A program made the position numbers and the translations under genes. The notes below the pieces were generated by a model, which was not told the origin of the DNA, ran no database searches, and was given only the letters and a program-made list of their open reading frames with translations. From the NCBI RefSeq assembly GCF_003012745.1, contig NZ_PXYK01000005.1, forward strand, positions 1 through 64,000: a stretch of DNA of 64,000 nt. Reading direction: 5' to 3'. Shown here in pieces: positions 1-64,000 of the stretch; position 1 is the stretch's first letter, and each line of letters begins with the position of its first letter. Source of the DNA: Kumtagia ephedrae (lineage in GTDB: Bacteria > Pseudomonadota > Alphaproteobacteria > Rhizobiales > Rhizobiaceae).

Positions 1-658
1 AGACGTTCGGCCTGCCGGACCGCTTGCGCCTGGACAACGGCTCGCCCTGGGGTTCGACCGGCGCGGGCGGCCTGACGGGGCTGTCGGTGAAGTGGCTGAA
101 GCTCGGCATCGCCCTGGAGTTCATCACGCCGGCCAGTCCGCAGGAGAACGGCCGCCACGAACGCATGCACGGCACGCTGAAGGCCGACACGCTGAACCCG
201 CCGGCTGCCACGCCGGCCGAGCAGCAGCGGCGCTTCGACGCCTTCCGCCAGAGCTACAACGAGCAGCGACCGCATGAAGCACTCGGCCAGGAGACGCCGG
301 CCAGCCACTACCAGCCGTCGCCGCGGCCCTATCCGCGCCGCGTCGAGGCGGCGGTCGATGAGGATGACGGCATCGAGGTCAGGCGTGTGCGCTCCTCCGG
401 CGAGATCAAGTGGCGCGGCGGTCGCGTCTTCATCGGCGAGGCCTTCATCGGCGAGCCGCTGGCGCTGTCCGAGACCGAGACAGGCGACCACCGCGTCCGC
501 TTCATGAGCGTCGATCTCGGCCTGATCGACCGCAGAACCGGAAAATTCCGCCGCTTCGGGCCACCGAGGCCGAAGCAAACCAACACCCATACACCAAACG
601 CCGGCAGCCAAAGTGTCAACCATGTGCCCGGTCCATAATGTCAAGCATCTGATCGGTT
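1..658 (+). mobile_element. Right end of an insertion sequence with paired terminal motifs
   Basis: The transposase gene ends over a pair of similar direct units starting at 615 (TGTCAACCATGTGCCCGGT) and 640 (TGTCAAGCATCTGATCGGT), 25 bases apart. Such units at the end of a transposase gene look like transposase-binding terminal sequence. The left end and target duplication are outside the window, so the boundary at about 658 is approximate. Confidence 0.5.
3..638 (+). CDS. Insertion-sequence transposase, rve/integrase core, 3' part only
   Basis: C-terminal part of a DDE transposase of the IS3/IS481 retroviral-integrase-like type; the reading frame is open from the window edge, so the start lies outside. 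The second catalytic Asp is visible in the DNGSP motif near the left edge, and the catalytic Glu follows after 36 residues in QENGRHERMHGTLK, the usual D-x(about 35)-E spacing. The following stretch, with FRQSYNEQRPHEALG, is the typical end of the core in these transposases. About 110 further residues continue past the core, ending in a Pro/Thr-rich tail. The family-level call is firm; the exact IS family is not settled. Confidence 0.88.
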   Translation, partial: TFGLPDRLRLDNGSPWGSTGAGGLTGLSVKWLKLGIALEFITPASPQENGRHERMHGTLKADTLNPPAATPAEQQRRFDAFRQSYNEQRPHEALGQETPASHYQPSPRPYPRRVEAAVDEDDGIEVRRVRSSGEIKWRGGRVFIGEAFIGEPLALSETETGDHRVRFMSVDLGLIDRRTGKFRRFGPPRPKQTNTHTPNAGSQSVNHVPGP

Positions 659-732
659 GCACACAAAGCGGCCGGGAGGGGGCGGTCGAGGCCGCGCTCT
701 ACGGTCTTTTCGCGCCGCGCGCTGCCGCTTGT

Positions 733-797
733 ACCCCACCCGGCCATCCGCCTATGGCGGCTGGCCACCCTCCCCTCAAGGGGGAGGGAGGGGGCGC
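733..797. repeat. GC-rich palindromic intergenic repeat (short copy)
   Basis: Purine tracts face complementary pyrimidine tracts (CCTCCCCTCAAGGGGGAGGG at its right end) next to a GGCCATCCGCCTATGGCGGCTGGCC hairpin-like core. It resembles the other intergenic palindromes in the window and its G-run gives the following GTG gene a ribosome-binding-like sequence. Confidence 0.5.
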
Positions 798-800
798 GCT

Positions 801-1940
801 GTGAACCTTCCGCCCGCCGCAGCCCCCTTCCCCGCCTTCGCACGCCTGCTGCGCAGCTTCGGCTTCGCGGTGGCGCCCGAGCAGTCGGCGGGCTTCATGC
901 GTGCGGTGACGCTGCTCGGCCCGCGGTCGATGGAGGATATCCGCCAGGCGGCGCTCGCCACGCTGGCGCCGCCGCCGGATCGCCGCCAGGAATTCGAGGC
1001 GCTGTTCCGAGCGCACTTTCATGGCGACGGCTCCGTCGCGGTGGAAGGCGACGGCGAGGAGGAAACCGCCGTCAAGGACGACGGCGCGGCGCGTGAGGAT
1101 AGCGTCGAAGCCAGGCGCGAGGAGCAAGGCGGCGAGCTCGCCTCGGCGAGGGAACAGCTCAGCGCCAGGCAATTCGTCTCGGACGAGGACCGGCTCGTCG
1201 CCTTCCGCCATGCCCTGCCCGGCGCGCTGCCGGCGCGCCGCTCGTTCCGCACGGTGCGGACGCCGTCGCGCGGCGCCGTCGACCTACGCCGCTCGCTCAA
1301 GGAGATCGTGCGCGCCGACGGCGACGTGCCGTGTCCGCTGCTGCGCCGCCGGCAGTCCGTGCCACGCCGGCTGCTGATGCTGATCGACGTGTCGGGCTCG
1401 ATGAAGCTGCATACGGCCGACTACCTCAAGCTGGCGCATGCCGTGGTGCAGGCGGCCCATGGCGCCGAGGTGCTGACCTTCGGCACGCGGCTCACCCGCA
1501 TCACGCCGTCGCTGCGGCTGCGCGATCGCGACCAGGCGCTCGCCCGCGCCGCCTCGCTGGTGGACGACTGGGACGGCGGCACGCGCATCGGGCCGACGCT
1601 GCTCGCCTTCCTGTCGGTGCCGCGCTTCGCCGCCTTCGCCCGCGGCGCAGCCGTCGTCATCCTGTCGGACGGGCTGGAGCGCGGCGGCCACGCCGAGATG
1701 GAGACGGCAGTGCGCCGGCTCGCCGCCCGCGCCTTCCGCCTGTCACTGGCGACGCCGCTCGCCGGCGATCCGCGCTTCAAACCCGAGACGGCCGCGCTGA
1801 AGACGATCCTGCCGCTGCTCGACGATCTGGTCGACGGGTCGTCGATCGAAAGCCTGACGCGGTTCATGCTGTCGCTCAAAGGTCCACCCGCCTTCGTATC
1901 TGCCCCCTCCACCACGCTTCGCGTGGTCCCTCCCCCGTAA
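801..1940 (+). CDS. CoxE-type von Willebrand factor A domain protein
   Basis: About 379 residues. The N-terminal half (AFARLLRSFGFAVAPEQ...) is the helical region typical of CoxE-like proteins; the C-terminal half is a VWA domain with the MIDAS motif DVSGS at about residues 196-200, followed by the TRIGPTL and VILSDGLERGG segments expected of the fold. CoxE-like proteins usually work with a MoxR AAA+ ATPase (CoxD) in metal-centre insertion, as for CO dehydrogenase. No MoxR gene is present here; an insertion sequence lies directly upstream, so a partner may have been displaced. The GTG at 801 is chosen because it follows a G-rich stretch and matches the usual N-terminus; the frame is open further upstream, but through repeat DNA. 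The last residues (PSTTLRVVPPP) are encoded by an intergenic repeat. Confidence 0.8.
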   Translation: MNLPPAAAPFPAFARLLRSFGFAVAPEQSAGFMRAVTLLGPRSMEDIRQAALATLAPPPDRRQEFEALFRAHFHGDGSVAVEGDGEEETAVKDDGAAREDSVEARREEQGGELASAREQLSARQFVSDEDRLVAFRHALPGALPARRSFRTVRTPSRGAVDLRRSLKEIVRADGDVPCPLLRRRQSVPRRLLMLIDVSGSMKLHTADYLKLAHAVVQAAHGAEVLTFGTRLTRITPSLRLRDRDQALARAASLVDDWDGGTRIGPTLLAFLSVPRFAAFARGAAVVILSDGLERGGHAEMETAVRRLAARAFRLSLATPLAGDPRFKPETAALKTILPLLDDLVDGSSIESLTRFMLSLKGPPAFVSAPSTTLRVVPPP

Positions 1941-2030
1941 ACGGGCGAGGATCCAGGGCCTGCCGGCTGCGCCGCTGATCCTCCCCTGCGCGGGGGATGG
2001 GGACCACGCGAAGGGTGGTGGAGGGGGCGG
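1902..2030. repeat. Palindromic intergenic repeat, CTTCGCGTGG family
   Basis: Inverted-repeat unit: a left arm GCCCCCTCCACCACGCTTCG, a short middle, and a right arm with CGAAGGGTGGTGGAGGGGGC. A second copy is at 63135-63267. The left arm overlaps the 3' end of the VWA gene and supplies its last codons. Confidence 0.75.
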
Positions 2031-2067
2031 GCCGAGGAGCGGCCGGTAAGGCACCAAGGAACACACC

Positions 2068-2955
2068 ATGCAGAAAACCATCGATTCTCACTTCCACATC
2101 TGGCGGCAGAAGGACCAGCCCTGGCTGATGGGGCCGATGGTGCCGCGCATCTTCGGCCCCTACGAGCCGATCCGCCGCGACTATCCGATCGGGGAATTTT
2201 TGGCGGACCAGGCCGGATCGGGCGTCGAGAAGGCGGTCTATGTGCAGACCAACTGGGCCAGGGAGGATTTCGAGAAGGAGGTGGCCTGGCTGCAGCGGAC
2301 GGCGGACGAGACCGGCTGGCCGCATGCCATCGTCGGCTATTGCGACATGACGGTGGACGATGCGCGCCCGCAGCTCGACCGGCTGAAAAAATATCCGCTG
2401 CTGCGCGGCGTGCGCATGCAGCTGCACTGGCACGAAAACCCGCAATTCCGCTTCGCGCCGTCGGCGGACCAGGTGGTAGACCCGAAGGTGCGCGGCAATG
2501 TCGGCCGGCTGAAGGATTATGGCTTGTCCTTCGACCTGCAGCTTTTCCCGGCGCAGATGAAGGACGGCCTACAGCTGGTCGGCGAGAACCCGGAGACGGA
2601 TTTCATCCTGACCCATGCCGGCATGCTGACCGACCTGGCCGCGCTGGTCGTGGACGAATGGAAGACCGGCCTGCGCCTGCTCGCCACTGCGCCCAATTTC
2701 CACGCGAAGCTCTCCGGCCTCGGCACCTTCGTCCACCGCAACGACCCCGAAGTGATCGGCACGGTCGTCGACAATGCGATCGACATCCTCGGCAGCGACC
2801 GGCTGATGTTCGGTTCCAACTTCCCGATCGAGAAGCTGTGGACCAGCCATGCCGAACTCGTCGCCGCGCACCGGCAGGCCGTGGCCCGGCATGGCGTGGA
2901 GGCCGAGCGCAACGTTTTCTGGAACACGGCGGAGCGGATCTACCGGCCGGTGTGA
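2068..2955 (+). CDS. Amidohydrolase-2 family metal-dependent hydrolase (COG3618 type)
   Basis: 295 residues, complete. N-terminal SHFHIW (residues 6-11) is the HxH metal-binding motif of amidohydrolase-2 TIM barrels. GVRMQLHW in mid-protein and LTHAGM (about residue 182) carry further expected His positions, and SDRLMFGSNFPIEKL near the C-terminus supplies the terminal Asp/Asn segment. Members hydrolyse lactones (for instance sugar lactones, 2-pyrone-4,6-dicarboxylate) or small amides; the substrate cannot be read here. It stands alone between a repeat and small hypothetical genes, with AAGGAA ahead of the ATG. A sugar-acid lactonase role is possible but only a guess. Confidence 0.85.
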   Translation: MQKTIDSHFHIWRQKDQPWLMGPMVPRIFGPYEPIRRDYPIGEFLADQAGSGVEKAVYVQTNWAREDFEKEVAWLQRTADETGWPHAIVGYCDMTVDDARPQLDRLKKYPLLRGVRMQLHWHENPQFRFAPSADQVVDPKVRGNVGRLKDYGLSFDLQLFPAQMKDGLQLVGENPETDFILTHAGMLTDLAALVVDEWKTGLRLLATAPNFHAKLSGLGTFVHRNDPEVIGTVVDNAIDILGSDRLMFGSNFPIEKLWTSHAELVAAHRQAVARHGVEAERNVFWNTAERIYRPV

Positions 2956-2977
2956 GCGCCCGCAGTCGAAACCGCCG

Positions 2978-3172
2978 TCACTTCTTGACGTAGGCTCCCG
3001 GCTGGCGGCCGGACCGCGCCGCCTTGGCGTCCTTCGAATGTTCGGCCGCCGCCGGACCGGCTCCGGACACCTTTTCCGGCGCGGGGCTCGGCGTCGCCTG
3101 CCGGCCGCCGGTCTTGCCGCTTCTTTGCGTCGTCTTGTCGCCGCCGCCGCGACCGCCTGTCATCTGTGCCAT
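2978..3172 (-). CDS. Small basic hypothetical protein
   Basis: 64 residues, low complexity, rich in Gly, Lys, Ala and Pro (MAQMTGGRGGGDKTTQRSGK at the start, ending GAYVKK). The start at 3172 has a strong GGAGG eight bases upstream (3181-3185), which is the main argument that it is real. No domain or signal peptide; likely intrinsically disordered. Function unknown. Confidence 0.55.
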   Translation of the reverse strand: MAQMTGGRGGGDKTTQRSGKTGGRQATPSPAPEKVSGAGPAAAEHSKDAKAARSGRQPGAYVKK

Positions 3173-3322
3173 GGTGGGTTCCTCCAAAGGGACGGACTAT
3201 AAGCCGGCAAAGGCAGACCGGTTCCGGACGGCACAATCGCATGCGACAAGTTCGGCGAAGACGGCGACCGCCCTACCCGATTCGATGATCGCGACGCGGT
3301 TGGCCGCTCCGCGGCGCAGGTC

Positions 3323-3886
3323 TCACCGCAGGATGCCGGCGACCAGCCCGAGTTCCACCGCCTCGTCGGCGAAAAAGTAGCCATTGCCGGTAGCGCGCTC
3401 GAACAGCTCGTCGACGGTGATCCGGCTGCCGTCGATCAGTTCGGCGAAGCCGTCCAGCTCCAGCTTGCTGGCCGTCTCGAGCAGAGCCAGTTCCTCGCGC
3501 ACGATCTGGATGCAGGACTTCATCGGCCCGTTGAGCTGAAGGGTCTTTTCGGTCCGGCGCTCATGGACGAGCAGCACGGCGTCCTCGGTCAGGAAGCGGC
3601 ACGCCTTCGGGAAGGCCGCGAGGATGGTGACGCCGGCCGAATAGACCACCGTCTTGCCGATGCAGTAAGCGTCGCGCCCGCTATGGGCACGGAACAGCCG
3701 GACCTCGTGCGCGATGCGCCTGGCCGCATCGGCGTCGCCGCCCAGCGTGTTCAGCTCAAGCACGAGATGGGCATCGCTTTCGAACACGGCCCTGATCCCG
3801 TCGATCGCGTTGAGGACGGCATTGTCGTCGATCAACCCGTAGAGCTGCACGTTGGATCGGAAGAGAAGCTCGTTTGGCGCCAGCAT
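3323..3886 (-). CDS. Stand-alone ClpP/SppA-like serine protease
   Basis: 187 residues with the ClpP/crotonase fold layout. NTLGGDADAARRIAHEVR (about 46-63) corresponds to the NSPGG strand-turn of ClpP; Ser83 in GKTVVYSAGVTI and His108 in LLVHERR sit where the nucleophile and base are expected. It lacks a transmembrane anchor and is not next to a ClpX/ClpA-type unfoldase. The start at 3886 follows AAGGAT at good spacing; the frame is open upstream but without plausible protein sequence. Probably a cytoplasmic peptidase of the S14/S49 clan; substrate unknown. Confidence 0.75.
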   Translation of the reverse strand: MLAPNELLFRSNVQLYGLIDDNAVLNAIDGIRAVFESDAHLVLELNTLGGDADAARRIAHEVRLFRAHSGRDAYCIGKTVVYSAGVTILAAFPKACRFLTEDAVLLVHERRTEKTLQLNGPMKSCIQIVREELALLETASKLELDGFAELIDGSRITVDELFERATGNGYFFADEAVELGLVAGILR

Positions 3887-4050
3887 GAAAATATCCTTGA
3901 TCCGAAAGCCTGCCTGATCCGAAAGGTTTGTCTCTCGAACTGCGCTGCCGCGGCAAAGTTCCTGTCGATGCGAAGGGTGCGCCGAACGAGCAGGCCACGG
4001 AACATTCGAGCCGGCATCCGGGTTCTGTCGTGAGGACAAGGAGATGCAGC

Positions 4051-4305
4051 ATGACCGCCAAGGACCGGATCCCTGAGGATGCCCCGATGCCCGCCCCGAC
4101 CTGGAAGCCGCAGGTCCGCAAGCCAGAGGCGGGCGACCTTTCCGACGAGAACGCCGGGGAAAAGCGTGAGCCGACCAAGGCCGCCAACAGCGGCGGGACG
4201 AAGCCCAGGCATTCGCCGCTGGACAGCAAGGTCGCCAACCGCAATGCGGGAAACAGGCGGGAGGCCGGCGCCACCCCGCGCCCGACCGACAAGCCGCTCG
4301 GTTGA
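4051..4305 (+). CDS. Small disordered hypothetical protein
   Basis: 84 residues, rich in Pro, Lys, Asn and Gly (MTAKDRIPEDAPMPAPTWKP at the start), with no hydrophobic core. The ATG at 4051 is preceded by AAGGAGA at good spacing, a better start than the open frame upstream. It is divergent from the ClpP-like gene and ends five bases before the GFA-family gene, so the two may be cotranscribed. Function unknown. Confidence 0.6.
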   Translation: MTAKDRIPEDAPMPAPTWKPQVRKPEAGDLSDENAGEKREPTKAANSGGTKPRHSPLDSKVANRNAGNRREAGATPRPTDKPLG

Positions 4306-4310
4306 CGCCG

Positions 4311-4706
4311 ATGAGCGACATTCGGCGACAAGGCGGATGCCTGTGCGGCGCGGTCCGCTTCACGGTCTCGGGCCAGCCCTTGCGGACCGGGCTCTGCCAT
4401 TGCCTCGACTGCCGCAAGACCAGCGGCTCGACCTTCAGCGCCTTTGCGATCTGGCCGCGCTCCGCCTATGAGGCGACAGGCAAGCTCGGCACCCATGAAG
4501 GGCGCAGCTTCTGCCCGCGCTGCGGCTCGCGTGTGGCCTCGCTGCGGCCGGACGAGGCGGAGGTCATGATCGGCAGCTTCGACGAGGCGCCGACCGATCT
4601 GGCGCCGCAATACGAGCTGTGGATCGGCCGGCGCGAGACCTGGCTGCAGCATCTGCCCTGGGCGGAGCAGTTCGAGCACGACCGCGACGACATGCAGCCC
4701 GTCTGA
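4311..4706 (+). CDS. GFA/CENP-V family zinc-binding protein
   Basis: 131 residues spanning one GFA domain. The zinc-binding cysteines are in GGCLCGAVRF, LCHCLDCRKTSG and FCPRCGSR. The family is named for glutathione-dependent formaldehyde-activating enzyme (Gfa), but most short members have no proven activity and Gfa itself has been questioned as an enzyme. I would therefore annotate only zinc binding. The ATG at 4311 is preferred over the TTG at 4302. It converges with the membrane protein gene at 4720. Confidence 0.85.
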   Translation: MSDIRRQGGCLCGAVRFTVSGQPLRTGLCHCLDCRKTSGSTFSAFAIWPRSAYEATGKLGTHEGRSFCPRCGSRVASLRPDEAEVMIGSFDEAPTDLAPQYELWIGRRETWLQHLPWAEQFEHDRDDMQPV

Positions 4707-4719
4707 GGAGCGCCGCCCG

Positions 4720-5196
4720 CTACTCCCACCAAAGCATCGGGCGCGCGATCATCAGCCAGAAGATGCCGAGGACGGCGAAGAACGCCGGAAAGCCGAAGGC
4801 GAACCACATCCGAAAAAGCTGATGGTAGCGTTCGGGTAGAGGAGAGCCCTGCGCGGCAGCGGCCTCCGCAAGGTGGCGCATTTCCATCTGCATCCACACC
4901 ACCGGCAGCCAGAACACGCCGGTGAGGATGTAAAGCGCGATCGACAGCACGATCCAGCCCTCCGCCAGCGAATAGCCGAGATGCCAGGCAAGCGCGACGC
5001 CGGTGACCGGCTGGGCGATGACGGCGGTGGCGGTGAACAGGAAATCGGCGATCACCACGATGCGGGCCACGCCTGCGATCACTACGGCATTTCCCGTGCG
5101 GTGGGCGAGCAGCATGAAGAAGGCGATGCCGGCGCCGGTGCCTAAAAGCACGGCCGCGCCGATCACATGCAGGAATTTCAGCACGAAATAGAGCAT
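4720..5196 (-). CDS. DUF2269-type integral membrane protein
   Basis: 158 residues with four predicted membrane helices: VLKFLHVIGAAVLLGTGAG, a second around IVVIADFLFTATAVIA, a third at GWIVLSIALYILTGVFWL, a fourth at MWFAFGFPAFFAVLGIFWLM. This matches the DUF2269 layout. Last gene of a minus-strand set; its ATG overlaps the stop of the SDR-DoxX gene by one base (TGATG) behind a GGAGGAG site, so translation is coupled. Function unknown; the neighbourhood suggests a membrane redox or detoxification unit. Confidence 0.8.
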   Translation of the reverse strand: MLYFVLKFLHVIGAAVLLGTGAGIAFFMLLAHRTGNAVVIAGVARIVVIADFLFTATAVIAQPVTGVALAWHLGYSLAEGWIVLSIALYILTGVFWLPVVWMQMEMRHLAEAAAAQGSPLPERYHQLFRMWFAFGFPAFFAVLGIFWLMIARPMLWWE

Positions 5197-6482
5197 CAAC
5201 GCTCCTCCAGGATCGCCAGCGCGACGAGGTGAAGAACCACGATCGGCAGGATCTTCATCAGCGGACCCAGCGGCTCGTTCCAGAGATCGGGCCTGAGAAT
5301 CGTGCCGGTGAGCGCGTAGAAGACCGAAAGCGCTATCGCGGCGTAGAGCCCGGCCCTGGCGCTGCGCCGCCAGGCGATCAGCGCGCCGATGGCAATGTCG
5401 GCGATGGCGCCGGCGACCACCATGGCGGGCGAGAACGCGTCCATGACGGTCGGCTGCAGCAGTTCGAGGCCGCTGCGCCAGCCCGTGGAGAGCGAGATGA
5501 TGCCGGTCATGATCCAGAAGAACGGCAGCACCACGAAGATCGCCGGCTTGACGAAATAGAGCCGGGCGAACCATTTCTCCTGGACCGTAGCCGGGCGGGC
5601 CGCCAGGGCGGCTGGCAGCGCCGCCGGCAGAATGCCGGTGAGCGCGGTCCAGGCGGAGGGATCGCCGACCGCGCCGCGCCGAATCTCCTTTGCCGCATTG
5701 CCGCGTAGCGGCGGCCGCCAGCCGAGCGCGGCGGCAAGGTCGCCGAGGCGGTAGAGCAAGGCGGCCGCCCATTCCGGCAGGACGAAGCGCCGCGCCTCAC
5801 GCCATCCGAACCAGCGGCGATAGAGCCCGACCACCTCGTCCATGCTGTAAGCTTCGGGGCCGGCCAGCTCCAGCACGGCGCGCGTCGGCTGAGGCCGTTC
5901 GAGCAGCAACAGGACGGTCGCGACGACGTCGTCGAGCTGCACCACCTGAAGCCGGCCGGTTGCGGGCATGGACGGCAGCACGGGCAGCGCCGCCAGCCCG
6001 CGCAGCAGGGCGCTGGCGCCGAAGGCGGGCCGCCCGAGCACGACAGACGGGCGGAGGATGGCCCAGTCCAGGTCCAGCGCCATCAGCGCCTGGTCTCCGG
6101 AGAGCTTTGTCGCCGAGAAGGATGACGGCTGCTCACGGTCGACGCCGATCGCCGAGAAGTGCACGACCTTGCGCACGCCCGTCCGCGCGCAGGCCTCGAA
6201 CAGCGCCGCCACGGCATCGCGGTGGACGGCTTCCATGTTCTCTGCGCCGCTCTCCTGCAAGATGCCGGCGCAGTTGACCACGGCATCGATGCCGGCGAGA
6301 TGGGAAAGCCAGTGCTCGGGCCGTGTCGCCGCCGCCATGTCGAGCGCGACGACCGGCGGGCGGCCGAGCGCGGCCGGCGCGGCACGGCGCGCCATGCCCG
6401 CCACGTCATGCCCGTTCGCGATCAGCCTTGCACAGACTGCCGCGCCGATCAGTCCGGTGGCGCCGGTGACCAGGACCCTCAT
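5196..6482 (-). CDS. SDR/NmrA-like protein fused to a DoxX-like membrane domain
   Basis: 428 residues. Residues 1 to about 290 form an atypical short-chain dehydrogenase with the nucleotide-binding TGATGLIG motif at the N-terminus, an NCAG segment and SATKLSGDQ in the active-site region; the usual YxxxK reads F-x3-K (FSATK), so the catalytic Tyr is missing, as in atypical SDRs that bind NAD(P) without classic redox chemistry. The C-terminal about 130 residues contain four hydrophobic segments with a DoxX-like arrangement. ATG at 6482 overlaps the stop of the oxidoreductase gene by four bases. The open frame continues upstream antisense-free but only as an alternative frame of the oxidoreductase gene. 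Confidence 0.85.
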   Translation of the reverse strand: MRVLVTGATGLIGAAVCARLIANGHDVAGMARRAAPAALGRPPVVALDMAAATRPEHWLSHLAGIDAVVNCAGILQESGAENMEAVHRDAVAALFEACARTGVRKVVHFSAIGVDREQPSSFSATKLSGDQALMALDLDWAILRPSVVLGRPAFGASALLRGLAALPVLPSMPATGRLQVVQLDDVVATVLLLLERPQPTRAVLELAGPEAYSMDEVVGLYRRWFGWREARRFVLPEWAAALLYRLGDLAAALGWRPPLRGNAAKEIRRGAVGDPSAWTALTGILPAALPAALAARPATVQEKWFARLYFVKPAIFVVLPFFWIMTGIISLSTGWRSGLELLQPTVMDAFSPAMVVAGAIADIAIGALIAWRRSARAGLYAAIALSVFYALTGTILRPDLWNEPLGPLMKILPIVVLHLVALAILEER

Positions 6483-8014
6483 CCGCTCCGCTTTCCGGCC
6501 GGCGGAGCGGGCTTGGGCGCGAGCGGGGCGACGGCCGGACCGCTCAGCACCTCGCCATGTTCGTCGAAGCGTGAGCCATGGCAGGAGCAGTCCCAAGTGC
6601 GGTCGACCGGGTTCCAGCCGACGAGGCAGCCGAGATGCGTACAGACCGCCGACAGTGCCGTCACCGTGCCGTCCTCCGTCTTTCGTACCGCAACATACTC
6701 GCCGCCGTGACTGACGACACCTCCGCCGTTCGGCGGGATGTCCTCGAAAGCGGTGGCCTTGCGGCCGAGCACGCGGCCGCCGACCAGATCCGCCGCGACC
6801 TTGATGTTCTCGGTGACGAAGGTCGGCCCGCCGGCGATCGGCTTGACGCGGGTGGCGTCGAACAGGTCGGCGCAGGCATGCTTTTCGCCGCGGATGCGCT
6901 GAGCCAGGTTCTCGGCGGCTACCGTTCCCTGGGTGATGCCCCAGGCGTCGAAGCCGACGGCGACGAGCAGGTTGGGATGCGAGGAGCTCGCGGGACCGAC
7001 GAAGGCGGCGGAATCCATTGAGCGGAAATCCTCGTTGCTCCATAGATGCGACGGCTCGGCGATGCCGAAAACCCGCTTCATGAAGGCGAGCATGTCGGCG
7101 ACCGCCGTCTCGGCCTGCCTGGGCTCCCCGGTCTTGTATTCGGCACCGGCGACGACGACGAAACGCTGTCCGTCCTTCCCGGCGGTGCGGAAGGAATGGG
7201 TCGGGCTGCCGGTGTTGATGAACATGCCGTCGATCTCGACGCCGGCGGGCAACGGTGCCGCGGCGACGGGATGGGCGAAGGGATAGGCCTTTGCGTAGAA
7301 CAGGCCTTCGTTGACGATGGGCATCTGCGTCGACACCACCACCGTTTGGGCCGTCACCTTGTGGCCGTTGACCTCGAGCACGCAGGGCGTGCTGGCGTCG
7401 ATGTCGGTGACGCGGCTGTTCTCGAAGATCGAGACGCCGTCGCCGCGCGTCAGGCCGGCGAGGCCGGTGAGATAGAGATAGGGATCGAACTGGTACTGGC
7501 CGGAAAAGCGCAGGGCACCTTCGGTGCGCATGGGCACGGCGACGGACGAGCGGAACTCGGCCGGCAGGCCGAGCGCGGCCGCGACATCGGCTTCCTCGCG
7601 CAGCTGCTCGGCCTGGCGCGCCGTCTCGGCATAGATGAAGGCATCCCGCTCCTCGAGGCCGGCCCGGTCCGGCAGCTCCGCGCAGATGCCGGCGATCTCG
7701 CCGACCGCGCGCTGGTTGAAGCGGGCGTAGAGCTGGGCCGCGTCGCGGCCGAAGTCCCGCATCAGCGACGCATATTTGAGCCCGTGCTGCGAGGTCACCT
7801 TGGCGGTCGACCGGCCGGTCGCCTGGCGGCCGACGCGGCGCGCCTCGAGTATGACGACCTTCCGTCCGGACCCCCGCAGAAGACGGGCGCAGTGCAGGCC
7901 GACGATTCCGGCGCCGACGATGGCGACGTCGACGGCCAGGTCGGCCGCCAGCGCGTCGAACGAGATCGGGGCCGGGCGATCCAGCCATAACGGGGTGCCT
8001 TGCTTCGTGCTCAT
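6479..8014 (-). CDS. FAD-dependent oxidoreductase with C-terminal Rieske domain
   Basis: 511 residues. N-terminal DAO-type FAD domain: the dinucleotide motif is in VAIVGAGIVGLHCARLL (about 30-46) and a GRQATGRSTAKVT stretch follows. The C-terminus holds a Rieske [2Fe-2S] domain: CTH at about 458-460 and CSCH about 16 residues later, the CxH...CxxH ligands. Similar DAO-Rieske proteins are widespread and mostly uncharacterised; an amine or amino-acid oxidase feeding electrons to the Rieske centre is plausible. No signal peptide. It overlaps its upstream and downstream neighbours by four bases each, so it is the core of a translationally coupled operon. Confidence 0.88.
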   Translation of the reverse strand: MSTKQGTPLWLDRPAPISFDALAADLAVDVAIVGAGIVGLHCARLLRGSGRKVVILEARRVGRQATGRSTAKVTSQHGLKYASLMRDFGRDAAQLYARFNQRAVGEIAGICAELPDRAGLEERDAFIYAETARQAEQLREEADVAAALGLPAEFRSSVAVPMRTEGALRFSGQYQFDPYLYLTGLAGLTRGDGVSIFENSRVTDIDASTPCVLEVNGHKVTAQTVVVSTQMPIVNEGLFYAKAYPFAHPVAAAPLPAGVEIDGMFINTGSPTHSFRTAGKDGQRFVVVAGAEYKTGEPRQAETAVADMLAFMKRVFGIAEPSHLWSNEDFRSMDSAAFVGPASSSHPNLLVAVGFDAWGITQGTVAAENLAQRIRGEKHACADLFDATRVKPIAGGPTFVTENIKVAADLVGGRVLGRKATAFEDIPPNGGGVVSHGGEYVAVRKTEDGTVTALSAVCTHLGCLVGWNPVDRTWDCSCHGSRFDEHGEVLSGPAVAPLAPKPAPPAGKRSG

Positions 8015-8517
8015 CGGTCAGGCTCCATCTCGCGCCTTTCACGGGCCGGCCGGAGGCGCCCTGCGGGTCGGCTGAACACTTCCTCGGCCGAGCGGTTCAA
8101 TTCCCTGAGCGATGCCGCGAGCGCGGCGCCCCACACGACATGCACGGCGATCATCAGCAGGTTGCGTTCCAACGGATGACGGGTCGCGGGCGCCAGGATG
8201 CGTGCTGCCGGAATCCAGCCGAGATAGCTTGCGGCCCAGACGGCAAGGCCATAGCCGACCCCGCCCAGGCGCCGGAACGGCGAGCCGGCATAGAGCGCGC
8301 CGGTGAGCGCTCCGAAACCGAAATGCGCCAGCACGGTTCGCACCGGCGTGTCGCCGCTGTGCAGGCCGGCGCGCTCGGTGATCTCGCGCGGCGGCAGCGG
8401 GTAGCGGTCCTCGCCGTGCAGAAGCGGATGCAGCCGGCGCATTGCGGCGGTCATCGCCATCGTCGCCGCAAGACCGGCCAGAGCGCCGAACACCACCTGA
8501 CGCACGTGCTTCTCCAT
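8011..8517 (-). CDS. Integral membrane protein of unknown function
   Basis: 168 residues with roughly four hydrophobic segments (FGALAGLAATMAMTAAM near the N-terminus, then FGFGALTGALYAG, GLAVWAASYLGWI, LMIAVHVVWGAALAA) and a charged C-terminal tail. It resembles conserved Rhizobiales membrane proteins of the DUF1440/DUF6789 kind, but I do not assign a family firmly. Its stop overlaps the start of the FAD-Rieske gene (ATGA), placing it first in that operon. Confidence 0.7.
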   Translation of the reverse strand: MEKHVRQVVFGALAGLAATMAMTAAMRRLHPLLHGEDRYPLPPREITERAGLHSGDTPVRTVLAHFGFGALTGALYAGSPFRRLGGVGYGLAVWAASYLGWIPAARILAPATRHPLERNLLMIAVHVVWGAALAASLRELNRSAEEVFSRPAGRLRPARERREMEPDR

Positions 8518-8613
8518 CGCTGATTTTTCTCAAACCAGCGGCGGCGGAGGTTTGTTCCCGGCATGGCGGCGAGCGCCCGCAAAGGCAGCGGAACGGCGCC
8601 GCGAGCAGGCAGC

Positions 8614-9438
8614 CTACAAGGCCGCCACGAAAGCGAGCGAGCGCTGCATCGCCGCGCGGATATCGGCCAGCGGTACGCGGTCGGGCCGGCGCACCGGGTC
8701 GGCGCGGCCGCGGCGGTCGAGCCGCAGCGGCAGCTCGACGGCGACCGGCAGGCCGGGCGGCAAGACCTTCCAGACGGCGCGGTAGTCGATGGCGCCGTCG
8801 CCGATCGCGGTGAAGCGCCAGCCGTCCGCGCCGCTCGCGACGTCCTTCAGGTGCAGATGGGCGATCGCCTCGACCGCCGGCGCGATGTCGTCTTCAGGCT
8901 TCGTGCGTTCGTGGCTGTAGGTGAACACGTTGCCGACATCGTAGTTCAGCCGGACATGCGGTGAACCGATCTCGCGGACCAGCGCCGCGCCCTCCCCGCC
9001 GTTGCCGATCAGCGCGCCAGAACCGTGGCCGGGATTTTCCAGCGCCAGGACGATATCCGCGGCTTCGCATCGCGGCTGCACTGCCTCGATGACCGACAGG
9101 ATGCGCCGGCGATCGGCGACCTGCCCGGCATTGGTGATGACGAAGCGCGCGCCCAGTGCCGAGGCGAAGTCGATGCGCCCCGCCAGCATCGCCTCCGCTG
9201 CGGCCTCGCCGAGATCGAGATGCGCCGAGATCGCCATGACCGACAGGCCGGCGCCGGCGATCAGCCCGGCGAGCCGGGCCGCGCCGGCGTCGGAGAAGGC
9301 GGTCTCGTCGAAATCGACATAACCCTTGATGTAGGCGGGCTCGACCGAGCGGCAGCCGGCGGCCGCGATCTCCTCGATCGCGGTCTCCATGCCGTACCCG
9401 TCGAACAGCGCGGTCGAGACGGAAACGGTGCGTGTCAT
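8614..9438 (-). CDS. Xylose-isomerase-like TIM-barrel enzyme (sugar isomerase/epimerase or decarboxylase)
   Basis: 274 residues of the AP-endonuclease-2/xylose-isomerase-like barrel: SVEPAYIKG early, ALENPGHGSGAL (a Glu metal ligand) in the middle, LNYDVGNVF and HLHLKDV (Asp/His ligands) in the second half, VAVELPLRL near the end. Members include hydroxypyruvate and 2-oxo-tetronate isomerases and, to my recollection, the 3-oxo-isoapionate decarboxylase OiaC. It is the last gene of the minus-strand set with the RuBisCO-like protein and the ApnO paralogue, separated from them by a palindromic repeat, so a role on a branched sugar-acid intermediate is likely. The exact reaction is open. Confidence 0.8.
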   Translation of the reverse strand: MTRTVSVSTALFDGYGMETAIEEIAAAGCRSVEPAYIKGYVDFDETAFSDAGAARLAGLIAGAGLSVMAISAHLDLGEAAAEAMLAGRIDFASALGARFVITNAGQVADRRRILSVIEAVQPRCEAADIVLALENPGHGSGALIGNGGEGAALVREIGSPHVRLNYDVGNVFTYSHERTKPEDDIAPAVEAIAHLHLKDVASGADGWRFTAIGDGAIDYRAVWKVLPPGLPVAVELPLRLDRRGRADPVRRPDRVPLADIRAAMQRSLAFVAAL

Positions 9439-9580
9439 GAGGGTCTCCCGACCGGGTGCGAGGTCTCCTTCGGGCCGGCCCCCGCCAGGAGGGGGAGGTC
9501 AGCGAGCGTGACACTCTCCCTCCCCTCGTTGGCAGGGCACTCCCTCATGGAGCCTTCTGGAAAGCCGCGAGGTCCGAAAC

Positions 9581-9716
9581 CCCCACCCTAACCCCTCCCC
9601 ACAAGGGGGAGGGGAATCTTGCTGGCTCTCCGCGAGGCGCCAATCGTCAACGGTTTCGCGCGGCGTAGCGGCCGCAAAGTCCCCTCCCCCTTGTGGGGAG
9701 GGGTTAGGGGTGGGGG
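9581..9716. repeat. Palindromic intergenic repeat, CCCCTAACCCC/GGGGTTAGGGG family
   Basis: Two arms in inverted orientation (CCCCACCCTAACCCCTCCCC ... GGGGAGGGGTTAGGGGTGGG) enclose about 60 bases. Close copies at 19753-19892, 43521-43620 and 55603-55741. It lies between the ApnO paralogue and the TIM-barrel gene. Confidence 0.85.
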
Positions 9717-9742
9717 GTAAGCAAGCGATTGCCTTGCCAAAA

Positions 9743-10588
9743 TCAGGCGCCCTTGCCGTAGACGATGAGCTCGGCCGCCTCCTTGACCTTGGCCGGCGAC
9801 AGCGCGTCGCGCCATTCGTCCCGCACCACCACACCCTTGGCGAAGCGCATCAGCCGCAGCGCCGCGTCGGACGGCACCTTCGGCGAAAAGCCGAACCACA
9901 TGGCGATCTCGACATTGAGGTGGCCGATGAGGAAGTCGAGCGCCGCCTGGCGCGGAATGCCGTATTTCTTCTCGCACTCCTCGACCGCCTCGACCATGGT
10001 GTCGACGAAGGGCATCGCCACCATCTCCGACAGGCCCGGCTCCAGGATGGCGAGCTGCTCGACGCTGACGCGGTAGGAGTTGATGATCGGCGACCACATC
10101 GCCCGGCAGATCTCCTCGCCGAGCGCATAATGCTCCTCCGGTCCCTGCATCAGCGCGCAGACGATCGACTGCCGGGCGATGCCGCCGTGATAGTCGCGCC
10201 GCGCCGCCCAGTCGGTCTCGTCGTTGAACAGCGGCGGGTGGCAGGGATGGCCGACGAAATAGGTGAGGTCCGGCCGGTCCTTCGGCAGGTCGTCGGCATA
10301 GGGTGCCGCCGCGTCGAGGATGAGCAGCATGGTGCCGGTCTCCAGCTTCGGCGAAAGGTCCGCAGCGACCTTGCCGATGACGTTGTCCGGCAGCGCCAGC
10401 ACGAGCACCTTCGCGCCCTTGACGCCCGCATCGACGTCGACGGCGGCGATGCCGGCCTCGGCCAGGCGCTGGCGACCCGGCTCGCCGATCTCGACGGCGC
10501 GCACGTCATAGCCGGCGTCGACCAGCTTTCGGGTGACGCGGAACCCCATCTTGCCGCCCGAACCGAGCACGGCGACCGATGTTTTCAT
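9743..10588 (-). CDS. ApnO-like NAD-dependent oxidoisomerase paralogue
   Basis: 281 residues. N-terminal Rossmann motif AVLGSGGKMGFR and the segments ILDAAAPYAD, GHPCHPPLFNDE, CALMQGP and LAILEPGLSE align along the whole length with the gene at 17813-18640 (ILDAAAPFAG, THPCHPPIFNDE, SALMQGP, MAMLEPGLSE). Both belong to the family with a 6-phosphogluconate-dehydrogenase-like C-terminal domain that includes D-apionate oxidoisomerase. The other copy sits in the apsD-apnL-oiaK set and is the better apnO candidate; this one travels with the RuBisCO-like gene (47 bases away) and may act on a related acid or be a second apionate enzyme. GGGAGG precedes the ATG. Confidence 0.85.
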   Translation of the reverse strand: MKTSVAVLGSGGKMGFRVTRKLVDAGYDVRAVEIGEPGRQRLAEAGIAAVDVDAGVKGAKVLVLALPDNVIGKVAADLSPKLETGTMLLILDAAAPYADDLPKDRPDLTYFVGHPCHPPLFNDETDWAARRDYHGGIARQSIVCALMQGPEEHYALGEEICRAMWSPIINSYRVSVEQLAILEPGLSEMVAMPFVDTMVEAVEECEKKYGIPRQAALDFLIGHLNVEIAMWFGFSPKVPSDAALRLMRFAKGVVVRDEWRDALSPAKVKEAAELIVYGKGA

Positions 10589-10635
10589 GAAAACCTCCCT
10601 TGCATTCTGTGAGTGCGAAAAGCGTTGGTGAAGAC

Positions 10636-11901
10636 CTAGCCGAATGCCTGGAGCGCCGCGGCCAGCGCGGGATGGCTGCGGGCAAAGTCCTTTGCCGGAA
10701 TGCCTTGCTTCGCCGCCTGCCAGGCCTCGTGGATGCTGCGCACCCCGGCCTCGGCCCCGTCGGGATGAGCGACGATGCCGCCGCCAGCGCAGTAGATGAG
10801 ATCCTCGGAGCCGAGCAGCCGATAGGTCTCCTCCGCCTGCACGGCCGACTGCGCCGAGGAAAACACCGGCATCACCGTGTCCGGCCGGTCGGGGCGCCGG
10901 AACATGGGCGTCAGACACTCCCTGGCCGAGGCGATGACGCTGTCGTCGGGCTCGCAGAACTTGTTGGAAAGCCCGTTGACGTGCAGGTGGTCGACGCCGG
11001 CCAGCCGCCAGAACTTCTGATAGGCGCGGTAGCTCATGCCGAGCGCCGGCGAGCGGTCGTAGAGGCCCCAGCCGGCGCGGTGGCCGTGCAGCGCCACCGA
11101 GGCGTGCCGGCGGATCTCGATGACGCCGCTCAGCCCGACCGAGTTCAGCACCAGCATGGCGGCGGTGCCGCCGCGCTTCTCGATCACGTCGAGCTGGCGG
11201 CGCATGGCGTCCATGTCGCCGGAGATGTTGACGGCATACATCGCCTTGCGGCCGGTGCGGTCGGCGTGGCGGTCGATGACCTGCATCACCGCCTCGAAGC
11301 GCCGGGCGAAGGGCGAATGCGGCGGGTCTCCCATGAGCTCGTCGTCCTTGAGGAAGTCGAGGCCGGCGGAGATCATCCGGTCGGCCAGTTCGGCGGTCGC
11401 CTCCGGCGTCAGCCCGACGCTCGGCTTGACGATGGTGCCGACGATCGGCCGGCCGTGGACGCCGGTCAGCCGGCGCGTGCCCTCGACGGCGAAGGCGGGG
11501 CCGGGATAGGCCTCGGTGAAGGCGTCGGGCAGATCGAGCTCGAGCAGCCGCAGCGCCGAGAAATGGTGCAGCTCGAACAGATTGCCGAGCACCGTCGACC
11601 ACACAGACGACAGGATCGTGCCGGTGTTTTCCAGATTCCAGGAGATCGTGACATGGGCGCGGCGCGGGCGGGCCGAGGCCTCAGCCTTGGGCGGACGCGA
11701 GAACGGCAGGCTTTCCCCCTCCGCCTCGCCGATCTCCTCGATCCGCTCGACCCTGGCGCCGTAGCGCGCCAGCAGCTCCGGGGTCTCGCCGGGAATGGCG
11801 CGGAAGGTGCCGCTCGACTGCTCGCCGGCCATTGCCGCCGCCGCCTGCTCAAGCGGATAGCGTGTCTCGATCAGGTAGGTGGCGAGGATGCGGTCGGACA
11901 A
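10636..11901 (-). CDS. RuBisCO-like protein, candidate 3-oxo-isoapionate-4-phosphate decarboxylase or transcarboxylase/hydrolase
   Basis: About 421 residues from the TTG at 11901. Form IV RuBisCO-like barrel: GTIVKPSVGL carries the first active-site Lys (about 159) and DFLKDDE carries the carbamylation Lys (about 185) with the metal-binding Asp and Glu, both intact. AVNISGD, HVNGLSNKF and AGGGIVAHPDG are further phosphate or active-site segments. In the published D-apiose pathways RuBisCO-like proteins act on 3-oxo-isoapionate 4-phosphate, as decarboxylase (OiaX) or transcarboxylase/hydrolase (OiaT). No erythrulose-phosphate isomerase genes are visible, which mildly favours OiaT. The frame is open to a GTG at 11943; the TTG is preferred because SDRILATYLIET is a typical N-terminus and because it leaves a leader below the putative operator. 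Confidence 0.85.
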   Translation of the reverse strand: MSDRILATYLIETRYPLEQAAAAMAGEQSSGTFRAIPGETPELLARYGARVERIEEIGEAEGESLPFSRPPKAEASARPRRAHVTISWNLENTGTILSSVWSTVLGNLFELHHFSALRLLELDLPDAFTEAYPGPAFAVEGTRRLTGVHGRPIVGTIVKPSVGLTPEATAELADRMISAGLDFLKDDELMGDPPHSPFARRFEAVMQVIDRHADRTGRKAMYAVNISGDMDAMRRQLDVIEKRGGTAAMLVLNSVGLSGVIEIRRHASVALHGHRAGWGLYDRSPALGMSYRAYQKFWRLAGVDHLHVNGLSNKFCEPDDSVIASARECLTPMFRRPDRPDTVMPVFSSAQSAVQAEETYRLLGSEDLIYCAGGGIVAHPDGAEAGVRSIHEAWQAAKQGIPAKDFARSHPALAAALQAFG

Positions 11902-11952
11902 GGGCGGCCCCGGATCGGCGTGGCGATGCGGGCTGGATAGCACCCTTTAGAG

Positions 11953-11971
11953 TTCATGTCATCATATCAGT
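11953..11971. promoter_or_regulatory. Candidate GntR operator upstream of the RuBisCO-like gene
   Basis: On the minus strand this reads ACTGATATGATGACATGAA. Its ATATGATGAC core recurs at 12820-12829 in the divergent region between the GntR gene and the first binding-protein gene, so the same regulator may bind both. Inference from sequence similarity only. Confidence 0.4.
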
Positions 11972-11992
11972 TTGCCGGGAGCGAACCTCGGA

Positions 11993-12718
11993 TCAGGCGT
12001 CCGCCTCCACCTTCATCGGCTCGCCCAGTACCTTGTAGAGGTCGTTCGCCCGCGTGATGTGGTCGGCCATCATGGCGCTGGCGGTGGCGGCATCGCCGGC
12101 GGCGATCGCCTTGTGGATCTTCTCGTGCTCCTCGATGGTGAGCCGCTCGGCGCCGCGCACCGACACGAGATCGCGCTTGAAGCGCGACAGCCAGTCGAGC
12201 ATGCCCTTGGTGACGGCCGCCACCATCGAATTGCCGCTCATGTCGGCGATAAGGCCGTGAAAGGCCATGTCGGCGGCGACGAAGCGCGCATGGTCGCCGC
12301 GCGCCTCCTTGAGTTCGCGGATCGAGGCGGCGAGCCGGTCGAGGTCGCGCGCCGTGGCGTTGCGCGTCGCCATGCGCACCAGCGCGGTTTCCAGCCAGAG
12401 GCGGGCTTCCTTCAGCTCCTCCAGGCCGCGCGGGCTGGTGGCGAGCAGCATGATCATGGCCGCCGAGATCTGGTCGACCAGCACCTCGGCGGTCGGATTG
12501 ATGACGCGGGCGCGCTCGCCATGCGAGATCTTGATCAGCCCCATCTGCTGCAACGACAGCATCGCCTCGCGGATGGACGGCCGGCCGACGCCGATCATGC
12601 TCATCAGTTCGCGCTCCGACGGCAATTGCGAGCCCGGCGGGAATTCCGACGTGGAGATCGCCGCGATCAGGCGGTCGAGCACTTCCTGGTAGAGCTTCTT
12701 CTTGTGGACAGGCTCCAT
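11993..12718 (-). CDS. GntR-family (FadR/FCD subfamily) transcriptional regulator
   Basis: 241 residues from the ATG at 12718, which has AGGAAGG at proper spacing; the upstream in-frame ATG at 12814 would add an unlikely tail and cover the promoter. Winged helix-turn-helix at about residues 5-75 (GSQLPSERELMSMIGVGRPS is the recognition region), then an all-helical FCD effector domain with its metal-binding Asp/His residues in FVAADMAFHGLIADMS and MADHITRAN. It is divergent from the first sugar importer and points into the RuBisCO-like/ApnO-paralogue genes, so it is the probable local regulator, with a pathway acid as ligand. Confidence 0.88.
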   Translation of the reverse strand: MEPVHKKKLYQEVLDRLIAAISTSEFPPGSQLPSERELMSMIGVGRPSIREAMLSLQQMGLIKISHGERARVINPTAEVLVDQISAAMIMLLATSPRGLEELKEARLWLETALVRMATRNATARDLDRLAASIRELKEARGDHARFVAADMAFHGLIADMSGNSMVAAVTKGMLDWLSRFKRDLVSVRGAERLTIEEHEKIHKAIAAGDAATASAMMADHITRANDLYKVLGEPMKVEADA

Positions 12719-12810
12719 GCCGATGCCTTCCTGCTGCTGGTCGGCCCGTTCTACTGGACGTTCCCGGGCGACACAATCATCGCCAAAACCACGCATCGTT
12801 GCAATGATTG

Positions 12811-12830
12811 ACATGACATATATGATGACC
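12811..12830. promoter_or_regulatory. Candidate GntR operator in the divergent promoter region
   Basis: ACATGACATATATGATGACC, AT-rich in a GC-rich genome, with a CATATATG palindromic core. It shares ATATGATGAC with the site at 11953-11971. It lies between the regulator start (12718) and the binding-protein start (12913), where an autoregulating GntR protein would bind. Confidence 0.45.
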
Positions 12831-12912
12831 TAACGTGTTGTCACGACCCCCTTTGAGGTCGGCAGGTTGGAAGGCGCGCCGCGATGGCGCGTCCCGCGTT
12901 TCTGGGAGGGAA

Positions 12913-13926
12913 ATGCCAATGACAATCAACAGACGTGATTTCACCGTGGGCGCGCTGACGGCCATCGCCGCGGCCAGCGGCCTCACCGTCGCGGTGCGCG
13001 CACAGGGCACCAAGACCATCGCCGTCCTCTTCGACGGCCTCTATTCGGAGTTCTGGGTGGCGGGCATCCAGATCATCCGCGACGACCTGAAGAAACGCGG
13101 CTTCGAGATCATGGAAGCCATCTCGGACCAGGACGACAACAAGCAGTTCGAGCAGGTGCGCGCCGCGATCGCCCGCAAGGTCGACGGCATCATCATCGTG
13201 CAGACCGATTCCAACGCCGTCATCCCGGCGATCAAGGCGGCCAACGCTGCCAACATCCCGATGGTGCATTTCAACCGGCCGCCGGCCGAGACCGACGCCT
13301 TCTCGGTCGCCATCCAGGCCGACAACCAGAAGATATCGCGCGACGCCGTCACCTATTCCTGCGAGGTGGCGAAGGCATCCGGCAAGAAGCACAAGGCGGC
13401 GATCCTGATCGGCGACCTCGGCGACCCCAACGCCATCCAGCGCCGCGACGGATTTCAGGAGGCGGTCGACAAGTTCCCGGATGCGATCGAGGTGGTGGCC
13501 AAGATCCCGACCGAGTGGAACGCCGACACCGCCTTCGCCGGGCTGACCAACGCGCTGCAGGCCAATCCCGACATCTCCTTCATCTTCACCTCCTCCGACT
13601 TCCTCATCCCGCAGATCCAGCAGGCGCTGAAATCCGCCGACAAATGGTATCCGGTCGGCGACGAGAAGCATGTCATCTTCACCGGCTTCGACGGCTTTCC
13701 CGATGCCTATGCGCTGATGAAGGACGGCTACATGGACGCCTGCGGCGTGCAAAACCTGTTCTACGAGACCGAGCTCGCCATCCAGGCCATCCTCGACCTG
13801 CAGGCAGGCAAGAAGGTCGACAAGTTGCTGCTCGACCCCGGCTTCGCCATCACCCAGAAGAACATGGAGGAGAAGAAGGAGGAGATGTGGGGCTACGTGC
13901 TGTGGAAGGCGAAGAACGCCGGCTGA
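12913..13926 (+). CDS. Sugar ABC importer periplasmic binding protein (Tat signal)
   Basis: 337 residues, RbsB-like (Peripla_BP_4) sugar-binding fold. The N-terminus has a twin-arginine signal (NRRDFTVGALTAIAAASG, with cleavage probably near VRAQG), unusual but known for sugar-binding proteins. KTIAVLFDGLYSEFW, IIRDDLKKRGFEI, KVDGIIIVQTDSNAVIPAI and FTGFDGFPDAYALMKDG are typical family segments. First gene of an operon with two permeases and an ATPase followed by candidate D-apiose catabolic genes, so D-apiose or a related plant branched sugar is the likely ligand. The ATG at 12913 follows GGGAGGG; an ATG at 12919 is also possible. Confidence 0.9.
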   Translation: MPMTINRRDFTVGALTAIAAASGLTVAVRAQGTKTIAVLFDGLYSEFWVAGIQIIRDDLKKRGFEIMEAISDQDDNKQFEQVRAAIARKVDGIIIVQTDSNAVIPAIKAANAANIPMVHFNRPPAETDAFSVAIQADNQKISRDAVTYSCEVAKASGKKHKAAILIGDLGDPNAIQRRDGFQEAVDKFPDAIEVVAKIPTEWNADTAFAGLTNALQANPDISFIFTSSDFLIPQIQQALKSADKWYPVGDEKHVIFTGFDGFPDAYALMKDGYMDACGVQNLFYETELAIQAILDLQAGKKVDKLLLDPGFAITQKNMEEKKEEMWGYVLWKAKNAG

Positions 13927-13965
13927 GCGGAGAACGCACGCATCAACTGCATTTCCTGATCAAGC

Positions 13966-14115
13966 ACCCCCTCACCGGCCCTTCGGGCCACCTCTCCCCC
14001 TGCCCGGGGGAGAGGAATCGCGGTGGCTGCGCCGGCGCCTCTCCAGCTTGGGTTCCTCGCCCCCACGAAGTGGGGGAGAGGTGGCGAGCCCGAAGGGCGA
14101 GACGGAGAGGGGGCG
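13966..14115. repeat. Palindromic intergenic repeat, CTCACCGGCCCTTCGGGCC family
   Basis: Left arm CCCTTCGGGCCACCTCTCCC pairs with right-arm sequence GAGGTGGCGAGCCCGAAGGG near 14075-14099, with internal GGGGGAGAGG tracts. It fills most of the 312-base gap between the binding-protein and permease genes. Only one full copy is seen in this window. Confidence 0.65.
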
Positions 14116-14164
14116 CTACGAGGCAGCGAAGGATCGAAGGCCTTCGACAAAATTCCTCCCGGAC

Positions 14165-14207
14165 CGACCGGGCCGCCCCCGGACAGCGTGAGCGGGCGGC
14201 CCGGTCG
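14165..14207 (+). other. Strong hairpin between binding-protein and permease genes
   Basis: CGACCGGGCCGCCC (14165-14178) is perfectly complementary to GGGCGGCCCGGTCG (14194-14207), a 14-base-pair stem with a 15-base loop. No U-run follows, so it is more likely an mRNA-stability or partial-termination element that raises binding-protein over permease expression than a full terminator. Confidence 0.65.
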
Positions 14208-14238
14208 TAAACAAAGTTCCACCACGAGCGACCCGGAC

Positions 14239-15276
14239 ATGACCGCAGTGCCGCCCGCACAACTCGCCCGAACCGCCGGCCCAAGCGCCGGAATGACGCG
14301 CTTCATCAGGCCGATCCTGTCGGAATATTTCGTGCTGGTGCTGTGCGTGCTCTACGTCGCGGCGATCTATCCCTTCGTACCCGAGATCGTCACGTGGGGC
14401 GTGTGGTCGAACATCCTGAGCGACATGATGCCCCTGCTGGTCGTGGCGATCGGCCAGACCTTCGTGCTGATCGTCGCCGGCATCGATCTCTCCGTCACCG
14501 CAATCATCTCGATGGCGGCCGTCGTCGGCGCTTCGGTGATGACCGGCAATGGCGGCTATCTCGGCGGCAGCGCGCTGGCGGTGCCCGTTGCGGTCCTGGC
14601 GATGCTGATCGTCGGGCTCGGCATCGGCGCGATCAACGGCCTTTCCGTCGTTAAGCTGAACATGCCGCCCTTCATCGTCACGCTGGCGACCCGCATGTTC
14701 GTCGCCGGCGCCGCCATCTGGTACGTGACCTTCCACTCGACCTCCTCCTCGATTGCCGGCCTGCCGGACGCCTTCACCGGCTTCGCCACGGGCTCGCTCG
14801 CCGGCCTGCCCTATACGGTGATCGTCGCCGGGCTGATCGCGGTCGCTGCGCACATGCTCCTGTCGCGCACCCGCTACGGCCGCTGGATCTATGCCGTCGG
14901 CGCCAATCCCAAGGCGGCGCGCGTCTCCGGCATCCCGGTGGAGCGCACCATCCTGATGACCTTCCTGATCAGCGGCGCCTGCGCCTCGGTGGCGGCGATG
15001 ATGTATGCCTCGCGCATGCAGACGGGCTCCCCGATCGCCGGCGAGAACATCCTGCTCGACGTCATCGGCGCGGTCGTCATCGGCGGCACCAGCCTGTTCG
15101 GCGGCAAGGGCAAGATCGTCTGGACGGTGTTCGGCGTGCTGTTCCTGCTCATCCTCGACACCTCGATGAAGCTGCTCGGCGCCTCGCTGTTCGCCATCTA
15201 CATCATCAAGGGCAGCGTCATCCTGCTGGCGGCGATGATGGACACGCTGCGCAACCGCATCCTGACGGAGCGCTAG
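14239..15276 (+). CDS. Sugar ABC importer permease (RbsC family)
   Basis: 345 residues with about nine or ten membrane helices. GQTFVLIVAGIDLSV is the conserved RbsC-family segment near the N-terminus, and the cytoplasmic coupling loop GANPKAARVSGIPVERT lies at mid-length. LFGGKGKIVWTVFGVLFLLIL near the end also fits the family. Start at 14239 is chosen because upstream codons run through a repeat and hairpin; a start at 14293 (MTRFIRP) is the alternative and neither has a strong ribosome-binding site. Pairs with the permease at 16811 to form the channel. Confidence 0.87.
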   Translation: MTAVPPAQLARTAGPSAGMTRFIRPILSEYFVLVLCVLYVAAIYPFVPEIVTWGVWSNILSDMMPLLVVAIGQTFVLIVAGIDLSVTAIISMAAVVGASVMTGNGGYLGGSALAVPVAVLAMLIVGLGIGAINGLSVVKLNMPPFIVTLATRMFVAGAAIWYVTFHSTSSSIAGLPDAFTGFATGSLAGLPYTVIVAGLIAVAAHMLLSRTRYGRWIYAVGANPKAARVSGIPVERTILMTFLISGACASVAAMMYASRMQTGSPIAGENILLDVIGAVVIGGTSLFGGKGKIVWTVFGVLFLLILDTSMKLLGASLFAIYIIKGSVILLAAMMDTLRNRILTER

Positions 15277-15278
15277 GG

Positions 15279-16814
15279 ATGGCCGACGGAACCATGCCGC
15301 TGCTCGAGGTCGAGGGCCTGCGCAAGAGCTTCTTCGGCGTCACTGTGCTGCACGACGTCGGCTTCTCGGTGAAACCCGGCGAGGCGCTCGGCCTGGTCGG
15401 CGAGAACGGCTCGGGCAAGTCGACCAGCATGAACATCCTCGGCGGCGTCCACCAGCCGGACGCCGGCGAGATGCGCCTCGACGGCAAGCCCTACGCGCCC
15501 GCCGACCCGAAGGCCGCGATCGCCGCCGGCGTCGCCTTCATCCACCAGGAGCTCAACCTCTTCCAGAACCTCTCCATCGCGGAAAACCTGTTCGTCGACG
15601 CCTTTCCCCGCCGCGGCGGGCTGCTGCCGCTGATCGACCGCAAGGCGATAAGCGCGCGCACCGAGGCGGTGCTGAAGGAGGTCGACCTGCACATGAAGCC
15701 GTCGACCGAGGTCGCCCGGCTGAGCCAGGGCGAGCGGCAGCTGGTCGAGATCGCCAAGGCGTTGTCGCGCAACGCCCGGCTGATCATCTTCGACGAGCCG
15801 ACCACCTCGCTGACCCGGCCCGAGGTCGAGCGGCTGTTCGCCATCATAGAGCGGCTGAAGCAGCGCGGCATCGCCATCATCTACATCAGCCACGCGCTGG
15901 AGGACGTGATGGCGACCTGCGAGACCATCACCGTGCTGCGCGACGGCCATCTCGCCGGCGCCGGCGCGGCGAAGGACCTGTCGCTGCAGCAGATCATCGC
16001 CATGATGGTCGGGCGCTCGATCGACACCATCTATCCGCAGCGATCCGGGACGACCGGCACGGAGGTCGCTTTCTCGGTCTCGGGCCTGACCCAGCCCGGC
16101 GTCGCCGAGAACATCGGCTTCGACATCAAGGCCGGCGAGATCGTCGGCCTCGCCGGCCTGATGGGCTCCGGCCGCTCCGAGCTGGCGCGCATGATCTTCG
16201 GCCTGGATTCCTTCCGCAGCGGCCGCATCGAGATCGGCGGAAAGCCGCTCTCCGAGCCGACGCCGGTCAAGGCGATGGAGGCGGGCATCGCCTTCCTCAC
16301 CGAGGACCGGCGCGGCGAAGGCCTGCTGATGGACTTCACCATCGCCGAGAACACCGTGCTCGCTTCGCTGCGCGACGTCGCCGGCGCCTTCGGCATCCTC
16401 GACGGCGGCAAGATCGCGAAGGTGTCGCTGGAGATGGCCTCCGCCATGCGGCTGTCGACCGACAAGGTCGGCGAGGTCAAGGTGAAGCACCTTTCCGGCG
16501 GCAACCAGCAGAAGGTGGTGATCGGCAAATGGCTGCGCCGCCAGCCGAAGCTGTTCATCCTCGACGAGCCGACGCGCGGCATCGACGTCGGCGCCAAGCA
16601 GGAGGTCTACCGCATCATCAACGGGCTGGTCGAGCGCGGCAGCGCCGTGCTGCTGATATCGTCAGAGATCGAGGAACTGATCGGCCTGTCCGACCGCATC
16701 CTGACGATCTCGCGCGGCGAGATCACCGGCTCCTTCGACCGGCGGCCGTTCGACCGGGAGGCGATCATGACGGCGGCGGCGGGACTGACCGCAAGGTTGG
16801 AGGCGGCGTTATGA
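15279..16814 (+). CDS. Sugar ABC importer ATPase, two nucleotide-binding domains
   Basis: 511 residues, RbsA/MglA-like. The first domain has Walker A GENGSGKST (about 47-55), signature LSQGERQLVEIAKAL and Walker B LIIFDEPTTSL; the second has the usual degenerate Walker A (LMGSGRSE), signature LSGGNQQKVVIGKWL and Walker B LFILDEPTRGID. The start lies two bases after the permease stop and its own stop overlaps the next permease start (ATGA), so the importer genes are tightly coupled. Confidence 0.93.
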   Translation: MADGTMPLLEVEGLRKSFFGVTVLHDVGFSVKPGEALGLVGENGSGKSTSMNILGGVHQPDAGEMRLDGKPYAPADPKAAIAAGVAFIHQELNLFQNLSIAENLFVDAFPRRGGLLPLIDRKAISARTEAVLKEVDLHMKPSTEVARLSQGERQLVEIAKALSRNARLIIFDEPTTSLTRPEVERLFAIIERLKQRGIAIIYISHALEDVMATCETITVLRDGHLAGAGAAKDLSLQQIIAMMVGRSIDTIYPQRSGTTGTEVAFSVSGLTQPGVAENIGFDIKAGEIVGLAGLMGSGRSELARMIFGLDSFRSGRIEIGGKPLSEPTPVKAMEAGIAFLTEDRRGEGLLMDFTIAENTVLASLRDVAGAFGILDGGKIAKVSLEMASAMRLSTDKVGEVKVKHLSGGNQQKVVIGKWLRRQPKLFILDEPTRGIDVGAKQEVYRIINGLVERGSAVLLISSEIEELIGLSDRILTISRGEITGSFDRRPFDREAIMTAAAGLTARLEAAL

Positions 16815-17791
16815 AACTGGGCAGCCGCGCGCTTCTGCTCATCCTGCAGAACGCCCCCTACCTGCTGTTCATCGTGCTGCTAGTTGTGTTCGGCCTGATG
16901 TCGGACCGCTTCCTGGCGCTGGCGAACTTCAGGAACATCATCATCCAGGCGGCGCCCATCGCCATCCTGGCGATCGGCATGACCTTCGTGCTCCTGACCG
17001 CCCAGATCGACCTGTCGGTCGGCGGCAGCATGTATCTCACCGCCAGCGTGCTGGCGCTCTACCTCACCGGCATTCCCTGGCCGATCGGCTTGGCGGCGGT
17101 GCTGGTGCTGGCCGGCGCCATCGGCGCCGTCAACGGCTTCGTGGTGACGCGCTTCGGCATAGCTTCCTTCATCGTGACGCTGGCGACGCTGTTCATCTTG
17201 CGCGGTATCGCCATGTATCTGTCGAACACGCGCACGCTGATGTTCGAGGACCAGATCCTCACCCTCAACCGCGCCACCGTGCTCGGCATCCCGTCGGCGA
17301 TCTTCGCCTTCCTGGTCGTCTTCGCCATCGCCTGGGTGGTGCTGCACCAGACGCCGTTCGGCCGGCAGGTCTATGCGGTCGGCGGCGACCCGGAGGCGGC
17401 GCGCAAGGCCGGTCTCCCCGTGAGCCGCATCGTCTTCGCCTGCTTCGTCATCGCCGGGCTGTGCGCCGGCATAGGCGGTTTCGTGTCGATCACCCAGATC
17501 GGCGCGGTCGGCCCGAAATACGGCGACCAGATCGAATTCGCGGCGATCGCCGCGGCGGTGCTGGGCGGCGTCTCGCTGTTCGGTGGGCGCGGCAGCGTGT
17601 CCGGCACGGTGTTCGGGGCGATCCTGATCAAGTCGGTCCAGAACGGGCTCAACATCATCAATGCCGACCCGTATATCTATCCGCTGGTGACGGCGGCGAT
17701 CATCTTCCTCGCCGTCGCCATAGACGGCCTGCGCACCCGCATCATCGAGAGGCTGGAGCGGCGGACCATCCGTCCGCTGGCAGCCGAGTAA
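16811..17791 (+). CDS. Sugar ABC importer permease (RbsC family), second subunit
   Basis: 326 residues, about eight to ten membrane helices. AIGMTFVLLTAQIDLSVGG and the coupling loop GGDPEAARKAGLPVSR are diagnostic for RbsC-type permeases. ATGA overlap with the ATPase gene. With the 14239 permease it probably makes a heterodimeric channel, as in several rhizobial sugar importers. The candidate apnO gene starts 22 bases downstream. Confidence 0.9.
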   Translation: MKLGSRALLLILQNAPYLLFIVLLVVFGLMSDRFLALANFRNIIIQAAPIAILAIGMTFVLLTAQIDLSVGGSMYLTASVLALYLTGIPWPIGLAAVLVLAGAIGAVNGFVVTRFGIASFIVTLATLFILRGIAMYLSNTRTLMFEDQILTLNRATVLGIPSAIFAFLVVFAIAWVVLHQTPFGRQVYAVGGDPEAARKAGLPVSRIVFACFVIAGLCAGIGGFVSITQIGAVGPKYGDQIEFAAIAAAVLGGVSLFGGRGSVSGTVFGAILIKSVQNGLNIINADPYIYPLVTAAIIFLAVAIDGLRTRIIERLERRTIRPLAAE

Positions 17792-17812
17792 CCGGACTGG
17801 AGATTGACTGAC

Positions 17813-18640
17813 ATGACCACGGTCGCGCTGATCGGCGCCGGCGGCAAGATGGGCTACCGCCTTGCCGGCAAACTGAAGGACTCGCGCTTCGATCTGCGCT
17901 ACGCCGAGGTGAGCGAGGCCGGACGCGAGCGGCTGAAGACCGGGCTCGGGCTGGACAGCGTCGACACCGCTACGGCCGTCGACGGCGCGGCAGTGGTGGT
18001 CCTCGCGGTGCCCGACACCGCGATCGGCAAGGTCGCCGCCGCGATCGAGAAGGACTTGAAGCCCGGCACCATGCTGGTGATCCTCGACGCCGCCGCGCCC
18101 TTCGCCGGGCACATGCCGCGGCGCGCCGACCTCACCTATTTCGTCACCCACCCCTGCCACCCGCCGATCTTCAACGACGAGACCGAGCCGGCGGCCAAGC
18201 GCGACTTCTTCGGCGGCGTCGCCGCCAAGCAGCATATCGTCAGCGCGCTGATGCAGGGGCCGGACGAGGCCTATGGGCTCGGCGAGGAGATCGCCAAGAT
18301 CATCTGGGCGCCGGTGATGCGCTCGCACCGCATTACGGTGGAGCAGATGGCGATGCTGGAGCCCGGCCTGTCGGAGACGCTGTGCGCCAGCCTGCTGGTG
18401 GTGATGCGGGAAGCCATGGACGAGGTGGTGGCGCGCGGCGTGCCGAAGCAGGCGGCGCGGGACTTCCTGCTCGGCCACATGAACGTGCTCGGTGCAGTGA
18501 TCTTCGAGGAGACGCCCGGCGTGTTCTCCGACGCCTGCAACAAGGCGATCGAGTTCGGCAAGCCGATGCTGATGCGCGACGACTGGAAGCGCATCTTCGA
18601 GCCGCGGGAGCTCGCCGACTCCATCCGCCGCATCACCTGA
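17813..18640 (+). CDS. apnO: Candidate D-apionate oxidoisomerase
   Basis: 275 residues. N-terminal NAD-binding motif ALIGAGGKMGYR, then VILDAAAPFAGHM, FVTHPCHPPIFNDE and QMAMLEPGLSE; the C-terminal half is the 6-phosphogluconate-dehydrogenase-like helical domain. ApnO oxidises D-apionate and moves a hydroxymethyl group to give 3-oxo-isoapionate (established for the family in D-apiose catabolism). The assignment here rests on fold plus location directly upstream of the candidate apsD, apnL and oiaK genes. Start at 17813 follows TGGAG; the earlier TTG at 17804 is less likely. A paralogue lies at 9743-10588. Confidence 0.82.
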   Translation: MTTVALIGAGGKMGYRLAGKLKDSRFDLRYAEVSEAGRERLKTGLGLDSVDTATAVDGAAVVVLAVPDTAIGKVAAAIEKDLKPGTMLVILDAAAPFAGHMPRRADLTYFVTHPCHPPIFNDETEPAAKRDFFGGVAAKQHIVSALMQGPDEAYGLGEEIAKIIWAPVMRSHRITVEQMAMLEPGLSETLCASLLVVMREAMDEVVARGVPKQAARDFLLGHMNVLGAVIFEETPGVFSDACNKAIEFGKPMLMRDDWKRIFEPRELADSIRRIT

Positions 18641-18652
18641 GAGGAGGTTGCC

Positions 18653-19687
18653 ATGCTCAACGGCGCGCTGATCGGCTGCGGCTTCTTCGCCATGAACCAG
18701 CTCAACGCCTGGCGCGACATCGAGCGCGAGGGTGGTGGTGCGCGCATCGTCGCGCTGTGCGACCGCGATCCCGAGCGGCTGGCGGCGGCAGCGACCCGCT
18801 TCGGCATCGAGCGCACCTACCCGGACGCGGCCGAGATGATGGCGCGGGAGACGCTGGATTTTGTCGACATCGCCACCACGGCGCCGAGCCACCGCGGGCT
18901 GGTGGAGCTCGCGGCCGCCAACCGGCTGCCGGTCATCTGCCAGAAGCCGGTGGCGCCGACCTTCGACGACGCCAAGGCGATGGTCGCCGCCTGCGAGGCG
19001 GCCGGCGTGCCCTTCATGATCCACGAGAATTTCCGCTGGCAGTCGCCGCTGATCGCGGTGCGCGAGGCGATCGACGGCGGCGCCATCGGCACGCCGTTCT
19101 GGGGGCGGGTGTCGTTCCGCTCCGGCTACGACGTCTATGCCGGCCAGCCCTATCTCGCCGAGGGCGAGCGTTTCATCCTGGAGGATCTCGGCGTGCATGT
19201 GCTCGACACCGCGCGCTTCCTGTTCGGCGATGTCGCCGGCGTCGCCGCGCGGACCAACCGGGTCAACCCGCGCGTCAGGGGCGAAGACGTGGCGACCGTG
19301 CTTCTGTCGCACGAGAACGGCGCCACTTCGATCGTCGATTGCAGCTATTCGAGCCGGCTCGAGCAGGAGCTGTTCCCGCAGGCTCTTGTCGAGATCGACG
19401 GCTCGGACGGCTCGATCCGGCTCTCCGCCAACTACCGGCTGGCGGTGACCGGCAAATTCGGCACGGAGGTCCGCGACGTCTCGCCGCCGCTGCTGCCCTG
19501 GGCGGAGCGCCCCTGGCATAACGTCCAGGAAAGCGTGCTGCTGATCCAGCGGCACTGGGTCGACTGCCTGCGTAGCGGCAAGGCGCCGTCGACCTCGGGA
19601 CGCGACAATCTCGGCACCTATGCGCTGGTTGAAGCCTCCTACCTCAGCGCCGCCACCGGCAAAACCGTCGATCCGCGCACGCTATGA
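18653..19687 (+). CDS. apsD: Candidate D-apiose dehydrogenase, Gfo/Idh/MocA family
   Basis: 344 residues. N-terminal Rossmann domain starts ALIGCGFFAMNQLNAW; CQKPVAPTFDDAK carries the family EKP-like motif (here QKP) with the active-site Lys; HENFRWQSP and LEDLGVHVLDTARFLFG give the conserved substrate-pocket Asp and His. The family oxidises sugars or cyclitols with NAD(P). Twelve bases after apnO and followed by lactonase and kinase candidates, so oxidation of D-apiose to its lactone is the best fit. GAGGAGG precedes the ATG. Confidence 0.83.
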   Translation: MLNGALIGCGFFAMNQLNAWRDIEREGGGARIVALCDRDPERLAAAATRFGIERTYPDAAEMMARETLDFVDIATTAPSHRGLVELAAANRLPVICQKPVAPTFDDAKAMVAACEAAGVPFMIHENFRWQSPLIAVREAIDGGAIGTPFWGRVSFRSGYDVYAGQPYLAEGERFILEDLGVHVLDTARFLFGDVAGVAARTNRVNPRVRGEDVATVLLSHENGATSIVDCSYSSRLEQELFPQALVEIDGSDGSIRLSANYRLAVTGKFGTEVRDVSPPLLPWAERPWHNVQESVLLIQRHWVDCLRSGKAPSTSGRDNLGTYALVEASYLSAATGKTVDPRTL

Positions 19688-19752
19688 TGGTCGACATGAC
19701 CGTTTCACGCTCCACCCCCTCTACCGAGCGCAGGGCAATCGCAGGTGAGCTT

Positions 19753-19892
19753 ACCCCCACCCCTAACCCCTCCCCACAAGGGGGAGGGGGACTGGCTGGC
19801 ATCTCCGCTTGGCGCCAATCATCGGCGATTTCTGCTGGCATGGCGGCCGCAAAGTCCCCCTCCCCCTTGTGGGGAGGGGTTAGGGGTGGGGG
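19753..19892. repeat. Palindromic intergenic repeat, CCCCTAACCCC/GGGGTTAGGGG family
   Basis: Arms CCCCCACCCCTAACCCCTCC and GGGGAGGGGTTAGGGGTGGG enclose about 60 bases that resemble the middle of the copy at 9581-9716 (both carry GGCGCCAATC and GCGGCCGCAAAGTCC). It occupies most of the 310-base gap between apsD and apnL; I see no gene in the rest of that gap. Confidence 0.85.
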
Positions 19893-19997
19893 TATCGGGC
19901 GCGGCGATGCATCCAGAACTTCCATAGACGATAGCGCTCGCCCCGCTGCTCCCCCCTCACCCTCGACAACGGGACGAACAGCCATGAGACCACCGGT

Positions 19998-21902
19998 ATG
20001 AGCATGGCCACGACACGCCTCGAAATCCTCTGCGGCACGAATGAGCCGCCGGCCGCCTCGCGCTGGCTGACGGCCGGGCCGCTCGGCGCCGAGTTCAGCG
20101 GCGGCAATCTGCGGGCGATCACCTGGCACGGCCATGAGGCGCTGCGCGCCGTCTCCTATCTGGTGCGCGACGAGAACTGGGGCACCTATGCGCCGGAATT
20201 TTCGGAGATCAAAGTCGAGGAGCAGCCGGACCGCTTCGCCGTGAGCTACCGGGCGTCGTGCAAGGCGGCGGACGGCGCGACGCTGACCTACGAGGCGCGC
20301 ATCGAAGGCGATGCCGGCGGGCGTCTCGTCTTCGACGTCGCCGCCCTGCCCGACCGCGATTTTCTCACCAACCGCTGCGGCTTCTGCATCCTGCACCCGA
20401 TCGTCGGCGTCGCCGGCGAGCCGGTCGAGGTCGAGCATGTCGACGGCTCGGTGGAAGAGGCGCACTTTCCCGAGACGGTCGACCCGGCGCAGCCTTTCTT
20501 CGACATGCGCGCGATCAAGCATACGGTAACGCCGGGCGTCACGGCGACGTGCCGCATGGAAGGCGACGCCTTCGAAATGGAGGACCAGCGCAACTGGACG
20601 GACGCCTCCTACAAGACCTATGTGCGGCCGCTTGCCCTGCCCTGGCCCTACGAACTGCGCGCCGGCGGGGCACAACGCCAGGCGATCACGCTGACACTTT
20701 CAGGCACGCCGGCGGCGCCGCGCTCGGCAGCAGATCGGCCGATAGTCGTCACCATTGGCGACGAGACCGATGCGGCTCCCGATTTCGGGCTGGTGGTCAC
20801 GCCCGAGGAGACCGCAGCGACATTGGCGGCAATCGAGGGGTTGGCGCAGATCGCACCGCGCCATCTGATCCTGCACTACAACCCCGCCGAGGGGCACAGC
20901 GCGGCAGCACTTGCCGGCTTCGCGAAGCTCCTGCGGCGACTTCCGCTGCCGGCCACGCTGGAATGCGTGCTGCCCTGCCGCGACCGGCCGGAGGCGGAGC
21001 TGCGCGAGACCGCGCGGCTGGTGGCCGAAGCGGACCTGTCGCTGTCGGCACTGGCGGTCAGCCCGGCGCCCGACCTGAAATCGACGCCGCCCGGCAGCAC
21101 ATGGCCTGACTGTCCGCCGCTCGACGAGATCTACCGCGCCGCGCGTAAAATCTTTCCCGGCGTGCCGCTCGGCGGCGGCATGTTCAGCTATTTCACCGAG
21201 CTCAACCGCAAGCGCCCGCCGGCCGAACTTCTCGACTTCGTCACCCACACGACGGCGCCGCTGGTGCATGCCGCCGACGACCGCAGCGTCATGGAGACGC
21301 TGGAGGCGCTGCCTTTCGTCACCCGCTCGGTGCGCGCCATCTTCGGCGACAAGCCGTACCGCATCGGCCCTTCGGCCATCGGCATGCGCCACAACCCCTA
21401 TGGCGCGCGGCTCGCCGACAATCCCGGCGCGGCGAGGCGCATGACCATGGTCGACGACGACCCGCGCCAGAAGGGCCTGTTCGCTGCTTCTTGGATGATC
21501 GGCTATGCGGCGTCGACCGCCCCCGCCGGCCTGACGCATCTGACGCTGGGCGCGCTCACGGGGCCGTTCGGCGTGGTCGACGCGGGCGGGCGCAGGCCAG
21601 CCTTCCATGCCGCGCGCGCTCTCGCTCGGTTATCCGGGCTGACGATGCGCGTGGCGGAAAGCAGCGACCCGGCAAAAGTGCTGGCGCTCGCTGCCGGCCG
21701 GACCGTGCTGGTCGCCAACCTGACTGCCGATGCCATATCGATCGGCGTGCCGGGAGCAGCGAGGGCGGAAGTCCTGGACGAGGAGAGCTTTGCCGCGGCG
21801 GCCGACGGCAGGCCGTTGCCCGAGCGGACACTCGACGGAACGCGCTTGCGGCTCGGCGCCTACGGCTTCGCGGCAGTCGCCACGGAAAGCCCCCTCCCGT
21901 GA
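19998..21902 (+). CDS. apnL: Candidate D-apionate lactonase
   Basis: 634 residues, cytoplasmic, no signal peptide. The N-terminal about 230 residues contain segments such as YLVRDENWGTYAPEFSEI, EDQRNWTDASYKTYVRPL and LPWPYELRAGG that I associate with the D-apionolactonase family; a long second part of about 350 residues has barrel-like strand-helix alternation. ApnL opens D-apionolactone to D-apionate. The stop overlaps the kinase start (GTGA), so the two are coupled. The in-frame ATG at 20004 is a possible alternative start. Confidence 0.8.
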   Translation: MSMATTRLEILCGTNEPPAASRWLTAGPLGAEFSGGNLRAITWHGHEALRAVSYLVRDENWGTYAPEFSEIKVEEQPDRFAVSYRASCKAADGATLTYEARIEGDAGGRLVFDVAALPDRDFLTNRCGFCILHPIVGVAGEPVEVEHVDGSVEEAHFPETVDPAQPFFDMRAIKHTVTPGVTATCRMEGDAFEMEDQRNWTDASYKTYVRPLALPWPYELRAGGAQRQAITLTLSGTPAAPRSAADRPIVVTIGDETDAAPDFGLVVTPEETAATLAAIEGLAQIAPRHLILHYNPAEGHSAAALAGFAKLLRRLPLPATLECVLPCRDRPEAELRETARLVAEADLSLSALAVSPAPDLKSTPPGSTWPDCPPLDEIYRAARKIFPGVPLGGGMFSYFTELNRKRPPAELLDFVTHTTAPLVHAADDRSVMETLEALPFVTRSVRAIFGDKPYRIGPSAIGMRHNPYGARLADNPGAARRMTMVDDDPRQKGLFAASWMIGYAASTAPAGLTHLTLGALTGPFGVVDAGGRRPAFHAARALARLSGLTMRVAESSDPAKVLALAAGRTVLVANLTADAISIGVPGAARAEVLDEESFAAAADGRPLPERTLDGTRLRLGAYGFAAVATESPLP

Positions 21903-23191
21903 AGCCGCTGCTCAGCTATTACGGCGACGATCTCACCGGCTCCACCGACGTGATGGAGGCGCTGGAACTGCGCGGCATCCCGACGGTGCTGTTCGCCGGC
22001 ATTCCGGCGCCTAAGGTCGCCGCCCGCTTCGCCGGGCACAGGGCGGTCGGCATCGCCGGCACCAGCCGCAGCGAGACGCCGGAATGGATGGACGCGCACC
22101 TGCCGCCGGTCTTCGCCTGGCTCAAGGCGCGGGACGCGGAGATCTGCCACTACAAGGTCTGCTCGACCTTCGATTCCACCCCGACGGTCGGCAGCATCGG
22201 CCGGGCGCTGGACATCGGGGCGAACATCTTCGGGCAGGCCTCGACGCCGCTGGTGGTCGGCGCGCCCGAGCTCAGGCGCTACACCGCCTTCGGCAATCTG
22301 TTCGCGGCGTTCCGCGGCGACAACCACCGCATCGACCGCCATCCGGTGATGAGCCGCCATCCGGTGACGCCGATGCACGAGGCGGATTTGCGCCTCCATC
22401 TGGCCCGGCAGACGGACAAGCCGGTCGGCCTGGTCGACCTCGTCCGCGTCAAGCATGGCATTTCCGCCGAGGAGCTGGACACCGTCTTCGCGGCCTTTCC
22501 GATCGTCCTGCTCGACGTTCTGGACACGGACACCCAGCGGATCGTCGGCAGCCATCTGTGGCGCCGGCGCAAGCTGTCGCCTTTCGTCGTCGGCTCGTCG
22601 GGCGTGGAATATGCGTTGACTGCCGAAGGCGCAGACACGCCGCTCGCCGGCCGCCAGCGAATATTCGAGCGGCCGGGCGCCCGCGGTCCGATCGCCGTCG
22701 TTTCCGGCAGTTGCTCGCCCACCACAGAACGCCAGATACGCCACGCCGAGGTCCACGGCTTCGTCGGCATCGCGCTGAATGCGACCGCGCTCGCGGCCGA
22801 GAATGCGGCCGGCGAGATCGACCGCGGCGTCACCGCCGGCACTCAGGTGCTGCAATCCGGCAAAAGCCCCCTCCTCTACACCGCGCTCGGCGGCCAGACG
22901 CCCGGCACCGATCTCAAGGGCCGTGATCACCTGATCGGCATCGGCCTCGGCCGCATCCTCGACACGCTGGTGCGCCGCTTTGCTCTCGGGCGGGCCGTGG
23001 TCGCCGGCGGCGACACATCCAGCCACGCCATCGCAGAGCTCGGCATCGAGGCGCTGGAATGCCGCATCCCGCTGGCGCCCGGCTCGCCGCTCTGCACCGC
23101 GCACAGGCGCGACGGCGGCGCGATCGAGATCGCCTTCAAGGGCGGACAGGTCGGCGACGACGATTATTTTGTGGTGGCCCGCGACATCTGA
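21899..23191 (+). CDS. oiaK: Candidate 3-oxo-isoapionate kinase, four-carbon acid sugar kinase family (DUF1537)
   Basis: 430 residues from a GTG that overlaps the apnL stop by four bases. N-terminal YYGDDLTGSTDVMEALELRG is the DUF1537 substrate-domain motif; KVCSTFDSTPTVGSIG follows. The C-terminal nucleotide-binding domain has VVSGSCSPTTERQI and VVAGGDTSSHAIAELG (GGDTS phosphate-binding). The family phosphorylates acid sugars; the apiose context points to 3-oxo-isoapionate, giving the 4-phosphate that the RuBisCO-like enzyme would use. Confidence 0.85.
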   Translation: MKPLLSYYGDDLTGSTDVMEALELRGIPTVLFAGIPAPKVAARFAGHRAVGIAGTSRSETPEWMDAHLPPVFAWLKARDAEICHYKVCSTFDSTPTVGSIGRALDIGANIFGQASTPLVVGAPELRRYTAFGNLFAAFRGDNHRIDRHPVMSRHPVTPMHEADLRLHLARQTDKPVGLVDLVRVKHGISAEELDTVFAAFPIVLLDVLDTDTQRIVGSHLWRRRKLSPFVVGSSGVEYALTAEGADTPLAGRQRIFERPGARGPIAVVSGSCSPTTERQIRHAEVHGFVGIALNATALAAENAAGEIDRGVTAGTQVLQSGKSPLLYTALGGQTPGTDLKGRDHLIGIGLGRILDTLVRRFALGRAVVAGGDTSSHAIAELGIEALECRIPLAPGSPLCTAHRRDGGAIEIAFKGGQVGDDDYFVVARDI

Positions 23192-23193
23192 CG

Positions 23194-23272
23194 TTGAGGC
23201 GTCTGAAGCGATGGTATAATGAGTATGCCAGAAGCTTGGGGAGAAGCTTGGATTTCAGCCGAAAATCGGCTG
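23194..23272 (+). promoter_or_regulatory. Putative promoter and operator of the second importer
   Basis: A perfect TATAAT at 23215-23220 with a weak TTGAGG 15 bases upstream (23194-23199). Downstream are direct repeats GAAGCTTGG (23231-23239 and 23243-23251) and a perfect hairpin CAGCCGA-AAA-TCGGCTG (23256-23272) before the GGGAGG of the binding-protein gene. This suggests separate regulation from the catabolic genes. Confidence 0.5.
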
Positions 23273-23294
23273 ATGTTTTGATGGGAGGTCATAT

Positions 23295-24332
23295 ATGTTG
23301 AGCAGACTCACGGCATTTTCCTGCGCGGTCTTCACCGCGCTTGCGGGTTTGGGCATGGCGGGCACGGCAGAAGCTTCGTCCGACAAGCCGGTGATCGCGC
23401 TGTCGAATTCCTTCTACGGCAACACCTGGCGCCGCCAAATGGTCGACGCCTTCACGGCGGAGGCCGAGAAGGCCAAGGCGGAGGGCAAGATCGCCGACTT
23501 CGTCGTGCTGAACGGCGACGGCAGCGTCAACCAGCAGAACAGCCAGATGGCCGAGCTGATCCTGCGCGGCGTCGACGCCATCGCCATCAACGCGGCGTCC
23601 GAAACGGCCCTCAACGGGCTGGCGGAAAAAGCCTGCGCGGCCGGGATCACGGTGGTCGCCTTCGACTCGCTGCTGACCGCCGACTGCGCCTACAAGCTGT
23701 CCTTCGATTTCACCAGCTACAAGACCGAGCAGGCGAAGGCGACGCTCGACCTCATCGGCAACAAGGGCAACGTCATCGTCGTGCGCGGCGTCAAGGGCTC
23801 CGGCCCGGACAATCTGATGTATGCCGCCCAGAAGGCGGTGCTGGACGCCAATCCGGACGTCAAGGTGGTCGCCGAGGTCTTCGGCCAGGCGACGGCATCG
23901 GTGGCGCAGTCGGCCATCGCCAACGTGCTGCCCAGCCTGCCGCAGGTCGACGCCGTGCTCGGCCAGGGCGGCAGCGACGACTTCGGCATCGCCCAGGCCT
24001 TCGTGCAGGCCGGCGGCCCCTATGCCGAAAAACTGCCGGTGATCGAGGGCGGCGGCTCCAGCGACTTCGTCATCTGGTGGAACGACCAGGCGGCCAAGGG
24101 CTACAAGACCACCTCGATGAACACGACGCCCGGCATCGGCGGCGCCGCCTTCTGGCTCGCCTACGAGATCGTCAAGGGCGCCAAGCCGGCAAAGGAGATG
24201 AACATGCCGGTCGCCGTGGTCGAGCCCGCCAATCTCACGGAGATGGCGAAGGACCTGAAGCCCGGCTTCATCATCAGCCCGAGCTACAGCCAGGAATGGG
24301 TCAAGCAGAACCTGGTCGACAAGACGCAGTGA
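23295..24332 (+). CDS. Sugar ABC importer periplasmic binding protein (second system)
   Basis: 345 residues. Sec signal peptide at the N-terminus (FSCAVFTALAGLGMAGTAEA, cleavage likely at AEA-SSD), then an RbsB-like fold: VIALSNSFYGNTWRRQM, MAELILRGVDAIAINAASE, GITVVAFDSLL, VIVVRGVKGSGPDN. Little resemblance to the first binding protein, so the ligand may differ. GGGAGG precedes the ATG; an intrinsic terminator follows the gene. Confidence 0.92.
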   Translation: MLSRLTAFSCAVFTALAGLGMAGTAEASSDKPVIALSNSFYGNTWRRQMVDAFTAEAEKAKAEGKIADFVVLNGDGSVNQQNSQMAELILRGVDAIAINAASETALNGLAEKACAAGITVVAFDSLLTADCAYKLSFDFTSYKTEQAKATLDLIGNKGNVIVVRGVKGSGPDNLMYAAQKAVLDANPDVKVVAEVFGQATASVAQSAIANVLPSLPQVDAVLGQGGSDDFGIAQAFVQAGGPYAEKLPVIEGGGSSDFVIWWNDQAAKGYKTTSMNTTPGIGGAAFWLAYEIVKGAKPAKEMNMPVAVVEPANLTEMAKDLKPGFIISPSYSQEWVKQNLVDKTQ

Positions 24333-24352
24333 TCCTTCACCTACGGAATGCT

Positions 24353-24382
24353 AACGGCCGCTGGCGACAGCGGCCGTTTTCA
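24353..24382 (+). terminator. Intrinsic terminator inside the importer operon
   Basis: AACGGCCGCTG (24353-24363), loop GCGA, CAGCGGCCGTT (24368-24378), then a short T run: an 11-base-pair perfect stem. It sits 20 bases after the binding-protein stop and 15 bases before the ATPase-permease gene, so it should act as a partial terminator giving excess binding protein. Confidence 0.85.
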
Positions 24383-24396
24383 TCGAGAACAGTGCG

Positions 24397-26868
24397 ATGA
24401 ACGCTTCGATGGAGATCGACACCATCCGTCCGCCGGCCGCTCGACCGGCGCCGGATGCCCTGCTTTCGCTGGCGGGTGTTGCCAAGACCTATGGCAGCAC
24501 CCGCGCCGCGCAGGCGATCGACCTCGACGTCGCCACCGGCGAGGTGGTCGGGCTGGTCGGTGCCAACGGTGCCGGCAAGAGCACGCTGATGCGCATCGTC
24601 TGCGGCGTGACCGAGCCGGACACGGGCACGATGGCGTTCGGCGGGCGGCCGGTCGACCTTGTCGCCTTCTCGCCGCGGGCGGCGCGCGACGCCGGCATCC
24701 GCATCGTCTGGCAGGAGCTGTCGCTGTCGCCCAACCTCAGCGTCGCCGAGAATTTTTACGTCGAGCAGCCGCAATTCGCGCGGCTGTCGCCGCTGTGGCT
24801 GGCGGACTATCACAGGCTGGCCCGCGACAGCATCGAGCGCATCTTTCCGGGCGCGCGCATCCCGACCTCCCGCCTCGTCGCCGATCTGACGCTCGCCGAA
24901 CGGCAGATGGTGGAGATCGCCCGCGCAGCGAGCGATCCGCGGCTAAAACTGCTCATCCTCGACGAGCCGACCTCCTCGCTTGGCGCCGAGCGCAGCGCCC
25001 AGTTGCGGCAGTTCGTGCGCGAACAGGCGGGCAAGGGCGTCGCCGTCGTCTTCATCAGCCACAAGCTGGCGGAGGTGCTCGACATCTCCGACCGGGTGGT
25101 CGCCATGCGCAACGGCCGGCTGGTCTGGCAGAAGCCGGCCGGCGAGACCTCGATCGGCGATCTCGTCGAGGCGATGGGCGGCGCCGAAGCCGGCGACCGC
25201 TCGACCCGCCCGGCCCTCGATGCAGCCAAGGCCGGACGGCCGGTAAGGGTGCGGCTCTCCGGCGACCTCGTTTCGACGGGCGGCCCGATCGAACTGCGCG
25301 CCGGCGAGATCGTCGGCCTTGCCGGGCTCGAGGGCAGCGGCCAGCGCAACCTGCTGCAGCGCCTGTTCGCCAAGCCGCGGCCGGGCGAGGTCGAGCGCGA
25401 CGGCGAGGTCCGCTACGTTTCCGGCGACCGCCAGGGCGAAGGCGTGTTCCCGCTGTGGAGCGTGCTGGAGAACATCGGCATCGGCCGCGTCGCCCGGCTT
25501 GCGGCGCTGACGCCGGTGAAGGCTGCCGACCAGCGCCCGCTTGCCGCGTCGCTGGCCAAGCGGCTGGCGCTGGACGAAAGCCGGTTCGACGCCGGCATCC
25601 TCGACCTGTCGGGCGGCAATCAGCAGAAGGTGCTGGTCGCCCGCGCCCTGACGGACGAGGCCGAGATCATCCTGCTCGACGATCCGACGCGCGGCGTCGA
25701 CATCGCCGCCAAGCGCGATTTCTACCGGCTGGTGCGCGAGACCGCCGCCGCCGGGCGGCTGGTGATCTGGCATTCCACCGAGGATCTCGAATTCCTCGAA
25801 TGCGACCGCGTGCTGGTGTTCGCCAGGGGCGAGATCGTCGCCGAACTCGGGGGCGACGCCATCAGCGAGGACCGCATCGTCGCTGCGTCCTTCCAGCAGC
25901 CCGCCGCCGGTCGCACGGCGCAGGCGGCGAAGCGGGCGGGCGCGATCGGCCCATTTCTGCTGCGCGCCATCCCCTTCCTCAGCCTCATCCTGGTGTTCGC
26001 CGCCATGAGCTGGATGAACCCGCTGGTGGCGTCCAGCTTCGGCATCGAGCTGCTGCTGGCGCCGGCGGTCACGCTGGTTCTGATCGCACTCGCCCAGATG
26101 TTCGTGGTCGGCGGCAGCGAGATCGACCTCGGCATCGGCTCCTTCACCGGCCTGGTCAACGTCATCAGCGCCACGCTGCTGGTCACCTCGCCGCTGCTTG
26201 GCTTCGCCGCGCTGCTGGCCGGACTCGCCGGCTACTGCCTGATCGCCGTGCTGATCCATGCGCGCGCCATCCCGGCGATCGTGGTGACGCTCGGCGCCTC
26301 CTTCATCTGGGCCGGCTTCGGCCAGACGCTGCAACCCTCCCCCGGCGGCTCCAGCCCGCAATGGCTGACGGCGCTGTTCACCTGGAGCATCCCCGGCATC
26401 CCGACGCCGCTGGCGCTGATCCTGATCGCGGCGGCCGCGGCCTTCCTGATCGACCGCTCGCCGGCCGGCACGGTGCTGCGCGCCTTCGGCTCGAGCCCGC
26501 TGGCGCTCAAGCGGGGCGGCTGGTCGCCGCTCAGATACGGCGTCATGCGCTATGCCATCGCCTGCCTGTTCGCCATGGCTGCCGGCCTCTATGTGACGGC
26601 CGCCAACAATGCCAGCGACATCAATGCCGGCGGCTCCTTCACGCTGCTCGGCATCGCCGCCGTCGTCATCGGCGGCTGCCAGCTGCTCGGCGGCTTCATC
26701 GCGCCGCTCGGCGTCGTGGCCGGCGCGGTGACGCTGTCGCTGATCGGCGCGCTGCTCGCCTCGCTGGGGGTCAGCACCAACTACAACGCGGCGGTGCAGG
26801 GAGCCCTGCTCATCGTCATTTTGGGATTGCAGGCGGCGCTCGTCGCCAGGGGCAGGCGTCATGGCTGA
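24397..26868 (+). CDS. Sugar ABC importer ATPase fused to permease
   Basis: 823 residues joining two normally separate subunits. Residues about 25-500 form an RbsA-type double ATPase: Walker A GANGAGKST, signature LTLAERQMVEIARA, Walker B LLILDEPTSSL, then degenerate second Walker A GLEGSGQRN, signature LSGGNQQKVLVARAL and Walker B IILLDDPTRGVD. From about residue 515 an RbsC-type permease follows, with IALAQMFVVGGSEIDLGIG, a coupling-loop region at GSSPLALKRGG and helices to the C-terminus. No stop or frameshift separates the halves. The next permease overlaps its 3' end by eight bases. Confidence 0.93.
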   Translation: MNASMEIDTIRPPAARPAPDALLSLAGVAKTYGSTRAAQAIDLDVATGEVVGLVGANGAGKSTLMRIVCGVTEPDTGTMAFGGRPVDLVAFSPRAARDAGIRIVWQELSLSPNLSVAENFYVEQPQFARLSPLWLADYHRLARDSIERIFPGARIPTSRLVADLTLAERQMVEIARAASDPRLKLLILDEPTSSLGAERSAQLRQFVREQAGKGVAVVFISHKLAEVLDISDRVVAMRNGRLVWQKPAGETSIGDLVEAMGGAEAGDRSTRPALDAAKAGRPVRVRLSGDLVSTGGPIELRAGEIVGLAGLEGSGQRNLLQRLFAKPRPGEVERDGEVRYVSGDRQGEGVFPLWSVLENIGIGRVARLAALTPVKAADQRPLAASLAKRLALDESRFDAGILDLSGGNQQKVLVARALTDEAEIILLDDPTRGVDIAAKRDFYRLVRETAAAGRLVIWHSTEDLEFLECDRVLVFARGEIVAELGGDAISEDRIVAASFQQPAAGRTAQAAKRAGAIGPFLLRAIPFLSLILVFAAMSWMNPLVASSFGIELLLAPAVTLVLIALAQMFVVGGSEIDLGIGSFTGLVNVISATLLVTSPLLGFAALLAGLAGYCLIAVLIHARAIPAIVVTLGASFIWAGFGQTLQPSPGGSSPQWLTALFTWSIPGIPTPLALILIAAAAAFLIDRSPAGTVLRAFGSSPLALKRGGWSPLRYGVMRYAIACLFAMAAGLYVTAANNASDINAGGSFTLLGIAAVVIGGCQLLGGFIAPLGVVAGAVTLSLIGALLASLGVSTNYNAAVQGALLIVILGLQAALVARGRRHG

Positions 26869-27814
26869 CCGCGCCCTCGCCTTCGCCCGCACCAACCGCT
26901 GGATCTGGCCGGCGCTCGGCATATTGCTCTTGTGGGCGATCCTGACCGCCATCACCGCGCGTTTCAGCCTGCACAGCCTGAGCGGCGTCGCCATCTCGGC
27001 CTCGTTCCTGCTCCTGCCGGCGCTCGGCCAGATGCTGGTCGTCACCACCGGCAAGGGCAATATCGACCTGTCCATCCCGAGCATGGTGACGCTGAGCGCC
27101 TATCTCACCGTGATGACCTCCACCGGTTCGACGGCGGGTTTTCTGCTGACGCTGGCCATCGTGCTGGCGGCGACAGCGCTGGTCGGCATGCTCAATGCTC
27201 TGCTCGTGCTGGTGCTGCGCATCCCCGCCATGATCGCGACGCTGGCCATGGGCTACATCCTCGCCACCGCGACGCTGATCGTGAACGCGCAGATCGGCAT
27301 GTTCGCCAAGCCGGCGCTACTCGGCTTTCTGTCCACGGGCCGTATTGCCGGCCTGCCGATGATGTGCGTCATCGCCGTCATCGCGACCGGCGCGGCCGGA
27401 TTGCTGCTGGCGCGCACCGCCTATGGCCGAAAGCTGTTCGCCGTCGGCCAGAGCGCCGAGGCGGCGCGGCTGGCCGGCATTCCCGTCGCCCGGGTGATCG
27501 CCTCGACCTTTGTTGCGAGCGCGATGCTCTCCGGGCTCAGCGGCCTGCTGCTCGCCGGCTATGCAGGCGGCGCCTTCCTGGAGATGGGCACCCCTTACCT
27601 GCTCCAGTCGGTCGGCGCCGTCGTGCTCGGCGGCACGCTGATCGCCGGCGGCAACGCCACCGCGCTGGGCACGCTGCTCGGGGGCATGCTTCTGGTCATG
27701 ATCGTCACCACCATGCAGATCGCCGGTCTGCCGCCCGGCGCCCAGGACATTTTGCAAGGCGTCGTCATCATCGCGGTGCTGTCGGTCGCCGGCACCAGGA
27801 TCGGCCGGCGCTGA
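26861..27814 (+). CDS. Sugar ABC importer permease (RbsC family), partner of the fusion
   Basis: 317 residues, about nine membrane helices. GQMLVVTTGKGNIDLSIPS is the family segment (ID preserved) and GQSAEAARLAGIPVAR the coupling loop. Its start lies inside the fusion gene's 3' end, so the fusion permease half and this subunit probably form the channel. The gene ends 13 bases before the convergent nasA gene. Confidence 0.91.
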   Translation: MADRALAFARTNRWIWPALGILLLWAILTAITARFSLHSLSGVAISASFLLLPALGQMLVVTTGKGNIDLSIPSMVTLSAYLTVMTSTGSTAGFLLTLAIVLAATALVGMLNALLVLVLRIPAMIATLAMGYILATATLIVNAQIGMFAKPALLGFLSTGRIAGLPMMCVIAVIATGAAGLLLARTAYGRKLFAVGQSAEAARLAGIPVARVIASTFVASAMLSGLSGLLLAGYAGGAFLEMGTPYLLQSVGAVVLGGTLIAGGNATALGTLLGGMLLVMIVTTMQIAGLPPGAQDILQGVVIIAVLSVAGTRIGRR

Positions 27815-27827
27815 GCGGCGCCGAAAC

Positions 27828-30494
27828 CTATTCCGCCGCCTGCAGCCGGCGGGCCTCGATCATCCCGCGGATCTCGACCCGGCAGGAGCCGCAATTGGTG
27901 CCCGCCGACAGCGTCCTGCCGACCTCCTCGACGCTGGCGCAGCCGCCGGCGATGGCGCGGTCGATCTGGTTGACGCCGACATTGAAGCAGGCGCAGACGA
28001 CACGGCCGATCGAAGGCATTGCCACCGGCGCCCGCCCGGACAGCAGCGCTCGGCGCTCCAGCGACGACAGCGGCGCGCCGGAGGCGAGCAGCGACAGCAG
28101 CCACTCGCGCTCCGGCAGCGCGCCGCGCGGCGCGACGAGCAGCGCTTCCGCGAGGCGGCCGTCGTCGTCGGTGGCGGCCGCGCGGAAGATCGAATGGCGA
28201 CGGTCCGTATATTCCAGCAGCCGGTCGCGCGGGACCACGTCTACCAGCCGGCGGGCAAGCAAAATGCCCTGCTCCGCCGGCTCGGTGCCGGCAAGCTCGT
28301 AGGCCCAGCCGCCGGCGACCGCCGCCCGGCTCCAGTGGACGAAGCCGGTCGGACGGATGTCGCGGCGCGTGATCAGCACGCCTTCCCAATGGACCGGCTC
28401 GCGGGCGATCCGTACCGGCACGTGCTTCAGCTCGGGCTGTCCGGAGAAGGGATCGGTGACCGGCGTCGACAGCGGCCCCGCCGCCGCATTGGCCGCGAAA
28501 CGGCCGCTCCAGTGCATGGGCAGAAAGGCCTGGCCAATGCGTTGGGCGTCGGTGAGGCGCACCTTGGCGCGGCCGCTGCCGTAGCGGCTCTCGACCCGCG
28601 CCAGGTCGCCCTCCCGCAGGCCGATCGCCGCGGCGTCGGCGGGATTGATCTCGATCGCCGGTTCCGGCGCATGCGCCATCAGCCGCGGCACCAGCCCGGT
28701 GCGGGTCATGGTGTGCCACTGGTCGCGGATGCGGCCGGTGGTGAGCGCGATCGGGAAGGCGCCGTCGACCGGCAGGGCCGGTCCTTCCTGGCGCACGGCG
28801 ACGAAGCGGGCGCGGCCGTCCGGCGTCGGGAATTTTCCGTCGCCGGCAAGACGGTCGGCGCGGGCGCCCCGCCCTGCCCGCAGCGGCCAGTGCATGGGCT
28901 GGAAGCCGGCGTAGTCGTCGTCGTCGATATCAGCCAGTCCGCCGATGTCGAACAGGCGGGCGCCGTCGTTCTCGAAGGCCGAAAGCGCCGCATGCTCGCG
29001 GAAGATCGCGGCCGGCGTTGCATAGTCGAACGCCTCGGCAAAACCCATGCGCCGCGCGACCTCGGTGATGATCCACCAATCGGGACGGACATCGCCGGGC
29101 AGTGGAGCGAACGGCCGCTGGCGGGAGATTCGCCGCTCGGAATTGGTGACCGTGCCGTCCTTCTCGCCCCAGCCGGCGGCCGGCAGCAGCACGTCGGCGA
29201 AGCGGGTCGTGTCGGTGCGGACGACGTCCGACACGACAACAAAATCGCACGCCTTCAGCGCCGCCCGCACCCTGGCGGCGTCCGGCATGCTGACGGCCGG
29301 ATTGGTGCCCATGATCCACAGCGCCCTGACGCGGCCGTCGGCGGCCGCTTCGAACAGGTCGACGGCCTTCAGCCCCGGCTTGCGTGCAACGGCGGGCGCG
29401 TTCCAGAAACGGCCGACGCGGTCGATAGCCGCCGAATCCTCGAAGCCCATATGGGCAGCGAGCTGGTTGGCGAGGCCGCCGACCTCGCGCCCGCCCATCG
29501 CGTTGGGTTGCCCGGTGACCGAGAACGGTCCCATGCCCGGCTTGCCGATGCGGCCGGTGGCGAGATGGCAGTTGATGATGGCATTGACCTTGTCGGTGCC
29601 GTGCGCCGACTGGTTGACGCCCTGGCTGTAGACGGTGACGGTGCGCGGCGTCGCGGCGAACCAGTCGTAGAGGCGCCGCACATCCGCGGGGTCCAGGCCG
29701 CAGCCTTCGGCCACTCGCGCCACCGTCGGCGCGTCGGCGGCGGCCAGCGTGGTCGCGGCGTCGAAGCCGTTGGTGTGGGCCGCGATGTAGTCGGCGTCGA
29801 GCGCGCCGCGGCGCACCAGATGCGCCAGAAGGCCGTTGAACAGCAGCACGTCGGTGCCGGGCCTGATCGGCAGGAAGAGGTCGCAGTCCTCGCCCGTCGC
29901 CGTGCGGCGCGGATCGACCACGGCGATGCGGGTGCCGCGCTTCGTCCTTGCGGCAAGCAGCCGCTGGTAGAGGACCGGATGGCACCAGGCGGTGTTGGAG
30001 CCGACCAGCACGACCAGGTCGGCCTCCTCGAAGTCTTCGTAGGTGCCGGGCACGATGTCCTCGCCGAAGGCGCGCCGGTGGCCGGCGACCGAGGAGGCCA
30101 TGCAGAGCCGCGAATTGGTGTCGATGTTGCCGCAGCCGATGAAGCCTTTCATCAGCTTGTTGGCGACGTAATAATCCTCGGTGAGAAGCTGGCCGGACAC
30201 GTAGAAACCGACCGAATCCGGTCCGTGCGCGGCAATGGTGTCGGAGAATTTCTTGGCAACGAGGTCGAGCGCCTCGTCCCAGCCGGCGGCGCGGCCGCCG
30301 ATCTCGGGGGAGAGCAGGCGGCCGTCCAGGCCGAGGGTCTCGCCGAGCGCCGAGCCCTTGGAGCAGAGCTTTCCGGCATTGGCGGGATGATCGGGATCGC
30401 CGCGGACGGACACGCTGCCGTCCGCGGCGACTTTGGCCAGCACGCCGCAACCCACCCCGCAATAGGGGCAGGTGGTCCTCACCTCGGCTGCCAT
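27828..30494 (-). CDS. nasA: Assimilatory nitrate reductase, catalytic subunit with C-terminal BFD-type [2Fe-2S] domain
   Basis: 888 residues, cytoplasmic. N-terminal [4Fe-4S] ligands in CPYCGVGCGVLAKVAADG (C-x2-C-x3-C) with the fourth in KLCSKGS. Molybdopterin-binding stretches follow, including LVGSNTAWCHPVL, YSQGVNQSAHGTD and GKPGMGPFSVTGQPNAMGGR. The C-terminal domain has CACFNVG and AGTNCGSCR, a bacterioferritin-ferredoxin-like [2Fe-2S] site as in other NasA/NasC proteins. It reduces nitrate to nitrite. It is separated from nirD by a plus-strand HicAB module and so may have its own promoter in the 63 bases before its ATG. Confidence 0.95.
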   Translation of the reverse strand: MAAEVRTTCPYCGVGCGVLAKVAADGSVSVRGDPDHPANAGKLCSKGSALGETLGLDGRLLSPEIGGRAAGWDEALDLVAKKFSDTIAAHGPDSVGFYVSGQLLTEDYYVANKLMKGFIGCGNIDTNSRLCMASSVAGHRRAFGEDIVPGTYEDFEEADLVVLVGSNTAWCHPVLYQRLLAARTKRGTRIAVVDPRRTATGEDCDLFLPIRPGTDVLLFNGLLAHLVRRGALDADYIAAHTNGFDAATTLAAADAPTVARVAEGCGLDPADVRRLYDWFAATPRTVTVYSQGVNQSAHGTDKVNAIINCHLATGRIGKPGMGPFSVTGQPNAMGGREVGGLANQLAAHMGFEDSAAIDRVGRFWNAPAVARKPGLKAVDLFEAAADGRVRALWIMGTNPAVSMPDAARVRAALKACDFVVVSDVVRTDTTRFADVLLPAAGWGEKDGTVTNSERRISRQRPFAPLPGDVRPDWWIITEVARRMGFAEAFDYATPAAIFREHAALSAFENDGARLFDIGGLADIDDDDYAGFQPMHWPLRAGRGARADRLAGDGKFPTPDGRARFVAVRQEGPALPVDGAFPIALTTGRIRDQWHTMTRTGLVPRLMAHAPEPAIEINPADAAAIGLREGDLARVESRYGSGRAKVRLTDAQRIGQAFLPMHWSGRFAANAAAGPLSTPVTDPFSGQPELKHVPVRIAREPVHWEGVLITRRDIRPTGFVHWSRAAVAGGWAYELAGTEPAEQGILLARRLVDVVPRDRLLEYTDRRHSIFRAAATDDDGRLAEALLVAPRGALPEREWLLSLLASGAPLSSLERRALLSGRAPVAMPSIGRVVCACFNVGVNQIDRAIAGGCASVEEVGRTLSAGTNCGSCRVEIRGMIEARRLQAAE

Positions 30495-30505
30495 GGCGAA
30501 CCTAC

Positions 30506-30544
30506 TTGAAACGGATACAGCCGATGCGTATTTATATGCGCATC
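30506..30544 (+). promoter_or_regulatory. hicAB promoter with overlapping inverted repeat
   Basis: TTGAAA (30506-30511), a 17-base spacer and TATTTA (30529-30534). An inverted repeat GATGCG (30523-30528) ... CGCATC (30539-30544) brackets the -10 region, the expected place for HicB autorepression. The ATG of hicA is at 30558. Confidence 0.55.
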
Positions 30545-30557
30545 AAAGGGGCGCAGG

Positions 30558-30743
30558 ATGGAACGCAATAGCCGGCGAATCATCCAAAGACTGAAGGCGG
30601 AGGGTTTCGAGGAGGTGTCGGTCTCCGGATCGCACCACAAGTTCCGCAAGGGTGACAGAACGGTGATCGTGCCGCACCCCAAAAAGGACTTGCCGGAGGG
30701 AACGGCCCGCAACATCGCCCGTGCGGCCGGCTGGCTGAGATAG
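30558..30743 (+). CDS. hicA: HicA-family toxin (mRNA interferase)
   Basis: 61 residues covering the whole HicA dsRBD-like fold: ERNSRRIIQRLKAEGF, then GSHHKFRKGDRTVIVPHP, which holds the catalytic His in the G-S-H-x-x-F context, and a final helix ARNIARAAGWL. HicA cleaves mRNA and is neutralised by HicB. hicB follows eight bases later. The pair is on the strand opposite to the nitrate genes. Confidence 0.88.
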   Translation: MERNSRRIIQRLKAEGFEEVSVSGSHHKFRKGDRTVIVPHPKKDLPEGTARNIARAAGWLR

Positions 30744-30751
30744 GAGTTCCG

Positions 30752-31150
30752 ATGCGCGCTTACTTCGCACTCGTTCACAAGGACCCGGACAGCGCTTACG
30801 GCGTGTCCTTCCCGGATATTCCCGGCGTTTTTTCCGCCTCCGACGAGGAGGGCGACATTGTCGCCAACGCGATGGAGGCGTTGGAGCTTTTCGCGGAGGA
30901 TGGGGAGATGCCGGAGCCCTCGCCCGTGGAGACCATCGTGTCCCACCCCGACGTTCACGACGAACTCGCGTCCGGCGCCTTTCTGGTGCGGGTGCCCTTC
31001 GTCGAACGGGATACTCGGGTCGTTCGTGCGAACGTCACCTTCGAGGCGGGAATGCTGCGGGCCATCGACGAGACCGCGCAGCGGCGCGGGCTGACGCGCT
31101 CGGCCTTCCTGGCGAGTTGCGCTCGCAAGGAGATCGAGGCTGCGGGCTAG
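30752..31150 (+). CDS. hicB: HicB-family antitoxin
   Basis: 132 residues. The N-terminal half is the degraded RNase-H-like HicB domain (YGVSFPDIPGVFSASDEEGD, then a helix with MEALELFAEDGEMP). The C-terminal half (VTFEAGMLRAIDETAQRRGL...SAFLASCARKEI) looks like a ribbon-helix-helix DNA-binding region, as in HicB proteins that autorepress. Its stop lies 17 bases from the convergent nirD stop. Confidence 0.87.
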   Translation: MRAYFALVHKDPDSAYGVSFPDIPGVFSASDEEGDIVANAMEALELFAEDGEMPEPSPVETIVSHPDVHDELASGAFLVRVPFVERDTRVVRANVTFEAGMLRAIDETAQRRGLTRSAFLASCARKEIEAAG

Positions 31151-31167
31151 GGTTACGAGCATCCTTA

Positions 31168-31509
31168 CTATTCCGCCGCCAGCAGCATTTTGCCGGGCGC
31201 GATCGAAACGCATCCATCTTCGACCTTCACCGGGATTGTCTTCACAAAACCCTCGTCGGCGCCGAGCGCAGCGCCGGTCTCCAGCGAGAACACCCAGTTG
31301 TGCAGGGGACAGGTCACCGAGGCGCCATGCACGATGCCCTGGCTGAGCGGCCCGCCCTTGTGCGGACAATGGTCCTCGATGGCGAAGACGCGGTCGTCGG
31401 CGGTGCGGAACACGCCGATCCTGCCTTGCGGTGTGTTCACGCAGCGGGCGCCGCGCTGCGGGATGTCGGCGATCGAGCCGATCGCGATCCAATCCATCTT
31501 GTTCATCAT
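31168..31509 (-). CDS. nirD: Nitrite reductase small subunit, Rieske-type
   Basis: 113 residues. Rieske-like fold with DHCPHKGGPLSQG and CPLHNWVFSLETG, so the C-x-H...C-x-x-H pattern is present (CPH at about 47-49, CPLH about 18 later). It supports the NirB large subunit in reducing nitrite to ammonium. The start overlaps the nirB stop; ATGs at 31506 and 31497 (MDWIAIGSI) are alternatives and the last is the usual family N-terminus. Confidence 0.93.
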   Translation of the reverse strand: MMNKMDWIAIGSIADIPQRGARCVNTPQGRIGVFRTADDRVFAIEDHCPHKGGPLSQGIVHGASVTCPLHNWVFSLETGAALGADEGFVKTIPVKVEDGCVSIAPGKMLLAAE

Positions 31510-33956
31510 TCAGCAGCCTCCGCGAAACCGACCGCGGCCATCGGCCGGAACTCGTGCTTGTCCTTGCCGGAGACACGCTCCGACCACGGATCGACCTGCG
31601 CAAATTTCTGGGAGAAGACGAAGCGCTCGTAATAGGCCTTGCGCTTGTCGGGATCGTCCATGATCTGGCGCTTGATCTCGGGCACGCCGACGCGCTTCAC
31701 CCATTTGTAGATGCGCTCGATATAGCGTGCCTGCTCGCGGTACATCTGCGTGAGCGCGACGATGACCTCCAGCGCCTCGTCCTCGGTCTTCACCTGGCCG
31801 AGCACCTCGGTGCCCTTGATGTCGAGGCCGGCGGCCCCGGCGAAATGGATCTCGTAGCCGGAATCCACGCAGACCACGCCGATATCCTTGCAGGTTGCCT
31901 CGGCGCAGTTGCGCGGGCAGCCGGACACCGCCATCTTGAGCTTGGCCGGCGTCCACGAGCCCCACATGAACTTTTCGATGCGGATGCCGAGCCCCGTCGA
32001 ATCCTGCGTGCCGAACCGGCACCAGTCGGAGCCGACGCAGGTCTTCACCGTCCTGAGCCCCTTGGCATAGGCATGGCCGGAGACGAACCCCGCCTTGCCG
32101 AGGTCGGACCACACCGCCGGCAGATCCTCCTTCCGGATGCCCAGCATGTCGATGCGCTGGCCGCCGGTGACCTTGACTGTCGGGATCGCGAACTTGTCGA
32201 CCACGTCGGCGATGGCGCGCAATTCCTTCGACGAGGTCACCCCGCCCCACATGCGCGGCACGACCGAATAGGTACCGTCCTTCTGGATGTTGGCGTGGAC
32301 GCGCTCGTTGATGAAGCGCGACTGGTAGTCGTCGGCATATTCGTCCGGCCAGTCGGCGACGAGATAGTAGTTCAACGCCGGCCGGCACTTCGCGCAGCCG
32401 CAGGAGGTCTTCCACTGCAATTCCTGCATGACCGCGGGGATCGTCTTCAGTCCCTTCGCCTTGATCAGCCGGCGGACGTCGTCGTGGCCAAGGTCGGTGC
32501 AGCCGCACATCGGCTGGACGGCGGCCGGATTATAGGCGTCGCCCAGCGTCAGCTTCAGCAGCTGCTCGACCAGCCCGGTGCAGGAACCGCAGGAGGCCGA
32601 GGCCTTGGTGTGAGCACGCACGTCGTCGAGGCCGGTCAGCCCCTTGCCCGTGATCGCGCCGGTGATCCTGCCCTTGCAGACGCCGTTGCAGCCGCAGATT
32701 TCCGCATCATCCGGAAGTGCCGCAACGGCCGCCAAAGGGTCCAGCGGGGATCCTCCCTGGTAGGCCTGGCCGAAGATCAGCGTGTCGCGCATCTCGGAGA
32801 TGTCGGTCTGCTTCTTCTTCAGGTCGTTGAACCAGGCGCCATCGCCGGTCTCGCCGTAGAGCACCGTGCCGATGATGCGGTTCTCCTTGAGCACCAGGCG
32901 CTTGTAGACGCCGGCCGCGGCGTCGCGCAGCACGATCTCCTCGCGGTCGTCGCCGTCGGCGAAGTCGCCGAGCGAATAGAGCTCGATGCCGGTGACCTTC
33001 AGCTTGGTCGGCGTGTCGGCATGGACGAAGCGCGCCGTGCCGTCGCCGGCAAGGTGGGCCGCGGCGACGCGGGCCATCTCGTAGAGCGGCGCCACCAGGC
33101 CATAGACCTGGCCGCCCACCTCGGCGCATTCGCCGAGCGACAGGATCGCCGGATCGGAAGTGGCCATGCCGTGGTCGACGACGATGCCGCGGCCGACCTC
33201 CAGCCCGGCCTCCTTGGCCAGCCCGGCATTCGGGCGGATACCGACGGCCATGACCACCAGCGAGGCGGGGATGACGGTGCCGTCGGCGAGCTCGACGCCC
33301 TCGACCTTGCCCTCGCCGACGATCTGCTTGGTGTTGGCCTTGCACATCACCTTGATGCCGCGTGCCTCGACGGCGCGCTGCAGCAGGTAGCCGGCTGCCG
33401 GGTCGAGCTGCCGTTCCATCAGGGTAGGCATGATGTGCAGCACGGTGACGTCCATGCCGCGCGACTGCAGGCCCGCCGCCGCCTCTAGTCCCAAGAGACC
33501 GCCGCCGATCACCACCGCCTTGGCGCGCGACTGCGCGGCGAGCAGCATCGCCTGCACGTCGTCCAGGTCGCGATAGCTGAGCACGCCGGGCAGGTCGTGG
33601 CCCGGCACGGGGATGATGAACGGCACCGAGCCGGTGGCGATCACCAGCCGGTCGTAGGGCTCGGTCACGCCGTGGTCGGAGGTCACGGTCCTGGCCGCGC
33701 GGTCGATGGTGACGATCCTGTGGCCCTTGTATAGGGTGATGCCGTTGTCGATGTACCAGCCGTCGCCGTGGATGACGATCTCTTCGTAGCTCTTCTCGCC
33801 GGAGAGAACCGGCGACAGCATGATGCGGTCGTAGTTCACGCGCGGCTCGGCGTTGAAGATGGTGACCTGGTAGCGGCCGGGCGCGGCTTCGAGCAGGTGC
33901 TCAAGCATCCTGCCCGGCGCCATGCCGTTGCCGATGATGACGAGTTTCTCGGTCAT
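31506..33956 (-). CDS. nirB: Assimilatory nitrite reductase [NAD(P)H] large subunit
   Basis: 816 residues. N-terminal FAD/NAD(P)H module starting KLVIIGNGMAPGRMLEHL and with VVIGGGLLGLEAA; two BFD-type [2Fe-2S] segments (CGCNGVCKGRI and TSCGCAKCRPAL); then the sulfite/nitrite-reductase halves with siroheme-[4Fe-4S] ligands TCVGSDWC (C-x5-C) and SGCPRNC (C-x3-C). Reduces nitrite to ammonium in the cytoplasm. The ATG at 33956 is the family start; the frame is open further upstream but over the intergenic space and transporter 3' end. Confidence 0.96.
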   Translation of the reverse strand: MTEKLVIIGNGMAPGRMLEHLLEAAPGRYQVTIFNAEPRVNYDRIMLSPVLSGEKSYEEIVIHGDGWYIDNGITLYKGHRIVTIDRAARTVTSDHGVTEPYDRLVIATGSVPFIIPVPGHDLPGVLSYRDLDDVQAMLLAAQSRAKAVVIGGGLLGLEAAAGLQSRGMDVTVLHIMPTLMERQLDPAAGYLLQRAVEARGIKVMCKANTKQIVGEGKVEGVELADGTVIPASLVVMAVGIRPNAGLAKEAGLEVGRGIVVDHGMATSDPAILSLGECAEVGGQVYGLVAPLYEMARVAAAHLAGDGTARFVHADTPTKLKVTGIELYSLGDFADGDDREEIVLRDAAAGVYKRLVLKENRIIGTVLYGETGDGAWFNDLKKKQTDISEMRDTLIFGQAYQGGSPLDPLAAVAALPDDAEICGCNGVCKGRITGAITGKGLTGLDDVRAHTKASASCGSCTGLVEQLLKLTLGDAYNPAAVQPMCGCTDLGHDDVRRLIKAKGLKTIPAVMQELQWKTSCGCAKCRPALNYYLVADWPDEYADDYQSRFINERVHANIQKDGTYSVVPRMWGGVTSSKELRAIADVVDKFAIPTVKVTGGQRIDMLGIRKEDLPAVWSDLGKAGFVSGHAYAKGLRTVKTCVGSDWCRFGTQDSTGLGIRIEKFMWGSWTPAKLKMAVSGCPRNCAEATCKDIGVVCVDSGYEIHFAGAAGLDIKGTEVLGQVKTEDEALEVIVALTQMYREQARYIERIYKWVKRVGVPEIKRQIMDDPDKRKAYYERFVFSQKFAQVDPWSERVSGKDKHEFRPMAAVGFAEAAE

Positions 33957-33975
33957 GGGTGCGCCTCCGTCGTCC

Positions 33976-35268
33976 TTACTGCGCCGCGAGCCCGAGCGGC
34001 TCGCCGGCGGCCTGGCGCGCCATGCCGCGAATGGCGAAGTGCATCCACAGCAGCGAGGCGACGACAATGGCGAACAGCAGCATGAAGCAGCTGGTCCACA
34101 GGCCGGTGAGATCGTTGAGCACGCCGAAGGCGATCGGCAGCAGGAAGCCGCCCAGCCCGCCGATCATGCCGACCAGCCCGCCGACCGCCCCGACATTGTC
34201 GGGATAATAGACGGGGATGTGCTTGTAGACCGCGGCCTTGCCGAGGCTCATGAAGAAGCCGAGCACGAAGGCGACGACGATGAAGGCGACCGGCCCTACC
34301 TCGAAGTGGAAGGCGATCGGCCCGTTTATGCCGCGCAGGACATAGTCGGCCGGCGGCAACGACAGGATCAGCGTGGCGACGGCCGAGACGGCGAATGTCC
34401 AGTACATGACGGTGCGCGCGCCGACCCGGTCGGACAGCACCCCGCCATAGGCCCGGAAGATCGAGGCCGGGATCGAATAGGCCGCACCGATCATGCCGGC
34501 CATGGCGATGTCGAAGCCGTAGACGCCGATCAGGTAGCGCGGCAACCACAGCGCCAAGGCGACGAAGGCGCCGAAGGAGAAGAAGTAGTAGAGGCCGAAG
34601 CGCCAGACCCTCACGTCCTTCAGCGGCGCGAACTCGGCCCAGAAGTTCCGCGGCTTGGCGCCGGTGACGCGGCGCTCGCGGATGACCGGATCGTCCTCCG
34701 TGCCGAACCAGAAGATGAAGGCCATGAAGCCGAGGACCGCGGCCCAGATCAGCGCGACATCCTGCCAGCCGCCGGCGAGCAGCACGAACGGCGCGGCGAA
34801 CTTGGTGACGGCGGCGCCGACATTGCCGACGCCGAAGATGCCGAGCGCCGTACCCTGCTTTCCCGCCGGGTAGAAGCGCGAGACATAGGCGACGCCGACG
34901 GCGAAGGAGCCGCCGGCCAGCCCGACGCCGAGCGCCGCGACCAGCATCTGCGTGTAGGTCTGCGCGAAGGCAAGCAGGAAGGTCGCGACCGCCGCCGCCA
35001 GCATGGTGGTCGTGTAGACCAGCCGCCCGCCGAAGCGGTCCGTCCACACGCCGAGCAGGATGCGCACCAGCGAGCCGGTGAGGATCGGCGTGCCGACCAG
35101 CAGGCCGAACTCTGTCTCGGTGAGGCCGAGCTCCTGCTTGATGCGCACGCCGATGATCGAGAAGATCGTCCACACGGCAAAGCAGACCGTGAAGGCGATG
35201 GTGGACATGAGCAGCGCCCTGGCCGGAGCTTTGTCCTGGCTCGGGGCGGCTGGGAGGGTTGCGGTCAT
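33976..35268 (-). CDS. Nitrate/nitrite transporter, major facilitator NNP family
   Basis: 430 residues with 12 predicted membrane helices. Signature segments of the NNP family: AALGVGLAGGSFAVGVAYVSRFYP (helix 5 region, split here: GLAGGSFAVGVAYVSRF), GIFGVGNVGAAVTKF, and MIGGLGGFLLPIAFG. First gene of the nitrate operon; nirB starts 19 bases after its stop. Start at 35268 chosen from the GGAG site upstream and the NarK-like N-terminus; expression is probably controlled by the terminator and hairpins just upstream. Confidence 0.93.
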   Translation of the reverse strand: MTATLPAAPSQDKAPARALLMSTIAFTVCFAVWTIFSIIGVRIKQELGLTETEFGLLVGTPILTGSLVRILLGVWTDRFGGRLVYTTTMLAAAVATFLLAFAQTYTQMLVAALGVGLAGGSFAVGVAYVSRFYPAGKQGTALGIFGVGNVGAAVTKFAAPFVLLAGGWQDVALIWAAVLGFMAFIFWFGTEDDPVIRERRVTGAKPRNFWAEFAPLKDVRVWRFGLYYFFSFGAFVALALWLPRYLIGVYGFDIAMAGMIGAAYSIPASIFRAYGGVLSDRVGARTVMYWTFAVSAVATLILSLPPADYVLRGINGPIAFHFEVGPVAFIVVAFVLGFFMSLGKAAVYKHIPVYYPDNVGAVGGLVGMIGGLGGFLLPIAFGVLNDLTGLWTSCFMLLFAIVVASLLWMHFAIRGMARQAAGEPLGLAAQ

Positions 35269-35319
35269 TGTCGGCTCCGTTGCGCGGCGTGGGAGGCGCC
35301 GTCGGGTGGATCGCAAAAC

Positions 35320-35385
35320 AAAAAAGCCGCCGTTCAGGCCTTTCGCGTCCGTGCATCCGGGATCGCGTCAAACCTGAGCGGCAGC
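35320..35385 (-). terminator. Leader transcription terminator of the nitrate operon
   Basis: On the minus strand GCTGCCGCTCAGG (35385-35373) pairs with CCTGAACGGCGGC (35338-35326), 13 positions with one A-C mismatch and one G-U, a 34-base loop, then TTTTTT (35325-35320). It lies about 50 bases before the transporter start, in the position of an attenuator. Confidence 0.8.
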
Positions 35386-35414
35386 TTTGCCTGGAGCGCC
35401 CATCGTTGGACGCC
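35380..35414 (-). promoter_or_regulatory. ANTAR-type paired hairpins (NasT target) overlapping the terminator
   Basis: Two hairpins with six-base AxxGxx loops, the known signature of ANTAR-bound leader RNA. Hairpin 1: stem 35414-35408 with 35401-35395, loop AACGAT. Hairpin 2: GGC (35391-35389), loop AAAGCT, GCC (35382-35380); its stem is short. The second overlaps the 5' arm of the terminator, so binding of NasT would prevent the terminator forming. Inference from known NasR/NasT systems. Confidence 0.7.
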
Positions 35415-35448
35415 GATATCGTTGGCCCGAAGGCCTCGCCAACTACGA

Positions 35449-35464
35449 AGCAGGAACCGTGCCA
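35449..35464 (-). promoter_or_regulatory. Sigma-54 (RpoN) type promoter of the nitrate operon
   Basis: Minus strand reads TGGCACGGTTCCTGCT, one mismatch from the TGGCACG-N4-TTGCW consensus, with the invariant GG (-24) and GC (-12) exactly ten bases apart. Transcription would begin near 35438, just ahead of the ANTAR hairpins. RpoN/NtrC control of nitrate assimilation is well established in other proteobacteria. Confidence 0.7.
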
Positions 35465-35739
35465 GTTCCGGCATCGCCCCTTTGGTTCGCGGTAAATCAA
35501 AGCGTTACGGCAAATCCAGTGGCGATGCGGGTCGAGAAACGCAGTCGATGCGTGCTCATTCGGCAGCCCGAGTCCGCCTATTTGTTGTGCACCGCACAAT
35601 GTGCCCGCGGTTTGAGCAACAGCTTTCGCGAGTGCAAGCCCTGTTCAACCAGCCTCGAACTGACCGAGCGACGGTCTGCGCATGCGCCTTGCCATTCGCC
35701 TCAACTGAGGCTACTATCAGGACCAAATGAGGTATAGAG

Positions 35740-36171
35740 ATGCTTGCCTTTGCGAATGTCGCCGACGTGCTCGGCCTGCCACCGGGTGAGACCGAGGCGC
35801 GGGCGCCTTTCGGGCTGATCTCGCGGATCGAGGATGGCCTTCCGGTCAAGGCCCTGGAACGGGTTGCAAGGCTGATCGCGCCCGAAGACGCTCAATTCAA
35901 ATACCGGCTCGTCCCCAAGGCCACGCTCGAACGGCGCAAGGCTGCCGGCCACCTCTCGACCGAGGAAGGGACGCGCCTGGCACGCGTCGCCCGCATCTGG
36001 GGTCTGGCGCTGGATGTCTGGAAAGACGAGGACGAGGCGCGTCAGTTCCTGTTCCGGCCGCACCCGATGATCGAGGACGAACGGCCGATGGATCTGGTAG
36101 TCCGGAGCGAGTTCGGCGGCGAACTTGTGGCCGACATTCTCGGCGGCCTCAAATACGGCAGCGCCGCGTGA
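35740..36171 (+). CDS. Xre/MbcA/ParS-type antitoxin (DUF2384)
   Basis: 143 residues. An N-terminal helical region (NVADVLGLPP; PFGLISRIEDGLPVKALERV) precedes the C-terminal toxin-binding DUF2384 domain, with GLALDVWKDEDEARQFLFRPHPMI typical of RES-Xre antitoxins. The stop overlaps the GTG of the RES toxin gene (GTGA), a standard antitoxin-first arrangement. Probably autoregulates and blocks the toxin active site. Confidence 0.87.
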   Translation: MLAFANVADVLGLPPGETEARAPFGLISRIEDGLPVKALERVARLIAPEDAQFKYRLVPKATLERRKAAGHLSTEEGTRLARVARIWGLALDVWKDEDEARQFLFRPHPMIEDERPMDLVVRSEFGGELVADILGGLKYGSAA

Positions 36172-36647
36172 CGCAGCGGCTCGACCGCACCCTGACCTGT
36201 TTCCGCATCGGCGATCCCAACGGCGCCTATCCGATCTTCGATGCCACCGGCTCGACGATAGCGCCAGGCCGATGGAACACGGCCGGCAGCCCGGTCATCT
36301 ACACCAGCGAACATTATTCGACCGCGTTGCTCGAAAAACTGGTGCATGGCAGCGGTCGGCTGCCCCCAAACCAGCATTACGTGCGCATAACCGTCCCACG
36401 CGGCCTGAGCTACGAGGTCTTCTCGCCGCCAGTCCTCCCTGGCTGGGACTCGATGCCGGCCGTGGCGAGCAAGAATTTCGGTGAAGGATGGTCCCTGGAG
36501 CGGCGGAGCCTTCTGCTGATCGTCCCCAGCGTGGTGGCCCTTCTCGACAACAACATCCTGATCAATCCGGCGCATCCGGAATTCGCCGGCCTCCAGACCA
36601 GCCTGCACGAGCCGGTCTATTGGGATCGTCGCCTGTTCGGAAGCTGA
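36168..36647 (+). CDS. RES-domain toxin (NAD+-targeting)
   Basis: 159 residues. RES motif residues are present: R near FRIGDP, the GRWNTAGSPVIYTSEHYSTAL segment (R-W-N and Y-x-S/E) and the later S-x-x-L segment in the C-terminal half. Characterised RES toxins degrade NAD+ or transfer ADP-ribose. It starts at a GTG overlapping the antitoxin stop. The module is on the strand opposite to the nitrate genes and ends 11 bases from the convergent nasS stop. Confidence 0.87.
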   Translation: MTQRLDRTLTCFRIGDPNGAYPIFDATGSTIAPGRWNTAGSPVIYTSEHYSTALLEKLVHGSGRLPPNQHYVRITVPRGLSYEVFSPPVLPGWDSMPAVASKNFGEGWSLERRSLLLIVPSVVALLDNNILINPAHPEFAGLQTSLHEPVYWDRRLFGS

Positions 36648-36658
36648 ACGGCCGCCGC

Positions 36659-37888
36659 TCAGTCCGACGTCCTCTGCGCCGCTATGTAGCCGTCGAGCTG
36701 GTCGGGATCGAAGATGCCGCCGTCGAAGAACCCGTCCGGGCCGAGCACGAGGCTGGCGCCGGCCGAGCCGACCGGGGTAGCCATCTTCAAGGCGCCTTCG
36801 ACCTTGGCATTGGCGCCTGGCATGGCGACGCCGAGCGGCTTGAGGGCGGAGCGGTAGAGGTCGGGCCGGTAGCAGTCGCGGGCGATCGCGACGTTTGCCG
36901 CGGAATGTTCGACCTGACCCCAGCGCACCATCTGCGTGTAGAACCACAGCGCGTGGCTTTTCCACGGGAAGTTCGCCGCCTTGTCGAAGGGCAGGAAAAA
37001 ATCCTCGACCAGGCGCGAAGTCCCGCCGCCGAGATCGAGCCGGCCGGTGAGGATGGGCATCTGCAGCTCGGCCGGCCGGCCGAGAAAGGCCGGCTGCGCC
37101 ATCAGCGCCGCCAGTTCGGAGCGGTTGCCCGGGTCCTGGCACCAGCGGGCTGCGTGATGCAGCGCCCGCAGCAAGGCGGACAGCGCCTCCGGCTCGGCTT
37201 CCGCCCACGCTCTGCGCGCGCCGATCACCTTTTCCGGACTGGTGCGCCAGATGGCGGCCTTCACCGTAGCGATGCGGCCGCTGCCGGCAGCGACCGCCGC
37301 GCTGTTCCACGGCTCGCCGGCGCAATAGCCGTCGATTCGGCCGGCGGCGAGCGCGTCTGGCATGAAGGGCGGCGGCACGATGACGATGTCGATGTCGCGC
37401 GACGGGTCGACGCCGCAGGCCGCCAGCCAATAGCGCAGTTCGTAATTATGCCCGGAATGCGGGTGTACGACCGCGAAGCGCAGCGGATCGAGGCCGCTGC
37501 GCTTGCGTTCCGCGATCAGGTCGCGCAGGGCCGCGCCGTTGCGCTCGGCGTCGAGGTCGGCCTCGGCGCCATGCGCCGCCATGCCCTTCCAGATCGCGTT
37601 CGACACCGTCACGCAATTGCCGCCGAGGCCCAGCGAGAACGGCACGATCGTGTCCGACGGGATCGGCGACAGGCCGAGATTGCAGGCAAGCGGCATCGGC
37701 CCCAGCATGTGCGACAGATGGAAGTGACCGATGGCGATGCGGTCGCGGATGTTGGCCCAGGAGGTCTCGCGGTGCAGGACGAGCTCGATTCCCTCGCGCT
37801 GGGCAAAGCCGATCTCCCGCGCCGCCACCAGCACCGCGCTGTCGAACAGCGGCATGAAGCCGGCATCGATATGGTGTGCGGACGGCAT
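36659..37888 (-). CDS. nasS: NasS-type nitrate sensor, NrtA-like binding protein without signal peptide
   Basis: 409 residues, NMT1/NrtA-like fold: AGFMPLFDSAVLVAAREIGF, LSHMLGPMPLACNLGL, CVTVSNAIWKGM, YWLAACGVDPSRDIDIVIVPPPFM and GYCAGEPWNSAAV. No Sec or Tat signal, so it is cytoplasmic and acts as sensor rather than importer. In known systems NasS sequesters NasT when nitrate is absent. It starts two bases after the nasT stop in the order nasT-nasS. Confidence 0.9.
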   Translation of the reverse strand: MPSAHHIDAGFMPLFDSAVLVAAREIGFAQREGIELVLHRETSWANIRDRIAIGHFHLSHMLGPMPLACNLGLSPIPSDTIVPFSLGLGGNCVTVSNAIWKGMAAHGAEADLDAERNGAALRDLIAERKRSGLDPLRFAVVHPHSGHNYELRYWLAACGVDPSRDIDIVIVPPPFMPDALAAGRIDGYCAGEPWNSAAVAAGSGRIATVKAAIWRTSPEKVIGARRAWAEAEPEALSALLRALHHAARWCQDPGNRSELAALMAQPAFLGRPAELQMPILTGRLDLGGGTSRLVEDFFLPFDKAANFPWKSHALWFYTQMVRWGQVEHSAANVAIARDCYRPDLYRSALKPLGVAMPGANAKVEGALKMATPVGSAGASLVLGPDGFFDGGIFDPDQLDGYIAAQRTSD

Positions 37889-37890
37889 GG

Positions 37891-38490
37891 TCAGTCCTCT
37901 CCCGGATCGAGCAGGCCGGCGGCGGTGACGAGGCTCTGGGCGATCTCGGCGATCTTGCGGTTCTGGTTCATCGCCGTCTTGCGCAGCAGGCCGTAGGCCG
38001 CCTCCTCCGACAGTCCGCGCGACTTCATCAGGATGCCCTTGGCGCGGTCGATGACCTTGCGGCCGGCGAGTTCGCTGCGCGCCTCCTCCAGCTCTCGCGT
38101 GAGGCGCGAATAGGCGTTGAAGCGGCTGATCGCCATGTCGAGGATGGTTTTCACCCGCTCCTGCTTCAGCCCGTCAACGACATAGGCCGAGACGCCGGCC
38201 TCGATCGCCGCCTCTATGGAGGCGCGGTCGGAACGGTCGACGAACATGGCGATCGGGCGCTTCACCGCGCGCGACAGCTGGAACATGTTCTCCAGCATGT
38301 CGCGGTTGGGATTCTCGAGGTCGATGACGATGACGTCCGGGTTGATCTCGGCGATCCGCCGGGCGATGCCGGCGACGTCATGCACCAGCGTGACGTGGTC
38401 ATGGCCGGCCTCGCGCAGCCCCGCCTCGATGATCGAGGCGCGGATGCGGTTCTCGTCGATGACGAGGATTGCGAGGGAGGATGCCGCCAT
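37891..38490 (-). CDS. nasT: NasT-type ANTAR antiterminator response regulator
   Basis: 199 residues. N-terminal receiver-like domain (AILVIDENRIRASIIEAGL, PDVIVIDLENPNRD); the phosphoacceptor position is Asp in VIVIDLENP, and the later KQER segment matches NasT rather than canonical receivers. The C-terminal ANTAR domain (AGRKVIDRAKGILMKSRGLSEEAAYGLLRKTAM) binds paired-hairpin RNA. The protein should act on the leader at 35320-35414. An in-frame ATG at 38523 would add 11 residues; 38490 gives the usual N-terminus. Confidence 0.9.
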   Translation of the reverse strand: MAASSLAILVIDENRIRASIIEAGLREAGHDHVTLVHDVAGIARRIAEINPDVIVIDLENPNRDMLENMFQLSRAVKRPIAMFVDRSDRASIEAAIEAGVSAYVVDGLKQERVKTILDMAISRFNAYSRLTRELEEARSELAGRKVIDRAKGILMKSRGLSEEAAYGLLRKTAMNQNRKIAEIAQSLVTAAGLLDPGED

Positions 38491-38577
38491 GCCCCATTTT
38501 GCGCGCCGGCGGGTTTTGTGCAATGCGGTATTTGCGCTACGGACAACGTTGCGCGGGCATTGCCGGCTACGATCCGG

Positions 38578-39414
38578 TCAATCCCGTTCCGCCAGCAGCG
38601 TCCTGGTCAGCGGATGCGACGGATCGGCGAGGCCGTCGATGACGCTGAAATGGTGGCGGTCGGGCTCGACCACGGTGCTGGTGGTGGCGCCGAGGCCGGT
38701 CCAGACATTGGCCAGCAGGTCGTTCTGGCGCAAAAACTCGGCACGCTCGCCGCCGCCGACCCAGCAGGTGATGCGGGCGCCGTCCATCGGCCTGAGCAGC
38801 GCCGGGCTCTCGGCAATCGCCTCGGCCTCGTCGATCGCCAGCGTCTCGTTCATCGCCGTGCGCATCAGCGGCCGCAAATCGTGCACGCCGGAGATGGAGA
38901 CGACATTGCGGATGCGGTCCCGCACGGCGGCCGGCAGCGGCGTCGTCAGCGACACCATGCGGCTGGCGAGGTGCCCGCCGGCCGAATGGCCGGTCAGCAT
39001 GAGCGGCCCCTCGACCAGTGTGGCAGTCTTTTCGACCGCGGCACCGACCTCCCTGACGATGCCGCCGATGCGGTTCTCCGGACAGAGCGTGTAGGAGGGC
39101 ATCGCCACCGCGTAGCCGCGGCCGACGGGACCGGCTGCCAGATGCGACCAGAAGCTCTTGTCGAACGCCTTCCAGTAGCCGCCATGGATGAACGCCACCA
39201 AGCCTTTCGGCGCCGCCTCCGGCAGGAACAGGTCGAGGCGGTTGCGTGGTTTGTCGCCATAGGTGATGTCGAGCTTGGCGCGGCCCGCGGCCGACAGCGT
39301 TTCGCGAAACGCCCGCGCCGGCTCTACCCACGCCCCCGGCCAGCGGTCGCTGCCGGCAATGTTCGGGCCATTGGCATAGGCGCCGTCCCAGTCGGCGATG
39401 TGATGTTCCAGCAT
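38578..39414 (-). CDS. Alpha/beta hydrolase, probable kynurenine formamidase
   Basis: 278 residues. HGGYW at 77-81 is the oxyanion signature seen in arylformamidases; GHSAGG gives the nucleophile Ser144; the acid Asp lies near 211 and the catalytic His in DRHHFSVID at 254/255. The position beside tryptophan dioxygenase and the anthranilate-type ligase (divergent, 400 bases away), and kynureninase further on, supports hydrolysis of N-formylkynurenine (alternative to KynB). GAGGAGG precedes the ATG at 39414. It could otherwise be a related carboxylesterase. Confidence 0.78.
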   Translation of the reverse strand: MLEHHIADWDGAYANGPNIAGSDRWPGAWVEPARAFRETLSAAGRAKLDITYGDKPRNRLDLFLPEAAPKGLVAFIHGGYWKAFDKSFWSHLAAGPVGRGYAVAMPSYTLCPENRIGGIVREVGAAVEKTATLVEGPLMLTGHSAGGHLASRMVSLTTPLPAAVRDRIRNVVSISGVHDLRPLMRTAMNETLAIDEAEAIAESPALLRPMDGARITCWVGGGERAEFLRQNDLLANVWTGLGATTSTVVEPDRHHFSVIDGLADPSHPLTRTLLAERD

Positions 39415-39545
39415 GGGGCCCTCCTCGGCGGTGCTCGATCGACGCAGGGCAGCTGCGCTTTTCTTCGAACAACGAAACTGCTCCATTTTTTCGCAATTCC
39501 GAGCGCAAACTGCTGCACGCTTCTGCCGGAATTTCTCTAGCAATG

Positions 39546-39563
39546 GCGGCCATCGAAGGCCGC
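39546..39563. promoter_or_regulatory. Perfect inverted repeat in the divergent formamidase/ligase region
   Basis: GCGGCC-ATCGAA-GGCCGC, six base pairs around a six-base centre, in the 400-base gap between the two divergent genes. It is a candidate operator for a local regulator. A TTGAAA at 39595-39600 could be a -35 box for the ligase operon, without a convincing -10. I see no other gene in this gap. Confidence 0.35.
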
Positions 39564-39813
39564 GTCAACGTTCCTCAAGCGAAAAACTTTAGGCTTGAAA
39601 TAAATCACCGGCGGTGGGATGCTACGCCGCATAAAATGGGAACTGGGAGGTTGCCGTGCCGCCCGCCAGCCGCTCCGGTCCTGCCGCATCCGGCATCTTC
39701 GCCGGACCGTCGGGGAGGCTTGCATCGGCACATCGCTTCCCAACCGATGCCATGCGCGCGCCGAACCAGCGGTCCGCGCATCCGGCCAACGAGCATACAA
39801 GGGGAACTGCACG

Positions 39814-41439
39814 ATGCTTGGACCGTCCGCGCATGTCGACACCTTCACGCGCGACAACCTGCCGCCGCAGGATGAGTGGCCGGATTTCCGGCTCGACGGC
39901 TTCGACTATCCCGATCGGCTGAACGCCGCGGTCGAGCTGACCGACCGCATGGTCGAAAAGGGTTTCGGCGACAACACCGCGCTGATCGGCAACGGCCGCC
40001 GCCGTACCTACAAGGAACTGTCGGACTGGACCAACCGGCTGGCGCATGCGCTGGTCGACAACTACGGCCTGAAGCCCGGCAACCGGGTGCTGATCCGCTC
40101 GGCCAACAACCCGGCGATGGTCGCCTGCTGGCTGGCCGCCACAAAAGCCGGCGCCGTGGTGGTCAACACCATGCCGATGCTGCGGGCCGGCGAGCTGGCC
40201 AAGATCGTCGACAAGGCCGAGATCGCGCTGGCGCTGTGCGACACCCGCATCAAGGACGAGCTCGTGGCCTGCGCCAAGGAAAGCCGCTTCCTCGAGCAGG
40301 TTGTGGGCTTCGACGGCACCGCCAACCACGACGCCGAGCTCGACCGCATCGCCCTCGACAAGCCGGTGCGCTTCGAGGCGGTGCAGACCTGCCGCGACGA
40401 CGTCGCCCTGCTCGGCTTCACCTCCGGCACGACGGGCGTGCCCAAGGCGACCATGCATTTCCACCGCGACCTGCTGATCATCGCCGACGCCTATGCCAAG
40501 GAGGTCCTGAAGGTGGTGCCCGAAGACGTCTTCGTCGGCTCGCCGCCGCTCGCCTTCACCTTCGGCCTCGGCGGGCTGGCGATCTTCCCGCTGCGCTTCG
40601 GCGCCGCCGCGACGCTGCTGGAGCATGCCACGCCGCCCAACATGATCGAGATCATCGAGAAATATCGGGCGACCGTCTCCTTCACCGCGCCGACCGCCTA
40701 CCGGGCCATGCTGAAGGCGATGGACGAGGGCGCCGACCTCTCCTCGCTGCGCGTCGCGGTGTCGGCCGGCGAGACCTTGCCGGCGCCGGTCTTCGAGGAA
40801 TGGACGGAAAAGACCGGCAAGCCGATCCTCGACGGCATCGGCGCCACCGAGATGCTGCACATCTTCATCTCCAACCGCTTCGAGGACCGGCGGGCCGGAT
40901 CGACCGGCAAGCCGGTCGGTGGCTACGAGGCGCGCGTGGTCGACGACGCCATGCGCGAGGTGCCGCGCGGCACCGTCGGCAAACTGGCGGTGCGCGGCCC
41001 GACCGGCTGCCGCTACATGGCCGACGACCGGCAGCGCGACTATGTCCGCGATGGCTGGAACTTGACCGGCGACGCCTTCGTGCAGGACGAGGACGGCTTC
41101 TTCCACTTCGCCGCGCGCTCCGACGACATGATCGTCAGCGCCGGCTACAACATCGCCGGCCCAGAGGTCGAGGCGGCGCTGCTGTCGCATGACGACGTCG
41201 CCGAATGCGCGGTGATCGGGGTGTCCGACGGCGAGCGCGGCCAGATCGTCGAGGCGCATGTCGTGCTTGCCGCCGGCGTCGCCGCCGACGCGCTGACGGT
41301 CAAGCGGCTGCAGGACCATGTCAAGGCGACGATAGCGCCCTATAAATACCCGCGCTCGGTCAAGTTCATCGACGCCCTGCCGAAAACCCAGACCGGCAAG
41401 ATCCAGCGCTTCCGGCTGCGCGCGGAGAAGGCGAATTGA
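39814..41439 (+). CDS. 2-aminobenzoate (anthranilate)-CoA ligase-like, benzoate-CoA ligase family
   Basis: 541 residues, ANL superfamily. P-loop-like [18 protein letters not shown], the aromatic-acid-pocket and adenylation motif [15 protein letters not shown], hinge region GWNLTGDAF and C-terminal [14 protein letters not shown] with the catalytic Lys. Members activate benzoate, aminobenzoates or related acids as CoA thioesters. Immediately upstream of kynA with a TTGA overlap, so the likely substrate is anthranilate released from kynurenine; the enzyme acting on anthraniloyl-CoA is not in the window. Start at 39814 follows AAGGGGAA. Confidence 0.85.
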
Positions 41440-42272
41440 GCAAGCCCCACGATCCCTCGGCCGACGGTGCCGAGATGTCGTTCAAGGACCGCATGTCCTA
41501 CAGCGACTATCTGCGCCTCGACGAGATCCTCGGCGCGCAGCAGCCGCTGTCGGCGGCTCATGACGAGATGCTGTTCATCGTCCAGCACCAGACGTCGGAA
41601 CTGTGGATGAAGCTCGCGCTGCACGAGATCGGCTCGGCCATGCGCGCCATCCGCGCCGACCGACTGGAGCCGAGCTTCAAGATGCTGTCGCGGGTGGCGC
41701 GCATCTTCGAGCAGCTGAACAGCGCCTGGGACGTGCTGCGCACCATGACGCCCAGCGAATACACGGAATTCCGCGACGCGCTCGGCCAGTCCTCCGGCTT
41801 CCAGTCATGGCAGTACCGCGCCGTCGAGTTCATGGCCGGCAACCGCAACCTCGCCATGCTGAAGCCGCATGCGCACCGGCCGGAGCTCAGCGCGCGGCTG
41901 GAGGCGATCTTGGCCGAGCCGTCGCTCTACGACGAGGCGATCCTGCTGCTTGGCCGCAACGGCTTCGACATCGGCGTCGACGCCAGGCGCGCCGACTGGC
42001 GCGAGACCCGAGTTGAGAACGAGGAGGTGCTGGTCGCCTGGCAGACGGTCTATCGGGACCCGCAGCGCTACTGGATGTTCTACGAGCTCGCCGAAAAGCT
42101 GGTCGACTTCGAAGACTATTTCCGCCGCTGGCGCTTCAACCACGTCACCACGGTCGAGCGCATCATCGGAATGAAGCGCGGCACCGGCGGCACGTCGGGC
42201 GCCTCCTACCTCAGGAAGATGCTGGAGGTTGAACTGTTTCCCGAACTCTGGAAAGTTCGCACCCGGCTCTGA
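41436..42272 (+). CDS. kynA: Tryptophan 2,3-dioxygenase
   Basis: 278 residues. [19 protein letters not shown] and [20 protein letters not shown] at the N-terminus (heme and substrate pocket), ESQWHQ-like region in [17 protein letters not shown], heme-ligand region in HRPELSARL..., and [14 protein letters not shown] at the C-terminus are the family landmarks. It opens the indole ring of L-tryptophan to N-formylkynurenine. The TTG start overlaps the ligase stop; residues MSKPHDPS... resemble other KynA N-termini, so the TTG is accepted over the ATG at 41475. Confidence 0.94.
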
Positions 42273-42309
42273 CCAACCGAAAAACGACGGGAACCCTCGG
42301 AGGAGAAAA

Positions 42310-43446
42310 ATGAAGAAAAGTCTTGCGGCCGGCATCCTCGGCCTCTCGCTGGCGGCGACCGGCATGGCGCAGGCCGAGCCGGTCAAGATCGGCGTGATCA
42401 CCACGCTGTCGGGCGGCGGCGCCGGCCTCGGCATCGACATGCGCGACGCCTTCACGCTGGCGATCAAGCAGTCCGGCAATAAGGAGGTCGAGCTCGTCGT
42501 CGAGGACGATGCGCAGAAGCCGGAGCTGGCGGTGCAGATCGCCGAAAAAATGATCCAGAGCGACAAGGTCGACCTCTTGACCGGCATCATCTGGTCGAAC
42601 CTGGCGATGGCCGTGGTGCCCAACGCCGTGGCGCAGGACATCATCTACCTGTCACCCAACGCCGGGCCGTCGGCGCTGGCCGGCGCCAACTGCAACAAGA
42701 ACTATTTCAACGTCGCCTACCAGAACGACAATTTCCATGAGGCGATGGGGCAATACGCCAACCAGGATTACAAGAAGACCTTCATCCTCGCCCCCAACTA
42801 CCCGGCCGGCAAGGATTCGCTGACCGGCTTCAAGCGCTACTACAAGGGCGAGCTGGCGGGCGAGATCTACACCCAGGTCGGCCAGACCGACTATGCCGCC
42901 GAGATCGCCCAGATCCGCGATTCCGGCGCCGATTCGGTGTTCTTCTTCCTGCCCGGCGGCATGGGCATCGCCTTCATGAAGCAATATGCCCAGTCCGGCG
43001 TGACCATTCCGGTCATGGGACCGGCCTTCTCCTTCGACCAGGACATGCTGCCGGCGATCGGCGACGCGGCCCTCGGCGTCAAGAATTCCGCCAGCTGGTC
43101 GAAGGATCTCGACAACGAGGCCAGCAAGGCATTCGTCGAAGCCTTCAAGGCCGAATACAACCGCCTGCCCTCGGTCTATGCCGCGCAGAGCTGGGATACG
43201 GCGAACCTCATCCTGTCGGCGCTGTCCAAGGCCAGCGTCAAGGACAAGGACGCCTTCCGCGCCGCGCTCAAGGCCGCCGACTTCAAGTCGGTGCGCGGCG
43301 ACTTCACCTTCAACACCAACAACCACCCGATCCAGAACGTCTATGTGCGCGAGGTGGTCAGGGAAGGCGACGTGCTGACCAACAAGATCATCGCCACGGC
43401 CTTTGAGAAGCACGGCGACGCCTACGCCGAGCAGTGCAAGATGTAG
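42310..43446 (+). CDS. Branched-chain-type ABC importer substrate-binding protein
   Basis: 378 residues. Sec signal (MKKSLAAGILGLSLAATGMA, cleavage near AQA-EPV), then a Peripla_BP_6 fold: VKIGVITTLSGGGAGLGIDM, ELVVEDDAQKPELAVQIAEK, FILAPNYPAGKDSLTGFKRY. Such proteins bind branched-chain or aromatic amino acids, amides or aromatic acids. 37 bases after kynA and followed by its four transporter genes; tryptophan, kynurenine or an aromatic acid is the likely ligand (inference). GGAGGAG precedes the ATG. Confidence 0.9.
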   Translation: MKKSLAAGILGLSLAATGMAQAEPVKIGVITTLSGGGAGLGIDMRDAFTLAIKQSGNKEVELVVEDDAQKPELAVQIAEKMIQSDKVDLLTGIIWSNLAMAVVPNAVAQDIIYLSPNAGPSALAGANCNKNYFNVAYQNDNFHEAMGQYANQDYKKTFILAPNYPAGKDSLTGFKRYYKGELAGEIYTQVGQTDYAAEIAQIRDSGADSVFFFLPGGMGIAFMKQYAQSGVTIPVMGPAFSFDQDMLPAIGDAALGVKNSASWSKDLDNEASKAFVEAFKAEYNRLPSVYAAQSWDTANLILSALSKASVKDKDAFRAALKAADFKSVRGDFTFNTNNHPIQNVYVREVVREGDVLTNKIIATAFEKHGDAYAEQCKM

Positions 43447-43450
43447 CTCC

Positions 43451-43474
43451 ATTCTCCCCGCGTGCGGGGAGAAT
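43451..43474 (+). other. Hairpin directly after the binding-protein gene
   Basis: ATTCTCCCCGC (43451-43461) pairs with GCGGGGAGAAT (43464-43474), an 11-base-pair stem five bases after the stop codon, without a U-run. It may protect the binding-protein mRNA or reduce read-through into the permease genes. Confidence 0.55.
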
Positions 43475-43520
43475 GTGCCGGCAGGCGGATGAGGGGCGGC
43501 GCCGACGCTTGCTGGAACTA

Positions 43521-43620
43521 CCCCCACCCCTAACCCCTCCCCACAAGGGGGAGGGGGGACGATGAAGCGCCGCGCCAGAATCCCCCTCCCCCTTGTGGGG
43601 AGGGGTTAGGGGTGGGGGTA
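43521..43620. repeat. Palindromic intergenic repeat, CCCCTAACCCC/GGGGTTAGGGG family
   Basis: Short-middle copy of the family (arms as at 9581-9716) between the binding-protein gene and the first permease gene of the importer. Confidence 0.85.
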
Positions 43621-43684
43621 GTTCCTCCGAACGCTGACCGCCCTAGTCGCCACCAACACCCAGACATCAGAGCCCCAAGTCCTC

Positions 43685-44605
43685 TTGTCCATCGCCCTCC
43701 TCATCGAACAACTCCTCAACGGCCTGCAGCTCGGCGTCATGCTGTTCCTCATGGCGGCCGGGCTGACGTTGATCTTCGGCGTGATGGGGTTGATCAACCT
43801 CGCCCACGGCTCGCTCTACATGGTCGGCGCCTTCGCCTGCGCGGCGGTGGCGGCCGCCACCGGCTCGTTCTGGATCGGGCTGGTCGCCAGCCTTGTCGCC
43901 GCGGCCGCGGCCGGCGCCATCGTCGAGGTCGCGGTCATCCGAAAGCTCTACGAGCGCGACCATCTCGACCAGGTGCTGGCGACCTTCGCGCTGATCCTGA
44001 TCTTCTCGGAAGGCACGCGCTGGCTGTTCGGCTCCTTCCCGCTCTATCTCGACATACCGCCACTGCTGCAGGGCGCGGTGCCGCTGCCGGGCGGCGGCCG
44101 GTACCAGCTCTACCGGCTCGCCATCATCGGTGTCGGCATCGTGGTCGCCATCGGCCTCTATCTGCTCATTTCGCGCACCCGCTTGGGCATGCGCATCCGC
44201 GCCGGCGAATCCGACCGCGAGATGATCGCCGCCCTCGGGGTCGACATCCGCACGCTCTACACCGTCGTCTTCGCCTTGGGCGCCGCCCTTGCCGGCCTGG
44301 CAGGCGCGCTGGTGGGCGCATTGCAGTCGGTGCAGGTCGGCATGGGCGAGCCGGTGCTGATCCTCGCCTTCGTCGTCATCGTCATCGGCGGCATCGGCTC
44401 GATCAAGGGCGCGCTGCTCGGCGCCATACTGGTCGGCGTCGTCGACACGATGGGCCGCTTCCTGCTGCCCAAGGCGCTCGCCCTGGCGATGCCGGCGGCA
44501 CAGGCCGGCCTGATCGGCGGGGCGCTCGCCTCGATGCTGATCTACCTGGTCATGGCGGTCATCCTCGCAGTCAGGCCGAGCGGCCTGTTCGCGGCGCAGT
44601 CATGA
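43685..44605 (+). CDS. Branched-chain-type ABC importer permease (LivH family)
   Basis: 306 residues, about eight membrane helices. MAAGLTLIFGVMGLINLAHG near the N-terminus is the LivH signature; GIRAGESDREM-type loop appears as RIRAGESDREMIAALGVD. Start is a TTG at 43685, the first candidate after the repeat; an ATG at residue 18 is less likely because it would remove part of the first helix. Stop overlaps the next gene (ATGA). Confidence 0.9.
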   Translation: MSIALLIEQLLNGLQLGVMLFLMAAGLTLIFGVMGLINLAHGSLYMVGAFACAAVAAATGSFWIGLVASLVAAAAAGAIVEVAVIRKLYERDHLDQVLATFALILIFSEGTRWLFGSFPLYLDIPPLLQGAVPLPGGGRYQLYRLAIIGVGIVVAIGLYLLISRTRLGMRIRAGESDREMIAALGVDIRTLYTVVFALGAALAGLAGALVGALQSVQVGMGEPVLILAFVVIVIGGIGSIKGALLGAILVGVVDTMGRFLLPKALALAMPAAQAGLIGGALASMLIYLVMAVILAVRPSGLFAAQS

Positions 44606-45577
44606 GCGCCGTCGTGAGCCGGGAAGCCGTCGTCAACACGCTGCTGGCGCTGCTGCTGCTCGCCGTACCGATCGCCGCCTCGGCCGCCGGCGAGCCGTTC
44701 TACGTCACGCTTGCCACCCGCATCGCCGTGCTGGCGCTGGCCGCGGTGGGGCTCAACATCGCGCTGGGGCTCGGCGGGCTGGTGTCGTTCGGCCACGCCG
44801 CCTTCTTCGGCCTCGGCGGCTATGCGGCCGGCATCCTCGCCACCCATGCCTTCAACGCCGAGCCGCTGTTTTTCGGCCTGCCGGGCACGACCTCGATGCC
44901 GGTCATCTGGCTGGTCGCGATCCTGGTCTGCGGGCTGGTGGCGCTGCCGATCGGCGCGATCAGCCTGCGCACCACCGGCGTCTATTTCATCATGATCACG
45001 CTCGCCTTCGCGCAGATGATCTATTATTTCGCCGTCTCCTGGCCGGCCTATGGCGGCGAGGACGGGCTGTCGATCTATGTCCGCAACGCCTTTCCCGGCG
45101 TCAACACCGCGCAGCCCCTGCCCTATTTCCTGCTCTGCTATGGCGTGCTGATGCTGGTCCTGTTGCTGTTCTGGCTCATCGGCGGCTCGCGTTTCGGCAC
45201 CGCCCTGCAGGCGGCCCGGCAGAATCCGGTCCGGCTGGCCGCCGTCGGCATCGCGCCGTTCCGCATCCGCCTCGTCGCCTTCGTCCTCTCGGCCATGGTC
45301 ACCGGCCTGGCGGGCGCGCTGTTCGCCGACCTCAACCGCTTCGTCAGCCCGTCCATGCTGTCCTGGCACATGTCGGGCGAGCTGATCGTGCTGATCATCC
45401 TGGGCGGCAAGGGCCGGCTGTTCGGGCCGCTCGCCGGCGCCATGCTCTACGTGCTGTTCGAATATGCGCTGGGCGGCATTACCGAGCGCTGGCAGTTCTT
45501 CCTCGGCCTGATCCTGCTCGGCGTGGTGCTGTTCGCGCGCGGCGGGCTGCTCGGCCTGCTGGCCGGAAAGGCGCGCC

Positions 45578-45585
<8 letters not shown>
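44602..45585 (+). CDS. Branched-chain-type ABC importer permease (LivM family)
   Basis: 327 residues with about nine helices. LNIALGLGGLVSFGHAAFFG and AARQNPVRLAAVGI (coupling loop) are LivM landmarks, and ELIVLIILGGKGRLFGPLAG fits the C-terminal part. ATGA overlap with the LivH-type gene; its last codons overlap the ATPase gene by eight bases. Pairs with the LivH-type subunit as the channel. Confidence 0.9.
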
Positions 45586-47010
<1,425 letters not shown>

Positions 47011-47220
47011 ATGGCGCCTGAGCCGCCTGTGTGAGGGAAGCAGATATTCATTCCAAGCATCAGCCTTGCGCCGCAAGTCTGCCGTTAAACGATTACGACG
47101 CCTCCCGAAAGCAGACGCAGGCCGATAGCTACGTTAAGGTACCCCCCGCCTGAACGGGATTGCGGACGATAGCAACGCCACCCGATTCCCATGCTGCTTG
47201 GGACCTGAGTGTCGCGTCAA

Positions 47221-49281
47221 TCACGATGGTTTGGCCGACATCGACCCCGAGATAAGCCCTGGAACCTTAGATAGCCGTGTTGTCAGCCAGGAATAGCTGT
47301 TCTGAAAATCGTCGAGATCTTTTGCGCTGACGGGCTTGGTGTGCGCTTCATACCTCCGGGCGATGTTAATTGTATCAAGATTCATCTCGAACCTGTCGGA
47401 TTTCGATCCAAAATAGGCAGAGAAGTTGTCCCAATTCTTGACGAATACAGGCTTCAGGTCGCTCAAATACAATTCGTTGACAGCATCTTTTGGCAATCTT
47501 CCGATGAAAAGCTGCGCCCTGTCGCCGTTTTTCTTCGGCAACGCCTCGCTGATCGCGTTTGCGACCTTTGCTCCATCGAATGCGAAACGATACTCCAACA
47601 CAGTTATCAGTAGCTTCCGTAGCGCATACTCGACCTCTGTCCTGCGTTCGAACAGCGCGGCCAGATCGGCAATGTTCGGCTCTATCGGCAGGTATTCTAA
47701 GGGAAGATCGCCCCGGGTGAATGGCGAAATCGCCTTCTTGTATTCCAGTCCAGACCTGGCAAGAAAGGTTCGCAGCTCCTTGATCGCAAAAGAACCGTTG
47801 TCGGCTTTCAGCAAGCCGTAGCGCGCAAACCGAGATGCCTTCTCGGGCTCCGAAGCTAGAAACTCTTTGACGAACGCAGTATCTCCGTCCGCCAAAAGGC
47901 ACAGAAGGTCATACTCGTCTGGATACCACCACACTAGGGACAGCATGATGTCCTTGATCGGCTGAGCTAGGCGGGTAGCAATCTTGTCCTTGACCGACTC
48001 GAAGTTTGCCTTTGAAATCTTTGCCTTTTTGTCGACCGGAAGCTCGCCAAGCGACCTCAGTACTTCGCTGCACGCGAGCCGGATCAAATAGGGATGTCCA
48101 CCATATTCTTCGCTTAGTAGATCGAAACAGTCCTCATCGAGCGCTGCACCGGCATATTTGGCGATTGCCCGAACCATCTCCCGCACGTTGGGACGCGTGA
48201 GTTGGTCCAGATAGAACGGTACCGCCAACTGGAAAATCGGATTGGGGACCTGGTTGAAGTGCGACTGCTCCACGCTAGATGGGTTTACCCCAGCCACGCA
48301 GAAAGTAAGAAACCCCTTTGTCTCTTGCGACGCAGACCTAATCGTCTGCCACAACGGCAGGTGGTCGTCGTCCCAATGCTGACCGAGATGGTTGGTGATG
48401 CCTGGCGTGATGAACTCGACCTCGTCTAAGAGGAGCACGATCTGCCCCACTTCAGATTTATCGTGGATCCACTTGACCGTCCGAATGAATGAGTTGGCTG
48501 CGCCAGCCATGTCGAACGAGAATTCCGCTGGAGCAGGACACCCGGCCTTGGCTGCGAACTCCAGCATTCGGCGCGAGAGTTCCTCAAGCACTGCCCACCA
48601 ACGACTGCCATAGATACCAGGACTTTGGCAGTCCACGTATTCAGCGATGGCCCCCTTTTCGGAAAGCCGTCGCTGGATCGCAAACAACACGGACGTCTTT
48701 CCAGTCTTGCGTAGCCCAAACAGCCCAGACTGTTCTTTCCGGATTAGTGCCCTCTGAACCAATTCCTGGACGATCATGTCACGCCCATAGAAATATTTAT
48801 CGTGTTTGATCGGCGAAGACATCCCAAAAAGATCGAAGCGGCCAATTGTTGCGGCCATCCTCGATCGTATAAGGAAAATTTGCCCACCTTTGTCCTTCAG
48901 TTCGTTTGCCGAAAGGGCAACGATCACCCAGTCCTTGCTCTGGCCCGCCAAGCTCTCTATCGACGCCTTGTCGCCCTCGTAGATGACAAACGCCACGACG
49001 TTTTCGACCCGGTGCCGAAACTCCGGTGCCCGGGAGATGTTTTCAAGTGCCGTCAGCAGCCGTACGTCAGCCCGTCCATGGGGCGAATACAACGCAATAA
49101 CTTCGCGCTGAAGACCAAACCTTTCGACCGCCAACGGCTTCGGCTGGCAAAGCCAGAACGCCTGCCCGAACTGGTAGGAGCCGTATGTTACGTCGAACAC
49201 TTCGTCGAGCGCAGCCGCGAGTGCCTCCTGTTCGGGTCGAGCCTGAAAAAACGCGTGCAGTGCATCCTTCTTGATCGCCAT
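47221..49281 (-). CDS. STAND-like ATPase with HEPN-like C-terminus, candidate defence protein
   Basis: 686 residues. An N-terminal about 160-residue domain of mixed alpha/beta composition that I do not recognise; then an ATPase with FYGRDMIVQELVQRAL, Walker A GLRKTGKTS (189-197), Walker B IVLLLDEVE (281-289) and the STAND/ATPase_2 sensor segment GGHPYLIRLAC (about 394-404); then a helical region; then a C-terminal stretch with KNWDNFSAYF...INIARRYEAHTKPVS whose R642-x4-H647 fits the Rx4-6H motif of HEPN ribonucleases (Swt1-like). Codon use is visibly more A/T-rich than the surrounding genes, which suggests transfer. The ATG at 49281 is the most N-terminal start of the conserved-looking protein; the frame is open upstream. 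Confidence 0.85.
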   Translation of the reverse strand: MAIKKDALHAFFQARPEQEALAAALDEVFDVTYGSYQFGQAFWLCQPKPLAVERFGLQREVIALYSPHGRADVRLLTALENISRAPEFRHRVENVVAFVIYEGDKASIESLAGQSKDWVIVALSANELKDKGGQIFLIRSRMAATIGRFDLFGMSSPIKHDKYFYGRDMIVQELVQRALIRKEQSGLFGLRKTGKTSVLFAIQRRLSEKGAIAEYVDCQSPGIYGSRWWAVLEELSRRMLEFAAKAGCPAPAEFSFDMAGAANSFIRTVKWIHDKSEVGQIVLLLDEVEFITPGITNHLGQHWDDDHLPLWQTIRSASQETKGFLTFCVAGVNPSSVEQSHFNQVPNPIFQLAVPFYLDQLTRPNVREMVRAIAKYAGAALDEDCFDLLSEEYGGHPYLIRLACSEVLRSLGELPVDKKAKISKANFESVKDKIATRLAQPIKDIMLSLVWWYPDEYDLLCLLADGDTAFVKEFLASEPEKASRFARYGLLKADNGSFAIKELRTFLARSGLEYKKAISPFTRGDLPLEYLPIEPNIADLAALFERRTEVEYALRKLLITVLEYRFAFDGAKVANAISEALPKKNGDRAQLFIGRLPKDAVNELYLSDLKPVFVKNWDNFSAYFGSKSDRFEMNLDTINIARRYEAHTKPVSAKDLDDFQNSYSWLTTRLSKVPGLISGSMSAKPS

Positions 49282-49303
49282 CTTGCCCCCACCACTCAGC
49301 CAT

Positions 49304-49549
49304 TCATACGAGGTGAGCGTAGTCGCTCTCCGTGATGCGGGCAATTGCAGGCAGAGCGCAGGGCAGGTCAGCCGCAGCCTTTCGACCAGAGAAGCCAAGC
49401 CGCTCTTCCGCTTTCCGTCCCCTAGTGCCGGAGGTCAGTAGCTTCACGAACGGAAGCTTTCCGGAAATCGCAATAAATTCTGTATGCCCCGAGATAAGGG
49501 CCCTGAACGGCTCGTCGCTCACTTCGTGGACCAACCCTTGGAATTTCAT
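49304..49549 (-). CDS. Small hypothetical protein upstream of the STAND-like ATPase
   Basis: 81 residues (MKFQGLVHEVSDEPFRALIS at the start), same atypical composition as the ATPase gene and ending 22 bases before it, so it could be its operon partner. No ribosome-binding site of note and no recognised domain; it may be non-coding. The remaining DNA to 49640 shows nothing further. Confidence 0.3.
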   Translation of the reverse strand: MKFQGLVHEVSDEPFRALISGHTEFIAISGKLPFVKLLTSGTRGRKAEERLGFSGRKAAADLPCALPAIARITESDYAHLV

Positions 49550-49640
49550 GACCAGCAGCGTTCGCCAACAGCGCTTGATGCCCGAAGAGTGGCGTAAGCG
49601 GACTTGGACCCCGAGACGAACTGGCTCGTTCAGCCGTATT

Positions 49641-50900
49641 TCAAGTCACCGCCGCCCTCACAGCAAACCGCGCATCCTTCCATGCGCCGGTACGAAGAAT
49701 GTCCTGCAAAATCTCGACCGCGCTCCAGACATCGCCGTAGCTCAGGTAGAGCGGCGTGAAGCCGAAGCGCAGGGTGGAGGGCGCGCGGAAGTCGCCGATG
49801 ACGCCGCGGGCGATCAGCGCCTGCATGATCTCATAGGCATGCTCGTGGCCGAACGACACCTGGCTGCCGCGCCGCGCACCCTCGCGCGGGGTCTCCAGCG
49901 TCAGGCCGAAGCCGTCGCATTTCGCCTCGACCAGCTTTATGAACAGGTCGGCGAGCGCGATGCTCTTCAGCCTCATCGCGGCCATGTCGACCTCGTCCCA
50001 GATGTCGAGCGCGCCCTTCAGCGCGCGCAGCGACAGCATCGGCTGGGTGCCGCACTGGAAGCGGCGGATGCCGGCGTCGGCGGCAAAACCCTGCTCGAAG
50101 GCGAAGGGACGCGCGTGGCCCCACCAGCCGCTGAGCGGCTGCCGCGCCTCGGCCTGGTGGCGATGCGCGACATAGATGAAGGCCGGCGAGCCCGGGCCGC
50201 CATTGAGGTATTTGTAGGTGCAGCCGACGGCGAAATCGGCATGCGCGCCGTCGAGATCGACCGGCAGCGCGCCGGCGCTGTGACAGAGGTCCCAGACCAC
50301 CAGCGCGCCGGCGTCGTGTGCCCTGCGGGTCAGCGCCGCCATGTCGCGCAGCTCGCCGGTCTTGTAGTTGACGTGGTTGATCAGCACCACGGCGACGCTA
50401 CCGTCGATGAGTTCCTCGATCGCCGGGGCGTCGACGCCTTCCAGCCGCAGTACGGCACCCGGCCGCGTCGAGGCGACGCCCTCGGCCATGTAGAGGTCGG
50501 TCGGAAAGCTGCCGCCTTCGGCGACGATGACCGAGCGGCCGGGACGCAGCCCCATCGCCGCATGCAGCGCCTTGTAGATGTTGATCGAAGTGGTGTCGGC
50601 GACCACCGTCTGGCCGGCGGCCGCGCCGACCAGGCGGCCGATGCGGTCGCCAAGCACGACCGGCATGTCGAACCAGCCGGCGGTGTTCCAGCTGCGGATC
50701 AGCCCCTCGCCCCATTCCTGGCGGGCCGCCTTCTCCAGCTCGGCCAGCACCGTGGGCGAGGCCGGCCCGAGCGAGTTGCCGTCGAGATAGATCACGCCGT
50801 CGGGCATGACGAAGCGGTCGCGGAACGGACGAAGCAAATCGGCCGCGTCCATCGCCTCGACGGCCGCGAGATCGGGAATTCCATCCATGGTTTCGGACAT
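49641..50900 (-). CDS. kynU: Kynureninase
   Basis: 419 residues, fold-type-I PLP enzyme. YLDGNSLGP at 38-46 and SWNTAGWFD at 70-78 are kynureninase signatures; the PLP-binding Lys230 is in CTYKYLNGGPG, and DLCHSAGALPVD carries the cofactor Asp. It cleaves L-kynurenine to anthranilate and alanine. It starts two bases after the permease stop, so it is the last gene of the importer operon, which implies that kynurenine (or tryptophan) is the imported substrate. Confidence 0.95.
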   Translation of the reverse strand: MSETMDGIPDLAAVEAMDAADLLRPFRDRFVMPDGVIYLDGNSLGPASPTVLAELEKAARQEWGEGLIRSWNTAGWFDMPVVLGDRIGRLVGAAAGQTVVADTTSINIYKALHAAMGLRPGRSVIVAEGGSFPTDLYMAEGVASTRPGAVLRLEGVDAPAIEELIDGSVAVVLINHVNYKTGELRDMAALTRRAHDAGALVVWDLCHSAGALPVDLDGAHADFAVGCTYKYLNGGPGSPAFIYVAHRHQAEARQPLSGWWGHARPFAFEQGFAADAGIRRFQCGTQPMLSLRALKGALDIWDEVDMAAMRLKSIALADLFIKLVEAKCDGFGLTLETPREGARRGSQVSFGHEHAYEIMQALIARGVIGDFRAPSTLRFGFTPLYLSYGDVWSAVEILQDILRTGAWKDARFAVRAAVT

Positions 50901-50902
50901 CC

Positions 50903-51823
50903 TTATTCGCGGACGGCTTCGCGCGCCGGAGCGGGCCCGCGGCCGCGCCGCAGGCTGGGCAGCGCCAGCATGGCGAGCACGAACAGGCCGGTGGCGAGTT
51001 TCAGGTCGGGCGGCGGCATGCCGGCGGCCAGGCAGAACGAGACGAGCTGGTAATAGACGATCGCCCCGACGAAGGGCGCGGCGAGCTGGCGCGCCACGGT
51101 CTGCTTGCCGACGATCGCCTCGCCGATCATCAGCGCCGCCAGGCCGTTGATGAGGATGCCGAGACCCATATTGACGTCGGCGAAACCCTGCGACTGCACC
51201 ATCAGCGCGCCGCCGGTCGCCGAGAAGGCGCTGGCCAGCCCGACTCCGCCGATGGTTGCGACCCAGACATTGATGCCCTGCGCCTCGGCCATGTCGGGAT
51301 TGGCGCCGACGGCACGGATGGCGGTGCCCTTCTCGGTCTTGAAGAACAGGTCGAGCAGGATGAAGACGACGATGCCGATGATGCCGGCGACGACGATCTT
51401 CGAGGCCGGGAAGCCGGGTTGCGTGAACGGCGCCCAGTCGAACACGGTGGGCGAGCCGAACACCGACAGGTTCGACCGGCCCATGATGCGCAAATTGATG
51501 CTGTAGAGCATCGTCATCATCAAAATGCCGGCGAGCAGCGTGTGGATGCGGAAGCGCAGATGGATGAAGGCCGTGCAGCAGCCGGCGAGGAAGCCGGCGA
51601 CCAGCGCCACCGCGATCGCCGTCAGCGGCGAGGCGCCGGCCGCCAGCAGCACGCCGCAGACGCAGCCGCCCAGAGGGAAGGCGCCCTCGCTGGTGAGGTC
51701 CGGGAAATTGAGCGTCCGGAACGGGATCATGATGCCGAGCACGACGAAGGCGAGGATCAGGCTCTGCGCCAGCGTGACCGGGACCAGCGCGACGAAGCTG
51801 GTGAAGATGGTCTGGATGTCCAT
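50903..51823 (-). CDS. TrpXYZ-type ABC importer permease
   Basis: 306 residues with about eight helices, of the permease family that pairs with ABC_sub_bind-type binding proteins: FRTLNFPDLTSEGAFPLGG near the N-terminus and the loop GANPDMAEAQGINVW are family landmarks. It is the single permease of the system, so a homodimer is likely. It starts five bases after the ATPase stop and ends two bases before kynU. Confidence 0.88.
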   Translation of the reverse strand: MDIQTIFTSFVALVPVTLAQSLILAFVVLGIMIPFRTLNFPDLTSEGAFPLGGCVCGVLLAAGASPLTAIAVALVAGFLAGCCTAFIHLRFRIHTLLAGILMMTMLYSINLRIMGRSNLSVFGSPTVFDWAPFTQPGFPASKIVVAGIIGIVVFILLDLFFKTEKGTAIRAVGANPDMAEAQGINVWVATIGGVGLASAFSATGGALMVQSQGFADVNMGLGILINGLAALMIGEAIVGKQTVARQLAAPFVGAIVYYQLVSFCLAAGMPPPDLKLATGLFVLAMLALPSLRRGRGPAPAREAVRE

Positions 51824-51828
51824 GATGA

Positions 51829-52608
51829 TCAGCTCGCCAGCAGCATGCGGTCGGTCTTGACGGAGAAGTGGCCGATCAGGTCGGCGACCGTGATCCGCTT
51901 CTTCTCCTCGCCGGAAATCTCCAGCCGGACTTTTCCGGCGTCGAGCATGATGACGCTGTGCCCGTAGTCGACGGCGTGCTGCATGTTGTGGGTCACCATC
52001 AGCGTGGTCAGCTTCAGCGCCTCGACGGCGCGCACGGTCGCCTGCATGACGATGTCGGCGGTGCGCGGATCGAGCGCCGCCGTGTGCTCGTCGAGCAGCA
52101 GCAGCTCCGGCGAGCCGCCGACCGCCATGATCAGCGACAGCGACTGGCGCTGGCCGCCCGACAAGAGCTCGACGCGCGTGTCCAGCCGGTTCTCCAGGCC
52201 GAGGCCGAGCAGCGCCAGCCGCTCCCTGTAGTCGGCCAGACGTTTGGCGTTGAGGCCCAGGCGCAAGGTGCGCTTCCTGCTGCGCAAATCGGCGAGCAGC
52301 ATGTTCTCGGCCACCGTCATCGACGCGGCGGTGCCCTTCATCGGATCCTGGAACACCCGGGCCAGCCGCGCCGCGCGCCTGTGCACCGGCATGCCGGTCA
52401 CGTCGTCGCCATTGATCAGGACCTGCCCGGAATCCAGCACCATGGCGCCGGATATGGCGTTGAGCATGCTCGACTTGCCGGCGCCGTTGGAGCCGATGAC
52501 GACACCGAACTCGCCGGTGGCGAGCGACAGGTCGAGGCCGTCGAGCGCCTTCTTCTCGTCGGGGCGTCCCTTGTAGAAAACCTTACGCGCGGATCGGATC
52601 TCGAGCAT
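51829..52608 (-). CDS. TrpXYZ-type ABC importer ATPase
   Basis: 259 residues. Walker A GSNGAGKSS (about 40-48), signature LSGGQRQSLSLIMAV, Walker B LLLDEHTAALD, H-loop MVTHNMQHAV. Start at 52608 follows GGGAGAGA; nine residues of open frame further upstream look unrelated. Middle gene of the operon. Confidence 0.92.
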   Translation of the reverse strand: MLEIRSARKVFYKGRPDEKKALDGLDLSLATGEFGVVIGSNGAGKSSMLNAISGAMVLDSGQVLINGDDVTGMPVHRRAARLARVFQDPMKGTAASMTVAENMLLADLRSRKRTLRLGLNAKRLADYRERLALLGLGLENRLDTRVELLSGGQRQSLSLIMAVGGSPELLLLDEHTAALDPRTADIVMQATVRAVEALKLTTLMVTHNMQHAVDYGHSVIMLDAGKVRLEISGEEKKRITVADLIGHFSVKTDRMLLAS

Positions 52609-52674
52609 CCGTCTCTCCCGGCAGGATGGCGGCACGCGGGGCGCCGCCAGCCGTTTCGACTTAGTAGGTGACGG

Positions 52675-53661
52675 TTAGTCGACGATGCAGCCGCAATCGG
52701 CCATCGATTCCGGGATCTCGACCCCGAACGCCGCCATCGCCTTCTTGGAGATCAGCGGGGCGTGGTCGGCATAGGCCGGGCGCGACGGCGGGATCGTCTT
52801 GGGATCCTTGCCCTTGAGAACCTCGGCGGCGATCTTGCCGGCGTTCATGCCGACCTGGTCGTAATTCACCGCGAAGCTCGCCGGCACGACGCCGTTGCGC
52901 ACCGCGCCGTCGTCGGAATTGACGATCGGGATGCCGGCCTGGCGCGCGGCGGCAGAGACGGCTGCGACCGCCGGCTGCAGCAGGTTCGAGGCAGGCGTGT
53001 AGATCACGTCCGCCTTGCCGGCGAAGGAGGCGATGCGCTGCTGGATCTCGTTGACGTTGTCGACGCCGACAGCGACCACCTCGAAGCCGGCGGCCGGGGC
53101 GGCCTCCTTGATCTTCTCGAGCAGCGCCACGTCATTCGCCTCGCCCGGATTGTAGGGCACGCCGAAACGCTTGGCGTTGGGCAGCAGCTTCTTGGTGAAC
53201 TCCATGACGGCCGCCACGTCCTGCAGGTCGGTGGCACCGGTCATGCCCTCGTCCCCGGACTCCCAGGACGGCACGAGCTTTGCCGCGACCGGGTCGGTGA
53301 CCGCGGTGAACACGACCGGAATGCCCGAGCCGGCCAGCGCCTTCTTGGCGATCTGCGAGACCGGGGTGGTCACGGTATAGATCAGCTTCGGCTGCTCGGC
53401 CTGCAGCTTGGCGATCATCTGCGGCACCAGCGAGGCGTCGAAATTGGTGTGGCTCTCGGTGTAGACGACGTCGGTGCCCTCGACGAAGCCGTTCTCGGCC
53501 AGCGCCTTCTTGAAGCCGGCGATCGAGGCGGCGAGCTGCGGATGCTCGCCGAAATTGGCGATGCCGATGCGGATCTGCTCGGCGGCCGCCCCGCCCAGGC
53601 CGGCGATTAGCGCACCCGCCACGACGAGGCCCGACAGCAGGCCGGATTTCAGTTTTCTCAT
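52675..53661 (-). CDS. TrpX-like (ABC_sub_bind) substrate-binding protein
   Basis: 328 residues. Sec signal (SGLVVAGALIAGLGGAAAEQ region, cleavage near AAA-EQ), then the ABC_sub_bind fold: IRIGIANFGEHPQLAASIAG, KLIYTVTTPVSQIAKKA, PVVFTAVTDPVAAKLV, GVPYNPGEAND, IVNSDDGAVRNG. Tryptophan-binding TrpX proteins are the best known relatives; with kynU at the end of the operon, tryptophan or kynurenine is the likely ligand. The C-terminus ADCGCIVD has two Cys that are not lipobox residues. Confidence 0.9.
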   Translation of the reverse strand: MRKLKSGLLSGLVVAGALIAGLGGAAAEQIRIGIANFGEHPQLAASIAGFKKALAENGFVEGTDVVYTESHTNFDASLVPQMIAKLQAEQPKLIYTVTTPVSQIAKKALAGSGIPVVFTAVTDPVAAKLVPSWESGDEGMTGATDLQDVAAVMEFTKKLLPNAKRFGVPYNPGEANDVALLEKIKEAAPAAGFEVVAVGVDNVNEIQQRIASFAGKADVIYTPASNLLQPAVAAVSAAARQAGIPIVNSDDGAVRNGVVPASFAVNYDQVGMNAGKIAAEVLKGKDPKTIPPSRPAYADHAPLISKKAMAAFGVEIPESMADCGCIVD

Positions 53662-53745
53662 CTGTTCCTCCCGGAATTTGCTTGCGCGCCGCGTTCTGGC
53701 GGCGGCCTGCCGGGATCATTGCCCACTCCCGGGACGACTGTCAAC

Positions 53746-53786
53746 ATTATATATAATTCTTGCGAGCAGCCTTCATCATATATAAT
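53746..53786. promoter_or_regulatory. AT-rich operator pair between divergent GntR and importer operons
   Basis: ATTATATATAAT (53746-53757, perfect palindrome) and ATCATATATAAT (53775-53786, one base different), 29 bases apart, in a strongly GC-rich setting. Their position between the binding-protein gene and the GntR gene suggests a pair of GntR sites on about three helical turns. Confidence 0.55.
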
Positions 53787-53814
53787 TTACCCACGCATTG
53801 TGCGGAGGACGGAG

Positions 53815-54591
53815 ATGCGTGAGGAGCAGCACTCCACCAAGACCGAGGCGGCCTACCGGCTGCTGCGCCGCGATATCCTGACGACCCGCCTGCTGCCCGG
53901 CGCTCCGCTGAAGCTCGGCAAGCTGCGCGACACCTACGGGGTCGGCTGGACGCCGCTGCGCGAGGCGCTGTCGCGGCTTGAAGCGGAGCGGCTGGTCACG
54001 GCCATCAGCAACCGCGGCTTCGCCGTCGCCCCCGTCTCGCGCGCCGAGCTGGAGGACCTTGCCCGCGCCCGCATGGTGGTCGAGGTGCCGCTGCTGCTGG
54101 AATCCATGGACAAGGGCGGCAGCGACTGGGAGGCCGCCGTCGTCACCGCGCATTACCGCCTGTCGCGCTGCAAGATCGCCCCCGACGACCCGTCCGACGC
54201 GGCGGTCGACGAGTGGGACGAGAAGCACGAGGCATTTCACGCGGCGCTGCTCGGCGCATCGACGTCCGCCTGGCTGCTGCGCTTCCGATCCACGATCACC
54301 GACCAGTTGCGCCGGCATCATCGCTTCCTCGGCCTGTCGCCGACATTGCGCGCCGCCGCCGGCATGAAGCACGGCTACGAGGCGGCGGTCGCGGCGCTGC
54401 GCGAGGCGATGGCGATCGAGCACCACACGGCCATCATGGAAGCCGCGCTCGACCGCGACGCCGAGCGCGCCAGGGCGCTGATGATCGACCACATCGGCTA
54501 TACGCTGCACGTCTACATCCACAGCGAGGACCACGGCGGCAAGCATGCTGCGCGCACCGGCAGCCCGCGCATGAGGTCGGCTGCGGAATGA
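53815..54591 (+). CDS. GntR-family (FCD) transcriptional regulator
   Basis: 258 residues. Winged helix-turn-helix with GVGWTPLREALSRLEAERLV at about residues 42-61, then a helical FCD domain with metal-ligand-like residues in WDEKHEAFHAALLG (Asp/His). Divergent from the TrpXYZ-type importer/kynU operon and coupled (ATGA) to the PLP-enzyme gene, so it may control both. GGAGATG-type site at the ATG of 53815; earlier codons run through the AT-rich operator. Confidence 0.87.
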   Translation: MREEQHSTKTEAAYRLLRRDILTTRLLPGAPLKLGKLRDTYGVGWTPLREALSRLEAERLVTAISNRGFAVAPVSRAELEDLARARMVVEVPLLLESMDKGGSDWEAAVVTAHYRLSRCKIAPDDPSDAAVDEWDEKHEAFHAALLGASTSAWLLRFRSTITDQLRRHHRFLGLSPTLRAAAGMKHGYEAAVAALREAMAIEHHTAIMEAALDRDAERARALMIDHIGYTLHVYIHSEDHGGKHAARTGSPRMRSAAE

Positions 54592-55556
54592 GCGCCCCGC
54601 GCCGCCCGACACTGGACGAGATCGCTGCCGCCCGTACCCGGCTTGCGCCCTACGTGCCGCGCACGCCGCTGCTGCGTCTCGACCTCGGCCTGCCCGACCG
54701 GCAGATCTTCCTCAAGCTCGAGACCTTTTCGCCCATCGGCGCCTTCAAGCTGAGACCCGCGCTCAACGCCCTGCTGTCGCGCGACCCCGACGCGTTGCGC
54801 AACGGCGTCGCGACCGTCAGTTCCGGCAACATGGCGTATGGCATGGCTTGGGCGGCCAAGGCGCTCGGGGTTCCCATGGCCGCCTACATGTATTCCGGTG
54901 CGCCGCGGACCAAGATCGACGGCGTGCGCAATCTTGGCGGCGACGTGCGGTTCATCTCGCTGGAAACCTGGTGGCGATACATCGTCGGCGCCGAACGGCC
55001 CGACATCGCCGAGCTTCTGATCAACCCGGTGACCGACCAGGCGGTGCTTGCCGGCAACGGCTCGATCGGCGTGGAGATCGTCGAGGACCTGCCGGACGTC
55101 GATTGCGTTCTGTCGCCTTATGGCGGCGGCGGCATGACGACGGGCATGGCAAGTGCCGTCAAGGCGTTGCGGCCCCGGGCAAAGGTCTTTGCGGTCGAGG
55201 ACGAGAATGCGGCGCCGGTTTCCGCCGCCCTCGCTGCCGGCCATATCGTCGAGATCGAGACGCGCCCGTCCTTCATCAAGAGCATTGGCGGTCCGTCGCT
55301 GGTGCCGCAGCTCTGGCCGGTCGCGCGCGACCTCATCGACGGAGCGCTGACCGTCAGCCTTGTCGAGGTGACCGCGGCCATGCGGCTGCTCTTCTCGAAG
55401 GCCAAGGTCGTCGCCGAAGGCGCCGGCGCGGCGTCGCTGGCAGCGGCACTCTCCAGCCCTCGGGCGACCGGCAACGTCGTCTGCATCGTATCGGGCGGCA
55501 ATATCGACGCCGAAACCTATGCACAGGTGCTGGCGGGCGGAATCCCGAGAGGCTGA
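54588..55556 (+). CDS. PLP-dependent enzyme, threonine/serine-dehydratase family
   Basis: 322 residues, fold-type-II. PLP-binding Lys54 in GAFKLRPALN, the SSGNMAYGMAWAAKALG substrate loop, glycine-rich PLYGGGGM-like phosphate loop (SPYGGGGMTTGMA) and terminal SGGN segment. Relatives deaminate threonine, serine or hydroxy-amino acids. A role in aromatic amino-acid metabolism is suggested only by the GntR gene it is coupled to; substrate unknown. Confidence 0.82.
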   Translation: MSAPRRPTLDEIAAARTRLAPYVPRTPLLRLDLGLPDRQIFLKLETFSPIGAFKLRPALNALLSRDPDALRNGVATVSSGNMAYGMAWAAKALGVPMAAYMYSGAPRTKIDGVRNLGGDVRFISLETWWRYIVGAERPDIAELLINPVTDQAVLAGNGSIGVEIVEDLPDVDCVLSPYGGGGMTTGMASAVKALRPRAKVFAVEDENAAPVSAALAAGHIVEIETRPSFIKSIGGPSLVPQLWPVARDLIDGALTVSLVEVTAAMRLLFSKAKVVAEGAGAASLAAALSSPRATGNVVCIVSGGNIDAETYAQVLAGGIPRG

Positions 55557-55602
55557 ACGTCCCCGCCACCCGGCACACGGGGGGCAGTCGCATATGAAAC
55601 AA

Positions 55603-55741
55603 CCCCCACCCCTAACCCCTCCCCACAAGGGGGAGGGGGACTTTGTGGCCGCCATGCCGTGCGAAACCAGCGGCGATTGACATCTTGCGAGGATGCCGTC
55701 CAGTCCCCCTCCCCCTTGTGGGGAGGGGTTAGGGGTGGGGG
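55603..55741. repeat. Palindromic intergenic repeat, CCCCTAACCCC/GGGGTTAGGGG family, inverted middle
   Basis: Same arms as 9581-9716 and 19753-19892 but the middle is in opposite orientation: GGGACTTTGTGGCCGCCATG lies next to the left arm, whereas the other copies carry its complement next to the right arm. Confidence 0.85.
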
Positions 55742-55848
55742 TGCGAAGCCACCAATCCTTGCCGGCTGTCATATGCGATTACCCGGCGGCACCCAGCTTC
55801 CCCGAGAAACGCGGTTGACATCCCGGCATGACATCATCCAACCTAGGC

Positions 55849-58883
<3,035 letters not shown>

Positions 58884-58887
<4 letters not shown>

Positions 58888-59081
58888 AACTCATCGTCAA
58901 CGGCGAGAGCCGCGAGGCGCAGGCCGAGACGCTCGCCGCGCTGCTCGCCGAGCTCGATTACGACGGCAACTGGCTGGCAACCGCCGTCAACGGCGAGGTC
59001 GTGCCAAGAGCCGCCCGCCCCGCCTGCCGCCTGTCCGACGGCGACCGCATCGAAATCCTCTCCCCCATGAAAGGAGGCTGA
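58884..59081 (+). CDS. thiS: Sulfur carrier protein ThiS
   Basis: 65 residues with the ubiquitin-like fold and the required C-terminal Gly-Gly (SPMKGG), which is adenylated and thiocarboxylated before sulfur transfer to ThiG. Start overlaps the thiO stop. The activating enzyme ThiF is not in this operon. Confidence 0.92.
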
Positions 59082-59084
59082 ACC

Positions 59085-59858
59085 ATGCTCACGCTCTACG
59101 GAACGGAGGTTTCCTCGCGGCTGCTGCTCGGCACCGCGCTCTACCCATCGCCGGCGGTCATGGCGGAGGCTGTGAGGCGATCCGGGACGGAGATCGTTAC
59201 CGTGTCGCTGCGCCGCGAGACGGCGGGCGGCCGGAGCGGCGGCGAGTTCTGGTCGCTGATCCGCTCGCTCGGCGTGCGCGTGCTGCCCAACACGGCCGGC
59301 TGCCATTCGGTCAAGGAGGCGGTGACCACGGCCCGCATGGCGCGCGAGGTGTTCGCCACCGACTGGATCAAGCTGGAGGTCATCGGCAACCACGACACGC
59401 TGCAGCCCGACGTGTTCGGCCTGGTCGAGGCGGCCCGCATCCTCGCCGCCGAGGGATTCCAGGTGTTTCCCTACACGACCGACGACCTCGTCGTCGCCGA
59501 GCGCCTGGTTGACGCCGGCTGCAGGCTGCTGATGCCCTGGTGCGCACCGATCGGCTCGGCACGCGGCCCGCAGAACATCGACGCGCTGCGCAGCCTGCGT
59601 GCCCATTTCCCCGACCTGCCGCTCATCGTCGACGCCGGCATCGGCCGTCCCTCCCACGCGGCGGCGGTGATGGAGCTGGGCTACGACGCCGTGCTGCTCA
59701 ACACGGCGGTGGCGAAGGCCGGCGATCCCGCCGCCATGGCCGCCGCCTTCGCCGGGGCGATCGACGCCGGTCGCGCCGCCTGGCTCGCCGGCATGTTGGA
59801 GCCGCGCGACATGGCCGTCCCCTCGACGCCGGTGATCGGCCAGGCGGTGTTCTCGTGA
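59085..59858 (+). CDS. thiG: Thiazole synthase ThiG
   Basis: 257 residues, TIM barrel. Lys96 in DWIKLEVIG is the Schiff-base Lys; [21 protein letters not shown], and [20 protein letters not shown] (phosphate-binding region) are landmarks. It joins deoxyxylulose phosphate, the ThiO imine and the ThiS sulfur. AAAGGAGG precedes the ATG; the stop overlaps the thiE start. Confidence 0.96.
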
Positions 59859-60460
59859 GGCTCGACCCGTTCTATCTGATCGTCGATTCCGCCGCCTGGA
59901 TCGAGCGGCTGGTGCCGCTCGGCGTCAGGCTGGTGCAATTGCGCATCAAGGACATGGACGAGGCTGCGCTGCGCGCCGAAATCCGCGCCGCGAAGGCCAC
60001 CTGCGCCCGCCACGGCTGCCAGCTCGTCGTCAACGATTATTGGCGGATCGCCATCGAGGAGGGCTGCGACTTCGTCCATCTCGGCCAGGAGGACCTTGCC
60101 GCCGCCGATGTCGGCGCGATCCGCCGCGCCGGGCTGAAGCTCGGCCTCAGCACCCACGACCACGCCGAACTCAGGACCGCGCTTGCCGCGCAGCCCGACT
60201 ATGTGGCGCTCGGCCCCGTCTATCCGACCATCCTCAAGAAGATGAAATGGGCGCCGCAAGGTCTTGACCGCATTGCCGAATGGAAGCGTCTCGTCGACCC
60301 CCTGCCGCTCGTCGCCATAGGCGGGCTGACGCCGGAGCGACTTGCCGGGGTGTTCGAGCACGGCGCCGACGGCGCCGCCGTCGTCACCGACATCACTCGT
60401 AACGCCGATCCGGACGCCCGCACCCGCGAATGGATCGCGGCGACGGCACGCTGGCGATGA
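59855..60460 (+). CDS. thiE: Thiamine-phosphate synthase ThiE
   Basis: 201 residues from a GTG overlapping the thiG stop. Barrel landmarks: [74 protein letters not shown]. It condenses hydroxymethylpyrimidine diphosphate with thiazole phosphate. Typical small ThiE of Rhizobiales; stop overlaps the thiD start. Confidence 0.94.
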
Positions 60461-61200
60461 CAGCACATGTGCTGATCGTCGCCGGCTCGGATTCCTCCGG
60501 CGGCGCCGGCATCGTCCGCGACGTCGAGACGATAGCTGAAATCGGCGCCAGAACCTGCCTGGCGGTGACCGCCGTCACCGTCCAGACGCATGAGGCGGTG
60601 AAGCAGGTCGAGCCCATGCCGGCGGCGCTGGTCGCCCGGCAGATGCGGGCGGCGCTGTCCGCCAATCCCGTCGCGGCGGTGAAGATCGGCATGCTCGGCG
60701 TAGCGGCGACCGTCGAGGCGGTCGCCGGCGTGCTCGCCGACCATCCGGCATTGCCGGCCGTGCTCGATCCGGTGCTGGCCGCTACATCGGGAGGATCGCT
60801 GCTGGCGGACGATGCACTGGCCGCCCTGAGGGAGAGCCTGATGCCGCTCTGCCTGCTGGTCACGCCCAACATTCCCGAGCTGGCCGCCCTCACTGGCTCC
60901 GCGCCGGCCAAGGACGAGGCCGATCTCATCTGCCAGGGCGGGATGCTGCTCGCCGCCGGCATGCCGGCGCTGCTGGTCAAGGGCGGACACGCGGCGGAGA
61001 ACCGCGCGACCGACCTGCTGCTCCGCCTCGACCTGCCGCCGCTGCGCTTCGACGCCCCGCGCCTGCACGCCACGATGCGCGGCACCGGCTGCATGCTCTC
61101 CAGCGCCATCGCGGCGCATCTGGCTTTGGGGGAAGATTTGGAGGAGAGTGTGTGGCGCGCGAAGTCCTTCGTATTCGACAAGCTTGGCAGCGCCGGCTGA
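60457..61200 (+). CDS. thiD: Hydroxymethylpyrimidine (phosphate) kinase ThiD
   Basis: 247 residues, ribokinase-like. IVAGSDSSGGAGI at the N-terminus, KIGMLG, VLDPVLAATSGGSLL, TPNIPELAALTG and the anion-hole motif GTGCMLSSAIAAHLA near the C-terminus. Phosphorylates hydroxymethylpyrimidine phosphate to the diphosphate. It ends the thi operon and converges on the sugar permease gene 74 bases away. Confidence 0.93.
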   Translation: MTAHVLIVAGSDSSGGAGIVRDVETIAEIGARTCLAVTAVTVQTHEAVKQVEPMPAALVARQMRAALSANPVAAVKIGMLGVAATVEAVAGVLADHPALPAVLDPVLAATSGGSLLADDALAALRESLMPLCLLVTPNIPELAALTGSAPAKDEADLICQGGMLLAAGMPALLVKGGHAAENRATDLLLRLDLPPLRFDAPRLHATMRGTGCMLSSAIAAHLALGEDLEESVWRAKSFVFDKLGSAG

Positions 61201-61274
61201 CGTGCCTGAGCCAAACGGTTAAGACGTCCTTCGAGGCGTGCTCGCCACCACTCCGGAGAAGGGCACCGAGCGCC

Positions 61275-62168
61275 CTACTCCTTCACCGCCCCGGTCATCG
61301 ACGACACATAGTGCTCGACGAAGAACGAGTACAGGATCACCACCGGCAGCGAGCCGATCAGCGCGCCGGCCATCAGCGCCCCCCATTCATAGACGTCGGA
61401 GCGCACCAGTTCGGTCAGCACACCGACCGGCACGGTCTTGTTCTCCGACGACTGGATGAAGGTCAGCGCGTAGATGAACTCGTTCCACGACAGCGTGAAG
61501 GCGAAGATGCCGGCCGAGATCAGGCCCGGCACCGACAGCGGCAGCACGATCTTGGTGAGAATCTGCCAGCGGCTGGCGCCGTCGATCAGCGCGCATTCCT
61601 CCAGCTCGAACGGGATGGAGCGGAAATAGCCCATCAGCAGCCAGGTGCAGAACGGCACAAGGAAGGTCGGATAGGTGAGGATCAGCGCGAACGGCGTGTC
61701 GTAGAGGCCGAGGTTGAACACCATCACCGACAGCGGGATGAACAGGATCGACGGCGGCACCAGATAGGCGAGGAAGATGGCGAGCCCGACCTGCCGCGAG
61801 CCGGAAAAGCGCAGCCGCTCGATCGCATAGGCGGCGAACACGGCGGCGAGCAGCGACAGGAAGGTCGCGGCGACCGAGATGATCACCGTGTTGAGCAGCC
61901 AGCCCGGATAGGAGGTCTGGAACAGCAGGTAGTCGATGTGCTCGAGCGTCGGCTGCACCACCCAGAATGGGCTGAAGTCGTTGAAGTTGGTCATCTCGTT
62001 GTTGGGCTTCACCGCCGTGATCGCCATCCAGTAGAACGGGAACAGAAGCACGACGACGAAGACGAGCAGCGGCAGATAGATCGTGACCACGCGCCGCGGC
62101 ACGCTCTGCAGGTAACCCATGCCGCCTTCGTCGCCGGCGGCGGTGTTCCGGGTTTCGGTGACCGCCAT
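61275..62168 (-). CDS. Sugar ABC importer permease, MalG family
   Basis: 297 residues, six membrane helices. EECALIDGASRWQILTKIVLPL is the EAA-type coupling motif of MalG-like permeases. Start at 62168 follows GGAGGAG. Two bases after the MalF-type gene, and last gene of this minus-strand set within the window; no ATPase gene follows, so a shared or distant ATPase is likely. Confidence 0.92.
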   Translation of the reverse strand: MAVTETRNTAAGDEGGMGYLQSVPRRVVTIYLPLLVFVVVLLFPFYWMAITAVKPNNEMTNFNDFSPFWVVQPTLEHIDYLLFQTSYPGWLLNTVIISVAATFLSLLAAVFAAYAIERLRFSGSRQVGLAIFLAYLVPPSILFIPLSVMVFNLGLYDTPFALILTYPTFLVPFCTWLLMGYFRSIPFELEECALIDGASRWQILTKIVLPLSVPGLISAGIFAFTLSWNEFIYALTFIQSSENKTVPVGVLTELVRSDVYEWGALMAGALIGSLPVVILYSFFVEHYVSSMTGAVKE

Positions 62169-62170
62169 CG

Positions 62171-63109
62171 TCAATCTCCTCCGCCCTGCTGCCATTTGCG
62201 CCGTTGCAGGCCGAAATAGCTGAACAGGATCGCCGCCAGCAGGAACGGGATCATCGCGACGGCGATCGCCGCGCCCTCGCCGAGCTGCCCGCCGGAAATG
62301 CCGCGCTGGAACGACAGCGTCGCCATCAGATGCGTGGCGTTCACCGGCCCGCCGCGCGTCAGCACGTAGATCAGCTGGAAATCGGTGAAGGTGAACAGCA
62401 CCGAGAAGGTCATGGTGATGGCGATGATCGGCGTGAGCAGCGGCAGCGTCACGTAGCGGAACAGCTGCCAGCGCGACGCGCCGTCCAGCGTCGCCGCCTC
62501 GTAGAGCGACTGCGGGATGGTCTGCAGCCCGGCGAGCAGCGTGATCGCCACGAACGGGATGCCGCGCCAGACATTGGCGGCGATGACGGAGGCGCGCGCA
62601 TTGGTCGGATCGCCGAGGAAGTTGATGCGGTGGTCGATCAGGCCGAGCTCCATCAGCGCCCAGGAGATGATCGAGAACTGCGAATCGTAGATCCACCAGA
62701 AGGCGATGGCCGACAGCACCGTCGGCACCACCCAGGGTAAGAGCACGATCGCGCGGAAGAAGGATTTGAGCGGCAGGTTCTCGTTGAGCAGCAGCGCCAG
62801 CCACAGGCCGAGCACGAATTTCAGGATCGAGGCCGATACCGTGTAGAGCAGCGTGTTGAACACCGAGAGCCAGAAGATGGCGTCGTCCCAGAGATATTCG
62901 TAATTCTCCAGCCCGATGAAGATGCCGGGCCGGCCGACGCGCGTGTCGGTGAAGCCGAGCCAGACGCCCAGCCCCAGCGGATAGGTCAGGAACACCAGCA
63001 GCAGCACCGCCGCCGGCAGCATGAACCATGCGCTGAGAAAGCCCTTGCTCTCGGTCAGGCGGGAGCGGGTCGCGGATTGTGGCGGCGCGGCGGTGGTGAC
63101 GGAGGCCAT
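62171..63109 (-). CDS. Sugar ABC importer permease, MalF family
   Basis: 312 residues, six helices. N-terminal AWFMLPAAVLLLVFLTYPLG and the coupling motif YEAATLDGASRWQLFRYVTLPL are MalF-like. It follows the binding-protein gene across a 160-base gap holding a palindromic repeat. Confidence 0.92.
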   Translation of the reverse strand: MASVTTAAPPQSATRSRLTESKGFLSAWFMLPAAVLLLVFLTYPLGLGVWLGFTDTRVGRPGIFIGLENYEYLWDDAIFWLSVFNTLLYTVSASILKFVLGLWLALLLNENLPLKSFFRAIVLLPWVVPTVLSAIAFWWIYDSQFSIISWALMELGLIDHRINFLGDPTNARASVIAANVWRGIPFVAITLLAGLQTIPQSLYEAATLDGASRWQLFRYVTLPLLTPIIAITMTFSVLFTFTDFQLIYVLTRGGPVNATHLMATLSFQRGISGGQLGEGAAIAVAMIPFLLAAILFSYFGLQRRKWQQGGGD

Positions 63110-63134
63110 TCAGCTTTTCCTTGGTGTTCGCATC

Positions 63135-63267
63135 GCCCCCTCCACCACGCTTCGCGTGGTCCCCCTCCCCCGTAAACGGGGGAGGATCAAAGGTCGCGGC
63201 CGGCCGCTGCGTAGATCCTCCCCTGCGAAGCGGGGGAGGGGGACCGCCGAAGGCGGTGGAGGGGGCG
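63135..63267. repeat. Palindromic intergenic repeat, CTTCGCGTGG family
   Basis: Arms GCCCCCTCCACCACGCTTCG and AAGGCGGTGGAGGGGGCG enclose about 90 bases; the same design as the copy at 1902-2030. It lies between the binding-protein and MalF-type genes. Confidence 0.75.
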
Positions 63268-63280
63268 TGAGATCGTCGTC

Positions 63281-64000
63281 CTACACGCGGTAGTACCGGT
63301 TCGCCCGCTTCTCGGCCTCTTCCATGGCCTCCTGCGGCGTCGCCTGCCCGGTCACCGCCTTGGCGTACATGTCGACCAGCACGTAGTCGGCCATGGTGGC
63401 GGCGGACGCATAGCCGAGAGGGCCGGCAAAGCCGTTCGGGCGCAGCGTCTCCGACGCCCTGGAATAGGCGGCGGCGTTCGGGTCGGACGTCCACACCGGA
63501 TTGTCGGCAAAGCCCTTGAGCGTTTGGCAGCAATAGCCGAGCGACTTCTCGATCCAGTTGGCCATCTGCTCCTGCTCGAACATGAACTGCAGATAGGCTT
63601 TCGCCGCATTCGGATAGGGCGTGTAATTGAAGACCACCGCCACCGTGGTCTGGTGCAGCTCCACCGACTGGCCGACCGGACCGATCGGCAGGTTGGTGGT
63701 GCGGATATCCTTGGCGATCTCGGCAAGCTTCGGATCGTTGTCCTTGTTGATCTGCGCGGTCCGGTAGGCCGAGATGCCGTTGGCGATGACGCCGAGCTCG
63801 CCGGCCAGGAAGGCGCGGTTGTTGTTGACGTCGAGCCAGCTCTCGGTGCCGGGGATGAAGGTCTTGTAGAGCTCCATCGCATATTCGATCGACTTCGCCG
63901 TCTCCGGGCTGTTGATGACGACCTTGCCGCCTTCGTCGACCATCCTGCCGCCATGGCTCCAGAGCAGCCAGTGGGCATAGTTGTTGCCGTCGCCGACGCC
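63281..64000 (-). CDS. Sugar ABC importer binding protein, C-terminal part (window edge)
   Basis: The last 239 residues of a family-1 (MalE/UgpB-like) sugar-binding protein; the N-terminus and signal peptide lie beyond the right edge, where the frame stays open. FLAGELGVIANGISAYR, PYPNAAKAYLQFMFEQEQM and the C-terminal EEAEKRANRYYR are typical. Upstream of the two permeases in transcription order, so it is their binding protein. Ligand unknown. Confidence 0.88.
   Translation of the reverse strand, partial: GVGDGNNYAHWLLWSHGGRMVDEGGKVVINSPETAKSIEYAMELYKTFIPGTESWLDVNNNRAFLAGELGVIANGISAYRTAQINKDNDPKLAEIAKDIRTTNLPIGPVGQSVELHQTTVAVVFNYTPYPNAAKAYLQFMFEQEQMANWIEKSLGYCCQTLKGFADNPVWTSDPNAAAYSRASETLRPNGFAGPLGYASAATMADYVLVDMYAKAVTGQATPQEAMEEAEKRANRYYRV

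Follow-up and report, generated by a model that had tools for sequence, protein, structure and literature searches.

Pathways for the plant sugar D-apiose that employ OiaK plus routes via RuBisCO-like proteins (RLPs) were reportedly described by Carter et al. in 2018 (Nat Chem Biol). A. radiobacter K84 and X. autotrophicus possess RLPs that catalyse decarboxylation and transcarboxylation/hydrolysis of 3-oxo-isoapionate-4-phosphate, as stated in PMC6302742 with reference to Carter et al. 2018.

Similar to these pathways the window, i.e. the entire 64,000-nucleotide stretch of Kumtagia ephedrae DNA analysed here, harbours ApsD-, ApnL-, ApnO- and OiaK-like genes together with an RLP and a NanR-annotated regulator, as do plasmid loci of Rhizobium and Paracoccus. 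It differs from the pathways of Carter et al. in having two ApnO types, a TIM-barrel enzyme (hereafter the barrel), an RLP outside the OiaX clade and two ABC importers. The locus is conserved, real and mostly explained by the known pathway; what stays unusual is the pair formed by the second ApnO-like protein (ApnO2) and the barrel.

Gene content and predicted pathway

The locus comprises two divergent gene runs at positions 8614-27814 of the window, and all named genes are intact ORFs in the order and on the strands given in the original prediction (Table 1). The genome of 6.1 Mb (completeness 99.74) contains no PF16896 genes besides the two of this locus and no PF00016 gene besides that of the RLP.

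Table 1. Positions of the predicted genes and repeat elements of the locus within the window
Feature	Position	Strand	Basis
Xylose-isomerase-like TIM-barrel enzyme (barrel)	8614-9438	-	PF01261, 87.2 bits (cut-off 31.1)
Palindromic repeat element, barrel/ApnO2 junction	9580-9716		
ApnO2, second D-apionate-oxidoisomerase-like protein	9743-10588	-	PF16896, 204.9 bits
RuBisCO-like protein (RLP)	10636-11943	-	PF00016, 220 bits
GntR/FCD regulator, NanR-like	11993-12814	-	NCBIfam, 279.9 bits (cut-off 260)
ABC importer 1, sugar-binding protein	12835-13926	+	family search
ABC importer 1, permease	14239-15276	+	named by translation and context
ABC importer 1, ATPase	15279-16814	+	named by translation and context
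ABC importer 1, second permease	16811-17791	+	named by translation and context
ApnO1, D-apionate oxidoisomerase-like	17804-18640	+	PF16896, 251.3 bits
ApsD-like Gfo/Idh/MocA dehydrogenase	18653-19687	+	Gfo/Idh/MocA Pfam domains above cut-off
Palindromic repeat element, ApsD/ApnL junction	19752-19894		
ApnL, D-apionate lactonase	19998-21902	+	NCBIfam NF049900, 816.8 bits (cut-off 750)
OiaK-like four-carbon acid sugar kinase	21899-23191	+	NCBIfam NF042436, 441.9 bits (cut-off 700)
ABC importer 2, sugar-binding protein	23295-24332	+	family search
ABC importer 2, ATPase-permease fusion	24397-26868	+	named by translation and context
ABC importer 2, permease	26861-27814	+	named by translation and context

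The GC-rich palindromic repeat is present in four copies in the window. Two of them occupy the barrel/ApnO2 and the ApsD/ApnL junctions, both of which are tight in the related locus L007, and the other two are located at about 43534-43604 and at 55616-55727.

The predicted affiliation to the D-apiose-type loci was borne out, with ApnL exceeding its curated cut-off. The ApsD-like protein possesses the Gfo/Idh/MocA Pfam domains and matched no curated ApsD model, while homologues sharing 60-76% identity occur in many related loci; both ApnO1 and ApnO2 match PF16896 and no curated ApnO model. The score of the OiaK-like kinase below its cut-off could be taken to indicate another substrate. This interpretation was rejected, since kinases from OiaX loci (L041, 478.6 bits; L129, 477.6 bits; L111, 463.5 bits) miss the cut-off too, and at 464-479 of 700 bits the NF042436 threshold seems too strict for these three kinases.

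Based on gene content, family relations, conservation, residue patterns and co-occurrence, from which we infer every reaction, the locus probably serves the catabolism of D-apiose/D-apionate with the RLP acting as an OiaT-type transcarboxylase/hydrolase and not as an OiaX decarboxylase. For the enzymes of the locus we assume the following reaction names and products. D-apiose would be imported and then oxidised by ApsD, and ApnL would open the lactone to form D-apionate. ApnO1 and/or ApnO2 would convert D-apionate to 3-oxo-isoapionate via oxidation and hydroxymethyl migration. OiaK would phosphorylate 3-oxo-isoapionate, and the RLP would cleave the OiaK product to 3-phosphoglycerate and glycolate. 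The barrel probably functions together with ApnO2, in a step adjoining the 3-oxo-isoapionate node.

Co-occurrence of ApnO2 and the barrel

The search for ApnO2 relatives used one genome per species and gave 79 loci from the best 80 of 200 relatives. Proteins were assigned to the ApnO2 type if they showed more than 62% identity to ApnO2 of the window in the alignment, which applied to 37 of the 96 PF16896 proteins including the window and not to the other 59. The ApnO of locus L038, being about 60% identical, lies outside this cut; the corresponding genome, G033, is nevertheless included in the set of 34 with ApnO2-type loci.

Among these 34 genomes, which derive from the best 80 of 200 relatives, 31 encode the barrel (at least 43% identity), the exceptions being G013, G021 and G029. 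For comparison, 16 genomes were selected among the 43 loci L040-L082 and typed by locus as ApnO1; none of them encodes the barrel at this level, and one (G049) has barrel matches of 30-32%. A barrel profile gave strong matches in ApnO2-type loci only. The paralogue and the barrel do form a distinctive conserved unit, which supports this part of the original prediction. In the neighbourhoods compared, ApnO1-type genes occur with OiaK and RLPs of the OiaX clade or other RLPs, and the usual neighbour of ApnO2-type genes is the barrel. The order RLP-ApnO2-barrel is kept in 12 of the 79 loci from the best 80 of 200 relatives (L004-L009, L011-L015 and L017), with a transporter inserted in three of them, and in the S. 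meliloti plasmid locus L083; because of this recurrence the layout is not due to chance.

A search starting from the barrel in 397 genomes of the order revealed five barrels with at least 43% identity, so that the barrel is rare. Four of the five adjoin ApnO2 and the fifth (G304) has ApnO2 about 6 kb away. As one is the window itself and three correspond to genomes already sampled (G162 to G009, G304 to G017 and G285 to G034, equated by identical coordinates and scores), this draw adds G364 only and was dropped as an independent test. The pairing rests mainly on the whole-genome count of 31/34 versus 0/16.

The RLP is not an obligate part of the unit. ApnO2 and the barrel occur without an RLP in the fetched loci L010, L020, L026, L027, L036, L039 and L139. 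Conversely, OiaK has a related RLP but no barrel in its vicinity in L056, L057, L061, L079, L080 and L082. Both observations speak against the original prediction of a single branch comprising RLP and barrel. In L139 and L020 our queries found only an importer, a regulator, ApnO2 and the barrel; the genome of L020 encodes OiaX, OiaK and ApnO1 elsewhere. Among the genomes searched as a whole, which leave out that of L139, absence of both an RLP and a close OiaK was observed only for L039 (MAG), L022 (remnants only) and L023 (MAG, RLP fragment).

In L022 (Rhodobacter calidifons), at about 12440-13450, ApsD is only partly matched and closely followed by an OiaK remnant of 109 residues directly before the importer, and the RLP is gone from the locus. 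This remnant is the only OiaK match in the genome. The arrangement looks like a deletion and L022 is a doubtful example of a clean RLP-free locus.

The MAG G033 (locus L038, C194) carries an RLP beside the intermediate ApnO and a barrel of 47% identity on another contig; its best OiaK match is 32%. Literature searches on apiose, apionate or hamamelose together with RLPs, which were not aimed at the barrel, retrieved no paper on an ApnO-barrel pair.

Putative function of the barrel

The structure model of the barrel is confident (mean pLDDT 95) and resembles UlaE and ketose 3-epimerases. With UlaE, D-tagatose 3-epimerase and L-ribulose 3-epimerase the barrel shares the fold, according to the model, and the E/D/H metal-ligand pattern; sequence identity to its 50 best structural matches is 13-21%. 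E134, D167 and H196 align with the respective E, D and H of UlaE, and together with E235 they are invariant in 29 sequences. The first three are residues of the metal site, and E235, lying outside the printed UlaE alignment, is probably the fourth ligand.

Against NCBIfam the barrel reached no curated cut-off; an L-ribulose-5-phosphate 3-epimerase was rejected since the scores amount to 21-26 bits only, compared to cut-offs of 200-317. The sequence search of the PDB gave no match at 1e-3, and the profile search for remote relatives returned distant matches only, mostly isomerases and epimerases.

Distant relatives on plasmids share 28-41% identity with the barrel, and none of five matched an NCBIfam model at 1e-5. 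The relatives in L089 and L093 adjoin DhaK/DhaL genes, those in L090 and L091 have DhaK/DhaL, TPI-like, RpiB-like and transaldolase genes nearby, and that of S. fredii (L094) adjoins DhaK/DhaL and an ApnO1-type gene. The neighbouring DhaK/DhaL, TPI and RpiB genes suggest a decarboxylase giving L-erythrulose, i.e. OiaC, whose name, reaction and affiliation to this kind of barrel are presumed here. It is conceivable, though we would not favour it outright, that the barrel is such a metal-dependent 3-oxo-isoapionate decarboxylase, in which case 3-oxo-isoapionate would have two competing exits, one through the barrel to L-erythrulose and one through OiaK and the RLP. This interpretation relates to the barrel alone and can stand alongside the preferred pathway. 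The metal site would fit enediolate chemistry, and the own genome of the window contains four Dak1 genes, a LerI-like gene and an RpiB gene. Furthermore, L039 contains ApnO2 and the barrel, with a DAK-type kinase at a distance of about 8 kb; its genome (MAG) has a LerI-like gene of 51% and gave no PF00016 match.

However, seven of the 31 barrel genomes (G001, G002, G006, G018, G022, G025 and G031) show neither Dak1 nor LerI, G009, G010, G012 and G023 lying outside the LerI search. RLP and OiaK (at least 40%) are both present in 27 of the 31. DhaK/DhaL genes are also located beside OiaX-type RLPs in the barrel-less stretches L078, L081 and L129, and among the barrel relatives with split transketolase genes nearby (L092, L093 and L095) two, L092 and L095, lack DhaK. 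The value of DhaK/DhaL as proof of OiaC is weakened by the seven genomes without Dak1 and by a barrel-less stretch with a Rhizobium OiaX locus in which DhaK/DhaL are present.

To a similar degree the barrel might be an isomerase or epimerase feeding ApnO2. The two readings are left about equal because of the barrel genomes without Dak1 and LerI, the barrel-less OiaX loci with DhaK/DhaL and the loci that consist of importer, regulator, ApnO2 and barrel only.

ApnO2 and a possible second branch

ApnO1 and ApnO2 of the window are 50.5% identical and have the motifs GxGGKMG, HPCHPP, QGPE and EPxLSE in common. The nearest solved structures are 3c24 (putative oxidoreductase), which is nearer to ApnO2, and 5t57 (semialdehyde dehydrogenase NAD-binding protein), which is nearer to ApnO1. 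According to the original prediction, the paralogue, the barrel and the RLP may constitute a separate branch that handles a different branched sugar acid. In favour of this, ten fixed positions separate the two ApnO types, some of them adjoining HPCHPP. In addition to an ApnO1-OiaK-OiaX set, some genomes also hold a GntR-RLP-ApnO2-barrel module that has a separate importer, the module being located on other contigs in Aureimonas (L006, L014) and nearby on the same contig in Mesorhizobium (L011-L013, L015).

TRAP transporters often carry acids. In L004 (7009-9868), L005 (7011-9848) and L009 (6993-9823) TRAP transporter genes, read by eye, are inserted between the RLP and ApnO2 genes, which suggests the direct import of an acid. 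An Ochrobactrum RLP is tied to D-hamamelose assimilation with 3-phosphoglycerate and glycolate in an excerpt of PMC8914248, and as far as this excerpt goes another branched sugar may be considered.

Nevertheless, a branch for a different acid seems unlikely. The ApnO2 type is the sole PF16896 gene found in 12 of the 34 genomes from the best 80 of 200 relatives, and in six of these (G018, G021, G022, G028, G029 and G030) matches to ApsD, ApnL, OiaK and an RLP are present in the same locus, the RLP match of G028 containing a stop. Isolates account for two of the six (L025, L033) and uncultured or MAG assemblies for the other four, in which a second ApnO gene could be missing. Being the sole PF16896 protein beside ApsD, ApnL, OiaK and RLP, ApnO2 most simply performs the D-apionate step there and need not act on another acid, contrary to what had been concluded from its paralogy. 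In the three of these six genomes that were scored, ApnL reaches only 354-368 of 750 bits, so that D-apionate is a likely but not a certain substrate. The GntR-RLP-ApnO2-barrel module furthermore lacks a kinase of its own, and the RLP presumably requires a substrate that is phosphorylated. Finally, ApnO2 and the barrel persist without a window-type RLP in L010 and L026, whose genomes hold an RLP of OiaX type only.

Classification of the RuBisCO-like protein

The RLP of the window is neither MtnW nor OiaX, as judged from scores, phylogeny and residues. An MtnW-type enzyme, which would have contradicted the original prediction, was ruled out by a score of 126.9 bits compared to the cut-off of 513.6. 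The best NCBIfam model for the RLP is OiaX (NF042437) with 440.1 bits, below the cut-off of 700, and it shares about 44% identity with OiaX-annotated proteins, both of which could point to a divergent OiaX decarboxylase in a locus that merely duplicates the Rhizobium pathway. The same model gives 788.8 bits for L041, 785.2 for L111 and 781.5 for L129, the first two being members of the OiaX clade and L129 an apiose locus outside the tree sampling.

In a tree of 72 RLPs, calculated by a quick method that leaves several forks open, the OiaX clade comprises 26 rows (SH-aLRT 100) and excludes the RLP of the window, which is placed in another supported group, made up of 15 rows that are mostly Hyphomicrobiales. 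It belongs to a wider group that also includes OiaX. The residue patterns differ as well. We compared 18 RuBisCO positions, mapped by eye from the alignments after removal of the junk row L126 and given in what we take to be the spinach numbering, and the catalytic residues are largely kept in the RLP of the window. The differences are sharpest at E60, N123 and H327, which are kept in 16/16 window-type and 29/29 other non-OiaX RLPs, as opposed to D, G and Q at these positions in 26/26 RLPs of the OiaX clade. K177 is replaced by S in window-type RLPs and mostly by A in OiaX, and G380 is variable among window-type RLPs.

OiaX requires the isomerase LerI for the use of its product, and an OiaX-annotated plasmid stretch contains a TPI-like and an RpiB-like gene, without ApnO. 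LerI was searched in 49 genomes (match at identity of at least 49%), of which G019, G020 and G034 were left out of the count as they have no full-length RLP; G034 has LerI. It was detected in 13 of 14 genomes with OiaX only, in all seven with OiaX plus another RLP and in 5 of 25 with non-OiaX RLPs only, i.e. in 20 of 21 genomes with OiaX versus 5 of 25 with only non-OiaX RLPs. The Fisher test gives p = 2e-5 for OiaX-only versus non-OiaX-only genomes and 1.7e-7 once the mixed genomes are added, values that overstate independence because related species share ancestry.

In these counts G013 (second TPI at 42%) and G029 (MAG, no TPI found) are taken as lacking LerI, G041 as possessing it on the basis of its sole TPI match at 49%, which may be an ordinary TPI, and the RLP class of G035-G053 is that of the fetched locus alone. 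A second non-OiaX RLP is present both in G001 and in G006, which were assigned to the non-OiaX genomes. Within the Paracoccaceae, labelled according to the RLP tree and for G024 the genus name, LerI occurs in 4/4 OiaX genomes (G043-G046) and in 0/4 of G024, G025, G026 and G050.

The predominant absence of LerI with non-OiaX RLPs favours an OiaT role for such RLPs. LerI-like genes may also serve the use of erythritol, in which case their presence would be a less reliable sign of OiaX. In the own genome of the window a LerI-like TPI (70%) and an RpiB (65%) are encoded, hence the LerI test does not decide for the RLP of the window and a decarboxylase is possible there. A divergent OiaX is nonetheless the least probable of the alternatives considered, given the position outside the OiaX clade, the differing active-site residues, the lack of a LerI match in 20 of the 25 genomes whose RLPs are all non-OiaX and the maintenance of both RLP types side by side in some genomes. 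The proposed role as an OiaT-type transcarboxylase/hydrolase is favoured over decarboxylation; the OiaT of Xanthobacter autotrophicus, to which the RLP may correspond, would be expected to depend on a RuBisCO-like active site but not on LerI.

RLP genes were furthermore observed in two other contexts. On a Haloterrigena haloarchaeal plasmid (L086, 9116-14828) the RLP gene is accompanied by genes for a four-carbon acid sugar kinase and an ApnO-like protein, with a TRAP transporter a few kb away, so that these genes may have been transferred between domains. The stretch L088 (9968-16487) of Bradyrhizobium elkanii contains RLP, kinase, TRAP and SDR genes, with no ApnO annotated, and possibly represents another RLP pathway.

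Implications

The E/N/H and D/G/Q marks may separate two RLP classes in automatic annotation. RLPs that may still perform carboxylation chemistry bear on the evolution of RuBisCO. Furthermore, the analysis singles out ApnO2 and the barrel as an enzyme pair that is amenable to assays with the purified proteins. A more speculative scenario, which we consider rather doubtful, is that both act together with an importer and a regulator as a self-contained unit converting a branched sugar acid to a central metabolite without kinase or RLP. If true, the chemistry of this unit would be new to the family, the barrel being either a new type of decarboxylase or an isomerase that supplies ApnO2 with another stereoisomer or acid.
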